Part shown: one piece after another, positions 1 to 64,000 of the stretch
Layout of the letters: the number at the start of each line of letters is the position of its first letter
How positions within the stretch are numbered: position 1 is the first letter of the stretch
Assembly (NCBI RefSeq): GCF_000746845.1
Contig: NZ_KN050846.1
Coordinates: forward strand, 2,062,963-2,126,962
DNA length: 64,000 bases
Source: Altibacter lentus
Lineage (GTDB): Bacteria; Bacteroidota; Bacteroidia; Flavobacteriales; Flavobacteriaceae
Direction of reading: 5' to 3'
The notes under the pieces: model-generated
Database searches by the model: none
The model's input: the letters and a program-made list of their open reading frames with translations, nothing else
Told to the model about the DNA's origin: nothing
Position numbers and translations under genes: made by a program

Positions 1-2
1 CA

Positions 3-2996
3 GGACCTACGGGCCCTGATGCTGTTTACGGATGGGGACTTTTGAACGCCAAGCGCGCAGCCGAAGCGATCACCGCCGAAGGGGTAAATTCTAAAATCGA
101 AGAATTGACGTTAACTGCAGGACAAACGTATACTATTAACGTAGACTCAGACGGCGTTAATGCCTTGATGGCTTCCATCTCCTGGACCGATCCTGCCGGA
201 ACAGCCACCACACAAACCAATTCCAACACTCCTCGTTTGGTAAACGACCTTGATATACGTGTCTCTAAGGGCGGTACCACCTACTTTCCATATCGTTTAA
301 CCGGCGTTACTACGAATGGACTGGGGGATAACAACGTGGATCCTTTTGAACGAATTTCGGTGGCGAATGCTTCGGGAACTTATACCATTACGATCACTCA
401 CAAAGGATCCCTTAGCGGAGGAAGCCAGAATTACAGTTTGATCGTTACCGGTATCATTGACAGTGGCGCTGTGTGTACCGCAACGACTCCGGGCAATGTG
501 AATGTAAGCGGAATTGGATCGAACTCGGCCATAATTAGTTATGACGCAGTATCGGCTGCAACATACGATGTGCGATACAGAGTAACAGGAACAAGTCCTT
601 GGACTGTTGTTGCTTCAGCGTCAACCTCCACTACTTTGAACGGATTGAATCCCGAGACCTCTTACGAAGCACAAGTACGAAGCAAATGTAACGACGGAAC
701 GACCTCTTCATATTCGGCTTCTGTAAACTTTACCACCACTCAGGTACAGCTTAACTATTGTGCCTCACAAGGGAACAATGTCAATGACGAATATATTAGC
801 CGTGTACAACTGGGAACTATTAATAATAGCAGTGGTTCGGGGAACGGATATTCAGATTTCACAAATATAAGTACGAACCTTACGAAATCGGATAATGTTA
901 CGATTACTGTGACACCTACCTGGACGGGGACTGTATATGCTGAAGGCTATGCCGTTTGGATAGACTACAATCAGGATGGTGATTTCGGGGATTCCGGAGA
1001 ACAAGTATGGAGCCTGGCCGCAACTACAAGTACACCTGTGAGCGGAAGTTTTACAATTCCTGCTTCTGCTGCAGATGGAAATACTAGGATGCGTGTTTCA
1101 ATGAAATACAACGGGATTCCAACTTCGTGCGAAACTTTTACCTATGGTGAAGTTGAGGACTATACTGTGAACATTTTGGGTGCGACACCGGATACGCAAG
1201 CACCGTCTAATCCTACAGGACTATCAGCTTCGGGTGTAACCGAAACGACCGTGAACCTATCTTGGAATGCATCTACAGATAATGTGGGAGTGACCGGCTA
1301 CGACGTGTATCAAGGATCAACGAACTTGGGAACAGTGACCGGAACCTCGACTCAAATAACGGGTCTCACAGCTGCTACAGCGTATTCGTTCCGTGTGCGT
1401 GCACGCGATGCCGCCGGGAATGTTTCGGGTTATAGCAATACCGTAAATGTAACCACAAATACGCCGCCGGACACCCAGGCGCCTTCGGCTCCAACAAGTT
1501 TGTCGGCTTCTAATATTACAGATACAACTGTAGATCTGTCCTGGAATGCATCCACAGATAATGTGGGAGTGACCGGATACGACGTGTATCAAGGAGCTAC
1601 GAATATTGGTTCTGTTACCGGGACATCAGCTCAGGTTACCGGCTTATTGGCAGGAACGGCATACTCTTTCAGCGTACGGGCTAAAGACGCTGCAGGGAAC
1701 ATTTCCGCAGCAAGCAATACGGTAAATATTACCACCACAGGTGGAAGTACAGGAGGTTGTAGCGGCGGTATAACCGGCTTCCCTTATACTGAAAGTTTTG
1801 AAAGCGGACTGGGTGCATGGACGCAATCTACAGCCGATGATATCAATTGGACACGTGATTCCGGAGGAACGCCTTCCAGTAATACAGGTCCTTCAAACGG
1901 TGCAGCCGGGGCTTGGTATATGTATGTTGAAGCTTCGTCCCCAAATTACCCAAATAAACGTGCGATCTTGAACTCTCCATGTTATGACCTAAGCGGTGAA
2001 ACTGCTGCGAGTTTTAATTTCAGCTATCATATGTATGGAGCAAACGATATGGGAAGTATCGCTCTGGAGGCAAGTGATGACAACGGTGCAAGCTGGACCA
2101 GTATTTGGAGCCAGACCGGGAACAAAGGCAATGCATGGTTGAATGCAAATATAGACTTAGCCGCATATACCGGAGGGAGTGTTCAGTTGCGATTTAACCG
2201 TGTTACCGGTTCTACCTGGCAGGCAGATATTGCTATAGACAATATCTCACTAACGGCAGGATTGGTTCCGCCAACCGGATATTGTGCTTCTAACGGGAAT
2301 AATACTTCCGATGAATACATCCAAAGAGTACAACTGGGAAGCATTAACAATGCAACTGGAGCTTCAGCAGGCGGCTATGGAGATTTTACCTCTTTATCTA
2401 CCAATTTGAATTCCAGCAACACCATAACGATCACTCCTGCTTGGACCGGGACGATCTATGCTGAAGGCTACGCTGTTTGGATCGATTATAACCGAGACGG
2501 TGATTTTGGAGATGCTAACGAACTTGTATATTCTAGAGCGGCGTCTACGGCGACACCTATTTCGGGATCCTTTACCGTTCCGGCAGGAGCTTCAGTTGGG
2601 CCAACAAGAATGCGAGTGTCTATGAAGTACAACGCAATTCCTACCGCTTGTGAATCCTTCACCTATGGGGAAGTAGAAGACTATACGGTTGTGATTGGAG
2701 CAGGAAACAACTCGAATGACGATGCCGGAGAATCTCCATTAGCGACAGAGGGGAACACTCCGGATGCTAAAGGGCTATTTTCTATATATCCAAACCCTGT
2801 AACGAGAGGATTGCTGAATGTTGAGGTATTGCAAGCAACTGCTACCGATTACGTGATCTACAATCTTGTGGGACAAGTAATCTTAAAAGGTGCATTTATC
2901 AATACTATTGACGTATCGGCACTACAAACAGGAGCATATATCATTGAAGTGAACGCAGGTGATCAAAAATTCATCGAGCGCTTCATAAAAGAATGA
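3..2996 (+). CDS. Secreted subtilisin-like (S8) protease, C-terminal part, with FN3, GEVED and T9SS sorting domains (5' partial)
   Basis: The frame is open from the left edge, so the start lies outside the window. The first codons read GPDAVYGWGLLNAKRAA, which is the usual end of a subtilase S8 catalytic domain; the catalytic triad itself is upstream. After it come a beta-rich post-catalytic domain, an FN3 domain (about nt 480-740), a GEVED domain ending in GEVEDYTV (about nt 760-1180), two FN3 domains starting DTQAPS (about nt 1190-1740), a MAM/jelly-roll-like segment (about nt 1755-2260), a second GEVED domain (about nt 2280-2700) and a C-terminal type IX secretion sorting domain beginning FSIYPNP. 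Family knowledge predicts export through the Sec and T9SS systems and release or attachment at the surface. The substrate is unknown. The transcript ends at the hairpin at 3014. The two middle FN3 domains are nearly identical at DNA level. Confidence 0.9.
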   Translation, partial: GPTGPDAVYGWGLLNAKRAAEAITAEGVNSKIEELTLTAGQTYTINVDSDGVNALMASISWTDPAGTATTQTNSNTPRLVNDLDIRVSKGGTTYFPYRLTGVTTNGLGDNNVDPFERISVANASGTYTITITHKGSLSGGSQNYSLIVTGIIDSGAVCTATTPGNVNVSGIGSNSAIISYDAVSAATYDVRYRVTGTSPWTVVASASTSTTLNGLNPETSYEAQVRSKCNDGTTSSYSASVNFTTTQVQLNYCASQGNNVNDEYISRVQLGTINNSSGSGNGYSDFTNISTNLTKSDNVTITVTPTWTGTVYAEGYAVWIDYNQDGDFGDSGEQVWSLAATTSTPVSGSFTIPASAADGNTRMRVSMKYNGIPTSCETFTYGEVEDYTVNILGATPDTQAPSNPTGLSASGVTETTVNLSWNASTDNVGVTGYDVYQGSTNLGTVTGTSTQITGLTAATAYSFRVRARDAAGNVSGYSNTVNVTTNTPPDTQAPSAPTSLSASNITDTTVDLSWNASTDNVGVTGYDVYQGATNIGSVTGTSAQVTGLLAGTAYSFSVRAKDAAGNISAASNTVNITTTGGSTGGCSGGITGFPYTESFESGLGAWTQSTADDINWTRDSGGTPSSNTGPSNGAAGAWYMYVEASSPNYPNKRAILNSPCYDLSGETAASFNFSYHMYGANDMGSIALEASDDNGASWTSIWSQTGNKGNAWLNANIDLAAYTGGSVQLRFNRVTGSTWQADIAIDNISLTAGLVPPTGYCASNGNNTSDEYIQRVQLGSINNATGASAGGYGDFTSLSTNLNSSNTITITPAWTGTIYAEGYAVWIDYNRDGDFGDANELVYSRAASTATPISGSFTVPAGASVGPTRMRVSMKYNAIPTACESFTYGEVEDYTVVIGAGNNSNDDAGESPLATEGNTPDAKGLFSIYPNPVTRGLLNVEVLQATATDYVIYNLVGQVILKGAFINTIDVSALQTGAYIIEVNAGDQKFIERFIKE
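1263..1595 (+). repeat. Pair of 54-bp near-identical direct repeats inside tandem FN3 domains
   Basis: Segments 1263-1316 and 1542-1595 lie exactly 279 bp (93 codons) apart and differ at only two positions by eye. Each encodes WNASTDNVGVTGYDVYQG. The flanking parts of the two FN3 domains are more diverged, so this is a locally conserved or converted patch. Confidence 0.85.
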
Positions 2997-3013
2997 TGAT
3001 ACGTTCAGATAGC

Positions 3014-3047
3014 AAAAAACCCCTTGATGTACATCAAGGGGTTTTTT
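3014..3047. terminator. Bidirectional intrinsic terminator between convergent genes
   Basis: A perfect 34-bp palindrome: six A, a stem CCCCTTGATGT paired with ACATCAAGGGG, then six T. It lies between the protease gene ending at 2996 and the minus-strand lipoprotein gene ending at 3090, and can serve both strands because each arm carries an A/T tract. Confidence 0.9.
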
Positions 3048-3089
3048 ATTTAAGGATGGTAATTTCTCTTATCCTATGAGTAGTTTGAA

Positions 3090-3470
3090 TTAAAGTGGAT
3101 CACCAACCTTGATATCACAACGATGACCCGGTTGTCCGTGTGGCGGATTAACCTTTGCGGTTGTTTCACCGGAACCTGAATTATCCAACAATGGCGATTG
3201 GCTTTTGGTTGTCGTATTGACATTGGTTGCGTTTAACGGTGCTCCCACAGGAAGGTCACAACGGTGTCCCGGTTGCCCGTGGGCCGGATTTAAAGCAACA
3301 TCACCATCGCCGGCTGGAGTCACAGCTTCTGTTTTTACAGCTGCTTCGGAAGTAGTTTCAGTAGCAGGATTTTCTTTTTTAGAATCTTCTTTACAGGCAA
3401 AAAACAAGGGAAAAGCACATAGGCTCAATACCAACGCTGTTCTTTTAGCCGAAAAATGTATCTCTTTCAT
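3090..3470 (-). CDS. Small lipoprotein with two HGQPGHRCD repeats, function unknown
   Basis: 126 residues. The N-terminus is a lipoprotein signal peptide with a lipobox ending FFAC (about residue 26), so the protein should be anchored to a membrane. A low-complexity Thr/Glu/Ala/Lys linker follows. The rest holds two copies of a motif of about 20 residues, NPaHGQPGHRCDlpVGaPL near residue 62 and again at the very C-terminus. Each copy has two His and one Cys, which could bind metal or form a disulfide; this is inference. I recall similar PPHGQPGHRCDIPVGAPL tails in other Bacteroidota, without a known role. It is monocistronic and convergent with the protease gene. Confidence 0.75.
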   Translation of the reverse strand: MKEIHFSAKRTALVLSLCAFPLFFACKEDSKKENPATETTSEAAVKTEAVTPAGDGDVALNPAHGQPGHRCDLPVGAPLNATNVNTTTKSQSPLLDNSGSGETTAKVNPPHGQPGHRCDIKVGDPL

Positions 3471-3553
3471 AACTTCGTTTTATAAATGAGCCCTAAAACT
3501 ACAAAAAAAAGGAGGAACTAGCCTATTTTCTTCATTTTGAGATGTAAAATGGA

Positions 3554-4267
3554 TTACACAGAGCGTATCTCATCCTCATTCAATAACGGCTCATTACGAA
3601 GTCTTAAAAATATTTGAGCAACGGTAATGGTGTCTTTTTCGCAGTATTCAATAATTCTATCGACATCCCGGTCATTGTAATACACATCGCGAACCTGACT
3701 TCCGTCGATATCGTCCTTAGGTGACGGAATGCCAAGAACATACGCCATAAGCTTCAGCGATGTGAAGGTTTTATAGTCGCCAAACTTCCATAGTTCCATG
3801 GTATCCAGATGTGGAACTTCCCATGGTTTTTTTCCGAAGAGATCCAACTTGAACGGCAACGGTATCCCGTGAATGATCATGCGCCTGGCGATGTAGGGGA
3901 AGTCGAATTCTTTCCCGTTGTGCGCACACAATACGTGCTGAGGTTTATTGAAATGAGACTCCAAAAGCAGTTTAAAATCCTTTAAAATTTTGATTTCTTC
4001 ACCGTGAAGACTTGTGACACGAAATTGCCGGACATCACCTTTTAGAATAAAATATCCCGCAGAAATACAAACGATCTTTCCAAATTCTGCCCAGATTCCG
4101 GCACGGTCATAGAAAGCTTCGGCCGTAAACTCATCCTTGCGTTGATATTGTGTTTTTAATTCCCAAAGAGACTTGGCCGTAGCGTCGAGCTCATCGTATT
4201 GAGCGTGTTGTGGAACGGTCTCTATATCCAAAAATAGGATATGTTCCAAATGGAGGCGTGTGATCAT
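3554..4267 (-). CDS. Predicted 3'-5' exonuclease related to the PolB exonuclease domain
   Basis: 237 residues, a single RNase H-fold exonuclease domain. Exo I is LDIETVP with D14 and E16. An exo II-like segment CAHNGKEFDFPYIARR lies near residue 115. Exo III is YCEKD near residue 208, the Tyr-x3-Asp form of the DEDDy class. The family (PF10108 type) is stand-alone and predicted to trim single-stranded DNA or RNA; its physiological role is not established. It follows the serine hydrolase gene by about 50 bases on the same strand and could be its distal partner. Confidence 0.8.
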   Translation of the reverse strand: MITRLHLEHILFLDIETVPQHAQYDELDATAKSLWELKTQYQRKDEFTAEAFYDRAGIWAEFGKIVCISAGYFILKGDVRQFRVTSLHGEEIKILKDFKLLLESHFNKPQHVLCAHNGKEFDFPYIARRMIIHGIPLPFKLDLFGKKPWEVPHLDTMELWKFGDYKTFTSLKLMAYVLGIPSPKDDIDGSQVRDVYYNDRDVDRIIEYCEKDTITVAQIFLRLRNEPLLNEDEIRSV

Positions 4268-4315
4268 GATGCGAAAAATAAAAGGGAAGTTGCTACCTTA
4301 AAAATACAAAAAAAT

Positions 4316-5452
4316 CTAATTGAGCCCGATCATTCTATAGACTTCCTCCAGATATGTGTAGAAATCTTGACTAAAAGGCAACTCGTTTTTCTCTCCGCGG
4401 TCATGTCCCAAACGAACAATAATAAGATCATCTTCTGGGATTGTGATGACATATTGCCCTAATATGCCTCGCATCACGAAGCTCTTTTTGTCCAAATGAT
4501 CACTCAGCCAAAAGCCATAGCCGTATTCGGGACTCTCTTCAAATCTGGGAACGATCGACCGCGCTACAAAAGAGGAATCTAACAGTTGCTTACCGTCCCA
4601 ACGCCCATGATCACTGTACAGCTTACCGAATCGTGCAAAATCCCGAGCATTCCCGGCGATACAACAATACGATTTTACCAGTTGATGTGTTGCATCATCT
4701 ACCTGCCATAAGGCCGGTTGCTCAAATCCCATGGGAATCCAAAAACTTTCAGAAAGATAATGTGCTAAGCGCTTTTGGGTAGCCTTTTCTATCACCATCC
4801 CAAGCAGTTGAGTGTTCCCGCTTAAATAGTTGAAACTTTTTCCCGGAGTGTCCACTACTTGTAAAGAAAGAATGGTCTCGGCCAGATCATCATCGTAGTA
4901 GGAACGAGCGGTCACACTAAAGGGACTGGTGTAGGATTCGTCCCAATCGAGTCCGGAGGACATGGAGGAGAGGTCCCCGACCGTCAAACGGCTACCCTCG
5001 AATTCTTCAAAGAAGTGGGAGACCGGCTGTTCGAGACCTGTAATATACCCGTCTTTTATAGCCTTTCCCAACAAGGCCGATGTAATGCTCTTGGCCATGG
5101 AAAAGGAATTGGTTTGGGATGTAGGGCCATAACCCTCGGCATAGTTTTCGTACCAAAGGCTATCGTTCTTTATAATTAAAAAAGCAACAGTTCCCAAGGC
5201 TTTGTTTATTTCTGAAAGCCTTTCGGTGGGGGACACCTCGTTGTACACGGAATGTTTTGGCCACGGCTGTGGTGCAACACCGGCAGGGATCGTGTCGTTC
5301 ACAAAATATACATGATCATCAATAAACGCTGTGGTATGTCCTGTAAGATACACTACCCGAACGCCCTTTAAGATATAGTTATAATCGGTTATAAATAACA
5401 ACAATATCATTACTGTTAAAATACCCCCAAACCAAAGAAGGAATCTTTTCAT
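4316..5452 (-). CDS. Serine hydrolase of the class C beta-lactamase/DD-peptidase family
   Basis: 378 residues. An N-terminal hydrophobic segment (about residues 4-22) anchors or exports it. The catalytic motif SMAK gives Ser118 and Lys121, typical of the beta-lactamase/esterase family PF00144, and FNYLSGNTQLLG (about residues 208-218) is the second conserved block with Tyr209. YGYGFWL lies near the C-terminus. Such proteins in Bacteroidota are usually peptidases or esterases rather than true beta-lactamases, and the substrate cannot be read from sequence. It starts four bases after the ogt stop codon, so CNNM-ogt-hydrolase look like one transcript. Confidence 0.82.
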   Translation of the reverse strand: MKRFLLWFGGILTVMILLLFITDYNYILKGVRVVYLTGHTTAFIDDHVYFVNDTIPAGVAPQPWPKHSVYNEVSPTERLSEINKALGTVAFLIIKNDSLWYENYAEGYGPTSQTNSFSMAKSITSALLGKAIKDGYITGLEQPVSHFFEEFEGSRLTVGDLSSMSSGLDWDESYTSPFSVTARSYYDDDLAETILSLQVVDTPGKSFNYLSGNTQLLGMVIEKATQKRLAHYLSESFWIPMGFEQPALWQVDDATHQLVKSYCCIAGNARDFARFGKLYSDHGRWDGKQLLDSSFVARSIVPRFEESPEYGYGFWLSDHLDKKSFVMRGILGQYVITIPEDDLIIVRLGHDRGEKNELPFSQDFYTYLEEVYRMIGLN

Positions 5453-5456
5453 TTGC

Positions 5457-5930
5457 TTAGAATAATGACGTTTGCTTTACGGGATTTTCATGTGCCAGCA
5501 ACCACTTTTTTCGGTCCAAACCACCGGCATAGCCTGTTAGCGAACCGTCACTTCCAATAACCCGGTGACATGGAATCACAATAGCGATAGGATTCTTTCC
5601 GTTGGCTGCGGCAGCCGCACGTATTACTTTAGGATCACCAAGTTGGTTGGCAATACTTTGATAGGAAACTGTTTTTCCGAAGGGAATCCGGCTAAGTAAT
5701 TGCCATACTTTTTTCTGAAAGACGGTCCCTTCCGGCGCAAGCGGTATCGAAAAATGAGTGCGTTCTCCTGCGAAATACGCCGAAAGTTGCTGTGCTGCCT
5801 CTTCCAGTTCCGAAGGAATTTCCGAAGCTATCCCTTCCGAAGCGGAAACAAAAGAAACACTGGCAAGCCCCGAAGCAGTACCTTTTAATTGTAATAGCCC
5901 TATCGGACTTTCGAGCCAGCCGGTTTTCAT
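5457..5930 (-). CDS. ogt: Methylated-DNA--protein-cysteine S-methyltransferase
   Basis: 157 residues, close to the usual length for Ogt. It repairs O6-alkylguanine by transferring the alkyl group to its own cysteine. The active-site motif IPCHRVIG places the acceptor at Cys121. The helix-turn-helix region with the arginine finger (KVIRAAAAANGKNP) precedes it, and GYAGGLDRKKWLL follows. Its start overlaps the stop of the upstream CNNM gene by four bases (ATGA), so the two are translationally coupled. No Ada-type regulatory domain is present. Confidence 0.93.
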   Translation of the reverse strand: MKTGWLESPIGLLQLKGTASGLASVSFVSASEGIASEIPSELEEAAQQLSAYFAGERTHFSIPLAPEGTVFQKKVWQLLSRIPFGKTVSYQSIANQLGDPKVIRAAAAANGKNPIAIVIPCHRVIGSDGSLTGYAGGLDRKKWLLAHENPVKQTSLF

Positions 5931-7024
5931 TCTTCGTTCTCTTCTAGATTGGGATCCTGTAATTGTATGCCCATGCGTTGTGCACGGCGCTCCCAGTTCT
6001 TTCTAGCTTGTGCCTGCATATCTTCTATGGCGTCGCTTTCGTCCATGATCTCCAGACCTAACAAGGTTTCAATAATATCTTCCATGGTCACGATCCCGGT
6101 CGTATTACCAAATTCATCCACAACCATGGCAATATGAGCGCGTTCTTTTATAAAGGTGTCGAATAAATTGGGAATAGGAGTATCGTCCTGTACAATGTTC
6201 ATTTCGCGTTTAATGTCGCTAAGGGTCTTGCTCCCGCGATCTTCCACGATCTCTTCGAGCAGGTCATCCCGAAGTATAAAGCCGGTGATGTTATGACTTT
6301 TTTCTTTATAAACAGGAATTCGTGAGAACCGCAGATTTTTATGTGATTCATGGAACTCGCTTAAGGTAATGGACTCGTCCTCGCTTGTGACCACCGGGAA
6401 TGGGGTCATTACATTTTTAGCCGTAACCGATTTGAAAATAAGCAGGTTCTTGATAACGGCACTTTCATTCTCTTCAAATACGCCTTCCTGCTCTGCAGCA
6501 TCGGTGATGGCTATAAATTCCTCACGGCTCATCGTGCTTACATGTGCCGATTTCCCAATCACCTTTGTAGTAAGCATCAACAACCAAAGGAGCCCCGTAT
6601 ACTTTAATGGGAATATGATAACATTCAAAAAAATTGCCGTAAAAGGACCCAGTCGTTTCCAATACGTAGCGCCAATGGTCTTGGGAATGATCTCTGAAAC
6701 AATTAAGATGAGCAATGTCATGATGGCCGAAACGATTCCAACGATATTGACGCCCCATACATCTATCTTGTAAGGAAGTTTTTCGGCTTGAACACCTACC
6801 AGGATGGCTCCTACCGTGTGTGCCACGGTGTTAAGTGTAAGGATCGCAATAAGCGGTTTATCGATATCCTTTTTGAAATTCGCCAATGTGGTCGCATAGC
6901 CCTTGCCTTCTTGTGTTTTCACCCTTATGAACGTAGGCGTGAAGCTTAATAATGCCGCCTCAAGTATGGAACACAAAAAAGAAAAGAAAATAGAGAGTAA
7001 AGCGTATACGATAAGTAACGTCAT
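5927..7024 (-). CDS. CNNM/CorC-type membrane protein with CBS pair
   Basis: 365 residues. The N-terminal half is a DUF21/CNNM transmembrane domain with about three to four hydrophobic helices (residues 1-145). A short acidic linker leads to a CBS pair (about residues 200-335) with the signature MTPFPVV and a GNTTGIVTMEDIIE end. Relatives are implicated in Mg2+ or Co2+ efflux; older annotations as hemolysins are unreliable. The C-terminal CorC-HlyC domain of longer family members seems missing, as the protein ends soon after the second CBS. It is first gene of the CNNM-ogt-hydrolase run. Confidence 0.85.
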   Translation of the reverse strand: MTLLIVYALLSIFFSFLCSILEAALLSFTPTFIRVKTQEGKGYATTLANFKKDIDKPLIAILTLNTVAHTVGAILVGVQAEKLPYKIDVWGVNIVGIVSAIMTLLILIVSEIIPKTIGATYWKRLGPFTAIFLNVIIFPLKYTGLLWLLMLTTKVIGKSAHVSTMSREEFIAITDAAEQEGVFEENESAVIKNLLIFKSVTAKNVMTPFPVVTSEDESITLSEFHESHKNLRFSRIPVYKEKSHNITGFILRDDLLEEIVEDRGSKTLSDIKREMNIVQDDTPIPNLFDTFIKERAHIAMVVDEFGNTTGIVTMEDIIETLLGLEIMDESDAIEDMQAQARKNWERRAQRMGIQLQDPNLEENEE

Positions 7025-7096
7025 TGCTATAATATAAGTTTCGACTAAATTAAAGATTTAAACGCTTTTATACTATAATGGAATGTTAATTACAAA

Positions 7097-7122
7097 AAAA
7101 GAGCGGTATTTACCGCTCTTTT
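7097..7122 (-). terminator. Intrinsic terminator of the 156-residue protein gene
   Basis: Stem AAAAGAGCGGTA / TACCGCTCTTTT with a two-base loop, six bases after the stop codon at 7129 on the minus strand. It is nearly symmetric, so it may also act on the other strand. Confidence 0.85.
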
Positions 7123-7128
7123 CCTCGT

Positions 7129-7599
7129 TTAGGATGCTTTTAGCAGGGGTTTTATCATCTTTTCCCACTTGGTTGCCCGTTGCAAACACACCAAAGAATC
7201 CGTGGAAGGGCTTTCTTCATCTTCTTCAAGATAAAAAGGAATGTCTTTTTTAATGGTAGCTGAAAGTAATTCCAGTCCCACCCAGTCCAAGGTATGCTTA
7301 GATAGTTTTATGGTCTTTAAGCGGCATTCTTTGAGTTCTTGAAGATCGATCACCTGAAACTCTTTTTCTATATCTTTTCGGTGTGAAGTAATCAATTTTT
7401 TTCCTTCAGTATCCAAGCCTAATAATGTATCTCCGTTAATTTCAAAGGCTGATAACTTGATGCCTTTTTCCTTACAAAGGCGTTCTAATCTCATTTTAGC
7501 CTTGTTTTCACCACGGGTGGTATAAATAACTAAAAACGCTAAAGGGACAATAATAATTGATAGTAGAATGATGTCAATAATGACAGAACTTGTTTCCAT
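7129..7599 (-). CDS. Membrane-anchored protein of unknown function
   Basis: 156 residues. One N-terminal transmembrane helix (about residues 7-26) is followed by a soluble mixed alpha/beta domain rich in Lys, Glu and Leu. I do not recognise a catalytic motif. The topology suggests an inner-membrane protein with a cytoplasmic domain. It has its own terminator at 7097 and is probably monocistronic. Confidence 0.65.
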   Translation of the reverse strand: METSSVIIDIILLSIIIVPLAFLVIYTTRGENKAKMRLERLCKEKGIKLSAFEINGDTLLGLDTEGKKLITSHRKDIEKEFQVIDLQELKECRLKTIKLSKHTLDWVGLELLSATIKKDIPFYLEEDEESPSTDSLVCLQRATKWEKMIKPLLKAS

Positions 7600-7655
7600 T
7601 TTGAATGAATTTATAGTGAATTATGTTGAATTTTAGTTATGGATAAGGTCCACAA

Positions 7656-7677
7656 CCGGTATTCCCTTACCGGGAAT
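7656..7677. repeat. Two overlapping, mutually exclusive short hairpins
   Basis: CCGGTA (7656-7661) can pair with TACCGG (7668-7673), while ATTCCC (7661-7666) can pair with GGGAAT (7672-7677). The stems share bases, so only one can form at a time. It lies just past the stop codon of the minus-strand gene 7699-8052. Function unknown. Confidence 0.5.
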
Positions 7678-7698
7678 GACGAATGGTATTTTCAACGA

Positions 7699-8052
7699 TC
7701 ACCAAAAAAAATGGAAAGGAAAAATTTGAAGTGAAAGCAAACGACGCCGGTCTTGAGTATGAAAAAAAGACGTAGCTATAACACTGTTTCGGAATTCTTT
7801 TTCTGAAAGACTTTCATTTGCTGAAAACCATACAAGGGAACCAATTCTTTCTTCTGAAGTGGTTTGAGAACCTTCAGAAAGCAGTTGATGCTCTATGGTA
7901 AGGGATTTGGCAGGAAAGTCCTTGAACGAATCTGCTTCAGAAACAAATTGCCCTTCCGAAGCATTTACAGGCAACGAATAGCTCCACGATGTTGTACTTC
8001 CCAATAGGGCGAACAACAGTATGAAAAAGCTAAAATATTGTTTCGGTTTCAC
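7699..8052 (-). CDS. Small exported protein of unknown function
   Basis: 117 residues. It starts with a plausible Sec signal peptide (MKPKQYFSFFILLFALLG, cleavage near residue 24). The middle is polar and Ser/Glu-rich and may be disordered. The end, HTQDRRRLLSLQIFPFHFFW, is basic then aromatic; I recall similar tails in other flavobacterial small proteins but know no function. Small size and lack of a known domain keep confidence moderate. It is separated from neighbours by about 65-100 bases on each side. Confidence 0.55.
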   Translation of the reverse strand: MKPKQYFSFFILLFALLGSTTSWSYSLPVNASEGQFVSEADSFKDFPAKSLTIEHQLLSEGSQTTSEERIGSLVWFSANESLSEKEFRNSVIATSFFHTQDRRRLLSLQIFPFHFFW

Positions 8053-8119
8053 GCGGTAAATGTATGTGAAAAACCAATTCGGAATGTAAAAGTTTTGCTA
8101 AATATTACGTTTCCAGAGG

Positions 8120-8632
8120 TTACCAACCTATATACGGCGGCGGGGCTATATTGTTGAGGTTCAAGTATACGATCAATTGTCCGCGATGGTGCGTGACATG
8201 GTCTTGAAGCAGATTGAGGATCTGCAATTTACTTTTGGGCCCGCTGAAAAACGTTACGACTTCCTCCAAGGCATCGTCTGGGGTATTTTGAAGTACCATC
8301 GACACGGTTTCAAATGCTTCGGTAAGCAATACAACGATCTCTTCTTTACTGGGTGTTTCAGTAGCTTCGGGTCTTAGGTACGGCTTTTCAGTAAAATAGG
8401 TGGTAGAGAGCCAGTCCATATTCCCTTTAATATGCAGCAACTGTTCCGAAAACGTCATTTGTCGTTCGGTAGGGCTAAAACTGTATTGGTCTTCCGGCAT
8501 GATTTCGGCTATGGCCAGCAGATAGTCTTTAGAGTTTTCCCATTTTTCGAGAAAGGCCGTCTTTACCGTGGTTTGTTGGCCAAAAAGAGCCATTCCGCAG
8601 CTCATGAAGAGGCAAAGAAAAATATGTTTCAT
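8120..8632 (-). CDS. Exported DinB-like four-helix metalloprotein
   Basis: 170 residues. A signal peptide (MKHIFLCLFMSCGMALFG) ends near residue 19, so the mature protein is probably periplasmic. The body is a DinB/YfiT-like four-helix bundle with the expected histidines: H67 in LLHIKGN, and H145 and H149 in DHVTHHRGQ. In the family such His triads bind a divalent metal. Many relatives are thiol-dependent transferases, but the substrate is not predictable here. A -7 promoter element lies about 13 bases upstream of the start. Confidence 0.8.
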   Translation of the reverse strand: MKHIFLCLFMSCGMALFGQQTTVKTAFLEKWENSKDYLLAIAEIMPEDQYSFSPTERQMTFSEQLLHIKGNMDWLSTTYFTEKPYLRPEATETPSKEEIVVLLTEAFETVSMVLQNTPDDALEEVVTFFSGPKSKLQILNLLQDHVTHHRGQLIVYLNLNNIAPPPYIGW

Positions 8633-8641
8633 CTTCTAAAC

Positions 8642-8658
8642 ATACAAAATTATTGTAT
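8642..8658 (-). promoter_or_regulatory. Promoter -7 element inside a small palindrome, DinB-like gene
   Basis: On the minus strand TAATTTTG (8645-8652) matches TAnnTTTG. It lies within the inverted repeat ATACAA-N5-TTGTAT (8642-8658), about 13 bases upstream of the start at 8632, which predicts a very short leader. I see no clear -33 element. Confidence 0.45.
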
Positions 8659-8698
8659 CCTTTTCCGCAGAAATATGTCCAAAACTGCTGAAACCGGA

Positions 8699-9688
8699 TC
8701 AGGACAATAATTTCACCACATCCTTTGCAAAATAAGAAGCGATCACATGGGCTCCGGCTCTTTTAATAGCGGTAAGTTGTTCTAACATCACCGCATCGTG
8801 GTCCAACCATCCTTTCTGGGCGGCAGCCTTTACCATGGCGTATTCCCCACTCACTTGGTAAACTGCTACGGGAACATCTACCGCCTCACGAATATCTCGT
8901 ACAATATCTAAATAGCACAACCCGGGTTTAACCATTACGATATCGGCGCCTTCCTGTATGTCCATGAGCGTCTCTTTGATCGCCTCTTTCCTGTTGGCGG
9001 GATCCATTTGGTAGGTTTGCTTGTCTTTGGGTACATGTTGTAAGTTCACCGGCGCCGAATCCAACGCATCCCTGAAAGGCCCGTAAAATGCCGAGGCGTA
9101 TTTAGCGCTGTAGCTCATGATACCTGTATCGTGAAATCCTTCATCTTCGAGTAGTGAGCGAATTTCAAAGATGCGCCCGTCCATCATATCGCTGGGCGCA
9201 ACGAAATCGGCACCGGCTTTTGCATGCGAAAGTGCCATTTCGGCAAGGACTGCATTGGTGTCATCGTTCACGATACTTCCTTCGGAAACGATCCCGTCAT
9301 GGCCAAATTGTGAATACGGATCCAAGGCCACGTCGGTCATTACCAGCATGTCCGGGACTGCGTCTTTCACGGTTTTTATGGCACGTTGCATAAGTCCTTC
9401 GGCGTTGAGGGCTTCTTTTCCGGTGTTGTCTTTAAGCTTTTCGGGAACCTTTACAAACAACAGCACCGAGCTCAATCCCAGCGAAGCCAGCTCTTTCACC
9501 TCGTGTGCTAAAAGGTCCAGACTGTACCGGTAATAGTTAGGCATGGACGCGATCTCTTCTTTGATGCCTTTTCCTTCCACTACAAAGAGAGGAACTAAGA
9601 AATCTTTAGGTGAAAGGATAGTCTCTCGTACCAGACTTCTAATGGTTTCGGAGGTTCGTAATCTTCTGTTTCTTCTTAATGGGTACAT
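8699..9688 (-). CDS. hemB: Porphobilinogen synthase (delta-aminolevulinate dehydratase)
   Basis: 329 residues, full length. It condenses two 5-aminolevulinate molecules to porphobilinogen in the cytoplasm. Both Schiff-base lysines are visible: K196 in SYSAKYASAFYG and K254 in VMVKPG. The metal loop near residue 118 reads TDVALDPYSQFGHDG with Asp in place of the zinc cysteines, so this is the zinc-independent, Mg-type enzyme. It is the last gene of the minus-strand heme operon, 76 bases after hemF. Confidence 0.96.
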   Translation of the reverse strand: MYPLRRNRRLRTSETIRSLVRETILSPKDFLVPLFVVEGKGIKEEIASMPNYYRYSLDLLAHEVKELASLGLSSVLLFVKVPEKLKDNTGKEALNAEGLMQRAIKTVKDAVPDMLVMTDVALDPYSQFGHDGIVSEGSIVNDDTNAVLAEMALSHAKAGADFVAPSDMMDGRIFEIRSLLEDEGFHDTGIMSYSAKYASAFYGPFRDALDSAPVNLQHVPKDKQTYQMDPANRKEAIKETLMDIQEGADIVMVKPGLCYLDIVRDIREAVDVPVAVYQVSGEYAMVKAAAQKGWLDHDAVMLEQLTAIKRAGAHVIASYFAKDVVKLLS

Positions 9689-9764
9689 AATAATTGTTTT
9701 TTTATCTGTTCATGTGATCCTTAAAGGATTGATTCCGGGGAGAACAAACACATGGCCATTTTTA

Positions 9765-10694
9765 TTAATCGATCCACTCACGCGGATGTTTCAGTACTTC
9801 TACTAATTTTTGTTCTTCACTGCCCGGTTCGGGATGGTTGTTATATTTCCACTGCACTACAGGAGGCAAGCTCATCAAGATACTTTCGATCCGGCCGTTG
9901 GTCTTTAGTCCGAACAACGTTCCTTTATCGTGAACGAGATTAAATTCTACATAACGTCCTCGTCGTATCTCTTGCCATTTGCGGTTCGCTTCAGAATAAG
10001 GGAGCTCCTTTCGTTTTTCCACAATTGGCACGTAGCTTTTTAAGAAGCTATTACCCACTTCTGTCACAAAGGCGTACCAATCTTGCATGCTCATGTCATC
10101 GGTTGTTTTCAAATAATCGAAGAACAAACCGCCAATCCCTCTGGCCTCCTCTCTATGCGCATTGTAAAAGTAAGTATCACATCTTTTTTTGTATTGTTCG
10201 TAGAAATCGGGATGATGGTTATCGCAGGCCGCTTTGCACACACTGTGAAAATGCTTTGCGTCCTCTTCAAAAATATAATAGGGGGTGAGATCCTGTCCGC
10301 CACCAAACCATTGTTCTACAATGCTGCCATCTGGGCTATATAATTCAAAATACCGCCAATTAGCATGTACGGTGGGAACAAAAGGATTCTTAGGATGGAG
10401 GACTAAACTCAATCCACACGCAAAGAAGTCGGCGTTGGTCACACCAAAGTACTGCTGCATGGATTCCGGCAGCTTGCCGTGCACTTCGCTAATATTCACC
10501 CCGCCTTTTTCAAACACGGCACCGTTCTCGATCACTCTGCTTCGGCCACCGCCCCCTCCGGTGTTAAGTCCGGAACTATCATCGGGTCGCTCCCAAGGAT
10601 CCTCGGTAAACGTAGCAACGCCATCAATCGCTTCAAGTGAAGTAGTTATGGTATCCTGAAGGGAGCGTATGTATGCGACAAATTGTTCTTTCAT
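9765..10694 (-). CDS. hemF: Oxygen-dependent coproporphyrinogen III oxidase
   Basis: 309 residues, typical for HemF. It oxidatively decarboxylates two propionates of coproporphyrinogen III to vinyls using O2. Recognisable blocks are GGGGRSRVIENGAVFEKGGVN near residue 48, the LTPYYIFEEDAKHFH segment near residue 140, and KRRGRYVEFNLVHDRGT-like sequence near residue 235 (here RRGRYVEFNLVHDKGT). Use of HemF fits an aerobic organism; no HemN is seen in this window. Its start overlaps the EI24 gene stop by four bases. Confidence 0.96.
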   Translation of the reverse strand: MKEQFVAYIRSLQDTITTSLEAIDGVATFTEDPWERPDDSSGLNTGGGGGRSRVIENGAVFEKGGVNISEVHGKLPESMQQYFGVTNADFFACGLSLVLHPKNPFVPTVHANWRYFELYSPDGSIVEQWFGGGQDLTPYYIFEEDAKHFHSVCKAACDNHHPDFYEQYKKRCDTYFYNAHREEARGIGGLFFDYLKTTDDMSMQDWYAFVTEVGNSFLKSYVPIVEKRKELPYSEANRKWQEIRRGRYVEFNLVHDKGTLFGLKTNGRIESILMSLPPVVQWKYNNHPEPGSEEQKLVEVLKHPREWID

Positions 10695-11467
10695 TTCGGT
10701 AGGTTTTGTGTGGACTTATTAGGAGAAAACCGCTCGTGTTCTCTTAAGATAGCAATGGTTTCTGTACTAGCTGCCGTAACCGATAAAGGAAGCACAAGGA
10801 TAATTCCAAGCACAGGGATGAATAACATCGCCATAAAGACGATCCCGTTCCCAATGGCAATTCCACGATGTTTCTTGACAAAGCGTATACTTTCGGTGTA
10901 GGAAAAATGACGTTCCAAAGTGTAGTCCATATTTCCGAAGCCGGCATAGAAGGATTGAACCAAAAACAGAAGGAAGGCAGCAACAACGCCTATTACCGGG
11001 ATAAGGCCCAGCAAAAGAATAGGGATAGAAAGGAGTAGCTCCATGCCTAAATTTCGAACATTGATCCTTATTCCTCGCCATAACTGACTCGCATTACCGG
11101 TATTTCTGTGGCTATGCGTTACGCCCATGAGATGCGCTTCAATTTTTTCAGAAACAGGAGACATAAAAGGGGCGCTCATCGCCATGACAATATGTTTGTA
11201 TAAAATAAGTCCTAAGGCAACAATGAGCACTGCTGCCAGTATTTCGCTTATGGTACGAACGACTTCTGCACCCCATTCCCACACCCAGGCCAAAGAGAGG
11301 AATGCTCCCAGATTGTCCGAAAGCCCCCATGCCGAAAATCCAATGAGCAATGCAGTAAAAAAACTAATGACCATGGGGACAGCGAAATAGCGCCACAGAT
11401 TTAGTTTGTTGATGAGCGGCCAAGCCGTTCGGTATGCCTGTATACCTTTTAAGATGTTTCGGATCAT
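10691..11467 (-). CDS. EI24-domain (CysZ-like) membrane protein in the heme operon
   Basis: 258 residues with about five to six hydrophobic helices; two cover residues 30-55 and 73-95, and two more lie in the C-terminal third. The pattern matches the EI24 family (PF07264), which includes the sulfate transporter CysZ. I see no residues that settle a substrate. It sits between the DUF6973-like gene and hemF with four-base overlaps on both sides, so it is translated together with heme enzymes. A role in moving a heme precursor or in membrane attachment is possible but is only inference from context. Confidence 0.75.
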   Translation of the reverse strand: MIRNILKGIQAYRTAWPLINKLNLWRYFAVPMVISFFTALLIGFSAWGLSDNLGAFLSLAWVWEWGAEVVRTISEILAAVLIVALGLILYKHIVMAMSAPFMSPVSEKIEAHLMGVTHSHRNTGNASQLWRGIRINVRNLGMELLLSIPILLLGLIPVIGVVAAFLLFLVQSFYAGFGNMDYTLERHFSYTESIRFVKKHRGIAIGNGIVFMAMLFIPVLGIILVLPLSVTAASTETIAILREHERFSPNKSTQNLPK

Positions 11468-11952
11468 AATTCTACGATGTAAACCAATTCATTTTTGGGG
11501 TAATTTCTGCTTTCGGGGGTAATTTTTACTGCTTTTTGGGTTTTTTCAGAGAAAAAAGATACTATTTCTTCTTGTTTTAACAGAATATTGGAATGGAATT
11601 CACGGCGTCCTATCTCATTATTGTGTAAATCCATTTTTTCGTCGATAATTGCGTTTTGAGTCACTTTTTCATATAAAGTTGTCACTTTTTTTGCCCAAAC
11701 GACTGCTTTTTGTTTGTTTTCGGCTATTTTATAATGTTCATGGCAGATCAAATAATTCCAAAGGGCATGTCGAAATGCGTTTCCTTTTGTGCTCTTATGA
11801 TGTGCTTTTCCATACAACCTGTCACAAATGTCCATGGTTTTTCGCGTGGCACGCAGGGTAGGACCAATTAAGCGCGGTCTGCTTAAAAAAAGAAGGGACA
11901 ACTTCCATAGTTGGCCTATACTCAATTTTTGTATGCGCGCCCAAATTGTCAC
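11464..11952 (-). CDS. DUF6973-like small protein in the heme operon
   Basis: 162 residues, basic N-terminus, no clear signal peptide. The central block [17 protein letters not shown] (about residues 58-74), followed by [10 protein letters not shown], resembles DUF6973 proteins, which carry a conserved DAFRHAYWN motif. The repeated His, Asn and Arg residues look like an active or metal site, but no activity is known to me. It overlaps hemE upstream and the EI24 gene downstream by four bases each (ATGA-type), so it is tightly co-translated with heme genes. Confidence 0.65.
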
Positions 11953-12980
11953 ACTTCAGCCTTATACTCTTTTACGGCTTCTATAAAGGCCCCGGCATTT
12001 TCCAAAGGAATATTTGGCAGGATCCCATGCCCCAGATTTACGATATAACGGTCTTTTCCAAAGTCATTGATCATTTGTGTAACCATTTTCTTTATTTCTG
12101 AAGGAGGGCTGAACAATCTGGTGGGATCGAAATTTCCTTGCAATGTAATGTTACCGCCTGTTAGATATCTGGCATTGCGGGCAGAACAGGTCCAGTCGAC
12201 ACCCAGAGCTGCGGCACCACTTTTGGCCATAGTATCTAAGGCGAACCAACACCCTTTTCCAAAGGCTATTACCGGGGTTTCGTCTTTTAAAGCATCAATG
12301 ATCTGTTGGATATATTTCCAGCTGAATTCTTGATAATCGGTGGGCGATAACATGCCTCCCCAACTGTCAAACACTTGAACAGCATTCACTCCTGCTTTCA
12401 CTTTTTCTTTTAGGTAGTGAATGGTCGTATCTGTGATTCTTTGAAGCAGTTCGTGTGCAACCGCAGGCTGTGTAAAACAAAATTCCTTGGCTTTGTCAAA
12501 ATTCTTACTTCCCTGCCCTTGAACACAATAGCACAGAATGGTCCACGGACTACCGGCAAAACCGATCAACGGGATCTCATCGTTCAATTTTTCCTTTGTC
12601 ATTTTTATAGCCTCCATGACGTAGCCAAGCGTCTCATTAATATCCGGTACGATCACCCTGTCCAGGTCTTTTTGAGAACGGATAGGTTCCGGGAGCCAGG
12701 GACCTACACCCGGTTTCATCTCTACGTGAATGTTCATCGCTTGTGGGATCACTAGGATGTCACTGAACAAAATAGCGGCGTCCATGCCGTATCTGCGAAT
12801 AGGCTGCACCGTGATCTCGCTAGCAAGTTCAGGGGTTTGACACCTCGTGAAAAAATCGTATTTGGCTTTTATTTCCTGAAACTCCGGCAGGTACCTTCCG
12901 GCTTGTCGCATCATCCAAACCGGAGGTCGGTCCACAGTTTCACCGCGAAGCGCTTTTAAAAATAGATCGTTCTTAATCAT
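11949..12980 (-). CDS. hemE: Uroporphyrinogen decarboxylase
   Basis: 343 residues, normal length. It removes four acetate carboxyl groups from uroporphyrinogen III to give coproporphyrinogen III. Diagnostic N-terminal motif [15 protein letters not shown] (about residues 19-33), with the substrate-binding Arg, and [12 protein letters not shown] near residue 140 are present, as are [10 protein letters not shown] and the C-terminal NLGHGILP. It lies seven bases after hemD. Confidence 0.96.
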
Positions 12981-12987
12981 ATTGTAA

Positions 12988-13674
12988 TTACTTCTTTTCT
13001 AATTCTTTTAAGGTTTTTACCGCTTTCGCGATCACACTTTCCACCGAAGTTGTAGTTGCCACTACAACGTGTTCTGTATATTTTTTTGCTTCGGAAGCGG
13101 TCGTCTTTCCAATACAGATCGCAATACCGGTGCTCAATTCATTTTGTTGCACGAAACTTCGAACCCCACTCGGGCTAAAAAACAGGATTCCGTCGAAATT
13201 TTGATGGAATTGCTTCAAATTTAGCTCAGTTTTATATGCTTTTATCTCAAAAAGGGTCATTTTCGCCTTTTTCAAGGTTGCAGGAAGTTCTTCGAGGCGT
13301 TCTGTTCCGCAGAAAAAATAAAACGCTTCGTTTTTGTGGGTTTTTACTAAATATTCGGCTAATTCTGAAGCATATTGAGCTGTTTTAGTCACTTTTTGCC
13401 CATTTTTGGCTAAAAGCATCGTTGTCGATTCACCTACGGAAAAACAATTTTCAATGTTGTTATCAAAAAGGTCAGGGCGATGGATTTTTATCGCTTTTAT
13501 GGCATTTTTACTTGAAAAAATGGCATTTTTGATACTTTTGGGTGCAGAAAAGTTTAAAATTTGAATTTTTATGGCATTGTATTCCACCAATCCGAATCCA
13601 GCCCCCAAGAACAATTCTTTTTGAGCGACCGAAAGTTTTTTCGTAGAAAGTATGGTACCATTATTTTGACTCAT
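12988..13674 (-). CDS. hemD: Uroporphyrinogen-III synthase
   Basis: 228 residues. The family is poorly conserved; assignment rests on two alpha/beta lobes (residues about 1-35 with 165-215, and 40-160), the [10 protein letters not shown] segment near residue 152, the [13 protein letters not shown] block near residue 170, and the position directly after hemC. It cyclises and inverts ring D of hydroxymethylbilane. Its start lies 14 bases inside the end of hemC, so the two are translationally coupled. The sequence is Lys/Phe-rich compared with neighbours. Confidence 0.88.
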
Positions 13675-14572
13675 TCTTTATCTGTTTCATCAATTCCGCC
13701 CCACCATTTTTCAATACTTCTTCTGCACATCTCCTTCCGAAGTGATCACAAGCCTCTATTTCGGCATCTTTTTCGATCTCTATTTTGGTCGTACCGTCCA
13801 AGGAGAATAGCACCCCCTTAAAGCGTAACGTAGTGTTTGAAATTTGAGCGAACGCACCTATAGGAGCCGTACAGCCGCCCTCCAAAACATTGAGGAATTC
13901 TCTTTCAATATGAGTACACAAGGCTGAATCCTTGTGATTAAGTTGTACTGTGGCATCGCGACAGAAGGTATCTTTTTCAAGGGCAACCACGACCATGGCA
14001 CCTTGCGCCGGAGCAGGGACCATCCAGTCTAAGGGCATATAATCTTTAGGAAGCAAATCAATTCGTTCTAAACCTGCTTTCGCAAAAATGGCGCCTTGCC
14101 AAGGCTCATTTTTCAGCTTCTGTAATCGAGTGTTTACATTCCCGCGTAGATCCACCACTTTATGATGCGGATAACGGTGGAGCCACTGTGCTTTTCGGCG
14201 AAGGCTTCCTGTGGCAATTGTGGCAGGAGCTTCTGCATTGAAAGCCCCTTTTGTAAGCAAAATATCTTTTGAGGAAGCGCGCTGCAGAACAGCGGTTTGT
14301 ACGATTCCTTTTGGCAATATGGTGGGAACATCTTTCATGCTGTGAACTGCGATATCTACTGTTCCGTTCAGCATAGCAACATCCAACGTCTTGGTGAAGA
14401 TGCCCGTGATCCCCATCTCATATAAAGGTTTGTCCAAAACGAGATCGCCGGTCGATTTTACAGGAACCAACTGCGTAGTATAGCCCAGCTCCTGCAATTG
14501 TGACTGGACCGTTTCAGCCTGCCATAAAGCTAACTGGCTGTCTCTTGTTCCAATTCGAATGGTTTTGTTCAC
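13661..14572 (-). CDS. hemC: Hydroxymethylbilane synthase (porphobilinogen deaminase)
   Basis: 303 residues. It polymerises four porphobilinogens to hydroxymethylbilane on a dipyrromethane cofactor. The cofactor-attachment site is Cys234 in LEGGCTAPIGAF. The N-terminal RIGTRDSQLALWQAE, the VHSMKDVP block (about 77-84) and GSLRRKAQ (about 122-129) with the substrate-binding arginines are all intact. It overlaps hemA by four bases and hemD by 14. Confidence 0.96.
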   Translation of the reverse strand: MNKTIRIGTRDSQLALWQAETVQSQLQELGYTTQLVPVKSTGDLVLDKPLYEMGITGIFTKTLDVAMLNGTVDIAVHSMKDVPTILPKGIVQTAVLQRASSKDILLTKGAFNAEAPATIATGSLRRKAQWLHRYPHHKVVDLRGNVNTRLQKLKNEPWQGAIFAKAGLERIDLLPKDYMPLDWMVPAPAQGAMVVVALEKDTFCRDATVQLNHKDSALCTHIEREFLNVLEGGCTAPIGAFAQISNTTLRFKGVLFSLDGTTKIEIEKDAEIEACDHFGRRCAEEVLKNGGAELMKQIKNESK

Positions 14573-15840
14573 GCCTCTGCGGTTGAAAGTTGAAAGACTT
14601 GTTTGATCAATTCGACACTCTCCGGAGTGGAGATGGAATCGTTCTTAAGATGGTTGGCAAAATGTGTGGTGATCTTTTGGATGATCCTGTTACTAATGAT
14701 CTCGGCCTGTTCTTCGTTGAAATTATCGATTTTCTTTCGCTGAAAATCGATCTCACCGGCCTTGATCTCTGCCAGCTTCGATTTTAAAGCTTTAATAGTA
14801 GGAGCGAATTTCCTGTTCTCTGCCCAATTGTTAAAATCGGTCATAATTTCCTCTATGATCGCTTCTGCCATAGGGATTTGCTGCGCCCGTCTTTCTAAGG
14901 TCTTGTCGGTTACGGAAGCAAGATTGTCTAAGTGGACCAAAGTGACCAAAGGATTCTTGGTAACGTCTTCTGAAACATTCTTCGGAATGGAAAGGTCCAA
15001 AACAAGTAATGGCTTTTTTAAGAATAACAGTTCCTTTGAAATGGTAGGATGTTGTGCTCCTGTGGCGACAATAAGAATATCACTTTGTGCGATCTCACTT
15101 TGAATATTCGCGTAATCTTTTACAACCAAATTAAACTTTCCGGCGATCTTTTCGGCCTTGTTCTTTGTACGGTTGATTAAGGTGATATGTTCGTTTTTGG
15201 TGTGTTTTATAAGGTTTTCACACGTATTTCGTCCAATTTTTCCGGTTCCGAAGAGTAAAATGTTCTTTTCTGAAACATAAGGAACACGAGCCATAATGTA
15301 TTGTACTGCGGCAAAACTCACTGAAGTAGCCCCGGTAGAGATCTCAGTTTCATTTTTAATACGTTTACTGGCCTGGATCACGGCATTGGCTAAACGTTCT
15401 AAAAAAGGATCCATCACACCCATGCTCTTGGAACGTCGAAACCCGTTGCGCAACTGACTAATGATCTCAAAATCGCCAAGGATCTGACTGTCCAGACCGG
15501 TACCAACTTTAAACAGATGGCTCACCGCATCCTTGTTCTTGTGAATATATGCCACTTTCTCAAACTCCTCTACCGTACCATTGGTGTGCTGGCACAAGAG
15601 TTTTATAAGTTGAAAGGGATGCTGGGCAATTCCGTAGAGCTCGGTTCGATTACACGTAGAAATGACGCTCAAAGATACTATGCCTTCCTCCTTGGCTTGG
15701 GTAAGCATGTTGACCTGAGCTTCTTCAGAAATACTAAAGTGTCCTCTAATTTCTGCATCGGCCTTCTTATAGTTTAACCCGATCGCATAAAAGTTCCCTT
15801 CCGAAGAAAGCGAAGATGTTTTTATACCGTTATTTTTCAT
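14569..15840 (-). CDS. hemA: Glutamyl-tRNA reductase
   Basis: 423 residues. It reduces glutamyl-tRNA(Glu) to glutamate-1-semialdehyde with NADPH, the committed step of C5 heme synthesis. The nucleophile is Cys63 in STCNRTELYG. A Rossmann motif LLFGTGKIGRNTCENL starts near residue 195, and a long C-terminal helical dimerisation region follows residue 310. It is the first gene of the operon, divergent from the AraC regulator with about 190 bases between, and a -7 promoter element lies 12-19 bases upstream of its start. HemL, the next enzyme, is not in this window. Confidence 0.96.
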   Translation of the reverse strand: MKNNGIKTSSLSSEGNFYAIGLNYKKADAEIRGHFSISEEAQVNMLTQAKEEGIVSLSVISTCNRTELYGIAQHPFQLIKLLCQHTNGTVEEFEKVAYIHKNKDAVSHLFKVGTGLDSQILGDFEIISQLRNGFRRSKSMGVMDPFLERLANAVIQASKRIKNETEISTGATSVSFAAVQYIMARVPYVSEKNILLFGTGKIGRNTCENLIKHTKNEHITLINRTKNKAEKIAGKFNLVVKDYANIQSEIAQSDILIVATGAQHPTISKELLFLKKPLLVLDLSIPKNVSEDVTKNPLVTLVHLDNLASVTDKTLERRAQQIPMAEAIIEEIMTDFNNWAENRKFAPTIKALKSKLAEIKAGEIDFQRKKIDNFNEEQAEIISNRIIQKITTHFANHLKNDSISTPESVELIKQVFQLSTAEA

Positions 15841-15851
15841 ACCTGATGGCG

Positions 15852-15859
15852 CAAATGTA
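15852..15859 (-). promoter_or_regulatory. Putative -7 element for the hemA operon
   Basis: TACATTTG on the minus strand matches TAnnTTTG, 12 bases upstream of the hemA start. No clear -33 TTG at the usual distance is visible, so the call is tentative. Confidence 0.45.
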
Positions 15860-15989
15860 ATCGCAATCTAACTTAAAAAATAACGCCAGCGGTATCAATT
15901 ATGTCGTTGGCTGTTAAAATTGCCTAAAAACTGATATTTGTCATGTTTTTATGCTGTAAATTCGCGATTCTAACAATTTTTAGATCATT

Positions 15990-16016
15990 TTTTATTTAGA
16001 GAGATTCTAAATAAAA
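15990..16016 (+). promoter_or_regulatory. Perfect 11-bp-arm inverted repeat upstream of the AraC gene, candidate iron/heme operator
   Basis: TTTTATTTAGA (15990-16000), five-base spacer GAGAT, TCTAAATAAAA (16006-16016), 15 bases before the ATG at 16032. A 25-bp window of it matches the element in front of feoA (37366-37390) at 20 positions, including a full 10-base left arm. It has no following T-run, so an operator is more likely than a terminator. Confidence 0.65.
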
Positions 16017-16031
16017 TAGCTTATCCACCGT

Positions 16032-16922
16032 ATGGAAGTACAAAAAAATGTCGCTCAAAGTTATTATGAAGAAGTATCGGTAGATACTAGTTTTTTTATA
16101 CTAAAATTTAACAATGAAACTATTGACAGCCAAGTGTTTACCCGGGAGATCGGGGCTCACTTCATTCAGTTTCATTTTTGTGTAAAGGGCGCTGCACACT
16201 TTAGCTTTAACGAGGGGACGTACAGCCTGCCCTTGCAAGAGGACAGCTCGTTGTTGTTGTATAATCCGCAACGCGATCTTCCCCTAGACCTTAGGGTGAA
16301 CAGTCAGTCCTGGGTGCTTTCCATGTTGTTACCTATTGAGAAATTCCACAGTCTTTTCTCCAAAGAAGCTAACTACATTCACTTTTTAAGTGATGAGAAT
16401 AAGGATAGGAAGTATTACAAAGATGCTACCATATCACCCTCTATGGCAATTGTGTTGAATCAATTGATGAATTACAACTTACATCCATCCATCAAACCGC
16501 TCTATTTTAAAGCCAAGGCGTACGAATTACTTAGCTTGTACTTCAATCGCCCTGCGGAAGCGAACGTGGAGCAATGTCCTTTTTTGGCAGATGAGGATAA
16601 TGTACTTAAAATAAAAAGGGCGAAGGAGATTATCATTGCACGAATGGCAGAGCCCCCTACCTTACAGGAGTTGGCCGAAGAGATCAAACTGCCCATTAAC
16701 AAATTAAAAGAGGGTTTCAAACAAATCTATGGCGATTCTGTCTTTAGTTTTTTATTCGATTATAAGATGGAAGTGGCCAGACAGCTTTTGGCGTCAGGGA
16801 ATCACAACGTGAATGAAGTCGGACTGAAGGTAGGGTACAGTACGGCAAGTCATTTTATAGCCTCTTTCAAAAAACGGTTTGGGACCACTCCAAAAAAATA
16901 CTTGATGAGCCTTACCGCATAA
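16032..16922 (+). CDS. AraC-family transcriptional regulator next to heme genes
   Basis: 296 residues. The C-terminal 100 residues are the double helix-turn-helix AraC domain (RAKEIIIARMAEPPTLQELAEEI onward, then VGYSTASHFIASFKKRFGTTPKKY as the second HTH and signature). The N-terminal part (about residues 15-150) is a cupin-like or otherwise unassigned sensing domain, HFIQFHFCVKGAAHF being its best-defined strand pair. It lies between the divergent hemA operon and hemH. Together with the inverted repeat in its leader this suggests regulation of heme or iron genes, but the ligand and targets are inference. A possible promoter (TTG at 15907, GATATTTG at 15933, one mismatch) lies upstream. Confidence 0.88.
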   Translation: MEVQKNVAQSYYEEVSVDTSFFILKFNNETIDSQVFTREIGAHFIQFHFCVKGAAHFSFNEGTYSLPLQEDSSLLLYNPQRDLPLDLRVNSQSWVLSMLLPIEKFHSLFSKEANYIHFLSDENKDRKYYKDATISPSMAIVLNQLMNYNLHPSIKPLYFKAKAYELLSLYFNRPAEANVEQCPFLADEDNVLKIKRAKEIIIARMAEPPTLQELAEEIKLPINKLKEGFKQIYGDSVFSFLFDYKMEVARQLLASGNHNVNEVGLKVGYSTASHFIASFKKRFGTTPKKYLMSLTA

Positions 16923-16962
16923 AAATAACTAATGGGCAGATTGGTATTTAATAGGTGTGCGA

Positions 16963-16994
16963 TTTGACGCTTGAATTTTTAAAAACTAATTTTG
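16963..16994 (+). promoter_or_regulatory. Promoter of hemH
   Basis: TTTG (16963-16966), 20-base spacer, TAATTTTG (16987-16994) is a full match to the Bacteroidota -33/-7 consensus. The hemH ATG is 22 bases further on. hemH can therefore be expressed independently of the AraC gene. Confidence 0.7.
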
Positions 16995-17016
16995 TTCCGA
17001 AATAAAGAATAGTACC

Positions 17017-18054
17017 ATGAAAGGAGTCCTCCTTGTAAATCTCGGCTCACCCGACAGCACCAACCCGAAGGATGTTAAAAGATATCTGGATGAATTCTTA
17101 ATGGATCCAAGAGTCATTGATGTTCCTCGGTGGGCTCGTATCTTGTTGGTACGAGGAATCATCCTGAACACACGACCCAAAAAATCGGCTGCTGCTTACG
17201 AACGTATTTGGTGGGAAGAAGGTTCTCCGCTTATTGTCATCTCAGAACGGCTTCAGAAAAAAATACAGGCCCGGACCACAGCACCTATTGCCTTGGCCAT
17301 GCGTTATGGCAGTATGACCTTGAAAAAAGGGCTTCAGGAATTGGTGGACCAGGGGGTAGATGATGTACTTGTAGCACCTTTGTATCCTCAGTTTGCCATG
17401 GCTACAACCGAAACGATCGAAGTTGCCATTGCTGCGCTTAAAAAAGAATTCTTTCCGGAGTTAGAGATCACCTCCCTACCGGCATTCTATCACAAACCCG
17501 AGTATATTGATGTGTTATCGAAAAGCATTTCAGAAACATTAACTAACATAGAATACGATCATCTCCTTTTTAGTTATCACGGGGTTCCCGAACGCCATAT
17601 ACGAAAAAGTGATATTACTAAATCGCATTGTACCATAGACAATAGTTGTTGTATCATGCCCTCTCCGGCGCATCAGTTCTGCTATCGCCACCAGTGTTAT
17701 GAGACCACTCGTTTGGTTTCCGAAAAATTGGATCTCACTCCGGGGACATTCTCTACCTCCTTCCAGTCGCGCTTAGGATTTGATCCTTGGCTTCAACCTT
17801 ATACAGATCGTACCATTGAACGAATGGGGAAAGCAGGAATCAAAAAACTGGTTGTTGTAACACCGGCCTTTGTTAGTGATTGCTTGGAGACCTTAGAGGA
17901 GATCGCTATGGAAGGCGAAGAGATCTTTCACGAGGTAGGGGGTAAGGAATTTACGACCATACCCTGTTTGAACGATCGCGATGACTGGGCAGAGGTTCTT
18001 ACCGGCTGGATAGATGAATGGCGCATCGTGGATGTTAAATCAGCAATTGCTTAA
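17017..18054 (+). CDS. hemH: Ferrochelatase
   Basis: 345 residues. It inserts Fe2+ into protoporphyrin IX to make protoheme. N-terminal GVLLVNLGSPDS, the metal-site His188 in SYHGVPERH and the acidic CLETLEEI near residue 289 are present. A cysteine-rich stretch between residues 205 and 227 (C205, C211, C212, C222, C227) occupies the region after the SYHG motif; some bacterial ferrochelatases bind a [2Fe-2S] cluster with internal cysteines, but whether this one does is unknown. It has its own promoter at 16963 and its stop codon overlaps the MATE start by one base. Confidence 0.96.
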   Translation: MKGVLLVNLGSPDSTNPKDVKRYLDEFLMDPRVIDVPRWARILLVRGIILNTRPKKSAAAYERIWWEEGSPLIVISERLQKKIQARTTAPIALAMRYGSMTLKKGLQELVDQGVDDVLVAPLYPQFAMATTETIEVAIAALKKEFFPELEITSLPAFYHKPEYIDVLSKSISETLTNIEYDHLLFSYHGVPERHIRKSDITKSHCTIDNSCCIMPSPAHQFCYRHQCYETTRLVSEKLDLTPGTFSTSFQSRLGFDPWLQPYTDRTIERMGKAGIKKLVVVTPAFVSDCLETLEEIAMEGEEIFHEVGGKEFTTIPCLNDRDDWAEVLTGWIDEWRIVDVKSAIA

Positions 18055-19430
18055 TGGCCAACGAACGGAGATCGGATACGCTTGGTAAAGATTCTATCAG
18101 TAAACTATTGATACGTCAGGCGGTACCTGCCTCCATTGGGATCCTGGTCATGTCGTTGAACATGATCGTCGATACTATTTTCGTTGGAAGGTGGATCGGT
18201 CCTTTGGCGATTTCGGCCATTACCGTAGTGATCCCTATTACGTTCTTCATTGGGGCCATTGGGCTCTCTATAGGAATTGGAGGAAGCTCCGTGCTATCCA
18301 GAGCGTTAGGCGCGGGGGATGAAGAAAAAGCGCTTCGGGTTTTCGGAAACCAGATCACACTTACTTTTTTAAGTTCTGGCTTGTTGGCTGTACTCGGACT
18401 TATTTTTCAACACGATCTTATTGAATTCTTTGGTGCCGATGAGTCCTTTAAGGACCTGGCGCTGGTCTATTATCGAATCGTGCTCTATGGTATCGTTATG
18501 TTGGCCATGTGTATGATGGGCAATAATGTGATCCGCGCCGAAGGCAAACCAAAGTTCGCAATGTATGCCATGATGCTGCCTGCCATCGGGAATATATTCA
18601 TGGACTATATTCTTATTAACGTTTTGGACTATGGCATGGAAGGTGCTGCTTGGGCTACTTTTATTAGTTATGCCGTATGTTTTGTGTTTATCTTGTGGTT
18701 TTTCTTTGCTAAAAGTGAACTCAGACTTCGCTGGGAATCATTTACCCTCCACAAAAGACTGGTTTCCGAAATTAGCAGCTTGAGCTTTGTAACCTTGGCA
18801 CGTCAAGGAACCATCGCCGTGATGACCGTTCTTCTTAACAATGTGTTGATCACCCACGGGGATGCATTGGATGTAGCTACCTACGGTATCATTAGTAGGA
18901 TGCTCATGTTCGCACTGTTCCCTGTAATTGGCGTCAATCAAGGATTTCTCCCTATAGCGGGATACAATTACGGAGCCGAACAATATCAACGCGTTCGCGA
19001 ATCGATCAATACTTCCATTAAATACTCCGGAGCCCTGGCGCTGCTCATTTTTGCCATTATCATGGTCTTTCCAACCGATATCGTTTCCATTTTTATTAGT
19101 AACAACCAAGGACTGGATGCCGAAACCCTTTCGAACAACGCGGAGATTTTACAGCGCACCCCCGATGCTTTGCGTTGGGTCTTTGCTGCGACTCCCGTAA
19201 TCGTGATCCAGCTTATTGGAGCCTCTTATTTTCAGGCCATTGGAAAAGCAATTCCAGCCCTGCTGCTTAGTTTAACAAAACAAGGTTTTTTCCTCATTCC
19301 CTTGGTTTTAATACTACCACAATATTTTGGCGTTTGGGGCGTCTGGATCTCATTCCCTATTGCCGATGTGCTCTCGACCATCGTGACCGGTTATTATTTG
19401 AATCGTGAAGTGCGGAAAATGATCGTATAG
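18054..19430 (+). CDS. MATE-family cation/drug antiporter
   Basis: 458 residues, about 12 transmembrane helices in two homologous halves (MatE domains about 17-180 and 240-410). The N-terminal IRQAVPASIGILVMSLNMIVDTIFVGRW is typical for MATE transporters that expel organic cations or other small molecules in exchange for Na+ or H+. The start overlaps the hemH stop codon by one base, so it is co-translated with ferrochelatase. Porphyrin or heme detoxification is an attractive inference, with no direct support in the sequence. Confidence 0.9.
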   Translation: MANERRSDTLGKDSISKLLIRQAVPASIGILVMSLNMIVDTIFVGRWIGPLAISAITVVIPITFFIGAIGLSIGIGGSSVLSRALGAGDEEKALRVFGNQITLTFLSSGLLAVLGLIFQHDLIEFFGADESFKDLALVYYRIVLYGIVMLAMCMMGNNVIRAEGKPKFAMYAMMLPAIGNIFMDYILINVLDYGMEGAAWATFISYAVCFVFILWFFFAKSELRLRWESFTLHKRLVSEISSLSFVTLARQGTIAVMTVLLNNVLITHGDALDVATYGIISRMLMFALFPVIGVNQGFLPIAGYNYGAEQYQRVRESINTSIKYSGALALLIFAIIMVFPTDIVSIFISNNQGLDAETLSNNAEILQRTPDALRWVFAATPVIVIQLIGASYFQAIGKAIPALLLSLTKQGFFLIPLVLILPQYFGVWGVWISFPIADVLSTIVTGYYLNREVRKMIV

Positions 19431-19478
19431 ATTTTTTGAAACCGAAGGGAACTATTATCTTTAAACAAACTTTTTTAC

Positions 19479-22400
19479 ATGCTTCTTATGAATCGATATC
19501 TCTTTAAATGTGTCCTTTTTCTTTGTTTTCTTTGCTTCGGAATCCCTTCTGAAAAGATTTCAGCACAAACCTACAATTCCCAACAATACGATGCTTTGGA
19601 GTACCGGCTTATTGGACCTTTCCGTGGCGGAAGAAGTGCTGCGGTGACAGGCGTTCCCGGCAAACCGAATCTTTTTTATTTTGGAGCAACAGGCGGCGGA
19701 ATCTGGGAAACAAAAGATGGAGGAAGACACTGGAAGAATATCTCCGACGGTTATTTTGGAGGTTCCATAGGAGCCATCGAAGTTGCTGCCGATGATCCAA
19801 ATGTGATTTATGTAGGTGGAGGGGAAAAAACTGTGCGAGGAAACGTTTCATCCGGTTACGGGATCTGGAAATCTGAAGATGCCGGTAAGAGCTGGAAGCA
19901 AATGGGTCTTGAAACAAGTAGGCATGTCCCTCGTTTAGCGATACACCCAAAAGACCATAACATTGTATATGCCGCAGTTCTGGGAAATATTTATAAACCT
20001 ACACAAGATCGGGGCGTATATAAAAGCACCGATGGGGGAAAGACATGGCGGAAAACACTTTTTGCCAATGAACAAGCCGGAGCCGTAGACCTTATCATGG
20101 ACCCTAATAATCCGCGCATCTTGTATGCCTCCACCTGGAATGTACAGCGAACACCTTATAGTTTGAGTAGTGGGGGAGACGGTTCTGCTTTGTGGAAGAG
20201 TACCGATAGTGGAGAGACGTGGAAAGAAATATCAAAGAATAAGGGGTTCCCAACCGATACGCTAGGGATCATTGGGATCACTGTGTCTCCGGCCAATAGT
20301 GACAGGCTGTGGGCCATAGTTGAAAATAAAGATAAAGGCGGGGTGTATAGAAGTGACGATGGCGGAGAGACCTGGGATCACGTAAACAGTGAACGCAAAC
20401 TGAGACAACGAGCATGGTATTACACACGTATCTACGCCGATCCTGTTGATGAAGATGTGATGTACGTACTTAATGTCAATTATCACAAAAGTACCGATGG
20501 AGGGAAAACTTACGAAACCTACAATGCACCACACGGCGACCATCACGACCTGTGGATCGCACCGGAGAACCCCAATAGAATGATCATTGGTGACGACGGA
20601 GGCGCACAGGTCACCTACGATGGCGGCGAAACATGGAGCACCTACTACAATCAGCCTACATCACAATTCTACCGCGTCACCACAGATAATTCATTTCCCT
20701 ATCGAATTTATGCTGCCCAACAAGACAATTCCACCATTCGCATCAAACACCGAAATGAGGGCTGGAGTATTGATGAAGATGATTGGGAATCTACCGCCGG
20801 TGGAGAAAGTGCTCATATAGCGGTAGACCCCGAAAATAATGATATTGTATACGGTGGAAGTTACGATGGTTTCCTGACCCGTTACAACCATGAGACGGGT
20901 ACGGTGAGAAGTGTTAGCGTCTGGCCGGACAATCCCATGGGACATGGAGCGGAAGCCATGAAATACAGGTTCCAATGGAATTTTCCAATCTTCTTTTCGC
21001 CCCATGACCCGAACAAGTTGTACACAGCTTCCAATCATTTGCACAGCACTATGAACGAGGGAGAAAGTTGGGATGTGATGAGCCCGGACCTTACACGCAA
21101 TGACCCTACCAAACTAAAATCTTCGGGAGGGCCCATCACTCAGGATAACACTTCGGTAGAATACTATGGAACCATATTTGCCGCAGCCGAATCGCCGGTG
21201 ACTCCGGGGGTCATCTGGACGGGAAGTGATGATGGTCTGGTGCATGTTACCCGTGACGGCGGAAAGACCTGGGAGAATGTAACTCCCAAGGGTATGCCGG
21301 AGTGGATGATGATCAATAGTGTGGAACCATCGGTGTTCGATGCAGGAACCTGTTATATTGCAGGCACCAAGTATAAGACAGGGGATTTTGCCCCTTACTT
21401 GTACAAAACTAATGACTTCGGAAAGACTTGGAAGAAGATCACGAATGGAATTCCCGCCGAACATTTTACCCGTGTGCTGCGGGAAGATCCAAAAAGAAAA
21501 GGGTTGCTGTATGCCGGCACCGAGACCGGAATGTACATATCTTTTGATGACGGAAGCAACTGGGCACCTTTTCAGCTTAACTTGCCCATCGTGCCAATCA
21601 CCGATCTGGCGCTGAAGGATAATAACCTTATTGTTGCTACACAGGGAAGAAGCCTTTGGATCCTTGATGATCTTACCGTTATCCATCAATTGGCTAGTGC
21701 AAAAGACAAAGATGTATTCCTGTTCAAACCAAAGGATACATACCGTATGGATGGAAATTCACGTTCGGGATCTCTTACCAGCGGAATGAATCACCCTAAC
21801 GGAGTGATGACGTATTTCTATGTGAAGGATCCTTCAGAAAAAGAGATACGATTGAGCTATCTCAACGCAAAGAATGATACCATCAAGACCTTCAGTACAA
21901 AAAGCAACGAAGACAAGTTGAAGGTAAAAGAAGGGGCCAACCTCCATATCTGGGACCTTCGCGGCGAAGGCGCAGAACGACTCAAAGGTATGATATTGTG
22001 GTGGGCCAGTACTGAAGCTCCACAGGCAGTGCCGGGAACGTACAAAGTGGTTCTGGAAGTAGGGGATGATATGCAATCACAGTCTTTCACGATCCTGCCG
22101 GATGCAAATGCCGAAACCGATCAAGAGGGGATGCAGCGACAATTCGATTTTATTACAGATGTCAATGCAACGGTAGACAAGGCCCATAAGTCCATCAAGA
22201 AAATACGAAAGATCAATGAGCAACTGGAAGCCTTTCAGAAACAATACAAAGACAATAAGTCCGTGCAGTCCTTAGTGGAAAAGGCAAAATCGCTTAGTGA
22301 GGAGTTTGGCAATATAGAAAAGGCATTGTATCAAACACAAAATCAGAGTGGACAAGACCCCCTCAATTTTCCGATAAGACTTACAAATAAATTAGCGCAT

Positions 22401-22595
22401 TTAAATAGTTTGGTAGGGATGGATGATTTTCCACCAACTCGGCAGGATATTGCAGTAAAGAATGAACTTACACAGCAGATCGATGCAGAACTACTGAAAT
22501 TCGAAACCTTGGTATCCAACGAGATCAAGGAATTCAACGATGCATTCAACGCCCAGAATTTAAATTATTTGTTTGTTGAAGAAGCCAAGGAATAA
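19479..22595 (+). CDS. Large exported BNR/VPS10-like beta-propeller protein
   Basis: 1038 residues. A signal peptide ends at about residue 30 (KISAQ); a start at the second Met (19488) is equally plausible. Residues about 40-760 hold many BNR/sortilin-like repeats with Asp-box motifs (STDGGKTW, SDDGGETW, TRDGGKTW and similar), giving one or two beta propellers. The C-terminal 170 residues are helical and charged, with possible coiled coil. Relatives are often annotated as glycosyl hydrolases, but Asp-box repeats alone do not prove catalysis. There is no T9SS sorting domain. Its stop overlaps the hemJ start by one base, an odd coupling. Confidence 0.85.
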   Translation: MLLMNRYLFKCVLFLCFLCFGIPSEKISAQTYNSQQYDALEYRLIGPFRGGRSAAVTGVPGKPNLFYFGATGGGIWETKDGGRHWKNISDGYFGGSIGAIEVAADDPNVIYVGGGEKTVRGNVSSGYGIWKSEDAGKSWKQMGLETSRHVPRLAIHPKDHNIVYAAVLGNIYKPTQDRGVYKSTDGGKTWRKTLFANEQAGAVDLIMDPNNPRILYASTWNVQRTPYSLSSGGDGSALWKSTDSGETWKEISKNKGFPTDTLGIIGITVSPANSDRLWAIVENKDKGGVYRSDDGGETWDHVNSERKLRQRAWYYTRIYADPVDEDVMYVLNVNYHKSTDGGKTYETYNAPHGDHHDLWIAPENPNRMIIGDDGGAQVTYDGGETWSTYYNQPTSQFYRVTTDNSFPYRIYAAQQDNSTIRIKHRNEGWSIDEDDWESTAGGESAHIAVDPENNDIVYGGSYDGFLTRYNHETGTVRSVSVWPDNPMGHGAEAMKYRFQWNFPIFFSPHDPNKLYTASNHLHSTMNEGESWDVMSPDLTRNDPTKLKSSGGPITQDNTSVEYYGTIFAAAESPVTPGVIWTGSDDGLVHVTRDGGKTWENVTPKGMPEWMMINSVEPSVFDAGTCYIAGTKYKTGDFAPYLYKTNDFGKTWKKITNGIPAEHFTRVLREDPKRKGLLYAGTETGMYISFDDGSNWAPFQLNLPIVPITDLALKDNNLIVATQGRSLWILDDLTVIHQLASAKDKDVFLFKPKDTYRMDGNSRSGSLTSGMNHPNGVMTYFYVKDPSEKEIRLSYLNAKNDTIKTFSTKSNEDKLKVKEGANLHIWDLRGEGAERLKGMILWWASTEAPQAVPGTYKVVLEVGDDMQSQSFTILPDANAETDQEGMQRQFDFITDVNATVDKAHKSIKKIRKINEQLEAFQKQYKDNKSVQSLVEKAKSLSEEFGNIEKALYQTQNQSGQDPLNFPIRLTNKLAHLNSLVGMDDFPPTRQDIAVKNELTQQIDAELLKFETLVSNEIKEFNDAFNAQNLNYLFVEEAKE

Positions 22596-23143
22596 TGGAA
22601 TACAATTATATAAAATCGCTGCACCTCATTTTTGTGATTACATGGTTTGCGGGATTGTTCTACATCGTCCGGCTTTTTGTGTATCAAATAGAGGCGGCTC
22701 ATAAGGCATCTCCGGAAAAGGAGATCCTTGGCAAGCAGCTTAAACTCATGTCCAAACGCCTTTGGACCATCATCACCTGGCCTAGTATGATCTTAGCGCT
22801 GGGGTTTGGCATTTGGGTAATCGCACTGCGTCCTTTTTACTTTACCGATGCTTGGATGCAGGTAAAACTCGGATTTGTAATAGCTTTGATATTCTACCAT
22901 TTTAAATGTCACAGCATCTATAATGAGCTTCAAAGGGATAAGGTTCGCTATTCGTCCGGCTTTATGCGACTGTTCAATGAAGGGGCTACGATCATTCTTT
23001 TTGCGGTCGTTTTTCTGGTGATTCTGAAAAATGCAGTGAACTGGATCTACGGAGTAGTAGGCATCGTGCTCTTTTCACTCCTCCTTATGCTGGGATATCG
23101 CTTCTACAAAAGATGGCGGGAACGCAACGAGGATAGCGAATGA
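22595..23143 (+). CDS. hemJ: Protoporphyrinogen IX oxidase, HemJ type
   Basis: 182 residues with four to five membrane helices. Annotation pipelines often call this family CopD-like. His10 (IKSLHLIFVITWFAG) and Lys91 (WMQVKLGF) fall where the essential His and Lys of characterised HemJ proteins lie. HemJ oxidises protoporphyrinogen IX to protoporphyrin IX, the step between HemF and HemH. No HemG or HemY is seen in the window, and the heme context supports the call. It starts within the stop codon of the BNR gene. Confidence 0.85.
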   Translation: MEYNYIKSLHLIFVITWFAGLFYIVRLFVYQIEAAHKASPEKEILGKQLKLMSKRLWTIITWPSMILALGFGIWVIALRPFYFTDAWMQVKLGFVIALIFYHFKCHSIYNELQRDKVRYSSGFMRLFNEGATIILFAVVFLVILKNAVNWIYGVVGIVLFSLLLMLGYRFYKRWRERNEDSE

Positions 23144-23249
23144 GAAATGCTGAAAATTCTCTGTTGCGTTTCTTTCCCGACCGGTTCAATGCAAGAGAGA
23201 AACCGCTTTGGTGTAATTATTGTTATCTTTCTGAAACATATTAACAATA

Positions 23250-24707
23250 ATGAGATTTACCAAATCCTTACGTTTCCGGATCTTTCTTTCTATGCTGCTT
23301 ATTGTAATAGGCGCATCCATACTTATTGCGGCCGTAACCATCTACCAATATCGTGAAGAGGCCGAAGATTATCATCGGGAGCGTTTGTTGCGAAAGGAAA
23401 CTGCCATTCGTGAGAATATAAATTATGCCCTAAAGACCACAACCTATCCTGTAGATACCGAGAACATTCCTTTGATTTTTAAAGATAAGATCTACGAGAT
23501 CAAGAACATACACAATCTTGAACTGTATCTATACGACCTGGAAGGGAACCTGCTTAAATCTTCCAAAGCAACTTTTTATAAGGACACTACAGATACGACC
23601 TTACCCGATTATGTGATAGAGGCTTTGGAAAACTCACCGACAAAACATTTTGTAGAGCAATTCTCTGAAGATGGTCAGGAATATCAGTCTTCGTATTCGT
23701 ATATCACCGACAGCTATTTCAAGCCGCTGGCGATCCTAAACCTCCCTTATATAGAAGATGACGGTTTTTTAAACAAGGAGCTAAAAGAAAATCTAACACG
23801 GCTTGGGTATGCATATATTTTCATGTTGCTTATTGCCATTGCGATCTCCTATTTTCTGTCCAAATACATTACCCGATCGCTCAACGCCATTAGTCAAAAG
23901 ATCACCGAGACGCGCCTTAACAAGCGCAATAAGCGTATACTCATCAACGATACTACCCAAGAGATCTCTACCCTCGTAAATGCGTATAATCGTATGATCG
24001 ACGAGTTGGAGAGCAGTGCAGCCCAATTGGCGGCAAACGAAAGGGAAGCTGCGTGGAGAGAGATGGCAAAGCAAGTGGCACACGAAATAAAGAACCCCTT
24101 AACCCCAATGCGACTTACGGTACAAAGCTTTCAGCGAAAATTCGATCCCGGGGATCCGGATGTAGTAAAGAAATTAGAGGAATACAGTAATACGCTTATT
24201 CAACAGATCGATACGATGAGTTCTATTGCTTCGGCTTTTTCAACGTATGCGCAGATGCCGGCCCAGCAGGATGAGACTTTGAATGTCGTTAAAATTACCA
24301 AACTCGCTTTGGATATCTTCAATGAAGATTATATCTATTTCTTTTCCGAAGAAGAAGATCTCATTGCTAAATTCGACAGAACACAACTTATTCGTGTGAT
24401 TACAAATTTGGTCAAGAATAGTATACATGCCATAGAACAGCGTGCCCCGGAGCATCCACGTATTGAAGTTCATGTCTATCCCGAGGGAGCGAATGCCGTG
24501 ATCACGGTGCAAGACAACGGAATAGGGGTTATTGAGGCAAACAAAGCCAAGGTGTTCGAACCAAAGTTTACTACCAAAACCAGCGGAATGGGACTTGGAC
24601 TGGGCATGGTAAAAAAGATTGTTGAAACCTATGAGGGAACCATTTATTTTGATTCTGAAGAAGGAAAAGGAACCACCTTTAAAGTAGCATTCCCCAGAAA
24701 ATTATAG
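23250..24707 (+). CDS. Membrane sensor histidine kinase (NtrY-like)
   Basis: 485 residues. Two transmembrane helices (about residues 11-32 and 185-206) flank a periplasmic sensor region of about 150 residues. A HAMP-like linker follows (about 206-260). The HisKA box is AHEIKNPLTPMRL with phospho-acceptor His278; the ATPase domain shows N-box NLVKNSIHAIE, G1 DNGIGV and G2 GMGLGLGMVK. The NPLTP form resembles NtrY kinases. No response regulator gene is adjacent, so it is an orphan here. Confidence 0.9.
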   Translation: MRFTKSLRFRIFLSMLLIVIGASILIAAVTIYQYREEAEDYHRERLLRKETAIRENINYALKTTTYPVDTENIPLIFKDKIYEIKNIHNLELYLYDLEGNLLKSSKATFYKDTTDTTLPDYVIEALENSPTKHFVEQFSEDGQEYQSSYSYITDSYFKPLAILNLPYIEDDGFLNKELKENLTRLGYAYIFMLLIAIAISYFLSKYITRSLNAISQKITETRLNKRNKRILINDTTQEISTLVNAYNRMIDELESSAAQLAANEREAAWREMAKQVAHEIKNPLTPMRLTVQSFQRKFDPGDPDVVKKLEEYSNTLIQQIDTMSSIASAFSTYAQMPAQQDETLNVVKITKLALDIFNEDYIYFFSEEEDLIAKFDRTQLIRVITNLVKNSIHAIEQRAPEHPRIEVHVYPEGANAVITVQDNGIGVIEANKAKVFEPKFTTKTSGMGLGLGMVKKIVETYEGTIYFDSEEGKGTTFKVAFPRKL

Positions 24708-24752
24708 TAATTTTAGAAGACAAAAAATCAAATACCACCAAAAACTTTTACC

Positions 24753-25535
24753 ATGACATACGAAAATATTCGTTTCGATAAAAAAGAAGGAATTGCTATC
24801 ATCACGATCGACAGGCCCAGCAAGCTCAATGCTCTCAATAGCGCTACGATCAAAGAACTACATAATGCTTTAAAAGAGGCAGATGCTGCCAAAAGCATAA
24901 AAGTTATTATCCTTACCGGGAGTGGCGAAAAAGCTTTCGTGGCCGGAGCCGATATTAGCGAATTTGCAGATTTTTCGGTGGCACAAGGAGAACGATTGGC
25001 CGCAGAAGGCCAAGCGAAATTGTTTGATTTTGTCGCACATCTTTCCACACCTGTCATCGCTGCCGTGAACGGTTTTGCCTTGGGCGGAGGCCTTGAACTT
25101 GCGATGTCTGCTCATTTTAGGATTGCCAGCGAAAATGCCAAGATGGGGTTACCCGAGGTTTCTTTGGGTGTTATTCCGGGATACGGAGGTACGCAACGGC
25201 TTCCTCAATTGGTAGGCAAAGGAAGGGCGATGGAAATGATCATGACTGCCGGTATGATCGATGCACATCAGGCGCTCCAATATGGGCTGGTGAATCATGT
25301 TACATCCCTCGATGAGCTTATGGAGTTTACACAAAAGATCGCACAAAAAATCATGCGTAATTCATCCGTAGCCATTGCAGCTGCTATTACTGCTATTAAT
25401 GCAGGCTATGAAGACGGGGAGAACGGTTTTGAAGAAGAGATTACGCAGTTTGGAAAGTGTTTTGGGACGGCCGATTTTCAAGAAGGGACACAGGCATTTC
25501 TGGAGAAACGTAAAGCTAATTTTCCTGGAAAATAA
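24753..25535 (+). CDS. Enoyl-CoA hydratase/isomerase family protein
   Basis: 260 residues, one crotonase fold. Typical blocks: IDRPSKLNALN near residue 20, the oxyanion-hole motif AVNGFALGGGLELAM near 100-114, and GLPEVSLGVIPGYGGTQRLPQLVG near 130. Both glutamates expected of a hydratase are present (in GGGLELAM and GLPEV), so hydration of trans-2-enoyl-CoA in fatty-acid or butyryl-CoA metabolism is likely. The exact chain length cannot be read. Confidence 0.9.
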   Translation: MTYENIRFDKKEGIAIITIDRPSKLNALNSATIKELHNALKEADAAKSIKVIILTGSGEKAFVAGADISEFADFSVAQGERLAAEGQAKLFDFVAHLSTPVIAAVNGFALGGGLELAMSAHFRIASENAKMGLPEVSLGVIPGYGGTQRLPQLVGKGRAMEMIMTAGMIDAHQALQYGLVNHVTSLDELMEFTQKIAQKIMRNSSVAIAAAITAINAGYEDGENGFEEEITQFGKCFGTADFQEGTQAFLEKRKANFPGK

Positions 25536-25570
25536 CTTGGAGTAATTCCAAAATAAATAGGAATATTTCC
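25519..25570. promoter_or_regulatory. Three short GGA/TCC palindromes before the radical SAM gene
   Basis: ATTTTCC-T-GGAAAAT (25519-25533, overlapping the end of the crotonase gene), TTGGA-N5-TCCAA (25537-25551) and GGAA-N3-TTCC (25560-25570). The last two share a GGAnTAnTTCC core and lie 21 bp apart, about two helical turns. The binding protein is unknown. Confidence 0.45.
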
Positions 25571-25612
25571 AAATTATGAATATTTTTGAATGCTCATACT
25601 CAAACAATATTC

Positions 25613-26692
25613 ATGTCCCAAGATTCTATAAAAGGCCGGGGTGCCCAAAAACATGTTCATAACCGCTTTTTCGAGCATCATCACGAAATTCGGGATGATT
25701 TTTTGAATTTTTGTCATGCTGAAGAAGAGGTGGCAGACCCCAATAAAACCAAATATATTGATGTCTTCCCAAAATCACTGGTGAACACAGTGGAAAGCCC
25801 CGATGTAGGGATGGGCTATTCTGCGAATCCTTATCAGGGGTGCGAACATGGCTGCGTCTATTGCTACGCCCGAAACAGTCATGAGTATTGGGGCTACAGT
25901 GCAGGCTTGGATTTTGAAAGGGTTATTTTGGTAAAACGCAATGCTGCCCAGTTATTGCGAGAGAAACTGAACAGTCAATCATGGGAGGCACATCCTATTG
26001 TTTTTTCGGGGAATACAGATTGTTACCAGCCTATAGAGCGAAAGCTTGAGATCACTCGAAACTGCCTGAAAGTATTTTTAGAAAAGAAACATCCGGTGGG
26101 TATCATCACAAAGAATTCCCTCATTCTTCGGGACCTTGATATCTTAAAGGAACTCGCCAGGGACAATTTAATTCAGGTGAATCTTTCCATTACATCCCTT
26201 TCTGAAGCTACCAGACGCTTATTGGAACCCAGAACCGCAAGCATAGCACAACGATTAAAGACAGTAGCAGTACTTTCAGAAAATAATATCCCGGTGCGTG
26301 TAATGATGGCACCCATCATTCCTTCCCTTAACAGTCATGAGATCTTGCCTTTGGTAAAAGAAGTAGCGACACTTGGAGCTCGTGATGTGGCCTATACGGT
26401 CGTTAGGCTCAACGGACAGATTGCAGAGATCTTTACCGATTGGATCCACAAATCCCTTCCGGATCGCGCAGAGCGGATATTGAATCAGATCGCAGAATGC
26501 CACGGAGGAACGCTAAACGACAGCCAATTTGGAAGGCGCATGCGCGGCGAAGGAACTTTTGCCATGCAAATCAAGGATACAATGGAACTGGCCAAGAAAA
26601 AATATCTAAAGCAAGGCCCTATGGCTCCATTAAATACCACACTTTACCAATCCCTTAAAAAGCCACAACTAAGATTGTTCGATGAACCTTAA
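25613..26692 (+). CDS. PA0069-family radical SAM protein (SPL-like)
   Basis: 359 residues from the ATG at 25613; an upstream in-frame TTG would add nine residues but is less likely. The [4Fe-4S] motif is C77-x3-C81-x2-C84 in GCEHGCVYCYARNSH, followed by the YWGYSAG and TDCYQPIERKLEITR segments typical of PA0069 proteins, which resemble spore photoproduct lyase. Their physiological reaction is not established; DNA repair has been proposed from similarity. It overlaps the convergent acyltransferase gene by four bases at the stop codons. Confidence 0.87.
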   Translation: MSQDSIKGRGAQKHVHNRFFEHHHEIRDDFLNFCHAEEEVADPNKTKYIDVFPKSLVNTVESPDVGMGYSANPYQGCEHGCVYCYARNSHEYWGYSAGLDFERVILVKRNAAQLLREKLNSQSWEAHPIVFSGNTDCYQPIERKLEITRNCLKVFLEKKHPVGIITKNSLILRDLDILKELARDNLIQVNLSITSLSEATRRLLEPRTASIAQRLKTVAVLSENNIPVRVMMAPIIPSLNSHEILPLVKEVATLGARDVAYTVVRLNGQIAEIFTDWIHKSLPDRAERILNQIAECHGGTLNDSQFGRRMRGEGTFAMQIKDTMELAKKKYLKQGPMAPLNTTLYQSLKKPQLRLFDEP

Positions 26693-27432
26693 ACTTCAAC
26701 ACCCGAATTGATAATGGTTTCAACTTTGTCGATCAATTCGTTCGTGTTATAGTCGGAAACTTTAATGGCAGGATGTGCTATAAATTTCAATCGAACACCC
26801 AAAGGCATAGGAAACATCCCATAACGTTGTAATTTCCATGAGTTGCTAACACTTATCGGAAGCACATACGCTTCGGGGGCATATTTAAACAATGTCTCGA
26901 GGCCGCGGCGCTTGAATGGTTTAGGATTGCCATCACGACTTCTGGTGCCTTCGGGGAATATGACAACGCTTCGGTTGTAGTGAGAAATATATTTGGCGAT
27001 CTTAATGATCTGTTCTGTCGCTTGTTTTGGGTTCTTTCTGTCAATAAGCACACTTCCGCCGTGTTTCAGATTAAATGATATGGAAGGAATTCCTTTGCCC
27101 AGTTCAATTTTCGAGATGAATTTTGGGTGGTACTTACGAAGATACCATATAATGGGCGGGATATCCCACATACTTTGATGATTAGAAACGATAATAATGG
27201 GAAGATTGTTAGGGATACTCGTATGAAGGTTCATAGTAAATCGAGTCCCCAAGATATTTAAACATCTCAGGATCCACCAATTGAAGTAATCTACACTGCT
27301 TTTATGCGCTTGATATCCAAAAAAATGAAGACAGATCCATTGTGTGGGATGAAACAATAGAAGGTTGAGACCGAAAAAAAAATAAAAGATTACCGAGAAC
27401 GGATAGCTCAATATTCTGGATGCTTGTTTCAT
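26689..27432 (-). CDS. plsC: 1-acyl-sn-glycerol-3-phosphate acyltransferase
   Basis: 247 residues from the ATG at 27432. An upstream in-frame ATG at 27477 would add 15 residues, but it lies inside the terminator hairpin of the preceding gene. The acyltransferase box HQSMWD (His85 to Asp90) and the FPEGTRSRDG block near residue 155 are the HX4D and EGT motifs of PlsC. One or two N-terminal membrane helices anchor it. It acylates lysophosphatidate to phosphatidate in phospholipid synthesis. Paralogues exist in many Bacteroidota, so substrate preference is uncertain. Confidence 0.87.
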   Translation of the reverse strand: MKQASRILSYPFSVIFYFFFGLNLLLFHPTQWICLHFFGYQAHKSSVDYFNWWILRCLNILGTRFTMNLHTSIPNNLPIIIVSNHQSMWDIPPIIWYLRKYHPKFISKIELGKGIPSISFNLKHGGSVLIDRKNPKQATEQIIKIAKYISHYNRSVVIFPEGTRSRDGNPKPFKRRGLETLFKYAPEAYVLPISVSNSWKLQRYGMFPMPLGVRLKFIAHPAIKVSDYNTNELIDKVETIINSGVEV

Positions 27433-27466
27433 ACCTGAGTGAGGATCAATGGTGCTATAAAAATAT

Positions 27467-27500
27467 AAAAAAACCACCTACTGGAAGAGCGGTGGTCTTT
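27467..27500 (-). terminator. Intrinsic terminator after the bacilliredoxin gene
   Basis: On the minus strand ACCACC (complement of 27491-27496) pairs with GGTGGT (complement of 27473-27478) across a 12-base loop, followed by a long T-run. It lies about 25 bases after the stop at 27521 and argues against an acyltransferase start at 27477. Confidence 0.75.
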
Positions 27501-27520
27501 TATGTATAGGCTGGAGTCTA

Positions 27521-27931
27521 TTAACAATACTCGTTATAAGCGCCTTTAAGGTTTTCGGAGATCATTTCGGCGGGTCGGCCTTCGATATGATGCCGTTCAA
27601 GCATGTGAACCAATTCCCCGTCTTTAAACAAAGCCATGGAAGGTGAGCTTGGAGGAAATGGAACCATTTGTGCTCTGGCTGCATCTACAGCCTCCCGGTC
27701 TACCCCTGCAAATACAGTTACCAAATGATCTGGTTTTTTTGCGTTTTGAAGTGACATCCTTGCTCCCGGGCGTGCATTAGCAGCAGCACAACCACATACC
27801 GAATTGACCACCACCAAAGTGGTTCCTTCCTTCTGCAAGGCTGCATTTACATCGTCGGCAGTATATAACTCGTTGAAACCTATGTTTGTTAGGTCTTCTC
27901 GCATGGGCTTTACTAATTCTGGTGGATACAT
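27521..27931 (-). CDS. Bacilliredoxin, BrxA/BrxB (YphP/YqiW) family
   Basis: 136 residues. The family motif is CGC (Cys46 and Cys48) in SVCGCAAANARPG, a CxC-type active site. In Bacillus these proteins remove bacillithiol from S-bacillithiolated proteins and show weak disulfide isomerase activity. Whether this organism makes bacillithiol cannot be judged from the window. A -7 element TATCTTTG (27967-27974, minus strand) sits about 36 bases upstream, and the terminator at 27467 closes the transcript. Confidence 0.88.
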   Translation of the reverse strand: MYPPELVKPMREDLTNIGFNELYTADDVNAALQKEGTTLVVVNSVCGCAAANARPGARMSLQNAKKPDHLVTVFAGVDREAVDAARAQMVPFPPSSPSMALFKDGELVHMLERHHIEGRPAEMISENLKGAYNEYC

Positions 27932-27966
27932 AGTATTTAACTTTTAATTGTGTAACAAATTTAATG

Positions 27967-27974
27967 CAAAGATA
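27967..27974 (-). promoter_or_regulatory. Putative -7 element, bacilliredoxin gene
   Basis: TATCTTTG on the minus strand matches TAnnTTTG; no -33 element at normal spacing is evident. Confidence 0.45.
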
Positions 27975-28031
27975 ACCAATTTTAAGGGGATCTTAGCAGC
28001 TTACAAGGTCAAAACTCTCTGTTGAATTGGT

Positions 28032-28039
28032 TATCTTTG
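28032..28039 (+). promoter_or_regulatory. Putative -7 element, TerB-DnaJ gene
   Basis: TATCTTTG, 31 bases upstream of the ATG at 28071. It lies 57 bp from the divergent element of the bacilliredoxin gene. No convincing -33 element. Confidence 0.45.
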
Positions 28040-28070
28040 GTCGCATTTTATTTATTGAAATTACACATAC

Positions 28071-28814
28071 ATGATTCGTTGGATCGCAGCCATTCTTGGC
28101 TATACTTTTTTTCGTTTTCCCGGAGCTATTCTGGGGTTTTTACTTGGAAGTCTATTGGACAATCTCACCAGCAAAAGAACCGGTGGCGGCTCTTTCCAGC
28201 AAGTCTTCCAACAACAACGGAGGGATCATGTTTCTCCTGCCGATTTTGAATTGAATTTATTGTCTCTGGCATCTCTTGTTATCAAAGCAGATGGCACTGT
28301 GAACCAGAGTGAGTTGGATTATGTGCGTCAGTATTTCGTACAGGCATACGGAACAGAGCGCGCCAATGCGACCTTTAGAGTATTTAATGACGTGATCAAA
28401 AAGCGGCAGATCTCTGCAAGTAATATTTGTACGTTACTTCGCTCCAGAACACGCTATGAGTCTCGTTTACAGATCCTGCATTTTTTGTTTAGTATTGCGA
28501 ATGCCGACGGGCATGTGTCCGATCGGGAGGTGCAGGAGATTCATCGAATTTCAGGATTCCTGGGGGTTCAGCATCCTGATTTTGAAAGCATCAAGGCCAT
28601 GTTCTTCAAAAACCCCGATCGTGCCTACAAGATCCTGGAGATCGATCCTTCAGCGTCTATCAATGAGATCAAGGCCGCTTACCGTACCATGGCCAAAAAA
28701 TATCATCCGGATAAGCTGCAACATATGGATGAAGCTTATCAGCAAGGGGCGGAAGAGAAATTCCGAAAGGTTCAGGAAGCGTACGAACAACTTCAGAAGG
28801 AACGCGGGTTTTAA
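28071..28814 (+). CDS. TerB-DnaJ domain protein (DjlA-like)
   Basis: 247 residues. A glycine-rich hydrophobic N-terminus (about residues 1-30) probably inserts in the membrane. A TerB-like helical domain follows (about 60-165; SLVIKADGTVNQSELDYVRQYF and NADGHVSDREVQEIHRI are its two acidic repeats). The C-terminal J domain (about 180-245) has the HPD motif in KKYHPDKLQ. The order matches DjlA-type membrane co-chaperones that stimulate DnaK. The gene appears monocistronic, divergent from the bacilliredoxin gene. Confidence 0.88.
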   Translation: MIRWIAAILGYTFFRFPGAILGFLLGSLLDNLTSKRTGGGSFQQVFQQQRRDHVSPADFELNLLSLASLVIKADGTVNQSELDYVRQYFVQAYGTERANATFRVFNDVIKKRQISASNICTLLRSRTRYESRLQILHFLFSIANADGHVSDREVQEIHRISGFLGVQHPDFESIKAMFFKNPDRAYKILEIDPSASINEIKAAYRTMAKKYHPDKLQHMDEAYQQGAEEKFRKVQEAYEQLQKERGF

Positions 28815-28860
28815 TAAAGGAATGAGAGTTCAAATGTCCTGTGCAAGCTCCTTTTAATCT

Positions 28861-28920
28861 ATATTTTTAGACAAGGGTAAAAATATTTATAGTATAAATA
28901 GAAAAATAGTTTTACCTTTG
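28861..28920 (+). promoter_or_regulatory. mntR promoter region with nested palindromes
   Basis: Contains ATATTTTTA-N8-TAAAAATAT (28861-28886), ATTTATA-G-TATAAAT (28885-28899) and the arms AAGGGTAAAA (28873-28882) / TTTTACCTTT (28910-28919, 9 of 10 paired). The -7 element TACCTTTG (28913-28920) ends four bases before the ATG, which predicts an almost leaderless message. Autoregulation by MntR is inferred. Confidence 0.55.
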
Positions 28921-28924
28921 CCCT

Positions 28925-29581
28925 ATGTTTTCATTAGCAGAAGAAAATTATTTAAAGGCTATTTATCATTTGGAGCACGAGAACCAGGGGGAAGTAAGTA
29001 CCAATGCTATCGCCGAACGTATGGATACCAAGCCGTCTTCGGTGACAGACATGGTACAGAAATTGGCCGAAAAGGAAGTACTTTCCTATAAGAAATACAA
29101 AGGAACCCTGCTCACGCCCACGGGGCGTAAGATCGCCGCAAATGTCATCCGGAAGCATCGGTTGTGGGAGGTATTCCTGGTAGAAAAACTCAATTTCCAC
29201 TGGGATGAGGTTCATGAGATCGCCGAACAATTAGAGCATATCCAGTCCGATGAACTTATTGTCCGTTTAGATAAATTCTTGGGCAGTCCGGATTTCGATC
29301 CACATGGGGATCCTATACCCGATAAGCATGGAAATGTAAAACGTACCGAAAAGAAATTGCTTTCCGAATGTGAAAAGAACCAAAGAGGTGTATGTGTAGG
29401 AGTGAAAGAATCAAGTGGTGAATTCCTTCAGTATTTGGATAAACGTAAGATAAGTATCGGAACTAAAATAAAAGTCCTTGGTAAGGAATTCTTCGATGGC
29501 TCCATGATCATTCAGGTGGGCAGTGATCAATTCTTTATTTCCCAAAAGATAGCAGAGAATCTCTATGTACAGACCAATTAA
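28925..29581 (+). CDS. mntR: DtxR/MntR-family metal-dependent repressor
   Basis: 218 residues, the length of DtxR proteins with a C-terminal SH3-like (FeoA) domain. The N-terminal winged helix starts EENYLKAIYHLE and has recognition helix TKPSSVTDMVQKLAEK; the dimerisation and metal domain (about 75-140) includes HRLWEVFLVEKL and HEIAEQLEHIQSDELI with candidate metal ligands. The FeoA-like tail spans about 150-218. It heads an operon with a metal ABC importer, so it probably represses that importer when Mn2+ (or Fe2+) is plentiful. The next gene starts one base after its stop codon. Confidence 0.9.
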   Translation: MFSLAEENYLKAIYHLEHENQGEVSTNAIAERMDTKPSSVTDMVQKLAEKEVLSYKKYKGTLLTPTGRKIAANVIRKHRLWEVFLVEKLNFHWDEVHEIAEQLEHIQSDELIVRLDKFLGSPDFDPHGDPIPDKHGNVKRTEKKLLSECEKNQRGVCVGVKESSGEFLQYLDKRKISIGTKIKVLGKEFFDGSMIIQVGSDQFFISQKIAENLYVQTN

Positions 29582-29582
29582 A

Positions 29583-30374
29583 ATGAAAAACCTAAGAACA
29601 GTGTTATTTTGCTTCTTAAGCCTTACTACTTTACAGCTAGTATGCCAAGAAGAGGGGGTCGTTTCAGAAATGATAACCGACCGACCGGATGCAACCGAAT
29701 CTCCTAATACGGTACCTAAAGCAATGCTTCAAATTGAGACCGGAGCCTTTTATGAATCTTTTGATGAAGGTGCAATGCAAATGGAAACCTTGGGCTATAA
29801 TACTACACTGCTTCGCTACGGAGTGCTAAAGAATTTTGAGCTAAGGCTGGGGTGGAATTTTGAAGAATTTAGAACCACGACCGATTCAGTGCAAGGTCAA
29901 AATGTGCTTTCAGGTTTCTCGCCGCTGCTGCTAGGAATGAAGGTTGAAATTGCCGAAGAAAATGGTTGGCTTCCAGAGATTGGCCTTTTGGGACATCTCT
30001 ACCTCCCATTCACGGCAGGAAATGACTATCGTCCCGAAACAACAGGAGTCGATTTTCGGTTCTCCATGGCACATACCTTAACAGAACGCGCCGGACTCGC
30101 ATATAATATTGGTGCCCAATGGGGTAATGACAGCCCGGAAGCTGCTTATGTGTATACGTTGGTGTACGGCTATCAACTAACGGAACAATGGGCCCTGTAT
30201 GCCGAAGTATACGGTGATCTCCCCGAAGACAGTAAAGCCAATCATTATTGGGATGCGGGACTCACATTTCTTGCAGCATCCAACCTTCAACTGGATGCCA
30301 CAGTGGGAAGAAGTATTACCGATGGACAAGACATTTTGTTAAGCGCGGGCCTAAGCATACGATTACCAAATTAA
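29583..30374 (+). CDS. Outer-membrane beta-barrel protein in the metal importer operon
   Basis: 263 residues from the ATG at 29583, one base after the mntR stop. A signal peptide ends near residue 21. MITDRPDATESPNTV near the mature N-terminus, followed by alternating strands to the last residues, is typical of the transporter/PF13557-like barrel family in Bacteroidota (around 12 strands). Placement between the repressor and the binding protein suggests that it lets metal ions cross the outer membrane, but this is context only. Confidence 0.8.
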   Translation: MKNLRTVLFCFLSLTTLQLVCQEEGVVSEMITDRPDATESPNTVPKAMLQIETGAFYESFDEGAMQMETLGYNTTLLRYGVLKNFELRLGWNFEEFRTTTDSVQGQNVLSGFSPLLLGMKVEIAEENGWLPEIGLLGHLYLPFTAGNDYRPETTGVDFRFSMAHTLTERAGLAYNIGAQWGNDSPEAAYVYTLVYGYQLTEQWALYAEVYGDLPEDSKANHYWDAGLTFLAASNLQLDATVGRSITDGQDILLSAGLSIRLPN

Positions 30375-30379
30375 TTATT

Positions 30380-31288
30380 ATGAAAAGAGTTCTTTTACTT
30401 TTACTTATTATTGGTTTCTTCGGCTGCAAAGAGACAAAGCAGTCGTCCGATAAACTGAATATTGTGACCACAACGACCATGATCACCGACTTGGTTAAGA
30501 ATATTGGAGGAGATGCGGTGAACGTTCAAGGTCTTATGGGCGCAGGTGTGGATCCGCATCTCTATAAGGCGAGTGAGGGCGATGTTTCCAAACTTTACAA
30601 TGCCGATATCATTTTCTATAACGGCTTGCATCTGGAAGGGAAGTTGGTTGAGGTTTTTGAGAAAATGGAGACACAAAATAAGACCCAGGTCGCACTGGCC
30701 GAATATTTGGACAAAAATACTTTGATCGGTTCTGAATATTTTGCCTCCAATTTCGATCCGCATGTATGGTTTGACATTCAGTATTATATTCAATTTGCCG
30801 AAAAGGTTGCCGAAATACTTTCTGAAGCCGATTCAGAGCATGCCGAAACCTTTCAGAAGAACAAAGAGAACTACATCAAAAAATTGAAGGAACTGGAGGC
30901 TGAGATCAAATCCACGATAGAATCACTTCCGAAGCAACAACGTATTCTGGTCACAGCGCACGATGCATTTAATTACTTCGGAAAGGCATACGATTTTGAA
31001 GTGGTAGGGCTGCAGGGTCTTTCTACGGCCACCGAAGCCGGAGTGCAGGACGTACAGCGGCTATCTGATTTTATTATCGAAAAGAATGTGAAAGCTATCT
31101 TTGTGGAGAGTTCTGTGCCTCGAAGGACTATTGAAGCACTGCAGCAAGCCGTATTGTCCAAGGGTGCCCAAGTGACCATAGGCGGTTCTTTGTATAGCGA
31201 TGCGCTTGGCAATGCCGGCACCGAAGAAGGAACGTATCTTGGTATGTTTCGTTATAATGTGAACACTATTGTTAATTCACTTAAATAG
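30380..31288 (+). CDS. Metal-binding lipoprotein of an Mn/Zn-type ABC importer
   Basis: 302 residues from the ATG at 30380, five bases after the barrel gene. The lipobox is GFFGC (Cys17). It belongs to cluster A-I binding proteins (PsaA/TroA/ZnuA). The three expected histidines are in GVDPHLYKAS, FDPHVWFD and TAHDAFNYF; the fourth ligand is Asp in GGSLYSDALG. The short linker lacks a His-rich loop, which favours Mn2+ or Fe2+ over Zn2+, in line with the MntR-type regulator. Its stop codon is directly followed by the ATPase start. Confidence 0.92.
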   Translation: MKRVLLLLLIIGFFGCKETKQSSDKLNIVTTTTMITDLVKNIGGDAVNVQGLMGAGVDPHLYKASEGDVSKLYNADIIFYNGLHLEGKLVEVFEKMETQNKTQVALAEYLDKNTLIGSEYFASNFDPHVWFDIQYYIQFAEKVAEILSEADSEHAETFQKNKENYIKKLKELEAEIKSTIESLPKQQRILVTAHDAFNYFGKAYDFEVVGLQGLSTATEAGVQDVQRLSDFIIEKNVKAIFVESSVPRRTIEALQQAVLSKGAQVTIGGSLYSDALGNAGTEEGTYLGMFRYNVNTIVNSLK

Positions 31289-32026
31289 ATGAAGACTCCA
31301 CTCGCCGTTCAAGTCGATGACCTAACCGTAGCTTACAACTATAAGCCGGTGCTTTGGGATATCGATCTTGCAGTACCCGAAGGGGTACTCATGGCCATCG
31401 TGGGCCCCAATGGTGCGGGGAAATCTACCTTGATAAAAGCCATTTTGGGGATCATCAAACCTATTGCGGGCAGTATTTCCATTTATGACAAGCCCTACGA
31501 AGAACAGCGAAAATTAGTAGCCTATGTTCCACAAAAAGGCAGTGTGGATTGGGATTTTCCTACAACCGCACTGGATGTAGTGATGATGGGGACCTATGGG
31601 AGTCTGGGATGGATAAAACGACCCGGTCAAAAAGAAAAGAAAGCAGCTCTGGAAGCCTTGGAAAAAGTAGGCATGCTTTCTTTCAAGAACCGACAGATAA
31701 GTCAATTGAGTGGCGGTCAACAACAGCGTGTTTTTTTGGCAAGAGCATTGGTCCAAAATGCTGCCATCTATTTTATGGACGAACCGTTTCAAGGGGTGGA
31801 TGCAACCACCGAGATCGCCATTATTAATATCTTAAAGGAACTTCGAAAGGCCGGAAAGACCCTTATTGTCGTGCACCACGACCTACAAACCGTCCCCGAA
31901 TATTTTGACTGGGTGACCTTTTTGAATGTAAAGAAAATAGCAACCGGCCCCGTAAAGGAGATCTTTAACGACGACAATTTGACCAAGACGTACGGCATAA
32001 ATTATAAGGTGGCTATTAATAAGTAA
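31289..32026 (+). CDS. ABC importer ATPase for Mn/Zn/Fe
   Basis: 245 residues, one ABC domain. Walker [10 protein letters not shown] (about 37-45), Q-loop [13 protein letters not shown], signature LSGGQQQR (about 139-146), Walker [13 protein letters not shown] and H-loop VHHDLQ are intact. It powers the importer formed with the binding lipoprotein and the two downstream permeases. It starts with no gap after the lipoprotein gene; about 110 bases separate it from the first permease. Confidence 0.93.
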
Positions 32027-32135
32027 AGAATGAAGTAATTGGGCGGCGTTGTGTTATTTGACGTATTGTCTTGCAGCTTTTATTTGAGATTATGCCTCTA
32101 ACGTTTAAAGCTGAAACATTAATTAGGAATCTTGT

Positions 32136-33254
32136 ATGAGCCTAACAGAATATTTCGAACTTCTTTTTACCGACTACACCCTTCGCACCATCACTTTGGG
32201 GACAGCGGTACTGGGGGCCATTTGCGGAATGTTGGGAAGTTTTGCCGTGCTTAGGAAGCAGAGCCTTTTAGGCGATGCGATCTCACACGCAGCTTTGCCG
32301 GGCATCGCTTTGGCTTTTCTTATCACAGGAGCCAAGGATACCAATATATTATTGCTGGGAGCCTTGGTGAGTGGATTGATCGGAACGTTTTGGATCAAGG
32401 GGATGGTGTCCAAAACCCACCTTAAAAGTGATACAGCACTGGGTCTTGTACTCTCTCTGTTCTTTGGATTCGGGATGTTGTTACTTACCTTTATTCAGAA
32501 ACAACCCAATGCCAATCAGGCAGGATTGGACAAATACCTGTTCGGGCAGGCGGCAACCTTAGTTGAGGATGATGTGCGCCTAATGCTGATCGTTACAGGC
32601 ATTAGTCTCTGTATCTTGTTGCTCTTTTGGAAGGAGTTTAAAATATTGCTCTTCGATGCCGATTATACCAAAACACTTGGTTTTAACACCAAGTTCATTG
32701 ATGTGCTGATTACTTTCTTTATTGTACTGGCCATTGTGCTGGGCTTGCAAACCGTTGGCGTGGTATTAATGAGTGCCATGTTATTGGCTCCCGCCGCCGC
32801 CGCCAGACAATGGACCAATCGTTTAAGTATGATGATCTTATTGGCGGCTATCTTTGGGATTCTTTCCGGGGTGTTGGGCACGGCCATTAGCGCGAGTCAG
32901 AATAACTTATCTACGGGACCTGTGATCGTTCTCGTGGCAACAGTCTTTGTTGTTTTTTCATTTATATTTTCCCCGGGAAGAGGCTTATTCTTTAGAGAGA
33001 TTCGTTTCAGAAATAACCGAAAGGATCTTCAGCTAAAGAAAACGCTTCAGTTTATGTACGGGATCGCCAAAACACACGACAACATCTCACACCCGCATGC
33101 CATTCGGATTCTTAACAATTTTCAAGGGTTCACCAAAAAATCCCTTCAGCAAATGGAGGATAAGGAATGGATCACCATCAATGGACAACAGTGGGCTTTA
33201 ACCAGTAAGGGCTTCAATGAAGCGATGAACCTTTATAACAAAACGCATGACTAG
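32136..33254 (+). CDS. Metal ABC importer permease 1 with winged-helix-like C-terminal tail
   Basis: 372 residues. Residues about 1-285 form an ABC-3 (TroC/ZnuB-type) permease with eight to nine membrane helices; LRKQSLLGDAISHAALPGIALAF is the conserved N-terminal block. The last about 85 residues are soluble, with helices and an end, WALTSKGFNEAMNLY, resembling the winged helix of DtxR/MarR proteins. Such a tail is absent from typical permeases of about 280 residues. The last eight bases overlap the start of the second permease gene. Confidence 0.88.
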   Translation: MSLTEYFELLFTDYTLRTITLGTAVLGAICGMLGSFAVLRKQSLLGDAISHAALPGIALAFLITGAKDTNILLLGALVSGLIGTFWIKGMVSKTHLKSDTALGLVLSLFFGFGMLLLTFIQKQPNANQAGLDKYLFGQAATLVEDDVRLMLIVTGISLCILLLFWKEFKILLFDADYTKTLGFNTKFIDVLITFFIVLAIVLGLQTVGVVLMSAMLLAPAAAARQWTNRLSMMILLAAIFGILSGVLGTAISASQNNLSTGPVIVLVATVFVVFSFIFSPGRGLFFREIRFRNNRKDLQLKKTLQFMYGIAKTHDNISHPHAIRILNNFQGFTKKSLQQMEDKEWITINGQQWALTSKGFNEAMNLYNKTHD

Positions 33255-34407
33255 TCCGCAGCTCGAAATACAATTAATAGCCGCTATTGTCGCCATTGCC
33301 TGTGCGATCCCCGGGGTTTTTTTAGTCCTTCGGAAAATGGCACTTATTAGTGACGCCATTAGTCATTCTATCCTTCCCGGGATTGTTGCGGGGTTTTTTA
33401 TCACACAGGACCTAAACTCTCCGTTGTTGATCCTGTTGGCTGCTATTACAGGCGTTATTACCGTTATTCTGGTGGAATCGATCCAAAAGACGGGGCTGGT
33501 GAAGGAAGATACCGCTATAGGTCTGGTATTTCCGGCCCTCTTTAGCATAGGAGTGATCCTTATTGCAAAGAATGCCAATGATGTGCATTTGGATATTGAT
33601 GCTGTACTTTTAGGGGAACTGGCCTTTGCGCCTTTTGACCGACTTATTATATCGGGAATGGATGTAGGTCCGAAGTCGCTTTGGCTTATGGGAAGCATCC
33701 TTTTGATTACTGTAAGCCTGTTATTTCTATTCTTTAAAGAACTAAAGGTAAGTACCTTCGATGCCGGGTTGTCTTCGGCTTTGGGGATCTCGCCGGTCAT
33801 TATGCATTATGGTTTGATGTCGGTGTCATCCGTTACCGTAGTTGGGGCTTTTGATGCTGTAGGAGCCATTTTGGTGGTCGCACTCATGATTGCACCGGCG
33901 GCAACGGCATATTTACTCACCAGTGACTTGAAGCGCATGATCGCTCTTTCCATAGGTTTCGGAATTTTTGCCGCTATTGGCGGCTATTGGGTAGCACATC
34001 TACTGGATGCTTCCATTTCGGGTTCTATGACAACCGTGCTGGGCTTGCTATTTCTGGGCGTCTACCTCTTTGCACCTCAAAAAGGGCTGTTGGCCGTACT
34101 CTACCGACAGAAACAACAACGCACGGAAGTTTCTCTCATTACGTTTTTACTTCACTTGAACAATCATTCCGAAGAAAACGAACGGCACCTCAACCATTTA
34201 AATGAACATATCAATTGGCAAAAGGTGCGATCGAAAACAGTTGTAGATCTTGCCCTCAAGAATAATATGATCACCATTGAAGGCCAAATAGTTTCACTCA
34301 CGGCGAAAGGGAACGATTTTACACAACGTGCACTCGAATACATTCTTACCAATAAAGATGAACGTATTGAAACCATGAAAGATGATTTCTTTCTTTTTCG
34401 CGGTTAA
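33247..34407 (+). CDS. Metal ABC importer permease 2 with winged-helix-like C-terminal tail
   Basis: 386 residues, paralogue of the preceding gene. The membrane part is about residues 1-285 with LRKMALISDAISHSILPGIVAGFF near the start. A soluble tail of about 100 residues follows, with several His (FLLHLNNHSEENERHLNHLNEH) and a winged-helix-like end, IVSLTAKGNDFTQRALEYIL. Two different permeases imply a heterodimer. The His-rich part could sense or receive metal; this is inference. The start overlaps permease 1 by eight bases. Confidence 0.88.
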   Translation: MTSPQLEIQLIAAIVAIACAIPGVFLVLRKMALISDAISHSILPGIVAGFFITQDLNSPLLILLAAITGVITVILVESIQKTGLVKEDTAIGLVFPALFSIGVILIAKNANDVHLDIDAVLLGELAFAPFDRLIISGMDVGPKSLWLMGSILLITVSLLFLFFKELKVSTFDAGLSSALGISPVIMHYGLMSVSSVTVVGAFDAVGAILVVALMIAPAATAYLLTSDLKRMIALSIGFGIFAAIGGYWVAHLLDASISGSMTTVLGLLFLGVYLFAPQKGLLAVLYRQKQQRTEVSLITFLLHLNNHSEENERHLNHLNEHINWQKVRSKTVVDLALKNNMITIEGQIVSLTAKGNDFTQRALEYILTNKDERIETMKDDFFLFRG

Positions 34408-34444
34408 TGTTTAGATCGTATCTTTAAACGTAAATTTTACCACT

Positions 34445-34861
34445 ATGAAAAAAATACTTTTGCTAAGTGCCTTTCTGCTCACTTCTTTATTAAATGCCCA
34501 AACGGAAACACCCGTAGAAGTTCCCACCATTGCCGTTAAAGTTCCGTTGGGAGAAACCGTTCATATAGGAGATATTTCGATCACATTCAGGGAAGTTCTC
34601 GAAGATTCTCGCTGTCCCAAAGATGTTAATTGCATTTGGGCGGGACGCATCCGACTTCAAATAGGAGTGGCAGTAGATCAAAAGACGGCATTTCTAAAAG
34701 AATTATTGCTGGGAGCAACCAAACCCGGGGAAGTGGAAGTTACAGAAATTTACAGCACCAATACCAGCGTTTTGGAAGCCGTAGCCGTCCAGCCGTACCC
34801 TACCAGTGAAGATAACGGTGACCGTGCGTATGTGTTATTGGTTTCTGAAAAAATGCGCTGA
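34445..34861 (+). CDS. Exported protein with conserved CPxDVxCIWAG motif, function unknown
   Basis: 138 residues. The signal peptide ends about residue 18 (LLNAQ). The mature protein is beta-rich, with DSRCPKDVNCIWAGRIRL near residue 57; two Cys here may form a disulfide. Similar DSRCP...CIWAG proteins occur widely in Bacteroidota without known function. It lies 37 bases after permease 2 and may be the last gene of the metal operon. Confidence 0.7.
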   Translation: MKKILLLSAFLLTSLLNAQTETPVEVPTIAVKVPLGETVHIGDISITFREVLEDSRCPKDVNCIWAGRIRLQIGVAVDQKTAFLKELLLGATKPGEVEVTEIYSTNTSVLEAVAVQPYPTSEDNGDRAYVLLVSEKMR

Positions 34862-34863
34862 TC

Positions 34864-35022
34864 CTAATGACAACCGCAATCTTTTTTGCCGCATTTGGTC
34901 TTACCACCGTCTAAAGTTCCCGGTGTTTTTTGGCGTCCTTCAAAAATAGGATTCCAGACGAACTTCTTTAATAAGTAGCCGGTCGCCAAACAGAATGTAA
35001 TAAGTACTAGAATAGTTTGCAT
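34864..35022 (-). CDS. FeoB-associated Cys-rich membrane miniprotein
   Basis: 52 residues, found by translating the gap between 34861 and 35035. It starts MQTILVLITFCLATGYLLKK, a single membrane helix, and ends KTKCGKKDCGCH, a Cys cluster. This layout matches the FeoB-associated Cys-rich protein family (PF12669 type). It begins 12 bases after the feoB stop codon on the same strand, which strongly supports the assignment. A role in ferrous iron handling is known only by association. Confidence 0.85.
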   Translation of the reverse strand: MQTILVLITFCLATGYLLKKFVWNPIFEGRQKTPGTLDGGKTKCGKKDCGCH

Positions 35023-35034
35023 ACTACAAAGATA

Positions 35035-37134
35035 TTATTTTAAAAATTGATAGGCTGCCAGTGCCACCACATAGGCTATGCTGCTCATAACCACCAACTG
35101 CCACAACGGCCATTTCCAACTATTGGTCTCTCTTTTAACTACTGCCAGCGTACTCATACATTGCATGGCAAAGGCATAGAACAGCAATAGCGAAACACCA
35201 CTCGCAAAATTGAACAACGGAGTACCCAGTACCGGGTTCACTTCTGCTGCCATACGATTCTTTATGGTCTCTTCCTCCTCGCTTCCCACACTGTAGATGG
35301 TTGCAAGGGTTCCCACAAATACTTCCCTTGCGGCAAAAGAACTTACTATGGCAATCCCGATCTTCCAGTCGTACCCAAGGGGGCGTACGGCCGGTTCTAT
35401 TCCTTTTCCAAGGATCCCAATGTAGGAATGCTCCAACTTATAGGAAGCAATGTGTGTTTCGATCTCTTCTTCGGAAGGATTCGTGCCTTCCAGTTGCTGT
35501 GTCACAATGGCTTCAGCATTATTGAAATCACCCGGGCCATAGGAGGCGAGTACCCATAGGATCACAGAGATAGCTAGAATGATCTTTCCGGCTCCCAATA
35601 CAAACGATTTTGTCTTTTCAACCACAGTAATGGCTACATTCTTGAACATAGGCAATTTGTAGTTGGGCATCTCCACGACAAAGAAGGTCTTACTGCGGAT
35701 CTTTAGGATACGATCCAACAAATAGGCCGAAAAGATCGCGGAAGCAAAGCCTAATAGATATAAAAACATTAAGGTGAGTCCTTGAAGGCTGAAAATACCG
35801 AGGACGCGTTGATCGGGAATAACGAGCGCAATGATAATGAGATAGACCGGCAAACGGGCAGAGCAAGTGGTAAAAGGTGTTACTAAAATGGTAATGAGAC
35901 GCTCCTTCCAGTTCTCAATATTTCGAGTGGCCATGATGGCAGGAATGGCACAGGCTGTTCCGGAGACCAGGGGCACTACGCTCTTTCCACTTAAACCAAA
36001 GCGTCGCATGACCCGGTCCATAAGGAAGACCACCCGACTCATGTACCCGCTTTCTTCCAGGATAGAAATAAACAGAAAAAGAAAGGCGATCTGCGGAATA
36101 AAGATCACGATACCTCCCAGACCGGGAATGATACCTTCGGCAATGAGACTGGTAAAATCTCCCGCAGGAAGCGAATTTTTGGTCCATTCGCTAAAACGCG
36201 CAAAAGAACTGTCAATAAAGTCCATAGGATAGCTGCTCCAATCGAAGATGGCTTGAAAGATAAGCAGTAAGATTCCGAAGAAAATAACATACCCCCAGAC
36301 TTTATGGGTAAGAATGCGGTCCAATCTGCTTCTAAGGTCCTTAGCGTTGGCAGTATCTACCGTAAGGGTTTCCTTAAGAGCGTTATTTATAAATTGATAA
36401 CGGGCAATGGTCTCTTTTTGCTGAAGCCGTTTCAAATTGCTCTTCGATTCGGTTTGAAAAGTGGCCACACCCTGCATTTCCTGTCGGTCTAATTTTCCAA
36501 AGTTCACATCTTGTGTTATGACCAGCCAGAGTTTGTACAGGTCTTGCTTCGGAAAAGCTTTTCGCAATCGGTCAAAATATTCGGGAGCAATGGACGATGC
36601 ATTCACACAGGGAGCGGTAGATAGGTGACCGTAATTGGTGATAAGGTCCTTGAGATTCTCGAAACCTAGATTCTTACGTGAACTAATAAGTGCGATCTTG
36701 GTTTCAAGAGTTGCTTCCAGGCGTTCTATATCTAAGGTGATCGCTTTCCGTTTCATCCTGTCGCTCATGTTGATGGCAAGGATGGTTGGAATTCCAAGGT
36801 CTTTAATTTGAGTAAAAAGGAGTAAATTCCGTTTTAGGTTTTCGATCTCTGCCACTACAATGGCCACATCGGGGAAATCCTTATCGTTCTTATTGAGCAG
36901 AAGTTCGATAACGACGTTCTCATCCAAAGAGGAAGCATTGAGACTGTAGGTGCCGGGCAAATCGAGGATATGAGCCTTTAGGCCACGATCCAATTTACAA
37001 ACCCCTTGCTTTTTTTCTACCGTGATCCCGGGATAGTTCCCCACTTTTTGATTGAGACCCGTAAGTCTGTTGAACACAGAGGTCTTTCCCGTATTCGGAT
37101 TTCCAATAAGAGCAACATTTATTTGTCGGGCCAT
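35035..37134 (-). CDS. feoB: Ferrous iron transporter FeoB
   Basis: 699 residues. The N-terminal G domain has G1 GNPNTGKTS (about 10-18), G3 DLPGTYSL and G4 NMSD; a helical GDI-like region follows to about residue 260. The rest holds two Gate domains and a nucleoside-recognition-like core with 8-10 membrane helices, including VPLVSGTACAIPAIMATR. It imports Fe2+ across the inner membrane. Its start overlaps the feoA stop by one base. Confidence 0.96.
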   Translation of the reverse strand: MARQINVALIGNPNTGKTSVFNRLTGLNQKVGNYPGITVEKKQGVCKLDRGLKAHILDLPGTYSLNASSLDENVVIELLLNKNDKDFPDVAIVVAEIENLKRNLLLFTQIKDLGIPTILAINMSDRMKRKAITLDIERLEATLETKIALISSRKNLGFENLKDLITNYGHLSTAPCVNASSIAPEYFDRLRKAFPKQDLYKLWLVITQDVNFGKLDRQEMQGVATFQTESKSNLKRLQQKETIARYQFINNALKETLTVDTANAKDLRSRLDRILTHKVWGYVIFFGILLLIFQAIFDWSSYPMDFIDSSFARFSEWTKNSLPAGDFTSLIAEGIIPGLGGIVIFIPQIAFLFLFISILEESGYMSRVVFLMDRVMRRFGLSGKSVVPLVSGTACAIPAIMATRNIENWKERLITILVTPFTTCSARLPVYLIIIALVIPDQRVLGIFSLQGLTLMFLYLLGFASAIFSAYLLDRILKIRSKTFFVVEMPNYKLPMFKNVAITVVEKTKSFVLGAGKIILAISVILWVLASYGPGDFNNAEAIVTQQLEGTNPSEEEIETHIASYKLEHSYIGILGKGIEPAVRPLGYDWKIGIAIVSSFAAREVFVGTLATIYSVGSEEEETIKNRMAAEVNPVLGTPLFNFASGVSLLLFYAFAMQCMSTLAVVKRETNSWKWPLWQLVVMSSIAYVVALAAYQFLK

Positions 37135-37361
37135 TAAGGTATCAATTCAATTTCAATCTGTGCGGCCGTTTCTTTTCGAATGGCTAGGTGACTGCCGTTG
37201 ATGTTTAAGTACATAGGATCCTGAAAAGGAGCTGTTTGCACTAAAAACACTTCATTGCCGGGAAGACATCCCATTTCCAAGAGTTTCAATGGTACTACTT
37301 CCACCGAAAACTCTTTGATGACAGCGCGTTGACCTTTTTTCAATGAGGCGATCGTTAGCAT
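37134..37361 (-). CDS. feoA: Ferrous iron transport protein FeoA
   Basis: 75 residues, a single SH3-like domain with LLEMGCLPGNEV and AIRKETAAQIEIE, standard length. FeoA is a small cytoplasmic partner of FeoB. It is first gene of the feoA-feoB-miniprotein run. A -7 element lies at 37392 and the putative iron operator at 37366-37390 covers the expected transcription start. Confidence 0.93.
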   Translation of the reverse strand: MLTIASLKKGQRAVIKEFSVEVVPLKLLEMGCLPGNEVFLVQTAPFQDPMYLNINGSHLAIRKETAAQIEIELIP

Positions 37362-37365
37362 TAAG

Positions 37366-37390
37366 TTTATTTAGATTGATTTTAAACAAG
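37366..37390 (-). promoter_or_regulatory. Candidate iron operator before feoA, matching the AraC-leader element
   Basis: Read on the plus strand: TTTATTTAGA (37366-37375), TTGAT, TTTAAACAAG (37381-37390). It matches the AraC-leader inverted repeat at 20 of 25 bases; the right arm is partly degenerate. It lies between the -7 element and the feoA ATG, where a repressor would block transcription. Confidence 0.6.
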
Positions 37391-37391
37391 G

Positions 37392-37399
37392 CAAAAGTA
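37392..37399 (-). promoter_or_regulatory. Putative -7 element of feoAB
   Basis: TACTTTTG on the minus strand matches TAnnTTTG, about 31 bases upstream of the feoA start. No clear -33 element. Confidence 0.5.
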
Positions 37400-37443
37400 A
37401 CAGAAAAAAGGCAGTTGGAAAAACATTTTCAGTCCAAAAAAGA

Positions 37444-38109
37444 TCAATCTTCCTTCTTAAGGATTTTGATGTCTTCCAGTAGCTGTGAAATGGCTTCGGG
37501 ATTGGTTCCGTCGTAGAAGCCCCGAATGCGTTTTTTGGAGTCGATAAGTACAAAATTCTCTGTATGTATAAGGTCATCCGGGCTATACGGATTGTCTTTT
37601 GCGGCCAGATACGATTTACGCGCCAGATCATAAATTTGCTTTTTGTCGCCCGTGACCAAATTCCATTTCGCATCGTCTACTCCTTTTTCCACTGCGTACC
37701 GCTTAAGTTGCGGCACAGAATCGATCTCCGGAGTCACGGTATGGGAAAGCAATAATACTTCGGCATCATTCTGCAATTCTTTCTGGATAAGGACCATGTG
37801 ATCGGTCATAATGGGACAAATGGTCTGGCAGGTGGTAAAAAAGAAATCGGCAACGTAGATCTTATCCTTATAGTCTTCTTGCGTGATGCGCTCCCCGTTT
37901 TGATTTGTAAGGGCAAAATTTGCAATGGTGTGGTACTTTTTTACATGCTGAAGGGTACTGTCGACCAATTCGGCATTCACCTCCGAAGGTTGATATACCG
38001 GCAGGACAACCGTTGGTTTAAGGATATGATAGATGATCGTGATGATAATCGCCGAAAGCACCAGGAGAACCACCCCGAAGAATTTATATTTAGCAAAGAA
38101 CTGAAGCAT
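37444..38109 (-). CDS. SCO1/SenC/PrrC-family protein
   Basis: 221 residues from the ATG at 38109 (a TTG four codons upstream is less likely). An N-terminal membrane helix (about 8-28) anchors a thioredoxin-fold domain outside the cytoplasm. The CxxxC copper motif is TTCQTICPIM (about residue 100), and a conserved His near the end of the domain is expected in ENFVLIDS or just before it (LIHTENFVL). SCO proteins deliver copper to cytochrome c oxidase or act as thiol reductants. Confidence 0.9.
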   Translation of the reverse strand: MLQFFAKYKFFGVVLLVLSAIIITIIYHILKPTVVLPVYQPSEVNAELVDSTLQHVKKYHTIANFALTNQNGERITQEDYKDKIYVADFFFTTCQTICPIMTDHMVLIQKELQNDAEVLLLSHTVTPEIDSVPQLKRYAVEKGVDDAKWNLVTGDKKQIYDLARKSYLAAKDNPYSPDDLIHTENFVLIDSKKRIRGFYDGTNPEAISQLLEDIKILKKED

Positions 38110-38231
38110 CTTCAAACACAATTTTGTGCAAAATTACTACCTAAAATACTTTTTTGAAGGATGTAACGTATTAAAGTTTGAAACGACCTATGCCAAGCTG
38201 CCAATAATTTTTTTAACAAGGTAGAATAGAT

Positions 38232-38239
38232 TACTTTTG
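38232..38239 (+). promoter_or_regulatory. Putative -7 element of rseP
   Basis: TACTTTTG matches TAnnTTTG, 19 bases upstream of the ATG at 38259. No clear -33 TTG. Confidence 0.45.
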
Positions 38240-38258
38240 TGCCTTAATTTTTAAGACT

Positions 38259-39581
38259 ATGAGTCCATTTGTGGTGAAAGCCCTTCAGCTGTTACTAAGC
38301 TTATCTATATTAATCGTTCTGCACGAACTGGGACATTTTATTCCTGCAAAGATATTCAAGACTCGCGTTGAGAAATTCTTTCTCTTCTTTGATGTAAAAT
38401 TCGCTTTGGTCAAGAAGAAAATAGGAGAAACGGTCTACGGCATTGGATGGTTGCCACTGGGAGGGTATGTAAAGATCTCCGGAATGATCGACGAAAGTAT
38501 GGACAAGGAGCAAATGGCACAACCACCGCAGCCCTGGGAATTTCGAAGCAAGCCGGCCTGGCAGCGACTTATTATTATGCTGGGAGGTGTAACCGTTAAT
38601 ATTATTGTTGGTTTTGTGATCTACGCCAGCATTCTTTATTTCTACGGAAGAGATATTACCACCGTAGAAGACCTTCCACAAGGATTTGCGGTAGCCCAGG
38701 AGTTCAAAGAGCTAGGATTTGAGGATGGGGATAATATTTTAAAGGTAAACGGCAACGACTTTCAGAATGTTACAGATATAAACAAATACCTTTTTTTAAG
38801 AGATGTCTCTTCAGTAACCGTAAAACGTACAGATGGTTCTGTTGAAACCTTGAGTATTCCCGAAGACATAGGCGAACAAATGTTCAAGAAGGGGGTCATG
38901 GTACCATTCCAGGCCATGCGTCAGGCAGTGATCGACACTGTAGACCCGGACTATCCCGCAGCAGCGGCAGGATTCTTAAAGGACGACCGTATTGTTTCGG
39001 TCAACGATACAAAGGTAGAATACTGGCACGAGTTTCAAAATGCGTTGCTCAAAGAGGCTGAGAATACATTGGTTGTTTCCAGAAATGGTGCTCTGGACAC
39101 ATTGCGTGTAACACCTAATGAAAACGGGGTCATCGGTATCAATAATTTTGGTAAAGAACTTCAAACGGGAGGCACCAAACTCACCTATGGTTTGGGAGAG
39201 AGTATCACAGGGGGAACGGTATACGGGTATAATATTTTAAAGGATTATGTGAAGCAGTTTAAATATGTATTCACAAAGGAGGGAATTACGCAAGTAGGAG
39301 GTTTTGGTGCTATTGGTAACTTGTTTCCCGGCGAATGGAGCTGGCTTGCCTTTTGGCACACCACCGCCTTAATTTCGATCATTCTGGCCTTTATGAACGT
39401 GCTGCCTATTCCGGCGCTGGACGGAGGACATGTCATGTTCCTGTTGTACGAAATGGTAAGTGGGAGAAAACCCAACGATAAGTTCATGGAGTACGCACAA
39501 ATGGTGGGCTTCTTTTTATTGATCGCACTTGTACTGTTTGCCAACGGAAATGATATTTACCGCGCCATCTTTGGAGGGTAA
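38259..39581 (+). CDS. rseP: RseP-type site-2 metalloprotease
   Basis: 440 residues. The zinc motif HELGH (His22, Glu23, His26) is in the first membrane helix and the second zinc block ALDGGH near residue 388 in the penultimate one. Two PDZ-like regions lie between (about 130-215 and 220-300). RseP cuts anti-sigma factors and signal peptide remnants within the membrane. The length and motif order are standard. Confidence 0.93.
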   Translation: MSPFVVKALQLLLSLSILIVLHELGHFIPAKIFKTRVEKFFLFFDVKFALVKKKIGETVYGIGWLPLGGYVKISGMIDESMDKEQMAQPPQPWEFRSKPAWQRLIIMLGGVTVNIIVGFVIYASILYFYGRDITTVEDLPQGFAVAQEFKELGFEDGDNILKVNGNDFQNVTDINKYLFLRDVSSVTVKRTDGSVETLSIPEDIGEQMFKKGVMVPFQAMRQAVIDTVDPDYPAAAAGFLKDDRIVSVNDTKVEYWHEFQNALLKEAENTLVVSRNGALDTLRVTPNENGVIGINNFGKELQTGGTKLTYGLGESITGGTVYGYNILKDYVKQFKYVFTKEGITQVGGFGAIGNLFPGEWSWLAFWHTTALISIILAFMNVLPIPALDGGHVMFLLYEMVSGRKPNDKFMEYAQMVGFFLLIALVLFANGNDIYRAIFGG

Positions 39582-39597
39582 AAAAATATCAAATCTT

Positions 39598-39628
39598 TTT
39601 GTAGCCCTTAGAAAATAATTTATATTTG
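39598..39628 (+). promoter_or_regulatory. Promoter of tRNA-Asn
   Basis: TTTG (39598-39601), 19-base spacer, TATATTTG (39621-39628): both consensus elements, 24 bases before the mature tRNA end. Confidence 0.75.
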
Positions 39629-39652
39629 CATCCGCTAAAGCGAAAAATACCT

Positions 39653-39726
39653 TCCTCTTTAGCTCAGTTGGTTAGAGCATCTGACTGTTAATCAGAGGGT
39701 CCTTGGTTCGAGCCCAAGAAGAGGAG
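39653..39726 (+). tRNA. tRNA-Asn (anticodon GTT)
   Basis: 74 bases. The acceptor arm pairs TCCTCTT with AAGAGGA and the discriminator is G. The D arm is GCTC-AGTTGGTTA-GAGC. The anticodon arm TCTGA-CTGTTAA-TCAGA places GTT at 39687-39689. The T arm contains GGTTCGAGCCC. CCA is not encoded. Confidence 0.96.
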
Positions 39727-39729
39727 CAT

Positions 39730-39763
39730 AATCCCAACCTTATTCAGGTTGGGATTTTTGTTT
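39730..39763 (+). terminator. Intrinsic terminator after tRNA-Asn
   Basis: AATCCCAACCT pairs with AGGTTGGGATT across a five-base loop, followed by a T-rich tract. It starts four bases after the tRNA. Confidence 0.88.
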
Positions 39764-39791
39764 TATATTCCCTGAAAATTATTTAAACACC

Positions 39792-40502
39792 TTGTCTAAA
39801 GATTCTTCAAATTCTACTTCGGTCACCAAGAGTAAAGCTCCTTTGTACATTTCCCTTGGCATTGTACTGGTATTGACAGCTTCTTATTTTTTAATACCTG
39901 AGGTGCAGCATTTTCTTAACAATGCCTGGAATGTACTTACCAGTGAGGATGAAGCACGCATAAAGGAATGGGTAGACGGTTTTGGCTGGATGGGTCCGGT
40001 AGTGCTCATATTGGCCATGATCGTACAAATGTTTCTTTTGGTGATCCCTTCCATTGCACTTATGGTGGTCTCCATCCTGGCCTATGGTCCTATATGGGGA
40101 AGCGTAATCGTTTACGCCGCTGTCTTTTCTGCTTCAACAGTAGGTTATGGGATTGGGCGTTATTTTGGGCCGATACTTGTGAGCAAATTGATAGGTCCAA
40201 AGACTGAAGACAAGATTGAAGACTTTATAGAGGATTATGGCTTCTGGGCCGTGATCGTCACTCGCTTCAACCCCTTGTTATCGAACGATGCCATTAGTTT
40301 TGTAGCGGGCATCTTAAAAATGAATTACTGGAAATTTATAGGAGCCACCATGCTGGGGATCACTCCGCTCACCATCTTCGTGGCCATCATGGGGCGAAGC
40401 ACCGACAGCTTGCAAAACGGACTTATCTGGGGATCGGCAGTAAGTGTAGTGCTCTTTGGCGGGTATGTCTGGTGGGATAAAAAGATACGAGGCAAGCGAT
40501 AA
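39792..40502 (+). CDS. TVP38/TMEM64 (VTT-domain) membrane protein
   Basis: 236 residues from a TTG start; no in-frame ATG is available before the first membrane helix, and a stop codon closes the frame upstream. The VTT domain spans about residues 70-200: GxxxGY-like ASTVGYGIGRYFG, RFNPLLSNDAISFVAGILKM and a conserved Gly-rich core. About six membrane helices. DedA/VTT proteins are linked to lipid scrambling and envelope homeostasis; the substrate here is unknown. It is separated from the tRNA by a terminator, and no obvious promoter is seen. Confidence 0.82.
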   Translation: MSKDSSNSTSVTKSKAPLYISLGIVLVLTASYFLIPEVQHFLNNAWNVLTSEDEARIKEWVDGFGWMGPVVLILAMIVQMFLLVIPSIALMVVSILAYGPIWGSVIVYAAVFSASTVGYGIGRYFGPILVSKLIGPKTEDKIEDFIEDYGFWAVIVTRFNPLLSNDAISFVAGILKMNYWKFIGATMLGITPLTIFVAIMGRSTDSLQNGLIWGSAVSVVLFGGYVWWDKKIRGKR

Positions 40503-40506
40503 CTTC

Positions 40507-41460
40507 TTACACCGACTTTACCGCTTTTAAATTCTTAAGCATCACTGCGGTCATTTCTTCCAAACTAAAGGCGTGGGACCACCCCCAATCTTTCCTTGCT
40601 TCGGAGTCGTCGATGCTTTGAGGCCAGGAATCGGCGATCGCCTGTCTGAAATCTGGTTCGTAGGAGATCTTGAAATCGGGAATATGTTTGCGGATGCTCG
40701 CAGCGATCTCTTCAGGATTAAAACTGAAAGCAGCCAAATTATAAGCACTGCGAATCTTTATCGATTCGGCAGGAGCTTCCATGATCCCAACCGTTGCTTT
40801 AATGGCATCCTCCATATACATCATGGGCAGCGTGGTGTCTTCTTTTAAAAAACACACATAATTCTTATGTTTTAGTGCTTTGTGGTAGATATCCACGGCA
40901 TAATCTGTCGTGCCACCGCCCGGAGGTGCCGTATAGCTAATTAGCCCGGGATAGCGAATACTGCGCACGTCTACCCCAAAGCGTTTGTGGTAATACTCAC
41001 ACCATCGCTCGCCCGTTTGTTTGCTTATCCCGTACACCGTGGAAGGCTCCATAACCGTGCGTTGTGGCGTATCGGTCTTTGGCGTAGTTGGACCAAAAAC
41101 GGCAATGCTGGAAGGCCAGAAAATCTTTTCTATCTTTTTGTCACGTGCTAAATTAAGAACATTAAAAAGGGAGTTCATATTGAGGTTCCAGGCCTTCATA
41201 GGAAACTTCTCGGCTGTGGCAGAGAGCATGGCAGCCATTAGGTACACCTCTGTGATCTCATGGCGCATTACCACATCCTGTACGGCATCATAATCCATAG
41301 CATCCAGGATCTCAAAAGGACCATCGGCAAGCATGGCGGCATCTCCTTCTACAATGTCGCTGGCAATCACTTTATGGTTGCCGTAACGTTGTCTAAGAGA
41401 TACGGTAAGTTCTGTTCCAATTTGTCCTGAAGCGCCAATGATCAAAATTCTCTTTTTCAT
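40507..41460 (-). CDS. tdh: L-threonine 3-dehydrogenase, short-chain (SDR/epimerase-like) type
   Basis: 317 residues from the ATG at 41460. The N-terminal GASGQIG (about 9-15) binds NAD. The catalytic pair is Tyr143 and Lys147 in YGISK, with Ser117/118 in WPSSIAVFG. YPGLISYTAPPGGGTTDYAV near residue 170 is the hallmark of bacterial SDR-type threonine dehydrogenases. It oxidises threonine to 2-amino-3-ketobutyrate, which Kbl would cleave; kbl is not in the window. It ends four bases from the convergent VTT gene. Confidence 0.88.
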   Translation of the reverse strand: MKKRILIIGASGQIGTELTVSLRQRYGNHKVIASDIVEGDAAMLADGPFEILDAMDYDAVQDVVMRHEITEVYLMAAMLSATAEKFPMKAWNLNMNSLFNVLNLARDKKIEKIFWPSSIAVFGPTTPKTDTPQRTVMEPSTVYGISKQTGERWCEYYHKRFGVDVRSIRYPGLISYTAPPGGGTTDYAVDIYHKALKHKNYVCFLKEDTTLPMMYMEDAIKATVGIMEAPAESIKIRSAYNLAAFSFNPEEIAASIRKHIPDFKISYEPDFRQAIADSWPQSIDDSEARKDWGWSHAFSLEEMTAVMLKNLKAVKSV

Positions 41461-41526
41461 GCTGAAATGTGATTTAAGCCGATAAATATAGGCATATTCC
41501 GAAGGTTTTCTTTTCAAAAAATAACT

Positions 41527-41555
41527 TTTGATTGCCAAAAGAACTGCTATATTTG
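41527..41555 (+). promoter_or_regulatory. Promoter of the lipoprotein gene 41576-42172
   Basis: TTTG (41527-41530), 17-base spacer, TATATTTG (41548-41555): both consensus elements, 20 bases before the ATG at 41576. Confidence 0.7.
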
Positions 41556-41575
41556 TGCTCCTTTACCAAATGATA

Positions 41576-42172
41576 ATGAAGCGTTTCCCCATTTTTCTAA
41601 GGTTATTTATCTTAAGTGCGTTGCTTTTTACTGCATGTAATTCTGCTTCGGAAGGGGAAGAAATGACAGAAAATCCGGTTCAGAATGCAACACGGTCGTA
41701 TGGGATAGAGAATTTTAACTTTCCGGTCTTAACCGATAAGGCACGATCCATTACCATGCAATGGCCTGCATTTGAAGATTTCGAATACGATGTAAAGGCC
41801 ATCAACGGGGCAAATCTGGAAAAGCTACGAGGGGCCAGTGAGCAGCTGGTGATCTTTTCAGACTCACTTTCAAAGACCATCCCCGATACATTGAACACGA
41901 ACGGTATTCTCGCGCGGTTGACGGTTGTTCGTACCCGTGCTAAAATGCTGGACCAGGTGTTTCATAGGACCATCGTGGATTCTACTCAGGCGGCCCGTGC
42001 CATTCGTGAAATGAACACCTCGGTGCGTAATCTCATCCTTCAGATCAACGAAAAATTTCAAAAGGACGCCATCGATCTGCAACGAAAAGAGAATGAGGAG
42101 CAGGAACTAAAGAAACAACAACGCTTTTTAGACTCGGTCTATCAGGCAGAACTTCGAGATAAAAATCAGTAA
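41576..42172 (+). CDS. Lipoprotein of unknown function with helical C-terminus
   Basis: 198 residues from the ATG at 41576; an ATG two codons earlier is also possible. The lipobox is LLFTAC (about residue 20). The mature protein is almost all helical: residues about 75-198 are long charged helices, the last 40 rich in Glu, Lys and Gln and probably coiled coil. No known domain is recognised. The promoter at 41527 serves it. Confidence 0.75.
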   Translation: MKRFPIFLRLFILSALLFTACNSASEGEEMTENPVQNATRSYGIENFNFPVLTDKARSITMQWPAFEDFEYDVKAINGANLEKLRGASEQLVIFSDSLSKTIPDTLNTNGILARLTVVRTRAKMLDQVFHRTIVDSTQAARAIREMNTSVRNLILQINEKFQKDAIDLQRKENEEQELKKQQRFLDSVYQAELRDKNQ

Positions 42173-42200
42173 AGCTGTAACAAACGGACCAAAAAAATGA

Positions 42201-42231
42201 CATATCCTTCAACGGATTTTTGAAGGATATG
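42201..42231. repeat. Perfect 12-bp inverted repeat between two lipoprotein genes
   Basis: CATATCCTTCAA (42201-42212), seven-base loop, TTGAAGGATATG (42220-42231). No T-run follows on the plus strand, but seven A precede it, so the better terminator orientation is minus. It may be a factor-independent end for the 41576 gene or an mRNA-stabilising hairpin. Confidence 0.6.
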
Positions 42232-42304
42232 CTTTCAGAAAAAAGTATCACAATTTTATAAGTACCCAATAACAGGTATGACCACTAATAAATATCTACA
42301 ACTA

Positions 42305-44374
42305 ATGAAAACAAACATTTTAACAACGGGCGTAGCAGCAACCTTGATCGCTGTAGCTGTAAGTTCTTGTGGCGATAAGGACAAGAAGATGGCCGAAGTC
42401 GACAATGAGCCGAGAGGGATCATTTTGGCCAATATGGATACCACGGTGAGCCCTAAAAACGATTTTTACAATTATGTAAACGGGAACTGGATGAAAGTTA
42501 CCGAAATTCCCGATGACCAAGTGCGGTGGGGCGGGTTTAATGTGCTTCGGAAAAAGACAGACAACGATGTGTTGGCACTTATCGATAAGGCACAAAAAAG
42601 CGACAAATACGCACCGGAGACCGACCAGGCTAAAGCCTTGATGATCTTTGAAACCGAACTGGACACCGTAGCGAGAAACCAAGCGGGGATCACACCATTG
42701 CAACCTGCGCTGGACAAGATCGCTTCCATCAAGACCGTTGCCGACTTCCAAAAGGTCATGACCGAACATGCAGTTGAGGTTTCTCAGCCCTTTTTCGGGA
42801 TCGCTGCGTTCTCAAATCCTAACAACAGCGCAATCAATTCTGCCTATATCACACCGGGCGGTTTAGGATTACCGGAGCGTGATTACTATACTAACACCGA
42901 CCCAAAATCGGTAGAGATCCGTGAGAAATATGTGGATCATATTACACGCATGCTACAATTCTTAGGGGATAATGAGGCTGACGCCCGTAAACAAGCTGAA
43001 ACCATTTTGGCCTTCGAAACCAAATTGGCAGTGCCGCGTCTGGACAAAGTAGCGAGCCGTGATTTTAGAAATTTCAACAATCCGCGTTCCATGACCGAGG
43101 TTCAAAAAATGGTGCCGGCGATCCAATGGGAACAGGCTTTCAAGGATCTTGGCGTAACCAAGGAACTGGATACCGTTATCGTGATGCAACCCGATTACAT
43201 GAAAGTGGTGCAAAACACCTTTGGACAAAAGGATATCGAGACATGGAAAACAGTAATGCGCTGGCAAACCCTCAACAATGCTGCAGGAATGCTTACAACC
43301 GATATCGAAAGGGCAAACTGGGAATTCTACAGCAAATATCTTAGTGGCGCGAAAAAACAACGTCCGGCGAACGAACGTGCTTTAGCTACGGTAAACAACA
43401 CGGTAGGAGAAGCACTTGGTAAATTATACGTGGACGAAATGTTCCCGCCAGAGGCTAAAGCCAAGGCAGAAACTATGATCGCTAACGTGATCGATGCTTT
43501 CAAGGATCGTGTGAACGCACTGGACTGGATGAGCGACAGCACCAAAGTAAAAGCCATAGAAAAGTTGGATAAGTTTACAGTAAAAATTGGTTATCCGGAC
43601 AAGTGGAAGGACTATTCTTCTATGGAGGTGACTCCCGGGAATACCTATTATGATAATATGGTAGCTGTAGCCCAATGGGGTCTAAAGGACAACTTGGACC
43701 GTATTGATGAGCCGGTAGATCGTACCGAGTGGGGGATGTCACCACAAACAGTGAATGCTTACTTCAACCCATTCAATAATGAGATCGTATTCCCCGCAGC
43801 TATTTTGCAACCGCCCTTCTACGATTATAAAGCAGATGAGGCTGTGAACTACGGCGGAATCGGAGCAGTGATCGGACATGAGATCTCGCACGCTTTCGAT
43901 GACAGCGGTTCTCGTTTTGATGCCGATGGGAATTTGGTGAACTGGTGGACAGAGACCGATCTTGAGAATTTTACAGGTCGTGTCAATAAACTGGCCGAAC
44001 AGTATGACCGTATTGAGGTATTGGATAGTGTGTTCATCAACGGGAAATTTACATCCGGAGAGAATATTGGAGACCTTGGCGGACTTTTAGGTGCGTATGA
44101 CGGACTGCAGAAGTTCTATGCCAAGAACGGAAGACCGGGCAAGATCGACGGTTTTACCCCGGAGCAGCGCTTCTTTATGAGCTGGGCGACCGTTTGGCGC
44201 ACCAAGCAGCGTGATGAAGCCCTTGAAACACAAATTAAGACCGATCCGCATTCTCCGGGAATGTACCGCGCTACGCAGCCTTTAAAGAATATCGACGCTT
44301 TTTACGAAGCATTCGATATTAAAGAAGGGGATGCCATGTACATAAAGCCTGAAGACCGCGTACGTATCTGGTAA
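42305..44374 (+). CDS. M13-family zinc metallopeptidase, lipoprotein
   Basis: 689 residues from the ATG at 42305, chosen because a lipoprotein signal (lipobox VSSC, about residue 21) starts there; an ATG nine codons upstream is in frame. The zinc site is HEISH (about residue 525) with the third ligand in ENIGDLGG about 60 residues on. N-terminal M13 domain about 45-430, catalytic domain about 480-685, ending with the typical RVRIW. M13 (neprilysin-like) enzymes cut short peptides; it probably works on the periplasmic or cell surface side. Confidence 0.92.
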   Translation: MKTNILTTGVAATLIAVAVSSCGDKDKKMAEVDNEPRGIILANMDTTVSPKNDFYNYVNGNWMKVTEIPDDQVRWGGFNVLRKKTDNDVLALIDKAQKSDKYAPETDQAKALMIFETELDTVARNQAGITPLQPALDKIASIKTVADFQKVMTEHAVEVSQPFFGIAAFSNPNNSAINSAYITPGGLGLPERDYYTNTDPKSVEIREKYVDHITRMLQFLGDNEADARKQAETILAFETKLAVPRLDKVASRDFRNFNNPRSMTEVQKMVPAIQWEQAFKDLGVTKELDTVIVMQPDYMKVVQNTFGQKDIETWKTVMRWQTLNNAAGMLTTDIERANWEFYSKYLSGAKKQRPANERALATVNNTVGEALGKLYVDEMFPPEAKAKAETMIANVIDAFKDRVNALDWMSDSTKVKAIEKLDKFTVKIGYPDKWKDYSSMEVTPGNTYYDNMVAVAQWGLKDNLDRIDEPVDRTEWGMSPQTVNAYFNPFNNEIVFPAAILQPPFYDYKADEAVNYGGIGAVIGHEISHAFDDSGSRFDADGNLVNWWTETDLENFTGRVNKLAEQYDRIEVLDSVFINGKFTSGENIGDLGGLLGAYDGLQKFYAKNGRPGKIDGFTPEQRFFMSWATVWRTKQRDEALETQIKTDPHSPGMYRATQPLKNIDAFYEAFDIKEGDAMYIKPEDRVRIW

Positions 44375-44392
44375 TTATTCTTAAACTGAAAT

Positions 44393-44424
44393 AAAAAAGG
44401 ACCTGTAACAAGGTCCTTTTTTTT
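44393..44424. terminator. Bidirectional terminator between M13 peptidase and epimerase genes
   Basis: AAAAAAGGACCT pairs with AGGTCCTTTTTT across GTAACA, then more T. It separates the convergent genes ending at 44374 and 44423. Confidence 0.88.
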
Positions 44425-45229
44425 ATACGTTGTGTTTAAATACATAGCGCAACCGATGCGGAACATTTACAGAATCTACTTGTTTATAGACTTCAGCAGG
44501 GTTCGCTTCTGAAAAGTGCGGCGGTTCCAATTGTAATTCTTTTGCCTTTTGAGTGTAATACTCCTTTTTAGTAGGATGTTGGGGTGCAACAGCGTTAAAC
44601 ACATGTCCGAAGGCTTCTTGCTTGATAATTTCTGAAAGGATCCCGATACAATCCTCCCTGTGGATCAAGTTTACGGGTGCAGCACCATCATTGAGCTCGG
44701 TTCGCCCCGCCAAATATCGAACCGGCTGTCTGCTTCCGCCATAAAGACCCCCAAACCGAACGATGGTGGTGGAAAGAAAGGGCGCATTGAAAAACAATTG
44801 CTCCACTTGAAACAATTGTCTGCCAGAATCGGTTGCGGGACGGGGAAGGACTTTTTCGGTCACAATCCCTTGACGATCATCGTATACCGAAGTACTACTT
44901 ACCAAGACCACTTTTTCAATCCCCGAACGCTCGACTTCCTGCAGGAAATGACGCATTTTTAACACATGATCGGCACCTGCATTTCTGCGTAAGCCGGGAG
45001 GTATCATAATAAATAACACCCTACACCCCTCTAACAAGGCCTGCGCTTCTCCTCGCACGCCGCTTTCGGTGATCTCGACAGGATAGACATCAAATCCCCT
45101 GCTTTGCATTTCGGCTGCTTTTTCGGCCATGGTCACAGAACCTTTTACGCGGTAACCCAATACCATAAGATGATGTGCGAATGCTTGACCTAACCAGCCC
45201 ATACCTGCAATGGCGATCGCATTATTCAT
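44423..45229 (-). CDS. NAD(P)-dependent epimerase/SDR-like protein
   Basis: 268 residues. N-terminal Rossmann motif AGMGWLGQAFAHHL (Gly-x-Gly-x2-Gly form), an SSTSVY segment near residue 112 that holds the Ser of the SDR site, and VRFGGLYGGSR near residue 160. The Tyr-x3-Lys pair is not obvious, so it may be a YeeZ-like, atypical member. Substrate unknown. Its first eight bases overlap the end of the upstream M28 peptidase gene. Confidence 0.78.
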   Translation of the reverse strand: MNNAIAIAGMGWLGQAFAHHLMVLGYRVKGSVTMAEKAAEMQSRGFDVYPVEITESGVRGEAQALLEGCRVLFIMIPPGLRRNAGADHVLKMRHFLQEVERSGIEKVVLVSSTSVYDDRQGIVTEKVLPRPATDSGRQLFQVEQLFFNAPFLSTTIVRFGGLYGGSRQPVRYLAGRTELNDGAAPVNLIHREDCIGILSEIIKQEAFGHVFNAVAPQHPTKKEYYTQKAKELQLEPPHFSEANPAEVYKQVDSVNVPHRLRYVFKHNV

Positions 45230-47582
45230 AAGGCACTTGTATTTGATAAGACACCGAATCTACATTTCTGGCAGGCAGCGAATCTATATTAAAACTTCTT
45301 TTAACCACGATCGCATCTGTAACCACAAAAGGTTTGGGCATCATGTTTTTTGTGCGCTTATGGATACTAAACTGCGGATGCTCCAGTAGATCGTAAGAAT
45401 ACTCCAAGGCGGTAAATTCAACAGAAGGACTGTTTGAAACATACGAAACCTCTAAAGGTTCATTGTTGGCCAGAAAATAGCGTAAAAGTCCGTTATGGTC
45501 GCGTGTGCCAAAAGCATACCCGGTACTATCTGGAGCAACATTTTTTCCGTTGAAAACCAATTTCTTGAATACGTGCGTGGTATCGGCAAAAAGCAATAGT
45601 TGATGTATCTTCCGCTTCGGAACCAAGGTAAACGACACATTCCGCTCATTTCCAATAAGTGTATCCTGCTTTAATTGGATCTCGAAGGAAGCGATGTCCT
45701 TTTCAGGAGCTTCCGCAGCAAACGAATACCCGGTGTTATATTTACTTCCGGCAGCATTGCTGATAAACGTAGAAGCTTCGGTTGGCGATTCTCCTAAATA
45801 TCCTTTAGTCCAAGGGTCCAGCAGATGGTCGTAGGTAACCCAATAAGCCGTGTTGTCATCGGCATTTTGGTAATAGACCAGGCTGTTCGGTTTTTGTCGT
45901 GTTTCAGAAAAATCACTGGATAGATGGGCACTTATAAAAAATCCAATGGCAACCACAAGACACACGATGCCAAGAAGACGCTTTTTACTGTAAAAATGGA
46001 ATACTGGAACCAAAAGACCAAAGGTTAAAACTGTGAATACACAACTAATTACCAGCATTTCTAGACCAAGTCCCACCGGAAAGAATTGAATGAGCGGCGA
46101 AAAAAAGAAGAGTGCCGGTGTCGCCAGCAGCGTGAGTAATAGAAGATGGGGTCTCTCCTGTTTTATAAGCATCCAAAAGGACAGGAGTGCAAAAAAAACG
46201 GGAATGATAAAATAGGCAGCCCCTTTTAGGTATAAGAAGATCACAGTATTTATTACAAGCCATATAGTTAGGGGAGCTACAAAGAGGCCTGCGGCTTCCT
46301 GTTTTTTGCCCCATTTCCGGTAGATCGCAAATAGTATGGCCAGAGATAGCAGCACAAAAAAAGCGATATAGGTGTGGCCGTTATACGTAAAGCCATGCTG
46401 GATCTCATTGTACTGCGGATACAGCACTAACAACAACTGCCAGCCAAAATATCCCAGAACACCGCATGCAATAAGACCTACGACAAGTGCTATAAAGCCT
46501 TTTCCAATGGCGGCTCCGGTTATCCTTCCTTTCATCATTCCATAAAAGAGGAGGATAAAGAATCCTGCAATGGCGATCAATAACATACTTAGAATCCAAG
46601 AGAAAGGATAATGGATTAGTTTCAAGAATGGAAAATTAACGTAGACATGATCTTGATTGGACTTCAATGAAGCGAGATCGGCATCTGCGAAATACTGCAA
46701 CAAGGGCAGAAGATAACTTCCTTGATGTTGCAGGGTATTCTCGTTTAAGTTCTCAACGGTGTCATTCGCCGTATGATAATCAAAGTGATCATCAATAAAC
46801 GCAAAGAAGAAACTGTCGATGTCTCCTTCCTCGCGAAACACCGTAGAATCGGTATCGTTAGGAAGCATCTTATAGATACTGTACATGAGTGAAGAAGCCA
46901 CGGGATATTCGGGTTTGGCCTCGGCAAAGGCCTTTATTAAATTAGCGTTCCCCTGGTTGGTCTCCAAGATCATATTGCTGGGTCCGCCGCTACCGCGTGC
47001 TTCAAAATTAAGCACCAGGGCCACATCCTTGGCCCAAGGATGCTCCTTCACAAAAAGAACCGCTCCGTCCAACCCCAATTCTTCACTGTCTGAGAATAAG
47101 ATGATGATATCATTTTTTGGGGTTGCACCGCCGGCAAGGTAAGCCCGTAGACTTTCGAGTATGGTAACCACTCCACTACCGGCATCACTTGCGCCATAAG
47201 AAGGGACTTTAGCACTGTCGTAATGAGACAATAAAAGAAGAGCCTTTCCCGAACCCGACCCGGGAATTCTCGCAAGGATATTTGTGGGCTTTACAAGGCT
47301 TCTGCCATCTGTTTGCAGTACAAAACCCGATTGTTCCTCCACTTGCATTCCTAATGCACGCAATTGATCGATGAGGTACAACCGAACGCGTTCATGTTCG
47401 GCGGAGCCAACATAATGGGGCGCTTTGCTTATTTCTTTGAGAGGCACAATAGCCCGCTGGGTAGAGAATTTGGTTTCAGAAATGGTAGCAGAAGTACCAC
47501 TGCGAGGCATCAAACTGTAAAAACTAAAATAAACGAGACCTAGAATGAGGAGTAGGGAAATAACGGCACTGAATTTTTTCAT
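45222..47582 (-). CDS. Membrane-bound M28-family aminopeptidase
   Basis: 786 residues. An N-terminal membrane helix (about 5-25) precedes an M28 peptidase domain (about 50-310) with zinc ligands in LLSHYDSAKVPSYGASDAGSG (His and Asp), the catalytic Glu in FSDSEELGLDG, and further metal residues in NFEARG. About eight membrane helices follow (about 340-560), then a soluble beta-rich C-terminus. This layout matches the vacuolar/ER-type membrane M28 aminopeptidases of Bacteroidota. It is co-transcribed with the downstream epimerase (8-base overlap). Confidence 0.88.
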   Translation of the reverse strand: MKKFSAVISLLLILGLVYFSFYSLMPRSGTSATISETKFSTQRAIVPLKEISKAPHYVGSAEHERVRLYLIDQLRALGMQVEEQSGFVLQTDGRSLVKPTNILARIPGSGSGKALLLLSHYDSAKVPSYGASDAGSGVVTILESLRAYLAGGATPKNDIIILFSDSEELGLDGAVLFVKEHPWAKDVALVLNFEARGSGGPSNMILETNQGNANLIKAFAEAKPEYPVASSLMYSIYKMLPNDTDSTVFREEGDIDSFFFAFIDDHFDYHTANDTVENLNENTLQHQGSYLLPLLQYFADADLASLKSNQDHVYVNFPFLKLIHYPFSWILSMLLIAIAGFFILLFYGMMKGRITGAAIGKGFIALVVGLIACGVLGYFGWQLLLVLYPQYNEIQHGFTYNGHTYIAFFVLLSLAILFAIYRKWGKKQEAAGLFVAPLTIWLVINTVIFLYLKGAAYFIIPVFFALLSFWMLIKQERPHLLLLTLLATPALFFFSPLIQFFPVGLGLEMLVISCVFTVLTFGLLVPVFHFYSKKRLLGIVCLVVAIGFFISAHLSSDFSETRQKPNSLVYYQNADDNTAYWVTYDHLLDPWTKGYLGESPTEASTFISNAAGSKYNTGYSFAAEAPEKDIASFEIQLKQDTLIGNERNVSFTLVPKRKIHQLLLFADTTHVFKKLVFNGKNVAPDSTGYAFGTRDHNGLLRYFLANNEPLEVSYVSNSPSVEFTALEYSYDLLEHPQFSIHKRTKNMMPKPFVVTDAIVVKRSFNIDSLPARNVDSVSYQIQVPYE

Positions 47583-47596
47583 CGGTGGAGTTTTAG

Positions 47597-47613
47597 TTGT
47601 ACTAAAAGTACAA
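47597..47613 (-). promoter_or_regulatory. 17-bp palindrome upstream of the M28 peptidase gene
   Basis: TTGTACT-AAA-AGTACAA, 14 bases before the start codon, overlapping a degenerate -7-like TAAAATTG on the minus strand. Candidate operator; regulator unknown. Confidence 0.4.
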
Positions 47614-47701
47614 TTTTAAGCCAAGTTAGCTACCCTTCAGAAACATTTCAGAAGAAATTGTTGCAAAATCATTATCTTAGAACGGCATAAATAAAAAAGG
47701 T

Positions 47702-48166
47702 ATGGGAATTAAAAGTTTTATGGGGCGTCGAGCCAAACCTAAAAAAGGGAGTAGTGAGAATATCACGGTGTCGGACTATATGAGCAGGAATCTCACCACC
47801 TTTAGAGAAGATCAATCGGTTTTGGAGGTCATGGAAACACTCATCAAGAAAAAGATCTCCGGAGGGCCCGTTGTGAACACTAAAAATGAGCTAGTGGGAA
47901 TCATTTCAGAAGGAGACTGTATGAAGCAGATTAGTGAGAGCCGCTATTACAATCACCCCATGGAAGACGTGAGGGTGGGGGAACACATGGCGAAGAATGT
48001 TGAAACCATCGACGGGAATATGAATGTTTTTGATGCAGCCAATAAATTTCTGGAATCCCGCCACAGGCGATTCCCTATCGTGGAGAATGGCAAGCTGGTA
48101 GGTCTTATAAGCCAGAAAGATGTGTTAAAAGCCGCACTTAAGTTAAAGGGACAGACCTGGAAGTAA
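47702..48166 (+). CDS. Two-CBS-domain protein
   Basis: 154 residues, essentially one CBS pair (about 25-85 and 92-150), each repeat ending in a VGIISEGDCM or VGLISQKDVL motif. CBS pairs bind adenosine nucleotides and usually regulate a partner enzyme or transporter; no partner is adjacent. The basic N-terminus (KSFMGRRAKPKKG) is unusual and might bind nucleic acid or membrane. Convergent with the MarR gene. Confidence 0.88.
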   Translation: MGIKSFMGRRAKPKKGSSENITVSDYMSRNLTTFREDQSVLEVMETLIKKKISGGPVVNTKNELVGIISEGDCMKQISESRYYNHPMEDVRVGEHMAKNVETIDGNMNVFDAANKFLESRHRRFPIVENGKLVGLISQKDVLKAALKLKGQTWK

Positions 48167-48198
48167 AAGGTACTTCTAATAATAAATCCAGGGGTATC

Positions 48199-48233
48199 TT
48201 TTATCGTGTGATTGGGGAAATGGTACGATAAAA
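48199..48233. terminator. Possible terminator between CBS and MarR genes
   Basis: TTTTATCGT (48199-48207) pairs perfectly with ACGATAAAA (48225-48233) across 17 bases, between convergent genes ending at 48166 and 48235. The stem is A/T-rich and the loop long, so it is a weak candidate. Confidence 0.45.
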
Positions 48234-48234
48234 C

Positions 48235-48840
48235 TTACGTTTTTTCTTCAAATTCCGGGCAATCCAGCCTAATTGTAGTGGGTTTCAGTTCCTTTTGAAG
48301 AAGATTACAAAAACTTCGGTTTGAAGTAGAATCATAAAACCTACACCCAAAGCACATGCGTTGAACGGTTAAGATACCACTGTTGTTCAATTGATAGATC
48401 AAGGATGTTATGGTGGTAAAGAGCTTCTCCAGTTCAAAAGATTCTTTTTTGTCAAAGAGATCTTGTAATGGTTTGGCAAAATGCTCTGTCTCTTTTACAA
48501 AGGATTTCCCCAGTGGGGTGAGTTCCACAAAATAGCTTCTGTTATCACTGGACGAAAAATTTTTGAGAATCAACCCTTTTGCCACAAGGACCCGAACGGC
48601 ATCGCTCACTGTGGGTTTGGTCACGTTAAATTCTTTGGCCAAATAGCTAACGTTGCAAAGTTCCTGCTTATGATAGGCGATAAAGATGAGCAGTTGGATC
48701 TGAATAGGACTTACTTTTAGTTGTTTCGCTTGTTCCCATAATAATTTCTTGAATGTTTCAGAAATACGTTCAAGACCCGCAATGACCTTGTTCGATAGAT
48801 CATCATTTTGATACTCAGGATTAAAGGGACTTTTGCTCAT
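48235..48840 (-). CDS. MarR-type winged-helix regulator with C-terminal cysteine cluster
   Basis: 201 residues. A winged-helix domain (about 35-110) contains VSYLAKEFNVTKPTVSDAVRVLVAKGLI as the recognition region and NRSYFVELTPLG as the wing. The last 40 residues hold CFGC, then C and LDC (C-x2-C-x10-C-x14-C), an arrangement that could bind metal, an iron-sulfur cluster or act as a thiol switch. Its promoter and that of the adjacent thioredoxin-like gene share the near-palindrome TTAGGA-N-TCCTAA, so redox- or metal-dependent repression of both is likely. Ligand unproven. Confidence 0.85.
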   Translation of the reverse strand: MSKSPFNPEYQNDDLSNKVIAGLERISETFKKLLWEQAKQLKVSPIQIQLLIFIAYHKQELCNVSYLAKEFNVTKPTVSDAVRVLVAKGLILKNFSSSDNRSYFVELTPLGKSFVKETEHFAKPLQDLFDKKESFELEKLFTTITSLIYQLNNSGILTVQRMCFGCRFYDSTSNRSFCNLLQKELKPTTIRLDCPEFEEKT

Positions 48841-48870
48841 AAAAAACCTGTCGAAGGATTACCCGACAGG
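48841..48870 (-). terminator. Hairpin with T-run just before the MarR start codon
   Basis: On the minus strand CCTGTCG pairs with CGACAGG and is followed by six T that run into the MarR ATG. It could end the thioredoxin-like transcript or act in the MarR leader, since the MarR -7 element lies just upstream at 48871. Confidence 0.55.
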
Positions 48871-48888
48871 CAAAGTTAGTATTCCTAA
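48871..48888 (-). promoter_or_regulatory. MarR promoter -7 element and overlapping operator
   Basis: TAACTTTG (48871-48878, minus strand) is the -7 element; the near-palindrome TTAGTA-T-TCCTAA (48876-48888) overlaps it and matches TTAGGA-N-TCCTAA at 11 of 12 positions. Confidence 0.65.
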
Positions 48889-48904
48889 TTAAATAATTGG
48901 TTAA

Positions 48905-49138
48905 TTAGGCTTTTACATCTTCAATGGATGCGCCATAATTGATGTGAAGTACGTTTCCGTTGGGGGTTACCAACGCTGGTACCGACTTCACACCAGCGCG
49001 TTCGGCTTCGTTAATTCGGGATCGATTTTCGCCAATGTGAACGACTTCAATATGGTTCTCACCAATTAAATTGACAATGTCTTGTTCTGCGCTAACACAT
49101 ACAGGACAACCGGCGTGATAAAAAACAGATTTACTCAT
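48905..49138 (-). CDS. Thioredoxin-like small protein with CPVC motif
   Basis: 77 residues from the ATG at 49138. GCPVC near residue 10 gives the CxxC active site after one beta strand (SVFYHAG); VKSVPALVTPNG near residue 52 supplies the cis-Pro. The size matches compact thioredoxin/glutaredoxin-like proteins. It probably reduces disulfides in the cytoplasm, as it has no signal peptide. It precedes the MarR gene on the same strand, with a shared operator sequence in both promoters. Confidence 0.85.
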   Translation of the reverse strand: MSKSVFYHAGCPVCVSAEQDIVNLIGENHIEVVHIGENRSRINEAERAGVKSVPALVTPNGNVLHINYGASIEDVKA

Positions 49139-49172
49139 GATTAAAAATTTTAAGTTAATGCAAGATCGCAAA

Positions 49173-49208
49173 CAAATATAGTAAGGAATCCTAACAATAT
49201 GACACAAA
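49173..49208 (-). promoter_or_regulatory. Promoter and operator of the thioredoxin-like gene
   Basis: On the minus strand: TTTG (49205-49208), 24-base spacer, TATATTTG (49173-49180). The spacer contains the near-palindrome TTAGGA-T-TCCTTA (49182-49194), 11 of 12 positions of TTAGGA-N-TCCTAA and closely similar to the site at the MarR gene. Confidence 0.65.
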
Positions 49209-49249
49209 TTGAAATATTCTTTTAAAAATTTTAATTTGCTATTGGTTTG

Positions 49250-49606
49250 TTACTGGAAAACTTCATTCTTTACCAGCAGATAATAGTCATTATCTAAGGC
49301 GAGATACCCCTGGTCGTAGAGGTAGTAGTACACAGAACCGGTTTTGGTTGTGTAAATGCTGGTAAAATAATCGAAACTGAATCCAACTCGTAACAATCGT
49401 TCTTTGGTGACTTTGGTCTTGTCCTTTGAATTGAGTTTTTCCAGAATACGGTAATTCTTTCGCAAGCGGTTATTGATGGTTCGAACGAGGTTCTTGCTGT
49501 CCTTATTAAGGGAATTGTTATGCGCGTTCCGGCACGCATCACTACAAAATTTCTTATCGGCGCGGCCAATGATCTTAGTGCCGCATTCGGGACAGGTCCT
49601 ATTCAT
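49250..49606 (-). CDS. Zinc-ribbon small protein of unknown function
   Basis: 118 residues from the ATG at 49606. The N-terminus CPECG...KKFCSDAC (C-x2-C-x12-15-C-x3-C) is a treble-clef or ribbon zinc finger like those in DUF2116 proteins. The rest is basic (RTINNRLRKNYRILEKLNSKD) then aromatic, with YFTSIYTTKTGSVYYYLYDQGY near the end. It lies two bases after the NUMOD4/HNH-like gene and is probably co-expressed, perhaps as a DNA-binding partner. Confidence 0.75.
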   Translation of the reverse strand: MNRTCPECGTKIIGRADKKFCSDACRNAHNNSLNKDSKNLVRTINNRLRKNYRILEKLNSKDKTKVTKERLLRVGFSFDYFTSIYTTKTGSVYYYLYDQGYLALDNDYYLLVKNEVFQ

Positions 49607-49608
49607 AC

Positions 49609-50163
49609 TTAATAATCGATATGACCCCAATTCTCCCCCGATTTGATACGGTAGAGCTGCATCTCGGAGATCCCAAACTGCTTTGCAATAAGGCGCATTC
49701 GGGTCTTACGGTTGGGGTCGAAGATCTTACGTTTTATCATTCGTACTTTTCCGGGGCTTAATTTTGAATATTTAGGGTTTAGTTTTGCTCTATTTTTGGC
49801 CTTTATCACCAACGGATTTTTTTTGTTATGCGCCGCCAGCTCCTTTCTATCGACATAAGCCAGATTTGCAGGCAGGTTATTCCTTTTATCGAAATCCTTA
49901 TGAATTACGTAAGGCTTTTCTTCTTCTTCAAGAAAAAGCGCTGCTACCGCGCGATGTACATAAACCAGATCGGTCTTGCCGCTCTTCTTCATTGCCGAAA
50001 ACACTTCGTAACCTCCAAGAATATAGGGTTTTAAAAGCTTTCCGTCAGGGTCGGATTTAAACTTAAGGACGCGTCCGTGGTTCGATATTTTATAAATTTC
50101 ATTGGGTCTCCAGAAAGGCTTTTTGTAATCCTTCCAGATTTCATTCTTCAAATTAATCAGCAT
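49609..50163 (-). CDS. NUMOD4/HNH-like protein with C-terminal helix-turn-helix
   Basis: 184 residues from the ATG at 50163; an in-frame upstream start would lie inside the -7 element. N-terminus IWKDY...YKISNHGRVLKF is a NUMOD4 motif. A partly degenerate HNH_3 region follows: VHRAVAALF, VIHKDFDKRNNLPANLAYV. The last 45 residues are a basic segment with RLIAKQFGISEMQLYRIKSG, a helix-turn-helix. The combination is known from homing endonucleases, but here nothing marks an intron or intein, so it may be a chromosomal DNA-binding protein. It is followed by the zinc-ribbon gene. Confidence 0.78.
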   Translation of the reverse strand: MLINLKNEIWKDYKKPFWRPNEIYKISNHGRVLKFKSDPDGKLLKPYILGGYEVFSAMKKSGKTDLVYVHRAVAALFLEEEEKPYVIHKDFDKRNNLPANLAYVDRKELAAHNKKNPLVIKAKNRAKLNPKYSKLSPGKVRMIKRKIFDPNRKTRMRLIAKQFGISEMQLYRIKSGENWGHIDY

Positions 50164-50181
50164 TAGTAAGGGGAGTTTACC

Positions 50182-50214
50182 CAAAGATAAGAAATTGAAA
50201 TTATATTAAATCAA
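50182..50214 (-). promoter_or_regulatory. Promoter of the NUMOD4/HNH-like gene
   Basis: On the minus strand TTG (50212-50214), 22-base spacer, TATCTTTG (50182-50189), 19 bases upstream of the ATG at 50163. It lies across the end of the gene 50211-51179. Confidence 0.65.
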
Positions 50215-51179
50215 TTGTCTTCGCGAGGTAGGTTTTCTTCATTTTCTTCTGAAGCGATTGAAAAGCGATAAATAGCTTCAAATTTCAAGAAAAACCCTCC
50301 GTTCAGATCGGGATTTAGCTGGGTGCGATCGTCTCCAAAGCTGAAGGCGGAGAGCCCCAGATCGATGGTTTCTCCGTCTGGATATACTTCAAAATTATTA
50401 CTGGAATAGCCAAATTTTGCGCGAAGCAATACTTGTTTCTGAAGGGTGTTGAACTGCACGTAACTCGCAAATTCCAAAGAGCTAAGATCTACATAGGCTT
50501 GAGAGGTCTCTGTTTCGCCATATAGCCGAAAGCTTCGGCCTATCCCAAAATAATCCAATCCAACAGATACGGTATCGAAACTGTAACTAATGTCTGCAGC
50601 GATGGGAAGGGACATGTCCATTTCAAACTTCGTACTAGGGCTCAAATAGTACCATCCCACAATAGGCGTGGTAAAGAGCCCAAATGCTTCAGAAGTTGCA
50701 TAGAACCCGAAGCGATATTTAAGATTTTCGGTCTTTTGATATTTCAGTAGAGCGAGTCCGCCAAAGTAGAAATCGTCTCCCGTGATCTTTTCATAATCCG
50801 ATGCGATCTTGGGAAGTAATACAATGGTACTGCTCCATACATCGTTATAGGCAGAGGCTAATCCCAGCTTGAGTGTGGTGCTGTAGAGGGAAGCAAAATT
50901 ATTTTTACCTACGCCAAAGTAGAATATATCGGCATCGGTTTTAGGATAGAGTTGCAAATTGTTACGGCTAAACGCAATTCCGGTAATAAATGCATGTTTT
51001 TCATTAAGAACGACCGGAAGGGTGATGTCGGCCTCGAATGACTTTACAAAAGTGTTTCCCGGTGCATCCACATAGGTATTGTTGAAGGTCTGTCCATACC
51101 CGATGCGGATTAGATCAACATATTCCTGAGCATGCAGGCAAAGGGGAAGGAGTAGGGCAACAAGAAGGATTTTTTTCAC
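50211..51179 (-). CDS. Outer-membrane beta-barrel protein, DUF6268-like
   Basis: 322 residues. A signal peptide ends at about residue 17 (LCLHAQ). The mature chain alternates polar and aromatic residues, giving about 12-14 beta strands, and the family resembles DUF6268 barrels of Bacteroidota. A charged tail (SEENEENLPREDN) ends it, unusual because most barrels end in Phe. No substrate can be suggested. Confidence 0.7.
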   Translation of the reverse strand: MKKILLVALLLPLCLHAQEYVDLIRIGYGQTFNNTYVDAPGNTFVKSFEADITLPVVLNEKHAFITGIAFSRNNLQLYPKTDADIFYFGVGKNNFASLYSTTLKLGLASAYNDVWSSTIVLLPKIASDYEKITGDDFYFGGLALLKYQKTENLKYRFGFYATSEAFGLFTTPIVGWYYLSPSTKFEMDMSLPIAADISYSFDTVSVGLDYFGIGRSFRLYGETETSQAYVDLSSLEFASYVQFNTLQKQVLLRAKFGYSSNNFEVYPDGETIDLGLSAFSFGDDRTQLNPDLNGGFFLKFEAIYRFSIASEENEENLPREDN

Positions 51180-51270
51180 AAAAGGATCGTTAACGACTTA
51201 AAGATATACTTTTTTACAAAACCGTAACATTCATGTTTAAAATGGGATAGTCTATTTCTTTAAAATTCCG

Positions 51271-51278
51271 TAATTTCG
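51271..51278 (+). promoter_or_regulatory. Weak -7 element upstream of ileS
   Basis: TAATTTCG, one mismatch to TAnnTTTG, 47 bases before the ATG. No T-box leader is visible in the 146-base gap. Confidence 0.3.
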
Positions 51279-51325
51279 CAGCCTGTCTGCAAAAGGAGAC
51301 AAGTTTTATTGAAGCAGCAACGTTT

Positions 51326-54300
51326 ATGAGCACAACATTTAAAGAATACAAAGGCTTAGACCTCCCCAAACTGGGTGAAGAGGTACTCGATTTTTGGAAA
51401 CGTGAGAACATTTTCGAGAAGAGTATTTCCATTCGCGAAGGGGCCGAACCTTTTGTGTTCTTTGAGGGACCACCTTCTGCAAACGGACTTCCGGGAATCC
51501 ATCATGTTATGGCACGTGCCATCAAGGATATATTCTGCAGGTATAAAACACAAAAAGGATATAGAGTAGACCGAAAGGCCGGCTGGGATACACACGGGCT
51601 CCCCATTGAACTAGGGGTTGAGAAAGAGTTGGGGATCACCAAAGAAGATATTGGCAAGAAGATCTCTGTAGAAGCCTATAATGAAGCTTGTAGAAAGGCA
51701 GTGATGCGGTATACCGATGTGTGGAACAAAGTAACCGAAAAGTACGGCTACTGGGTAGATATGGAAGACCCATATATTACCTATAAGTCCAAGTATATGG
51801 AAACGGTTTGGTGGTTGTTGAAACAGATCTACGATAAAGGGCTGCTCTACAAAGGATACACCATCCAACCGTATTCTCCCAAAGCAGGTACCGGTCTTAG
51901 TTCTCATGAGCTCAACCAGCCCGGCACTTACCAAGATGTCACCGATACTACCGTAGTGGCACAATTTAAAGCCGTTCCGGAGACCTTACCAAATTTCCTT
52001 GCGGAGGTTTCAAACAATATATGGTTCCTGGCATGGACGACCACTCCCTGGACCTTGCCCAGCAATACGGCCTTAACGGTGGGACCAAAAATAGACTACG
52101 TGCTGGTACAAACCTATAATCAATACACCTTCCGGCCTATCAATGTAGTGTTGGCAAAAAGTTTGGTGCCCAAGCAGTTTGGTAATAAGTACGAAGAAAA
52201 GCCCAACCAAGAGGTTCTGGAAAGCTACAAACAAGGTGATAAGCTGATCCCTTATTTTATTGCAGCGGAGTTCAAAGGGATCGATCTTGTTGGAATTCGT
52301 TACGAACAACTTTTGGATTTTGCACAACCGTATCATACGCCCGAAAATGCGTTTCGGGTGATTGCCGGAGATTTTGTAACCACAGAGGATGGTACCGGAA
52401 TTGTACATACGGCGCCTACTTTTGGTGCGGACGATGCAAAGGTTGCGAAAGAGGCAACACCCGAAGTCCCGCCGCTACTGGTGAAAGACGAGAACGGAGC
52501 ACTGGTCCCATTGGTCGATCTGCAAGGGAAATTCCGACCGGAGATGGGCGAGTTTGCCGGTAAATACGTTAAGAATGAATATTATAACGAGGAGGATATC
52601 CCGGAAAAAAGTGTTGATGTAGAACTGGCCATCAAATTAAAGATTGACAATAAGGCCTTCCACGTAGAGAAATATACGCACAGTTACCCAAATTGCTGGC
52701 GTACCGATAAACCTATCCTTTATTATCCGCTGGATTCTTGGTTTATTAAGGTTACAGAGTTCAGGGATCGCATGCACCAACTCAATGAAAAGATCAACTG
52801 GAAGCCTAAGGCCACAGGAGAAGGACGTTTTGGAAATTGGCTTGCCAATGCGAACGACTGGAACCTATCGCGTTCACGCTACTGGGGAATCCCATTGCCT
52901 TTATGGCGTACCGAGGACGGAAAAGAAGAAAAGATTATAGGCAGTGTTGAGGAATTGAAAGCCGAAATGCAGAAAGCCGTGGATGCGGGAGTGATGAAGT
53001 CCGATATCTTTAAAGAATTTGTGGTTGGGGATTTCTCTGAAGCGAATTACGAAAAGGTAGATCTTCACAAAAATATTGTGGATGGGATCGTTTTGGTTTC
53101 TGAAAGTGGTGCCCCCATGAGACGAGAAGCCGATCTGATCGATGTTTGGTTCGATAGCGGAAGCATGCCGTACGCACAATGGCACTATCCTTTCGAGAAC
53201 AAAGAAAAGGTGGAAGGAACATGGCGTAAAGCCGATTTTATAGCAGAAGGGGTGGATCAAACTCGGGGATGGTTCTATACACTTCATGCTATTGCTACGA
53301 TGATTTTCGACGATGTGGCTTATAAGAATGTTGTTTCAAATGGGCTTGTGTTAGATAAGAACGGTCAAAAGATGTCAAAACGCCTTGGCAATGCTGTCGA
53401 TCCTTTCGATACATTAGATACGTATGGACCGGATGCCACCCGATGGTACATGATAAGCAATGCCAATCCGTGGGACAATCTAAAATTTGACAGCGACGGT
53501 ATTTCAGAGGTGCGTAATAAGTTCTTCGGAACACTTTACAACACCTATAGTTTCTTCAGTTTGTACGCCAATCTGGATCGTTTTAACTATTCTGAAGCAG
53601 ATATTCCTATGGAACAACGCCCGGAGATCGATCGTTGGATCCTTTCAGAATTGAATACTTTGGTGCAACGCGTGGACGAATACTACGCCGACTATGAGCC
53701 TACCAAGGCAACTCGGGCCATTAGTGAATTTGTACAAGAAAATTTGAGCAATTGGTATGTGCGCCTTAGCCGAAGACGTTTTTGGAAGGGCAGCTATGGA
53801 GACGATAAGATATCTGCCTACCAGACCTTATACACCTGTTTGGTCACGGTAGCACAACTAGGAGCTCCGGTGGCACCGTTCTTTATGGACCGCCTTTATA
53901 AGGACCTTACTTCCGGAATTACAGGAAATGGAGAAGAATCTGTACACTTAAGTAACTTTCCGTTGGCAAATGCGTCTTATATAGACCGTGCCTTGGAACA
54001 TAAAATGCAGCAGGCACAAACAATATCGTCCTTGGTATTATCGTTACGACAGCGAGAGAAGATCAAAGTGCGGCAGCCACTGCAGAAGATCATGATCCCG
54101 GTATTGAGCGAAGCATCTAGAAAGGAGATCGAGGCAGTGTCAGATCTTATAAAGTCTGAAGTGAATGTCAAAGAGATCGAATTGATCGATGAGGGTTCCG
54201 GAATCCTTGTCAAAGAGATAAAACCAGATTTCAAGAAACTGGGGCCTCGTTTTGGTCCAGATATGAAAATGGTAGCACAGGCCATCACCAATTTTGGTCA

Positions 54301-54730
54301 GGAGGAAATAATAATCTTAGAAAAAGAAGGAGAAATATCACTTTCTGTTAACGAAAAAAATATTACATTGACCCTCGACGATGTAGTGATTAGATCTCAG
54401 GATATTGAAGGATGGTTGGTTGCGAACGCCAATGGAATTACGGTAGCTTTAGACGTCACCATTACACCGGATCTAAGAAATGAAGGCATTGCCAGAGAGT
54501 TGGTAAATCGTATCCAAAACATGCGAAAGGACTCTGGTTTTGAAGTGACAGACAGGGTGGATGTCATCCTTCAGAAAGAAAAACAATTAGAAACTGCGGT
54601 AACGCAGAATTTAGAGTATATTAAACAAGAAACCTTGACCGAGGTATTGCAATTTGAAGACGAGATAAGCAATGGTACAGAGATTGCTTTTGACGATATC
54701 GCAACCCGGTTACGAATTAAAAAACATTAA
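51326..54730 (+). CDS. ileS: Isoleucyl-tRNA synthetase (eukaryote-like, long form)
   Basis: 1134 residues. The class I signatures are GIHH (residues 57-60, the HIGH box) and KMSKR (starting residue 682). The editing (CP1) domain lies between, about residues 200-420, with TTPWTLPSNTAL and GTGIVHTAPTFGADD. The anticodon-binding region follows and the extra C-terminal part (about 950-1134) replaces the zinc finger of E. coli-type IleRS. This is the type usually tolerant to mupirocin; that is family knowledge, not tested here. Its stop is three bases from the DksA-like gene. Confidence 0.97.
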   Translation: MSTTFKEYKGLDLPKLGEEVLDFWKRENIFEKSISIREGAEPFVFFEGPPSANGLPGIHHVMARAIKDIFCRYKTQKGYRVDRKAGWDTHGLPIELGVEKELGITKEDIGKKISVEAYNEACRKAVMRYTDVWNKVTEKYGYWVDMEDPYITYKSKYMETVWWLLKQIYDKGLLYKGYTIQPYSPKAGTGLSSHELNQPGTYQDVTDTTVVAQFKAVPETLPNFLAEVSNNIWFLAWTTTPWTLPSNTALTVGPKIDYVLVQTYNQYTFRPINVVLAKSLVPKQFGNKYEEKPNQEVLESYKQGDKLIPYFIAAEFKGIDLVGIRYEQLLDFAQPYHTPENAFRVIAGDFVTTEDGTGIVHTAPTFGADDAKVAKEATPEVPPLLVKDENGALVPLVDLQGKFRPEMGEFAGKYVKNEYYNEEDIPEKSVDVELAIKLKIDNKAFHVEKYTHSYPNCWRTDKPILYYPLDSWFIKVTEFRDRMHQLNEKINWKPKATGEGRFGNWLANANDWNLSRSRYWGIPLPLWRTEDGKEEKIIGSVEELKAEMQKAVDAGVMKSDIFKEFVVGDFSEANYEKVDLHKNIVDGIVLVSESGAPMRREADLIDVWFDSGSMPYAQWHYPFENKEKVEGTWRKADFIAEGVDQTRGWFYTLHAIATMIFDDVAYKNVVSNGLVLDKNGQKMSKRLGNAVDPFDTLDTYGPDATRWYMISNANPWDNLKFDSDGISEVRNKFFGTLYNTYSFFSLYANLDRFNYSEADIPMEQRPEIDRWILSELNTLVQRVDEYYADYEPTKATRAISEFVQENLSNWYVRLSRRRFWKGSYGDDKISAYQTLYTCLVTVAQLGAPVAPFFMDRLYKDLTSGITGNGEESVHLSNFPLANASYIDRALEHKMQQAQTISSLVLSLRQREKIKVRQPLQKIMIPVLSEASRKEIEAVSDLIKSEVNVKEIELIDEGSGILVKEIKPDFKKLGPRFGPDMKMVAQAITNFGQEEIIILEKEGEISLSVNEKNITLTLDDVVIRSQDIEGWLVANANGITVALDVTITPDLRNEGIARELVNRIQNMRKDSGFEVTDRVDVILQKEKQLETAVTQNLEYIKQETLTEVLQFEDEISNGTEIAFDDIATRLRIKKH

Positions 54731-54733
54731 ATC

Positions 54734-55117
54734 ATGGCAGAAGAAACTAAAAATAGATACAGCGACGCTGAGTTAGCGGAATTCAAGAAATTAATTCAGG
54801 AAAAGATCGAAAAAGCAAAAGAACAGCTTGAGTTGATCAAGAGTTCCTACAAGAACGACAGCAACAACGGAACCGACGATACCTCTCCAACATTCAAAGC
54901 ATTTGATGAAGGAAGCGAAGTAATGAGCAAAGAGGCAAATTCGCAATTGGCGATCCGTCAGGAAAAGTTTATTAGAGATCTTAAAAATGCCTTGGTGCGT
55001 ATTGAGAACAAGACGTATGGTATTTGTCGTGTTACCGGAAAATTGATCAATCCGGACCGTCTCAGATTGGTTCCGCATGCCACTTTGAGCATTGAGGCCA
55101 AGAACATGCAAAAATAA
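54734..55117 (+). CDS. TraR/DksA-family protein lacking the zinc cysteines
   Basis: 127 residues. Helical N-terminal half (AELAEFKKLIQEKIEKAKEQ...) as in DksA coiled coils, then the C-terminal YGICRVTGKLINPDRLRLVPHATLSIEAKN, where the standard CxxC-x17-CxxC zinc finger has only one of four Cys left (C in GIC; the other positions are T, S and A). The overall finger shape with RL and P is kept. This loss is common in Bacteroidota. A role at RNA polymerase is plausible. It starts three bases after ileS. Confidence 0.9.
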   Translation: MAEETKNRYSDAELAEFKKLIQEKIEKAKEQLELIKSSYKNDSNNGTDDTSPTFKAFDEGSEVMSKEANSQLAIRQEKFIRDLKNALVRIENKTYGICRVTGKLINPDRLRLVPHATLSIEAKNMQK

Positions 55118-55140
55118 TTATATTGCAACAACACAATAAT

Positions 55141-55169
55141 AAGCCCTGTAAATTCTCGGGGCTTTTTTT
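55141..55169 (+). terminator. Intrinsic terminator after ileS and the DksA-like gene
   Basis: AAGCCC pairs with GGGCTT across a 12-base loop, followed by T7. The next start codon (55170) follows directly after the T-run. Confidence 0.8.
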
Positions 55170-55799
55170 ATGATCCGAACAGTCTTCTATATCATCTTTT
55201 TTTGTAGTATCACAAGTGCTTTGACCGCACAAAAGATGCTTCAAAAAGAATGGGATGTGGCCGGGATTCACAGTGTGATCTTACAGAGCGATGTGGTTTA
55301 TAAAGTGCAGATCCTTTCCGAAGAAATCAATACTATCAACTTGATAACCACCATTGAAGGAGAAACCTTTGAAAATGTCCTGATCGAAGCAACGGAGGAA
55401 GCAGGGGTCTTACATCTGTCCACAGGATATTCCCCGTATTTTGTTCCTGAGAACGATAAACTGGCGGCTCATAAGGTATTGGGAATTGAAATGGTGCTTA
55501 AGGTGCCTAAAAAACTTAGGGTATCACTACATTCGGCGTTGGCATCTGTGAAGGCCGTTGGGACATTTACCCATTTAGAGGTCGCACTGGAGCAAGGCGA
55601 TTGTGAACTGTTGCAATTTACGGGAAATGCCACACTGCAAACCTTAACGGGTGCTATTGTGGTCTATGCCACACAAGGCGTTTCCGGCACGGCTGTCTCT
55701 AAAAAAGGGGAGGTGATTAACTTACTTCCGACAACGGGAGACTATAAGATCAATGCCGAAAGTCGCACCGGCACAATTCAACTGCTACAAACCAAATAA
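55170..55799 (+). CDS. Exported beta-rich protein, GIN/DUF4097-like
   Basis: 209 residues. A signal peptide ends at about residue 20 (LTAQ). The mature chain is made of short beta strands with repeated small hydrophobic residues (e.g. LRVSLHSALASVKAVGTF, LEVALEQGDCELLQF), as in the right-handed helix of GIN/DUF4097 auto-transporter-like proteins. Function unknown. The ATG immediately follows the T-run of the previous terminator, so expression probably depends on readthrough or on a promoter inside the preceding gene. Confidence 0.65.
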   Translation: MIRTVFYIIFFCSITSALTAQKMLQKEWDVAGIHSVILQSDVVYKVQILSEEINTINLITTIEGETFENVLIEATEEAGVLHLSTGYSPYFVPENDKLAAHKVLGIEMVLKVPKKLRVSLHSALASVKAVGTFTHLEVALEQGDCELLQFTGNATLQTLTGAIVVYATQGVSGTAVSKKGEVINLLPTTGDYKINAESRTGTIQLLQTK

Positions 55800-55805
55800 T
55801 ATTAC

Positions 55806-55813
55806 TATTTTTG
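55806..55813 (+). promoter_or_regulatory. Putative -7 element of lspA
   Basis: TATTTTTG matches TAnnTTTG, 53 bases before the ATG. No -33 element seen. Confidence 0.4.
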
Positions 55814-55866
55814 TGCACTTTGTCCGCCCAATCGAAATCGGCCCTTGGACATAATTAAAACCTGCA

Positions 55867-56493
55867 ATGTCTTTAAAAAAAGCTACCATCATCATTCTAT
55901 TGGTCCTGTTGATTGACCAAATATCAAAAGTCTATATAAAAACTCACTTTGTTTTAGGAGAAGAAATTAGGGTGTTCGACTGGTTTCGTATTCTCTTTGT
56001 TGAGAATGAGGGGATGGCCTGGGGAGCTAAGATTCCCGGGACCTACGGAAAACTGTTTCTAACGCTCTTTAGATTAGTAGCCATCGTAGGGATTGGATAT
56101 TGGCTGTGGGATGCTGTACGAAAGCATGCCTCACGCATACTCATTGTCTCTGTTTCCTTGATCTTTGCAGGAGCCTTCGGGAATATTATCGACTCGGTCT
56201 TTTACGGGATCATCTTTGGTGACAGCCACCATCAGGTTGCTGCCTTCATGCCCGAAGCCGGGGGTTACGGAACCCTTTTTCATGGAAAGGTGGTAGATAT
56301 GCTGTATTTTCCGCTGTGGAAGGGATATTTACCCGAATGGATCCCATTTTGGGGAGGTGATTATTTTACGTTCTTCGAACCGGTATTCAACATCGCCGAT
56401 TCCAGTATCAGTATAGGTGTGGCGCTACTTATTATTTTCAATAAACGCGCTTTTCCCACCAAAAAGGAGACAGAGGAGTCAACACAGGAATAA
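55867..56493 (+). CDS. lspA: Lipoprotein signal peptidase (signal peptidase II)
   Basis: 208 residues, longer than the common 160-170. Four membrane helices. LLIDQISKVYIK near residue 15, ENEGMAWG near 47, and GNIIDS near 105 are conserved, and the catalytic Asp pair is D144 (KVVDMLYFP) and D178 (FNIADSSISIG). An insertion between residues about 115-140 and 150-165 accounts for the length, as seen in Bacteroidota LspA. It removes signal peptides from diacylated lipoproteins, several of which are encoded in this window. Confidence 0.94.
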   Translation: MSLKKATIIILLVLLIDQISKVYIKTHFVLGEEIRVFDWFRILFVENEGMAWGAKIPGTYGKLFLTLFRLVAIVGIGYWLWDAVRKHASRILIVSVSLIFAGAFGNIIDSVFYGIIFGDSHHQVAAFMPEAGGYGTLFHGKVVDMLYFPLWKGYLPEWIPFWGGDYFTFFEPVFNIADSSISIGVALLIIFNKRAFPTKKETEESTQE

Positions 56494-56517
56494 GGAGGGA
56501 AGTGTAAGGTCTGTAGT

Positions 56518-57666
56518 TTATTGAGCAAAGCGAATGGTAAATGTAGTACCAATATTCACTGTACTTTCTACCTCAATGACGCCCTGCAACGCCTCTACTT
56601 GATTTTTAGTGATAAAGAGCCCTACGCCGGCCCCATGCTCTTTGGAATGAAAGGTCTCGTAAATGTGAAATAGCTTACTTCCAAACCGTTCCAGATCAAT
56701 TCCCAGACCGTTGTCCTTTACCATAAGATGGGTGTGACCCTCTTCGTCCTTATAGGTACAAATATCGATCACCGGCTTTCGGTGGGGATGCTTGAACTTT
56801 ATGGCATTGGTAATAAGATTGTGAAAGATGCTCTCCATATAGGCAGGAATATACGGGATCTCAGGTACTTCAGAAAAGTCTGAGAAAATCTCCGTTTCCG
56901 TTGTGAAGATCAGATTTTGAATGGCGTGCATAACGCGCAACAGGGTTTCCCGAAAGGAAACTACTTTCTTGTCATCTCCTGCTTTTACCTGTATCGCGAC
57001 TATTTCGTTGAGGTGACGAATGGTAGTTGTAATATTTTCTGAAATTTCATTCAAATTTTGCTTCAACTCCTTCTCTTCATCGACAGACTCGGCAGAAGCT
57101 AATAATTCGGCGGTTAGCTGAAGGTTGCTCGCATGCGATCGTAAGTTGTGCGATACGGTATTTGCAAAATTGAATAAGCGTGTGTTTTGTGACTCAATCA
57201 CCTTCAATGAACTTTCCAGGTCCAGCTCTTTTTCTTTTGCTTCAGAAATGTCTTGAAAAACACCTCGAAATCCGATAACTTCATTTGCACTGTTAAATAC
57301 TGCTTTGCCAATGGCTCGAGCCCAAAATTCTTTTTTATCGTAGGTGAGCATTTTAATTGTGCCTTTATACGACTTTCCGGCTGCAGCTCCTTGAAATGCT
57401 TTTAGTACAGCTTCTCTGTGATCTTCAGCGAAGAACTCCAATGCCCCGTTGAGAGAGGCTCTGTAATCTGAAGGTGTGCGAAGGATACGTCTTGCTTCGG
57501 GATCGAGAAAACTTGTTTTTTCCTGAAAGTCTACACTAAAACCGCCTGCCGCCGTCAATTGAGCGATTTCCTTATAGTAGAAATCATCAACCGGGGGCGT
57601 TGGTCTATGGGTATTCTGGATATCTTTAATGAGAATTTTACTTCTCTTTTGAGCCAAAAAATTCAT
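56518..57666 (-). CDS. PAS-domain histidine kinase, soluble and orphan
   Basis: 382 residues, no membrane segments. A PAS domain spans about residues 30-140 (GGFSVDF...FRGVFQDISEAKEKE). The H box is NTVSHNLRSHASN with phospho-acceptor His173, a form typical of Bacteroidota kinases. The ATPase domain has NLITNAIKFKHP, DNGLGID and HGAGVGLFITK. There is no response regulator nearby, so its partner is encoded elsewhere. Confidence 0.9.
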   Translation of the reverse strand: MNFLAQKRSKILIKDIQNTHRPTPPVDDFYYKEIAQLTAAGGFSVDFQEKTSFLDPEARRILRTPSDYRASLNGALEFFAEDHREAVLKAFQGAAAGKSYKGTIKMLTYDKKEFWARAIGKAVFNSANEVIGFRGVFQDISEAKEKELDLESSLKVIESQNTRLFNFANTVSHNLRSHASNLQLTAELLASAESVDEEKELKQNLNEISENITTTIRHLNEIVAIQVKAGDDKKVVSFRETLLRVMHAIQNLIFTTETEIFSDFSEVPEIPYIPAYMESIFHNLITNAIKFKHPHRKPVIDICTYKDEEGHTHLMVKDNGLGIDLERFGSKLFHIYETFHSKEHGAGVGLFITKNQVEALQGVIEVESTVNIGTTFTIRFAQ

Positions 57667-57759
57667 TAATTAGTTAGATTTCAGAGGCGAAATATAACAA
57701 TATTTTCATTACATGTAGGTAAAATCTTTCAAAAATTCCTACAAGCTCCTACAAAACGA

Positions 57760-58158
57760 TCAAGCCCTTATATTCCTGAAGATCCAAAAAAACAGAATAC
57801 ATCCAGTATAGCCGTAAATGAATATGTTGCTGTAAAAGAGCGAGATACGCCGCTGGGTATTAAAAAGATAATTATAAACTTTGTTGTAGATGCCATACGC
57901 TAAAAAGGGTAATGAAAGTACAAGCAAAGGGTTCAAGTTATAGGCGAGTCCAATGTGGCCATGCAGTAATTGATGGATGGCACGTTGTGACCCACACCCG
58001 GGACAGAGAAACCCGGTTAAATAATGAAAGGGACAGGGTAAAAAGAATGCATGTTCGGACGGGTCAAACGAGTAGTACACCAATAATATTCCTGCCAGCA
58101 ATGCAAATAACAAGACTGTTTTATAAAACCTAATAGGATGTAAAGAGGATGCCTGCAT
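57760..58158 (-). CDS. DUF2752 membrane protein
   Basis: 132 residues, two to three membrane helices. CPFHYLTGFLCPGCGSQRAIHQLLHG near residue 42 is the diagnostic DUF2752 motif with three Cys. Function unknown. Its first 29 bases overlap the end of the CD225 gene, so they are co-translated; this pair recurs in Bacteroidota. Confidence 0.85.
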   Translation of the reverse strand: MQASSLHPIRFYKTVLLFALLAGILLVYYSFDPSEHAFFLPCPFHYLTGFLCPGCGSQRAIHQLLHGHIGLAYNLNPLLVLSLPFLAYGIYNKVYNYLFNTQRRISLFYSNIFIYGYTGCILFFWIFRNIRA

Positions 58159-58414
58159 AGATCACAAAGAAAACAATATAAAAGAATATAATGAGCACAG
58201 GGCCCAGCAAAGCACCCCATAAGGCCCAATTTCTAGCGGCACGAGCCGCTTTGTATGCTCCTTCATGGTCTCCCATCATCCATAGCTGATTCACTTTATT
58301 GGCCTTGATAATAGAAACGATACCAAATGGAATGCAACAAAGGACGGTGCATAAGATGCCCCAAACTAAATTATTGTCGGGGGGGTGCTGCACGCGATTA
58401 TGAGTTTGTTCCAT
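58130..58414 (-). CDS. CD225/dispanin-family small membrane protein
   Basis: 94 residues. Two membrane segments (about 16-36 and 66-92). GILCTVLCCIPFGIVSIIKANKVNQLW followed by GDHEGAYKAARAARNW matches the CD225/DUF4190-type signature, related to eukaryotic interferon-induced transmembrane proteins. In bacteria the function is not known. It starts 29 bases after the cyclo-ligase gene. Confidence 0.88.
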   Translation of the reverse strand: MEQTHNRVQHPPDNNLVWGILCTVLCCIPFGIVSIIKANKVNQLWMMGDHEGAYKAARAARNWALWGALLGPVLIIFFYIVFFVIYAGILFTSY

Positions 58415-58443
58415 ATTGAAGCGGCTAGATGTAGATAAATATA

Positions 58444-59013
58444 CTACGTTTTCTTAAATGAATAGACGTTTTCCGGGGTCACGCAAAAATGAAGGGACAC
58501 ATCCGTGGGTTCTGAAAAGATCTCAGCTTCCGGTTCAAAGAATGAAAGTCCTACAAAAATGGCCCGAGTGGAGCATTGAGATAAGAATCGATCGTAAAAC
58601 CCCTTGCCGTACCCTATTCTATGCCCCTGCCTGTCAAAAGCCAGTAGGGGAACGAACACTACTTCTATTTGATGTGGCAGGAGTTCGATACCTTCGGTGG
58701 GTTCCGGGATACCGTAAGGGGAAATGCGCAGTGGCGTATTTTCCTGAAGCAGAAAATGCTTCATGTCCCCCGATCTAAAATCAGATCTCGAGACGATCAC
58801 ACTTTTATCCCTACCTTGAATAATATGCAACAAGTATTCGGTGTTCACTTCTTTTTTTTCAGTAATAGAAAGAAAAAGATGGTAATAGGTCTTCTCCCAA
58901 ACAGGAAGTTTGAGACAGTTGTTTGCAATGGCCATGCTTAGGGTTTCAATTTCTTCGGAAGTAAGCGCCATGCGACGCCGTCTATACGTATGTCGAAGCT
59001 CTTCTTTGCTCAT
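58444..59013 (-). CDS. 5-formyltetrahydrofolate cyclo-ligase
   Basis: 189 residues. It converts 5-formyl-THF to 5,10-methenyl-THF with ATP. The N-terminal SKEELRHTYRRRRMALTSEE and the C-terminal ATP motif GYGKGFYDRFL (near residue 143) are typical, as is FVPLLAFDRQGHRIG before it. Its start overlaps the aspartoacylase-like gene stop by four bases, so it is at the downstream end of the RimK operon; a functional link is not obvious. Confidence 0.92.
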   Translation of the reverse strand: MSKEELRHTYRRRRMALTSEEIETLSMAIANNCLKLPVWEKTYYHLFLSITEKKEVNTEYLLHIIQGRDKSVIVSRSDFRSGDMKHFLLQENTPLRISPYGIPEPTEGIELLPHQIEVVFVPLLAFDRQGHRIGYGKGFYDRFLSQCSTRAIFVGLSFFEPEAEIFSEPTDVSLHFCVTPENVYSFKKT

Positions 59014-60014
59014 TCGTGATCCATTTCTTCCGGAGGTCTTGTCGCCGAATCTATTGTGGAAATATGAAAGATCGCATCTCCTTGATGTACAATGGGGGCG
59101 TGATTCACATTTATAATATAGCCTTCATTGGGAGAACGAACCTTGAACCGTTTGGTTCCATAAGGATCTGTTATGGTCGCAAGGAACTCATCTTTTTGGA
59201 CCAGTTTATTGCATTCGATCTTTACGTGAAGCAATCCGCTCTTTTGGGCGCGTATCCATTTGCTCTTTTCAATAAGAACGGTTTCTGAAGTTACTTCCGG
59301 GACGGCATGCTTCGGATTTAACATTTCCAGATGATTGAGGAACCTTAACACTCCTTCAACGCCCTGTCGCACTATGTGCTTGTTGCTGTCCTGTGATTTT
59401 CCTCCTTCAAACAGTAAAATAGGGATATTCATCTTTGCACAGGTCGTTCTGAAGGATTTGTCAATATTGGCAGAAAGTACGGTGAACGGAGCACTAAAGA
59501 CCTTAGCCAGTTGCATTAACTCTTCGTCCTGTGGTCGTACTCGCACTTGAGCCGCATTGAACCTGCTGGCACCTCCTGTGTGAAAATCCAGACAGTAATC
59601 AATATGAGGAAGGATCTTTTTGGTGAGCTGATAAGCCACGCGACTTGCCAAAGAACCGGTTTTGGTCCCCGGAAAGACCCTATTTAGGTCACGACCGTCC
59701 GGAAATGCACGATCTGCGTTGAGAAATCCAAAAATATTGAGTATAGGGATGCAAATGATCGTTCCCTTCTTTGGGCGGTTCATTTTTTTTGCGATGATCT
59801 GTCGTACGATCTCTACACCATTGATCTCGTCTCCATGAATGCCCGCCGTTAATAACACCACAGGTCCGGGAATTTTAGCGCGTTCAATGATAACAGGTAT
59901 TTCTACCTTGGTGGCAGTGTACAATTTGGCAATACTGAAATCGATGGTCTTGCTTTCACCCAAACCAATGGTGTGACCAAGAATACTAAGTTCCTTATTG
60001 CCCTTTGTAGCCAT
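59010..60014 (-). CDS. Succinylglutamate desuccinylase/aspartoacylase-family metallohydrolase
   Basis: 334 residues. Zinc ligands His60 and Glu63 in AGIHGDEINGVEIV and His145 in LDFHTGGASRFN belong to the M14-like aspartoacylase fold. The C-terminal part (about 235-334) is a barrel-sandwich domain with KSGLLHVKIECNKLVQKDEFLATI. Family members cut N-acyl or gamma-linked amide bonds. It starts two bases after rimK1, so a natural idea is removal or processing of the glutamate-type products of the ligases; this is inference. Confidence 0.9.
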   Translation of the reverse strand: MATKGNKELSILGHTIGLGESKTIDFSIAKLYTATKVEIPVIIERAKIPGPVVLLTAGIHGDEINGVEIVRQIIAKKMNRPKKGTIICIPILNIFGFLNADRAFPDGRDLNRVFPGTKTGSLASRVAYQLTKKILPHIDYCLDFHTGGASRFNAAQVRVRPQDEELMQLAKVFSAPFTVLSANIDKSFRTTCAKMNIPILLFEGGKSQDSNKHIVRQGVEGVLRFLNHLEMLNPKHAVPEVTSETVLIEKSKWIRAQKSGLLHVKIECNKLVQKDEFLATITDPYGTKRFKVRSPNEGYIINVNHAPIVHQGDAIFHISTIDSATRPPEEMDHE

Positions 60015-60016
60015 AA

Positions 60017-60889
60017 TTATACGTGTCGTTCAATATATTTTATAATAGTGGTCGCGATGTCTTTTCCGGTAGCTTTCTCGATACCCTCCAGACCCGGTGA
60101 TGAATTTACTTCTAAAATTAAGGGCCCGCGATCACTTTGAAGCATATCGACACCTGCGATCCCCAATCCCATTGCTTTTGCCGCTTTTAGGGCTGCGATC
60201 TCCTCTTCATCACTAAGTTCGATGACAGTTGCTTGTCCGCCGCGATGTAGGTTGGATCGGAATTCACCTTCTTTACCCTGACGCTTCATGGCTCCTACCA
60301 CTTGGCCATCCACAATAAAGGCACGAATATCTGCTCCCCCGGCTTCTTTAATAAATTCCTGTACGATCACACGCGCTTGTAAATTATTGAATGCTTCTAT
60401 CACAGATTCGGCAGCCTTTCGGGTCTCTGCAAGGATCACTCCAATTCCCTGTGTACCCTCCAATAATTTGATAATGACCGGCGCACCTCCGGCTTGTTCC
60501 ACGATCTCTTTCACATTCTTGGAATAATTGGTGAAGACCGTTCTTGGCAGCCCAAGTCCAGCTCGGGAAAGTATTTGTAAACTTCGCAGTTTATCGCGTG
60601 ATCGCACCAAGGCTTGAGATTCGGTGGTGGTGAAAACACGCATCATCTCAAATTGACGCACTACTGCCGTTCCGTAGAAAGTGACAGAAGCACCAATACG
60701 AGGGATGACGGCATCGGTATGATCTAACTTTTTTCCATTGTAGATAATAAAGGGATTCTTCTTTTCAATAACAATATCACATTTGGTATGATTAATAATA
60801 TCAACCTCATGTTTTCGCTTCTTTGCTGCTTCAACAAGCCGTTGGGTAGAATACAAATGCGGATTTGCAGATAATATCTTAATGTTCAT
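60017..60889 (-). CDS. rimK: RimK-family ATP-grasp ligase (paralogue 1)
   Basis: 290 residues, compared with 300 for E. coli RimK. ATP-grasp elements: [15 protein letters not shown] (about 140-155), [20 protein letters not shown], and the metal motif [13 protein letters not shown] near 260-272. RSNLHRGG holds nucleotide-binding residues. RimK adds glutamates to ribosomal protein S6 in E. coli; related enzymes modify other peptides. The start overlaps the protease gene by 11 bases. Confidence 0.92.
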
Positions 60890-61310
60890 TTTTCATTTTT
60901 AGTTTATAGGAAAGATTGGTGTTATTAATATCCACCACAAATCGTTTCGTCAAAAATTTTCTACCCAATAACACCGGATAACGCATCTCTTCCCGGTCGC
61001 TCAAGGTAAGAAAAATAGGGTATGTCTTTCCAAACAACGTTATATCGGTTAAAATACGGTACCGAGCCTGAGATTGCCCATTACTACTCTTCACTACTTT
61101 CACGTCATATTGATCGAAAATAAACTCTTTTTCATGATAAGCCGGATGTTCTTCATCGAGGAATACACATTTCAAATAGTTATCCTCAACCACCATATTC
61201 TTACAGTGGATCGTGGAAGTATACGCTCCGGTGTCTATCTTCACTTCTATATCAAACAGATTGAGCGAGGGAAAATCTGCTTTGTCAATTCTGCCAATTT
61301 TTCGTTTCAA
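60879..61310 (-). CDS. RimB-like retropepsin-fold protease (PF05618 type)
   Basis: 143 residues, one domain. The motif DTGAYTS (Asp26) matches the retroviral-type aspartic protease signature, although databases often call this family an ATP-dependent zinc protease. The next block is [21 protein letters not shown] (near residue 108), the second family signature. In Pseudomonas the relative RimB is reported to cleave RimK-made polyglutamate. Position directly upstream of rimK1 (11-base overlap) supports a paired maker/cutter role. Confidence 0.87.
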
Positions 61311-61402
61311 AGGTTTTTTTTATTTATTAAAGGGCAAGATACTAAAATGTACTTCCAATTTTGAGCAGCGACATGACTTCTTCAGCATCCTTCATTTAAA
61401 AA

Positions 61403-62275
61403 TTATCGCTTATTCCGTTCGATATAGCCAATGATGCTTTTTGAGATATTCTTCCCGGTAGTCGTTTCAATACCTTCCAGACCGGGTGTTGAATTGACCT
61501 CTAAGACCAGCGGGCCTCGCTGCGATTGGAGAATATCGACACCACAAACACCCAATCGCAATGCTTTGGCCGCGCGCAGTGCAAGATGTTCTTCTTCGTA
61601 CGTTAATTTTATCACTTCAGAGGAACCCCCGCGGTGCAAATTTGACCGAAAATCTCCTTCTTTACACTGACGTTTCATACTGGCGACCACGACGCCATCC
61701 ACAACGATAGCTCTCACATCGGCTCCTTTGGACTCTGCAATAAATTCCTGTAAAAGAAACTTAACGCCGGTTGTATGCAAGGTCTCAATGGTCGCTAATG
61801 CGGTATGGGCATTCTCTGCAAGGATCACACCGTGACCATGAGTCCCTTCCAGCAATTTTATAATAATGGGCTCGTTTTGAAAACAGTTTAGTTGGGACTC
61901 AAAATTTATAGAATTCACCAGCACCGTCTTAGGTACAGCAACCCCTGCTTTTGAAAGGATTTGAAAACTTGTCCATTTATCTCGAGACTGTAAAATAGAC
62001 TCGGCTGCTACCACGGTAAAAATCCCCATGGCTTCAAACTGTCTTACCAGACTGCTGCCATAGTAGGTATTTGAGGCTCCAATACGTGGGATCACAGCAT
62101 GAAGGTCGTCAATTGGTTCGTCATCATATAAGAGCATTGCATTACCCTCTTCTACTGATAACTGGAACAAGTCCGGGTCTAGAACTTCCATCGTGTGATT
62201 TCTTGCTTCGCCAGCGCGAATAAGACTTTTGGTGGAGTAGAGGTTACCGCCCCGGGATAAGATCGCTATGTTCAT
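61403..62275 (-). CDS. RimK-family ATP-grasp ligase (paralogue 2)
   Basis: 290 residues, the same length as paralogue 1. The core [28 protein letters not shown] and LEVNSTPGLEGIE matches it closely, whereas residues 1-60 differ strongly, the part that contributes to substrate choice. It is first in the cluster, 92 bases before the protease gene. The duplicate suggests ligation of a second substrate or amino acid rather than redundancy; inference. Confidence 0.9.
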   Translation of the reverse strand: MNIAILSRGGNLYSTKSLIRAGEARNHTMEVLDPDLFQLSVEEGNAMLLYDDEPIDDLHAVIPRIGASNTYYGSSLVRQFEAMGIFTVVAAESILQSRDKWTSFQILSKAGVAVPKTVLVNSINFESQLNCFQNEPIIIKLLEGTHGHGVILAENAHTALATIETLHTTGVKFLLQEFIAESKGADVRAIVVDGVVVASMKRQCKEGDFRSNLHRGGSSEVIKLTYEEEHLALRAAKALRLGVCGVDILQSQRGPLVLEVNSTPGLEGIETTTGKNISKSIIGYIERNKR

Positions 62276-62383
62276 GTGTCCTGTTTAGCCGGTGCAATTT
62301 AACAAAAAAACAGCGTGATTGTTTAGCGTGTCTTTGTCACGGCTCGGTTTAACCCACATTTAACATTAAATACAACCACGGTC

Positions 62384-62415
62384 TTGTTAAAAAAGCAAAA
62401 TAGCTTCTATCTTTG
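62384..62415 (+). promoter_or_regulatory. Promoter of uvrC
   Basis: TTG (62384-62386), 21-base spacer, TATCTTTG (62408-62415). The ATG starts five bases after the last G, predicting a leaderless or nearly leaderless message. Confidence 0.7.
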
Positions 62416-62419
62416 AGCT

Positions 62420-64000
62420 ATGGCCGAGGCATCTGTACCTTTACAAATTTCTACACTCCCCGAGTCTCCGGGGGTATATCAATATTACGACAAGGATGAA
62501 AAGCTGCTGTATGTGGGAAAGGCAAAAAACCTTAAAAAGAGGGTCAATTCGTACTTTACAAAGCAACACGACAACGCCCGTACGCGCTTACTGGTAAAGA
62601 AAATAAAGAATATTAAGCACATTGTTGTTGCCACAGAGACAGACGCTTTACTTCTGGAGAACAATCTCATTAAAAAGTATCAGCCCAGGTACAACGTGAT
62701 GCTCAAGGACGACAAATCCTATCCGTGGATCTGTATCAAGAACGAACGTTTTCCTCGTGTGTTTCCTACACGCAGGCTCATCAAAGACGGTTCTGAGTAT
62801 TTTGGGCCATACACCAGCATGAAAACGGTTCACACCCTCTTGGACCTCATAAAGGGATTGTATCCTTTGCGAACCTGTACATACGATCTGGCTGAAGAAA
62901 AAATTCGTGCCGGCAAATATAAGGTCTGTCTCGAGTATCATCTGGGAAATTGTTTGGGTCCTTGTGAAGGATTACTTTCTGAAGAAGTGTATAACGAAAA
63001 TATAGAGGCGATCCGAAACATCGTTAAGGGTAATTTTAAAGAATCACTTTCGCGATTCAAAAAACAAATGAGAAGTTATTCGGAAGCACTGAAATTTGAA
63101 GATGCTCAACGTGTCAAGGAGAAGATCGATATTTTGGAGAACTACCAGTCGAAATCCACAGTAGTCAATCCCAAAATAAATAATGTCGATGTTTTTTCTA
63201 TCGTTTCAGACGAGAGCTATGGCTATGTTAATTTTTTACAGTTATCGTTTGGGGCGATCATTCGGTCTCATACCTTGGAGATCAAAAAGCGTTTGGATGA
63301 ATCAGACGTGGCATTGTTGCAGCTGGCAGTGATAGAATTGCGGCAGCGTTTTCATTCACAATCCAAGGAGATCTACGTGCCGTTTAAAATTACGGTTGAA
63401 GAAGGAGTAAAGGTTCACATTCCTAAAGCAGGCGATAAAAAACAGATTTTAGACCTCTCCCTTCGAAATGCCAAATATTATCGCATGGAACGCTTTAAAC
63501 AAGCCAAGATCGTCGATCCAGACAGGCATGAGAAACGTATCATGGCGCAAATGAAAAAGGATCTTCGGCTATCGGAAGAGCCAAGACATATAGAGTGCTT
63601 CGATAACAGTAATATTCAAGGGTCACATCCTGTGGCGGCATGTGTGGTTTTCAAGAACGGGAAACCAAGCAAGAAGGATTACCGTAAATTCAATATAAAA
63701 ACGGTAGAAGGCCCCGATGATTTTGCATCGATGGAAGAAGTGGTCTACAGGCGATACAAACGAATGCTGGATGAGGAGCAACCTTTACCACAATTGATCA
63801 TCATAGATGGAGGAAAGGGACAATTGTCATCTGCATTAAAAAGTTTGGATGCTTTGGGATTGAGAGGCAAGATTGCGATCATAGGGATTGCGAAGCGATT
63901 GGAGGAACTCTTCTATCCGGACGACCCCATCCCATTGTACCTCGATAAAAAATCGGAGACGCTCAAGATCATTCAACAATTGCGAAATGAAGCACATCGC
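62420..64000 (+). CDS. uvrC: Excinuclease ABC subunit C (3' partial)
   Basis: The first 527 codons are in the window; the frame is open at the right edge. The N-terminal GIY-YIG nuclease reads PESPGVYQYYDKDEKLLYVGKAKNLKKRVNSYF with the 3' incision residues. A UVR domain (about residue 205-240, SEALKFEDAQRVKEKI) and the start of the C-terminal RNase H-like nuclease (IECFDNSNIQGSHPVAACVVF, then IIDGGKGQL) follow. UvrC makes both cuts in nucleotide excision repair. The HhH domain lies beyond the window. Confidence 0.96.
   Translation, partial: MAEASVPLQISTLPESPGVYQYYDKDEKLLYVGKAKNLKKRVNSYFTKQHDNARTRLLVKKIKNIKHIVVATETDALLLENNLIKKYQPRYNVMLKDDKSYPWICIKNERFPRVFPTRRLIKDGSEYFGPYTSMKTVHTLLDLIKGLYPLRTCTYDLAEEKIRAGKYKVCLEYHLGNCLGPCEGLLSEEVYNENIEAIRNIVKGNFKESLSRFKKQMRSYSEALKFEDAQRVKEKIDILENYQSKSTVVNPKINNVDVFSIVSDESYGYVNFLQLSFGAIIRSHTLEIKKRLDESDVALLQLAVIELRQRFHSQSKEIYVPFKITVEEGVKVHIPKAGDKKQILDLSLRNAKYYRMERFKQAKIVDPDRHEKRIMAQMKKDLRLSEEPRHIECFDNSNIQGSHPVAACVVFKNGKPSKKDYRKFNIKTVEGPDDFASMEEVVYRRYKRMLDEEQPLPQLIIIDGGKGQLSSALKSLDALGLRGKIAIIGIAKRLEELFYPDDPIPLYLDKKSETLKIIQQLRNEAHR

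Follow-up and report, generated by a model that had tools for sequence, protein, structure and literature searches.

Predicted Fur operators in the leaders of feoA and of an AraC-family regulator gene divergent from hemA in Altibacter lentus

Two related DNA elements, one in the leader of an AraC-family regulator gene beside heme genes and the other in front of feoA, look like conserved operators in the window (the whole stretch of 64,000 nucleotides that was analyzed). From comparison with relatives and with a published flavobacterial Fur box, we predict that Fur, the ferric uptake regulator, uses both as operators, with a probability of roughly 0.85. Operators of Fur are an already known kind of switch; the new part would very probably be a Fur-controlled AraC-type regulator divergent from hemA. 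The elements and their genes are as follows.

15994-16012, + strand: predicted Fur box of the araC leader, ATTTAGAGAGATTCTAAAT (core 15995-16011, outer arms 15990-16016)
16032-16922, + strand: araC, AraC-family regulator gene with a C-terminal HTH_18 domain (PF12833, E 8.3e-18)
37367-37387, - strand: predicted Fur box of the feoA leader, GTTTAAAATCAATCTAAATAA, close to where the -7 box would place the transcription start
37392-37399, - strand: -7 promoter box of feoA, TACTTTTG, of the TAnnTTTG type, assigned by sequence
37135-37361, - strand: feoA (PF04023)
35035-37134, - strand: feoB (PF02421, PF07670, and PF07664)

By eye, the araC leader contains a perfect palindrome with 11-bp arms at 15990-16000 and 16006-16016 around GAGAT at 16001-16005, as the earlier note had described. 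Its reported likeness to the feoA element also held, as the 25-mers at 15991-16015 and 37366-37390 share 20 of their 25 bases, including all of the first ten, TTTATTTAGA. Both elements lie in leaders, ahead of start codons as had been claimed, since araC starts at 16032 (+) and feoA at 37361 (-). The araC box ends 19 nt ahead of the ATG, and the 19-bp form of the feoA box ends 7 nt ahead of the feoA ATG. Read in the direction of its gene, the feoA box is TTTAAAATCAATCTAAATAA, only a weak palindrome matching at 12 of 17 positions. PMC9723704 gives TAnnTTTG as the promoter -7 consensus.

Chance expectation was gauged from first-order Markov randomizations. Perfect palindromes with arms of 11 or longer and a loop of 3 to 6 arose in 2 of 2,000 randomized versions of the 191-nt gap between hemA and araC and in 2 of 40 randomized versions of the entire window. 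The real window has a count of 6, so the araC palindrome is not unique within it. A 25-mer on the + strand that equals the araC element at 20 or more of 25 positions arose in 2 of 200 randomized windows. The convincing case for a shared element comes from the comparison with relatives rather than from the similarity of the two sites.

Among 30 orthologous araC leaders, TTTAGA-N5-TCTAAAT was present exactly in 24, and TTTAGA and TCTAAA were separated by a spacer of 5 in 24 and by no other spacer. The shorter form TTTAGA-N5-TCTAAA was found in 61 of 80 named araC leaders, and a matrix match was found in 76 of the 80 compared with 0 of 80 inside genes; a variant of the box is present at araC locus L049. 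The feoA box (matrix score of at least 13 on either strand) was found in 44 of 51 genomes, including our own. It was present in 44 of the 49 genomes with Fur and in neither of the two without Fur, a comparison that amounts to a single event because those two belong to one genus, which also lacks DtxR. Scores below 13 were obtained for the feoA leaders of 5 of the 46 genomes that have Fur, DtxR, and feoB.

The earlier note had proposed scanning this genome for the motif before iron and heme genes. The loose two-site motif TTTAGANNNNNTYTAAA, with at most one mismatch, was found genome-wide at 71 + 63 places compared with 44 + 61 for the reversed control; taken by itself, it shows no clear enrichment. 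A stricter pattern was found at 12 + 17 places with at most three mismatches, compared with 7 + 5 for its reversed control, and at 8 places, at five promoters, with at most two. Because the two-site pattern hardly beat the reversed control, a model was built from orthologues. The predicted Fur box is conserved in relatives, and matches to the model turn up repeatedly ahead of iron-linked genes in four genomes. In the A. lentus genome the feoA box was the top match to model R1 by construction, as it belongs to the training set. The best matches outside training preceded two TonB-receptor-like genes, each with two boxes, the gene of a 392-amino-acid protein (two boxes), and mrp; the receptor and mrp names come from matches under the models' cut-offs, and the receptors are cut open reading frames. 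The 392-amino-acid protein had no match in NCBIfam, Pfam, or PDB sequences. A weaker match (E 3.67) precedes sufA/sufB. Scans of three further genomes recovered feoA and araC, as expected from training, together with mrp in 3/3 and sdhC in 2/3 (one of the two sdhC identities was profile tested). Some matches fell within genes or preceded genes that have no obvious connection to iron. The scan scored 150 of 3,592 first-look candidates, and the target list may therefore be incomplete.

The two elements closely match the Fur box published for Riemerella anatipestifer, which has the consensus ATTTAGAATTATTCTAAAT. Four promoters of that species were shifted by Fur in gel assays, among them that of hmuR with the box ATTTAAAATTATTCTAAAT (PMC5609570). 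The rhuB box gave a manganese-dependent gel shift, and rhuB expression was raised in the fur mutant (PMC10986502). The consensus is independent of the window, and its two best places in the 64 kb are the araC element (16/19) and the feoA element (15/19); such matches are not rare alone, as 43 of 300 Markov windows had at least two places at 15/19 or better. The hmuR box and the feoA site are identical at 16 of 19 positions. The boxes of R. anatipestifer and those of the window share the 19-bp inverted repeat, the half-sites, and the odd symmetry (7-1-7 core), and both have a start codon within 100 bp. However, none of the 11 loci in Table 5 of PMC5609570 is a box at feoA or at any araC gene, and the gene-proximal half of the window boxes extends as TCTAAATAA, unlike the R. 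anatipestifer box. A literature search with six forms of the box sequence matched PMC5609570 alone, a search for a Bacteroidetes Fur consensus returned nothing, and one for a Fur/MntR regulon reconstruction gave none that fitted by title or start of abstract among the matches listed.

Classical 7-1-7 boxes of Fur, PerR, and Zur are of the TGATAATnATTATCA type. They share with the window boxes the odd-centered inverted repeat and an AATnATT-like core, whereas their outer bases are TGAT/ATCA rather than TTAG/CTAA. A fur gene is present in the genome (contig C1, 1091503-1091970). The segment VSRATLYNTIE of its product, which we take to be the recognition helix, reads VSKATIYNTIE in two order-level relatives. 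The earlier note had suggested a common iron-responsive repressor that might be Fur-like, DtxR-like, or the AraC protein itself. We favor Fur of the three because the element closely matches the published Fur box (PMC5609570 and PMC10986502) and because the box model repeatedly finds iron-linked genes in four genomes.

The second candidate is encoded between the two sites, and its own promoter carries a similar palindrome.

28925-29581, + strand: three-domain DtxR/MntR-family regulator gene, dtxR (PF01325, PF02742, and PF04023)
28862-28885, + strand: palindrome of the dtxR promoter, TATTTTTAGACAAGGGTAAAAATA, spacer 4, distinct from the predicted Fur box

That this protein binds both sites as a common iron or manganese repressor is unlikely, although it is the best placed of the alternatives. 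In many relatives dtxR lies about 10 kb or less from feoB, and the half-site of its promoter, TTTAG(A)/(T)CTAAA, is almost identical to that of araC and feoA. DtxR/IdeR and MntR boxes have AT-rich half-sites with TAG/CTA steps, and the window boxes share both. Iron control of feo is also partly independent of Fur in R. anatipestifer YM, where feoA and feoB were upregulated on iron limitation in the wild type and feoA also in the fur mutant (PMC5609570, Table 3). Expression was lower in the fur mutant than in the wild type (feoA, -2.75/-2.25; feoB, -3.03/-2.22), indicating that Fur is not a simple feo repressor in that species; its suf genes respond without Fur too (PMC5609570). However, the spacing differs. 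TTTAG-N6-CTAAA (spacer 4) was present in 22 of 30 dtxR upstream regions, a count in which truncated loci were scored as misses, and none of the other spacers between 0 and 12 was seen. The copy in the window departs from the pattern by one mismatch, and a whole-locus search found the pattern somewhere in two truncated loci (L095 and L099). The araC leaders instead have a spacer of 5 (24/30), and in spacing the araC and feoA boxes differ from the box of the dtxR promoter. All three genomes with Fur but without a PF02742 match keep the feoA box (scores of 13.4, 14.3, and one above 15), two of them weakly. The closest NCBIfam model of the protein is that of a manganese regulator (NF047407, MntR), at 167.7 bits, below the cut-off of 350, and the next genes encode ZnuA/ABC-3 metal uptake. 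The differing spacer and the retention of the feoA box without DtxR make this protein an improbable binder. Genome-wide, the DtxR-type pattern was rarer than its control (8 + 4 compared with 12 + 13 places), and we therefore claim no DtxR regulon.

The iron link of araC is inferred from its heme neighbors, and the locus contains further conserved elements.

14569-15840, - strand: hemA, divergent from araC (PF05201, PF01488, and PF00745)
to 11949, - strand: hemC, hemD, and hemE, after hemA (PF01379, PF02602, and PF01208)
17017-18054, + strand: hemH, ferrochelatase gene, 3' of araC (PF00762)
15882-15908, no strand: AACGC-N17-TCG(TT), conserved upstream of the hemA promoter and a candidate binding site for the AraC protein
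15932-15943, no strand: conserved TGA-N6-TCA palindrome in the araC promoter region, TGATATTTGTCA

The AraC regulator had matches at E values of 2.3e-52 or lower in 37 of 60 genomes, including our own, before a drop to 5.5e-28. The AACGC-N17-TCG element, with a spacer of 17, was found at 69 of 80 named loci and is also seen in an alignment that covers 14 of 30 loci; TGAY-N4-RTCA was found at 43 of 80. AraC proteins often autoregulate, and one box sits in the leader of araC itself. Nevertheless, it is very improbable that the AraC protein is the common binder, because TonB-receptor-like genes, mrp, and feoA are likewise preceded by boxes in several genomes and because another conserved element, on the side of hemA, is the better candidate for its site; a symmetric box of 17 to 19 bp is also unlike the direct repeats usual for this family. 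Equally improbable is an RNA hairpin in place of a DNA operator: the araC palindrome is probably transcribed and has 11-bp arms, but no pair of six changed on both sides in the joint araC/feoA alignment, a G-C pair of the putative stem is broken in 14 of 32 sequences, and the right half, TCTAAAT, is kept where the left half varies.

With Fur as the regulator, we infer both the binding at the two sites and its sign. Under iron-replete conditions, dimers of Fe(II)-Fur would occupy sites of the TTTAGAAT-N-ATTCTAAAT type, and Fur bound at the putative transcription start (feoA) or in the presumably transcribed leader (araC) would keep transcription from starting or from proceeding. Iron scarcity would release feoA and araC. 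The lower feoA and feoB expression of the R. anatipestifer fur mutant speaks against repression as simple as this. Fur at feoA would thereby control ferrous iron import, and Fur at araC would place the AraC-type regulator under iron control. The probable target of the AraC protein is the divergent hemA-hemCDE operon, reached via AACGC-N17-TCG, an arrangement that would link iron status to heme synthesis. A literature search for a link between AraC, hem genes, and Fur in flavobacteria returned nothing relevant, and we claim absence from print no further than that.

We tentatively propose, at slightly less than even odds, that the Flavobacteriaceae have an iron-to-heme relay in which a dedicated AraC-type heme regulator is under Fur control and that Fur and DtxR/MntR share the near-identical half-site TTTAGA/TCTAAA, told apart only by a spacing of 5 or 4. 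A simple test of whether one base pair of spacing separates two metal sensors is now possible. The predicted Fur box would give this large family of marine and freshwater bacteria a well-supported sequence definition of an iron switch, usable across its genomes, and a heme-linked regulator joins the family's likely Fur targets.

The araC and feoA elements of the window are most likely Fur (ferric uptake regulator) boxes, as predicted from the sequences below.

Positions 15990-16016: araC-leader palindrome read from the sequence, TTTTATTTAGA-GAGAT-TCTAAATAAAA, before the AraC-family regulator gene (16032..16922, + strand)
Positions 37387 down to 37367, in gene orientation: feoA-leader element, GTTTAAAATCAATCTAAATAA, before feoA (- strand)

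The likeness of the two elements claimed by the earlier note was borne out, with 20 of 25 positions identical between 15991-16015 and 37366-37390. Similarity at this level occurred in 2 of 200 Markov windows and is unlikely by chance. The palindrome arose in 2 of 2,000 Markov copies of its intergenic gap and is unlikely there, while the window itself has six such palindrome counts. The R. anatipestifer Fur box is given as ATTTAGAATTATTCTAAAT, and purified Fur is reported to shift four promoters of that species, including hmuR (ATTTAAAATTATTCTAAAT) (PMC5609570). Mn-dependent Fur binding has been described for the rhuB promoter (box ATTTAGAATTATCCTAAAT), with RhuB up in a fur mutant (PMC10986502), and rhuH is reported as up both when fur is mutated and when the Fur box is (PMC11967795). 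For R. anatipestifer YM, a different, E. coli-like box is printed (PMC7976709). F. psychrophilum is described as having a single Fur, which attempts to delete failed (PMC9331221). When the published consensus was scanned over the window, the araC (16/19) and feoA (15/19) elements were the top two places, in keeping with the common iron- or heme-responsive repressor, Fur among the candidates, that had been proposed; judged by counts alone this is not unusual, as 43 of 300 Markov windows have two such places.

What decides that both elements are real, at the level of sequence, is the comparison with relatives. In 60 genomes, our own included, the AraC protein was matched in 50 and FeoB in 60, several weak FeoB matches probably being only related GTPases. 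TTTAGA-N5-TCTAAAT lies within 130 nt upstream of araC in 24 of the 30 best araC loci, and no spacer other than 5 was found there when lengths of 0 to 12 were tried. Two further loci of these 30 carry variants (excised loci L049 and L051), and the box was unrecognisable in four (L039, L044, L052, and L053). A separate scan covered the best 80 of 548 relatives, by title mostly Flavobacteriaceae (Aequorivita, Altibacter, Aquimarina, Leeuwenhoekiella, Dokdonia, and others). In these 80 leaders, TTTAGA-N5-TCTAAA was present in 61 and no other spacer was found. A weight matrix scored at least 15 in 76 of them, compared with at least 12 in none of 80 equal intragenic stretches; it was trained on 52 araC and feoA sites of the 60-genome set, so species may overlap. 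In feoA leaders, TTTAAAATCAATCTAAATAA is almost invariant in gene orientation across the majority of the 30 top-ranking feoB loci. The matrix scored at least 13 in 44 and at least 15 in 41 of 51 genomes on either strand (the 60 minus 9 with an unusable or broken feoB match), and the feoA box was unrecognisable in five Fur-containing genomes among these 51.

A rival candidate binder is encoded in the window itself.

Positions 28862-28885: conserved dtxR/mntR promoter palindrome, spacer 4
Positions 28925-29581: three-domain DtxR/MntR-type gene, ahead of ZnuA/ABC-3 genes

TTTAG-N6-CTAAA, with a looser half-site than that of araC, precedes dtxR in 22 of 30 loci, with no other spacing found; the window copy has one mismatch. 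This spacer-4 palindrome is probably autoregulatory. The two patterns thus share their half-sites and differ in spacing by one base pair. DtxR was judged an unlikely binder of the araC and feoA boxes on this spacing and because the feoA box is kept in all three Fur-containing genomes lacking a DtxR match (two weakly). The feoA box was found in neither of two Fur-less genomes, both of one genus and both also without DtxR.

Simple repression by Fur is harder to reconcile with R. anatipestifer, where loss of fur is reported to lower feoAB rather than raise it, with feoA remaining iron responsive in the mutant (PMC5609570), indicating that this species has another iron-sensing input or that the effect is indirect. 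In the window, the feoA box starts 5 nt past the -7 box TACTTTTG (consensus TAnnTTTG; PMC9723704), at about the predicted transcription start.

Genome-wide, a loose pattern was hardly commoner than its reversed control (71 + 63 versus 44 + 61 places). When a stricter one was allowed 3 mismatches at most, it gave 12 + 17 places versus 7 + 5 for its control. Eight of the stricter places had at most 2 mismatches, at feoA, two TonB-receptor-like genes, a 392-aa protein gene, and the cytochrome/SPOR gap. A sequence-only model was built from 33 sites, and scoring in our genome covered 150 of the 3592 first-look candidates; up to an E value of 0.1, ten rows gave nine places at seven promoters.

Predicted promoters, own genome
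feoA and araC: matches by construction
Two TonB-receptor-like genes: paired boxes each, one second box at E 0.12
392-aa protein gene: paired boxes
mrp/apbC, Fe-S carrier: match
67-aa ORF, then DsbA-like gene: match

The receptor and mrp names are matches under the models' cut-offs. Weaker matches included the sufA/sufB promoter and a gap with a multiheme cytochrome on one side and a SPOR-domain gene on the other; several of the weak ones were intragenic or ahead of unrelated genes. The 392-aa protein (L122, 1599-2777; G000:C1, near 3069064) has a signal-peptide-like start and two Fur-type boxes, and searches of Pfam, NCBIfam, and PDB sequences gave no match for it. In the relative G003, a protein with a similar N-terminus likewise has two boxes (L174 and L182).

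In three relatives, 36 rows gave 30 loci, of which 24 were read, the remaining six being opposite-strand copies. The model found feoA and araC in all three, their araC sites having been in its training and their feoA sites equalling trained ones. It also found mrp in all three, sdhC and the cytochrome/SPOR pair in two each, and a 392-aa-like protein and a DUF4856 gene in one each. Genes were recognised mostly by N-terminal likeness, with a profile only for one sdhC and the DUF4856 gene. Some matches precede genes without an evident iron link (L181 and L183), and at L178 no gene was read. Boxes upstream of sdhC and in the cytochrome/SPOR gap recur in several genomes (L173, L177, L131, L184, and L186). 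Boxes in these places would be consistent with respiration being under direct, iron-sparing control.

hemH lies downstream of araC, which is transcribed divergently from hemA-hemCDE. AACGC-N17-TCG(TT), at 15882-15908 upstream of the hemA -7 box, keeps its spacing in 69 of 80 named loci and is a candidate AraC-protein site. In the araC promoter, a TGA-N6-TCA palindrome (15932-15943), which we take to resemble a CRP/FNR-type site, recurs as TGAY-N4-RTCA in 43 of these 80 (both counts from the best 80 of 548 relatives). When iron is plentiful, Fur would block feoA where its transcription starts and araC at a point past its own start. A Fur-controlled AraC regulator may be tied to the heme genes in a Fur-AraC-heme relay.
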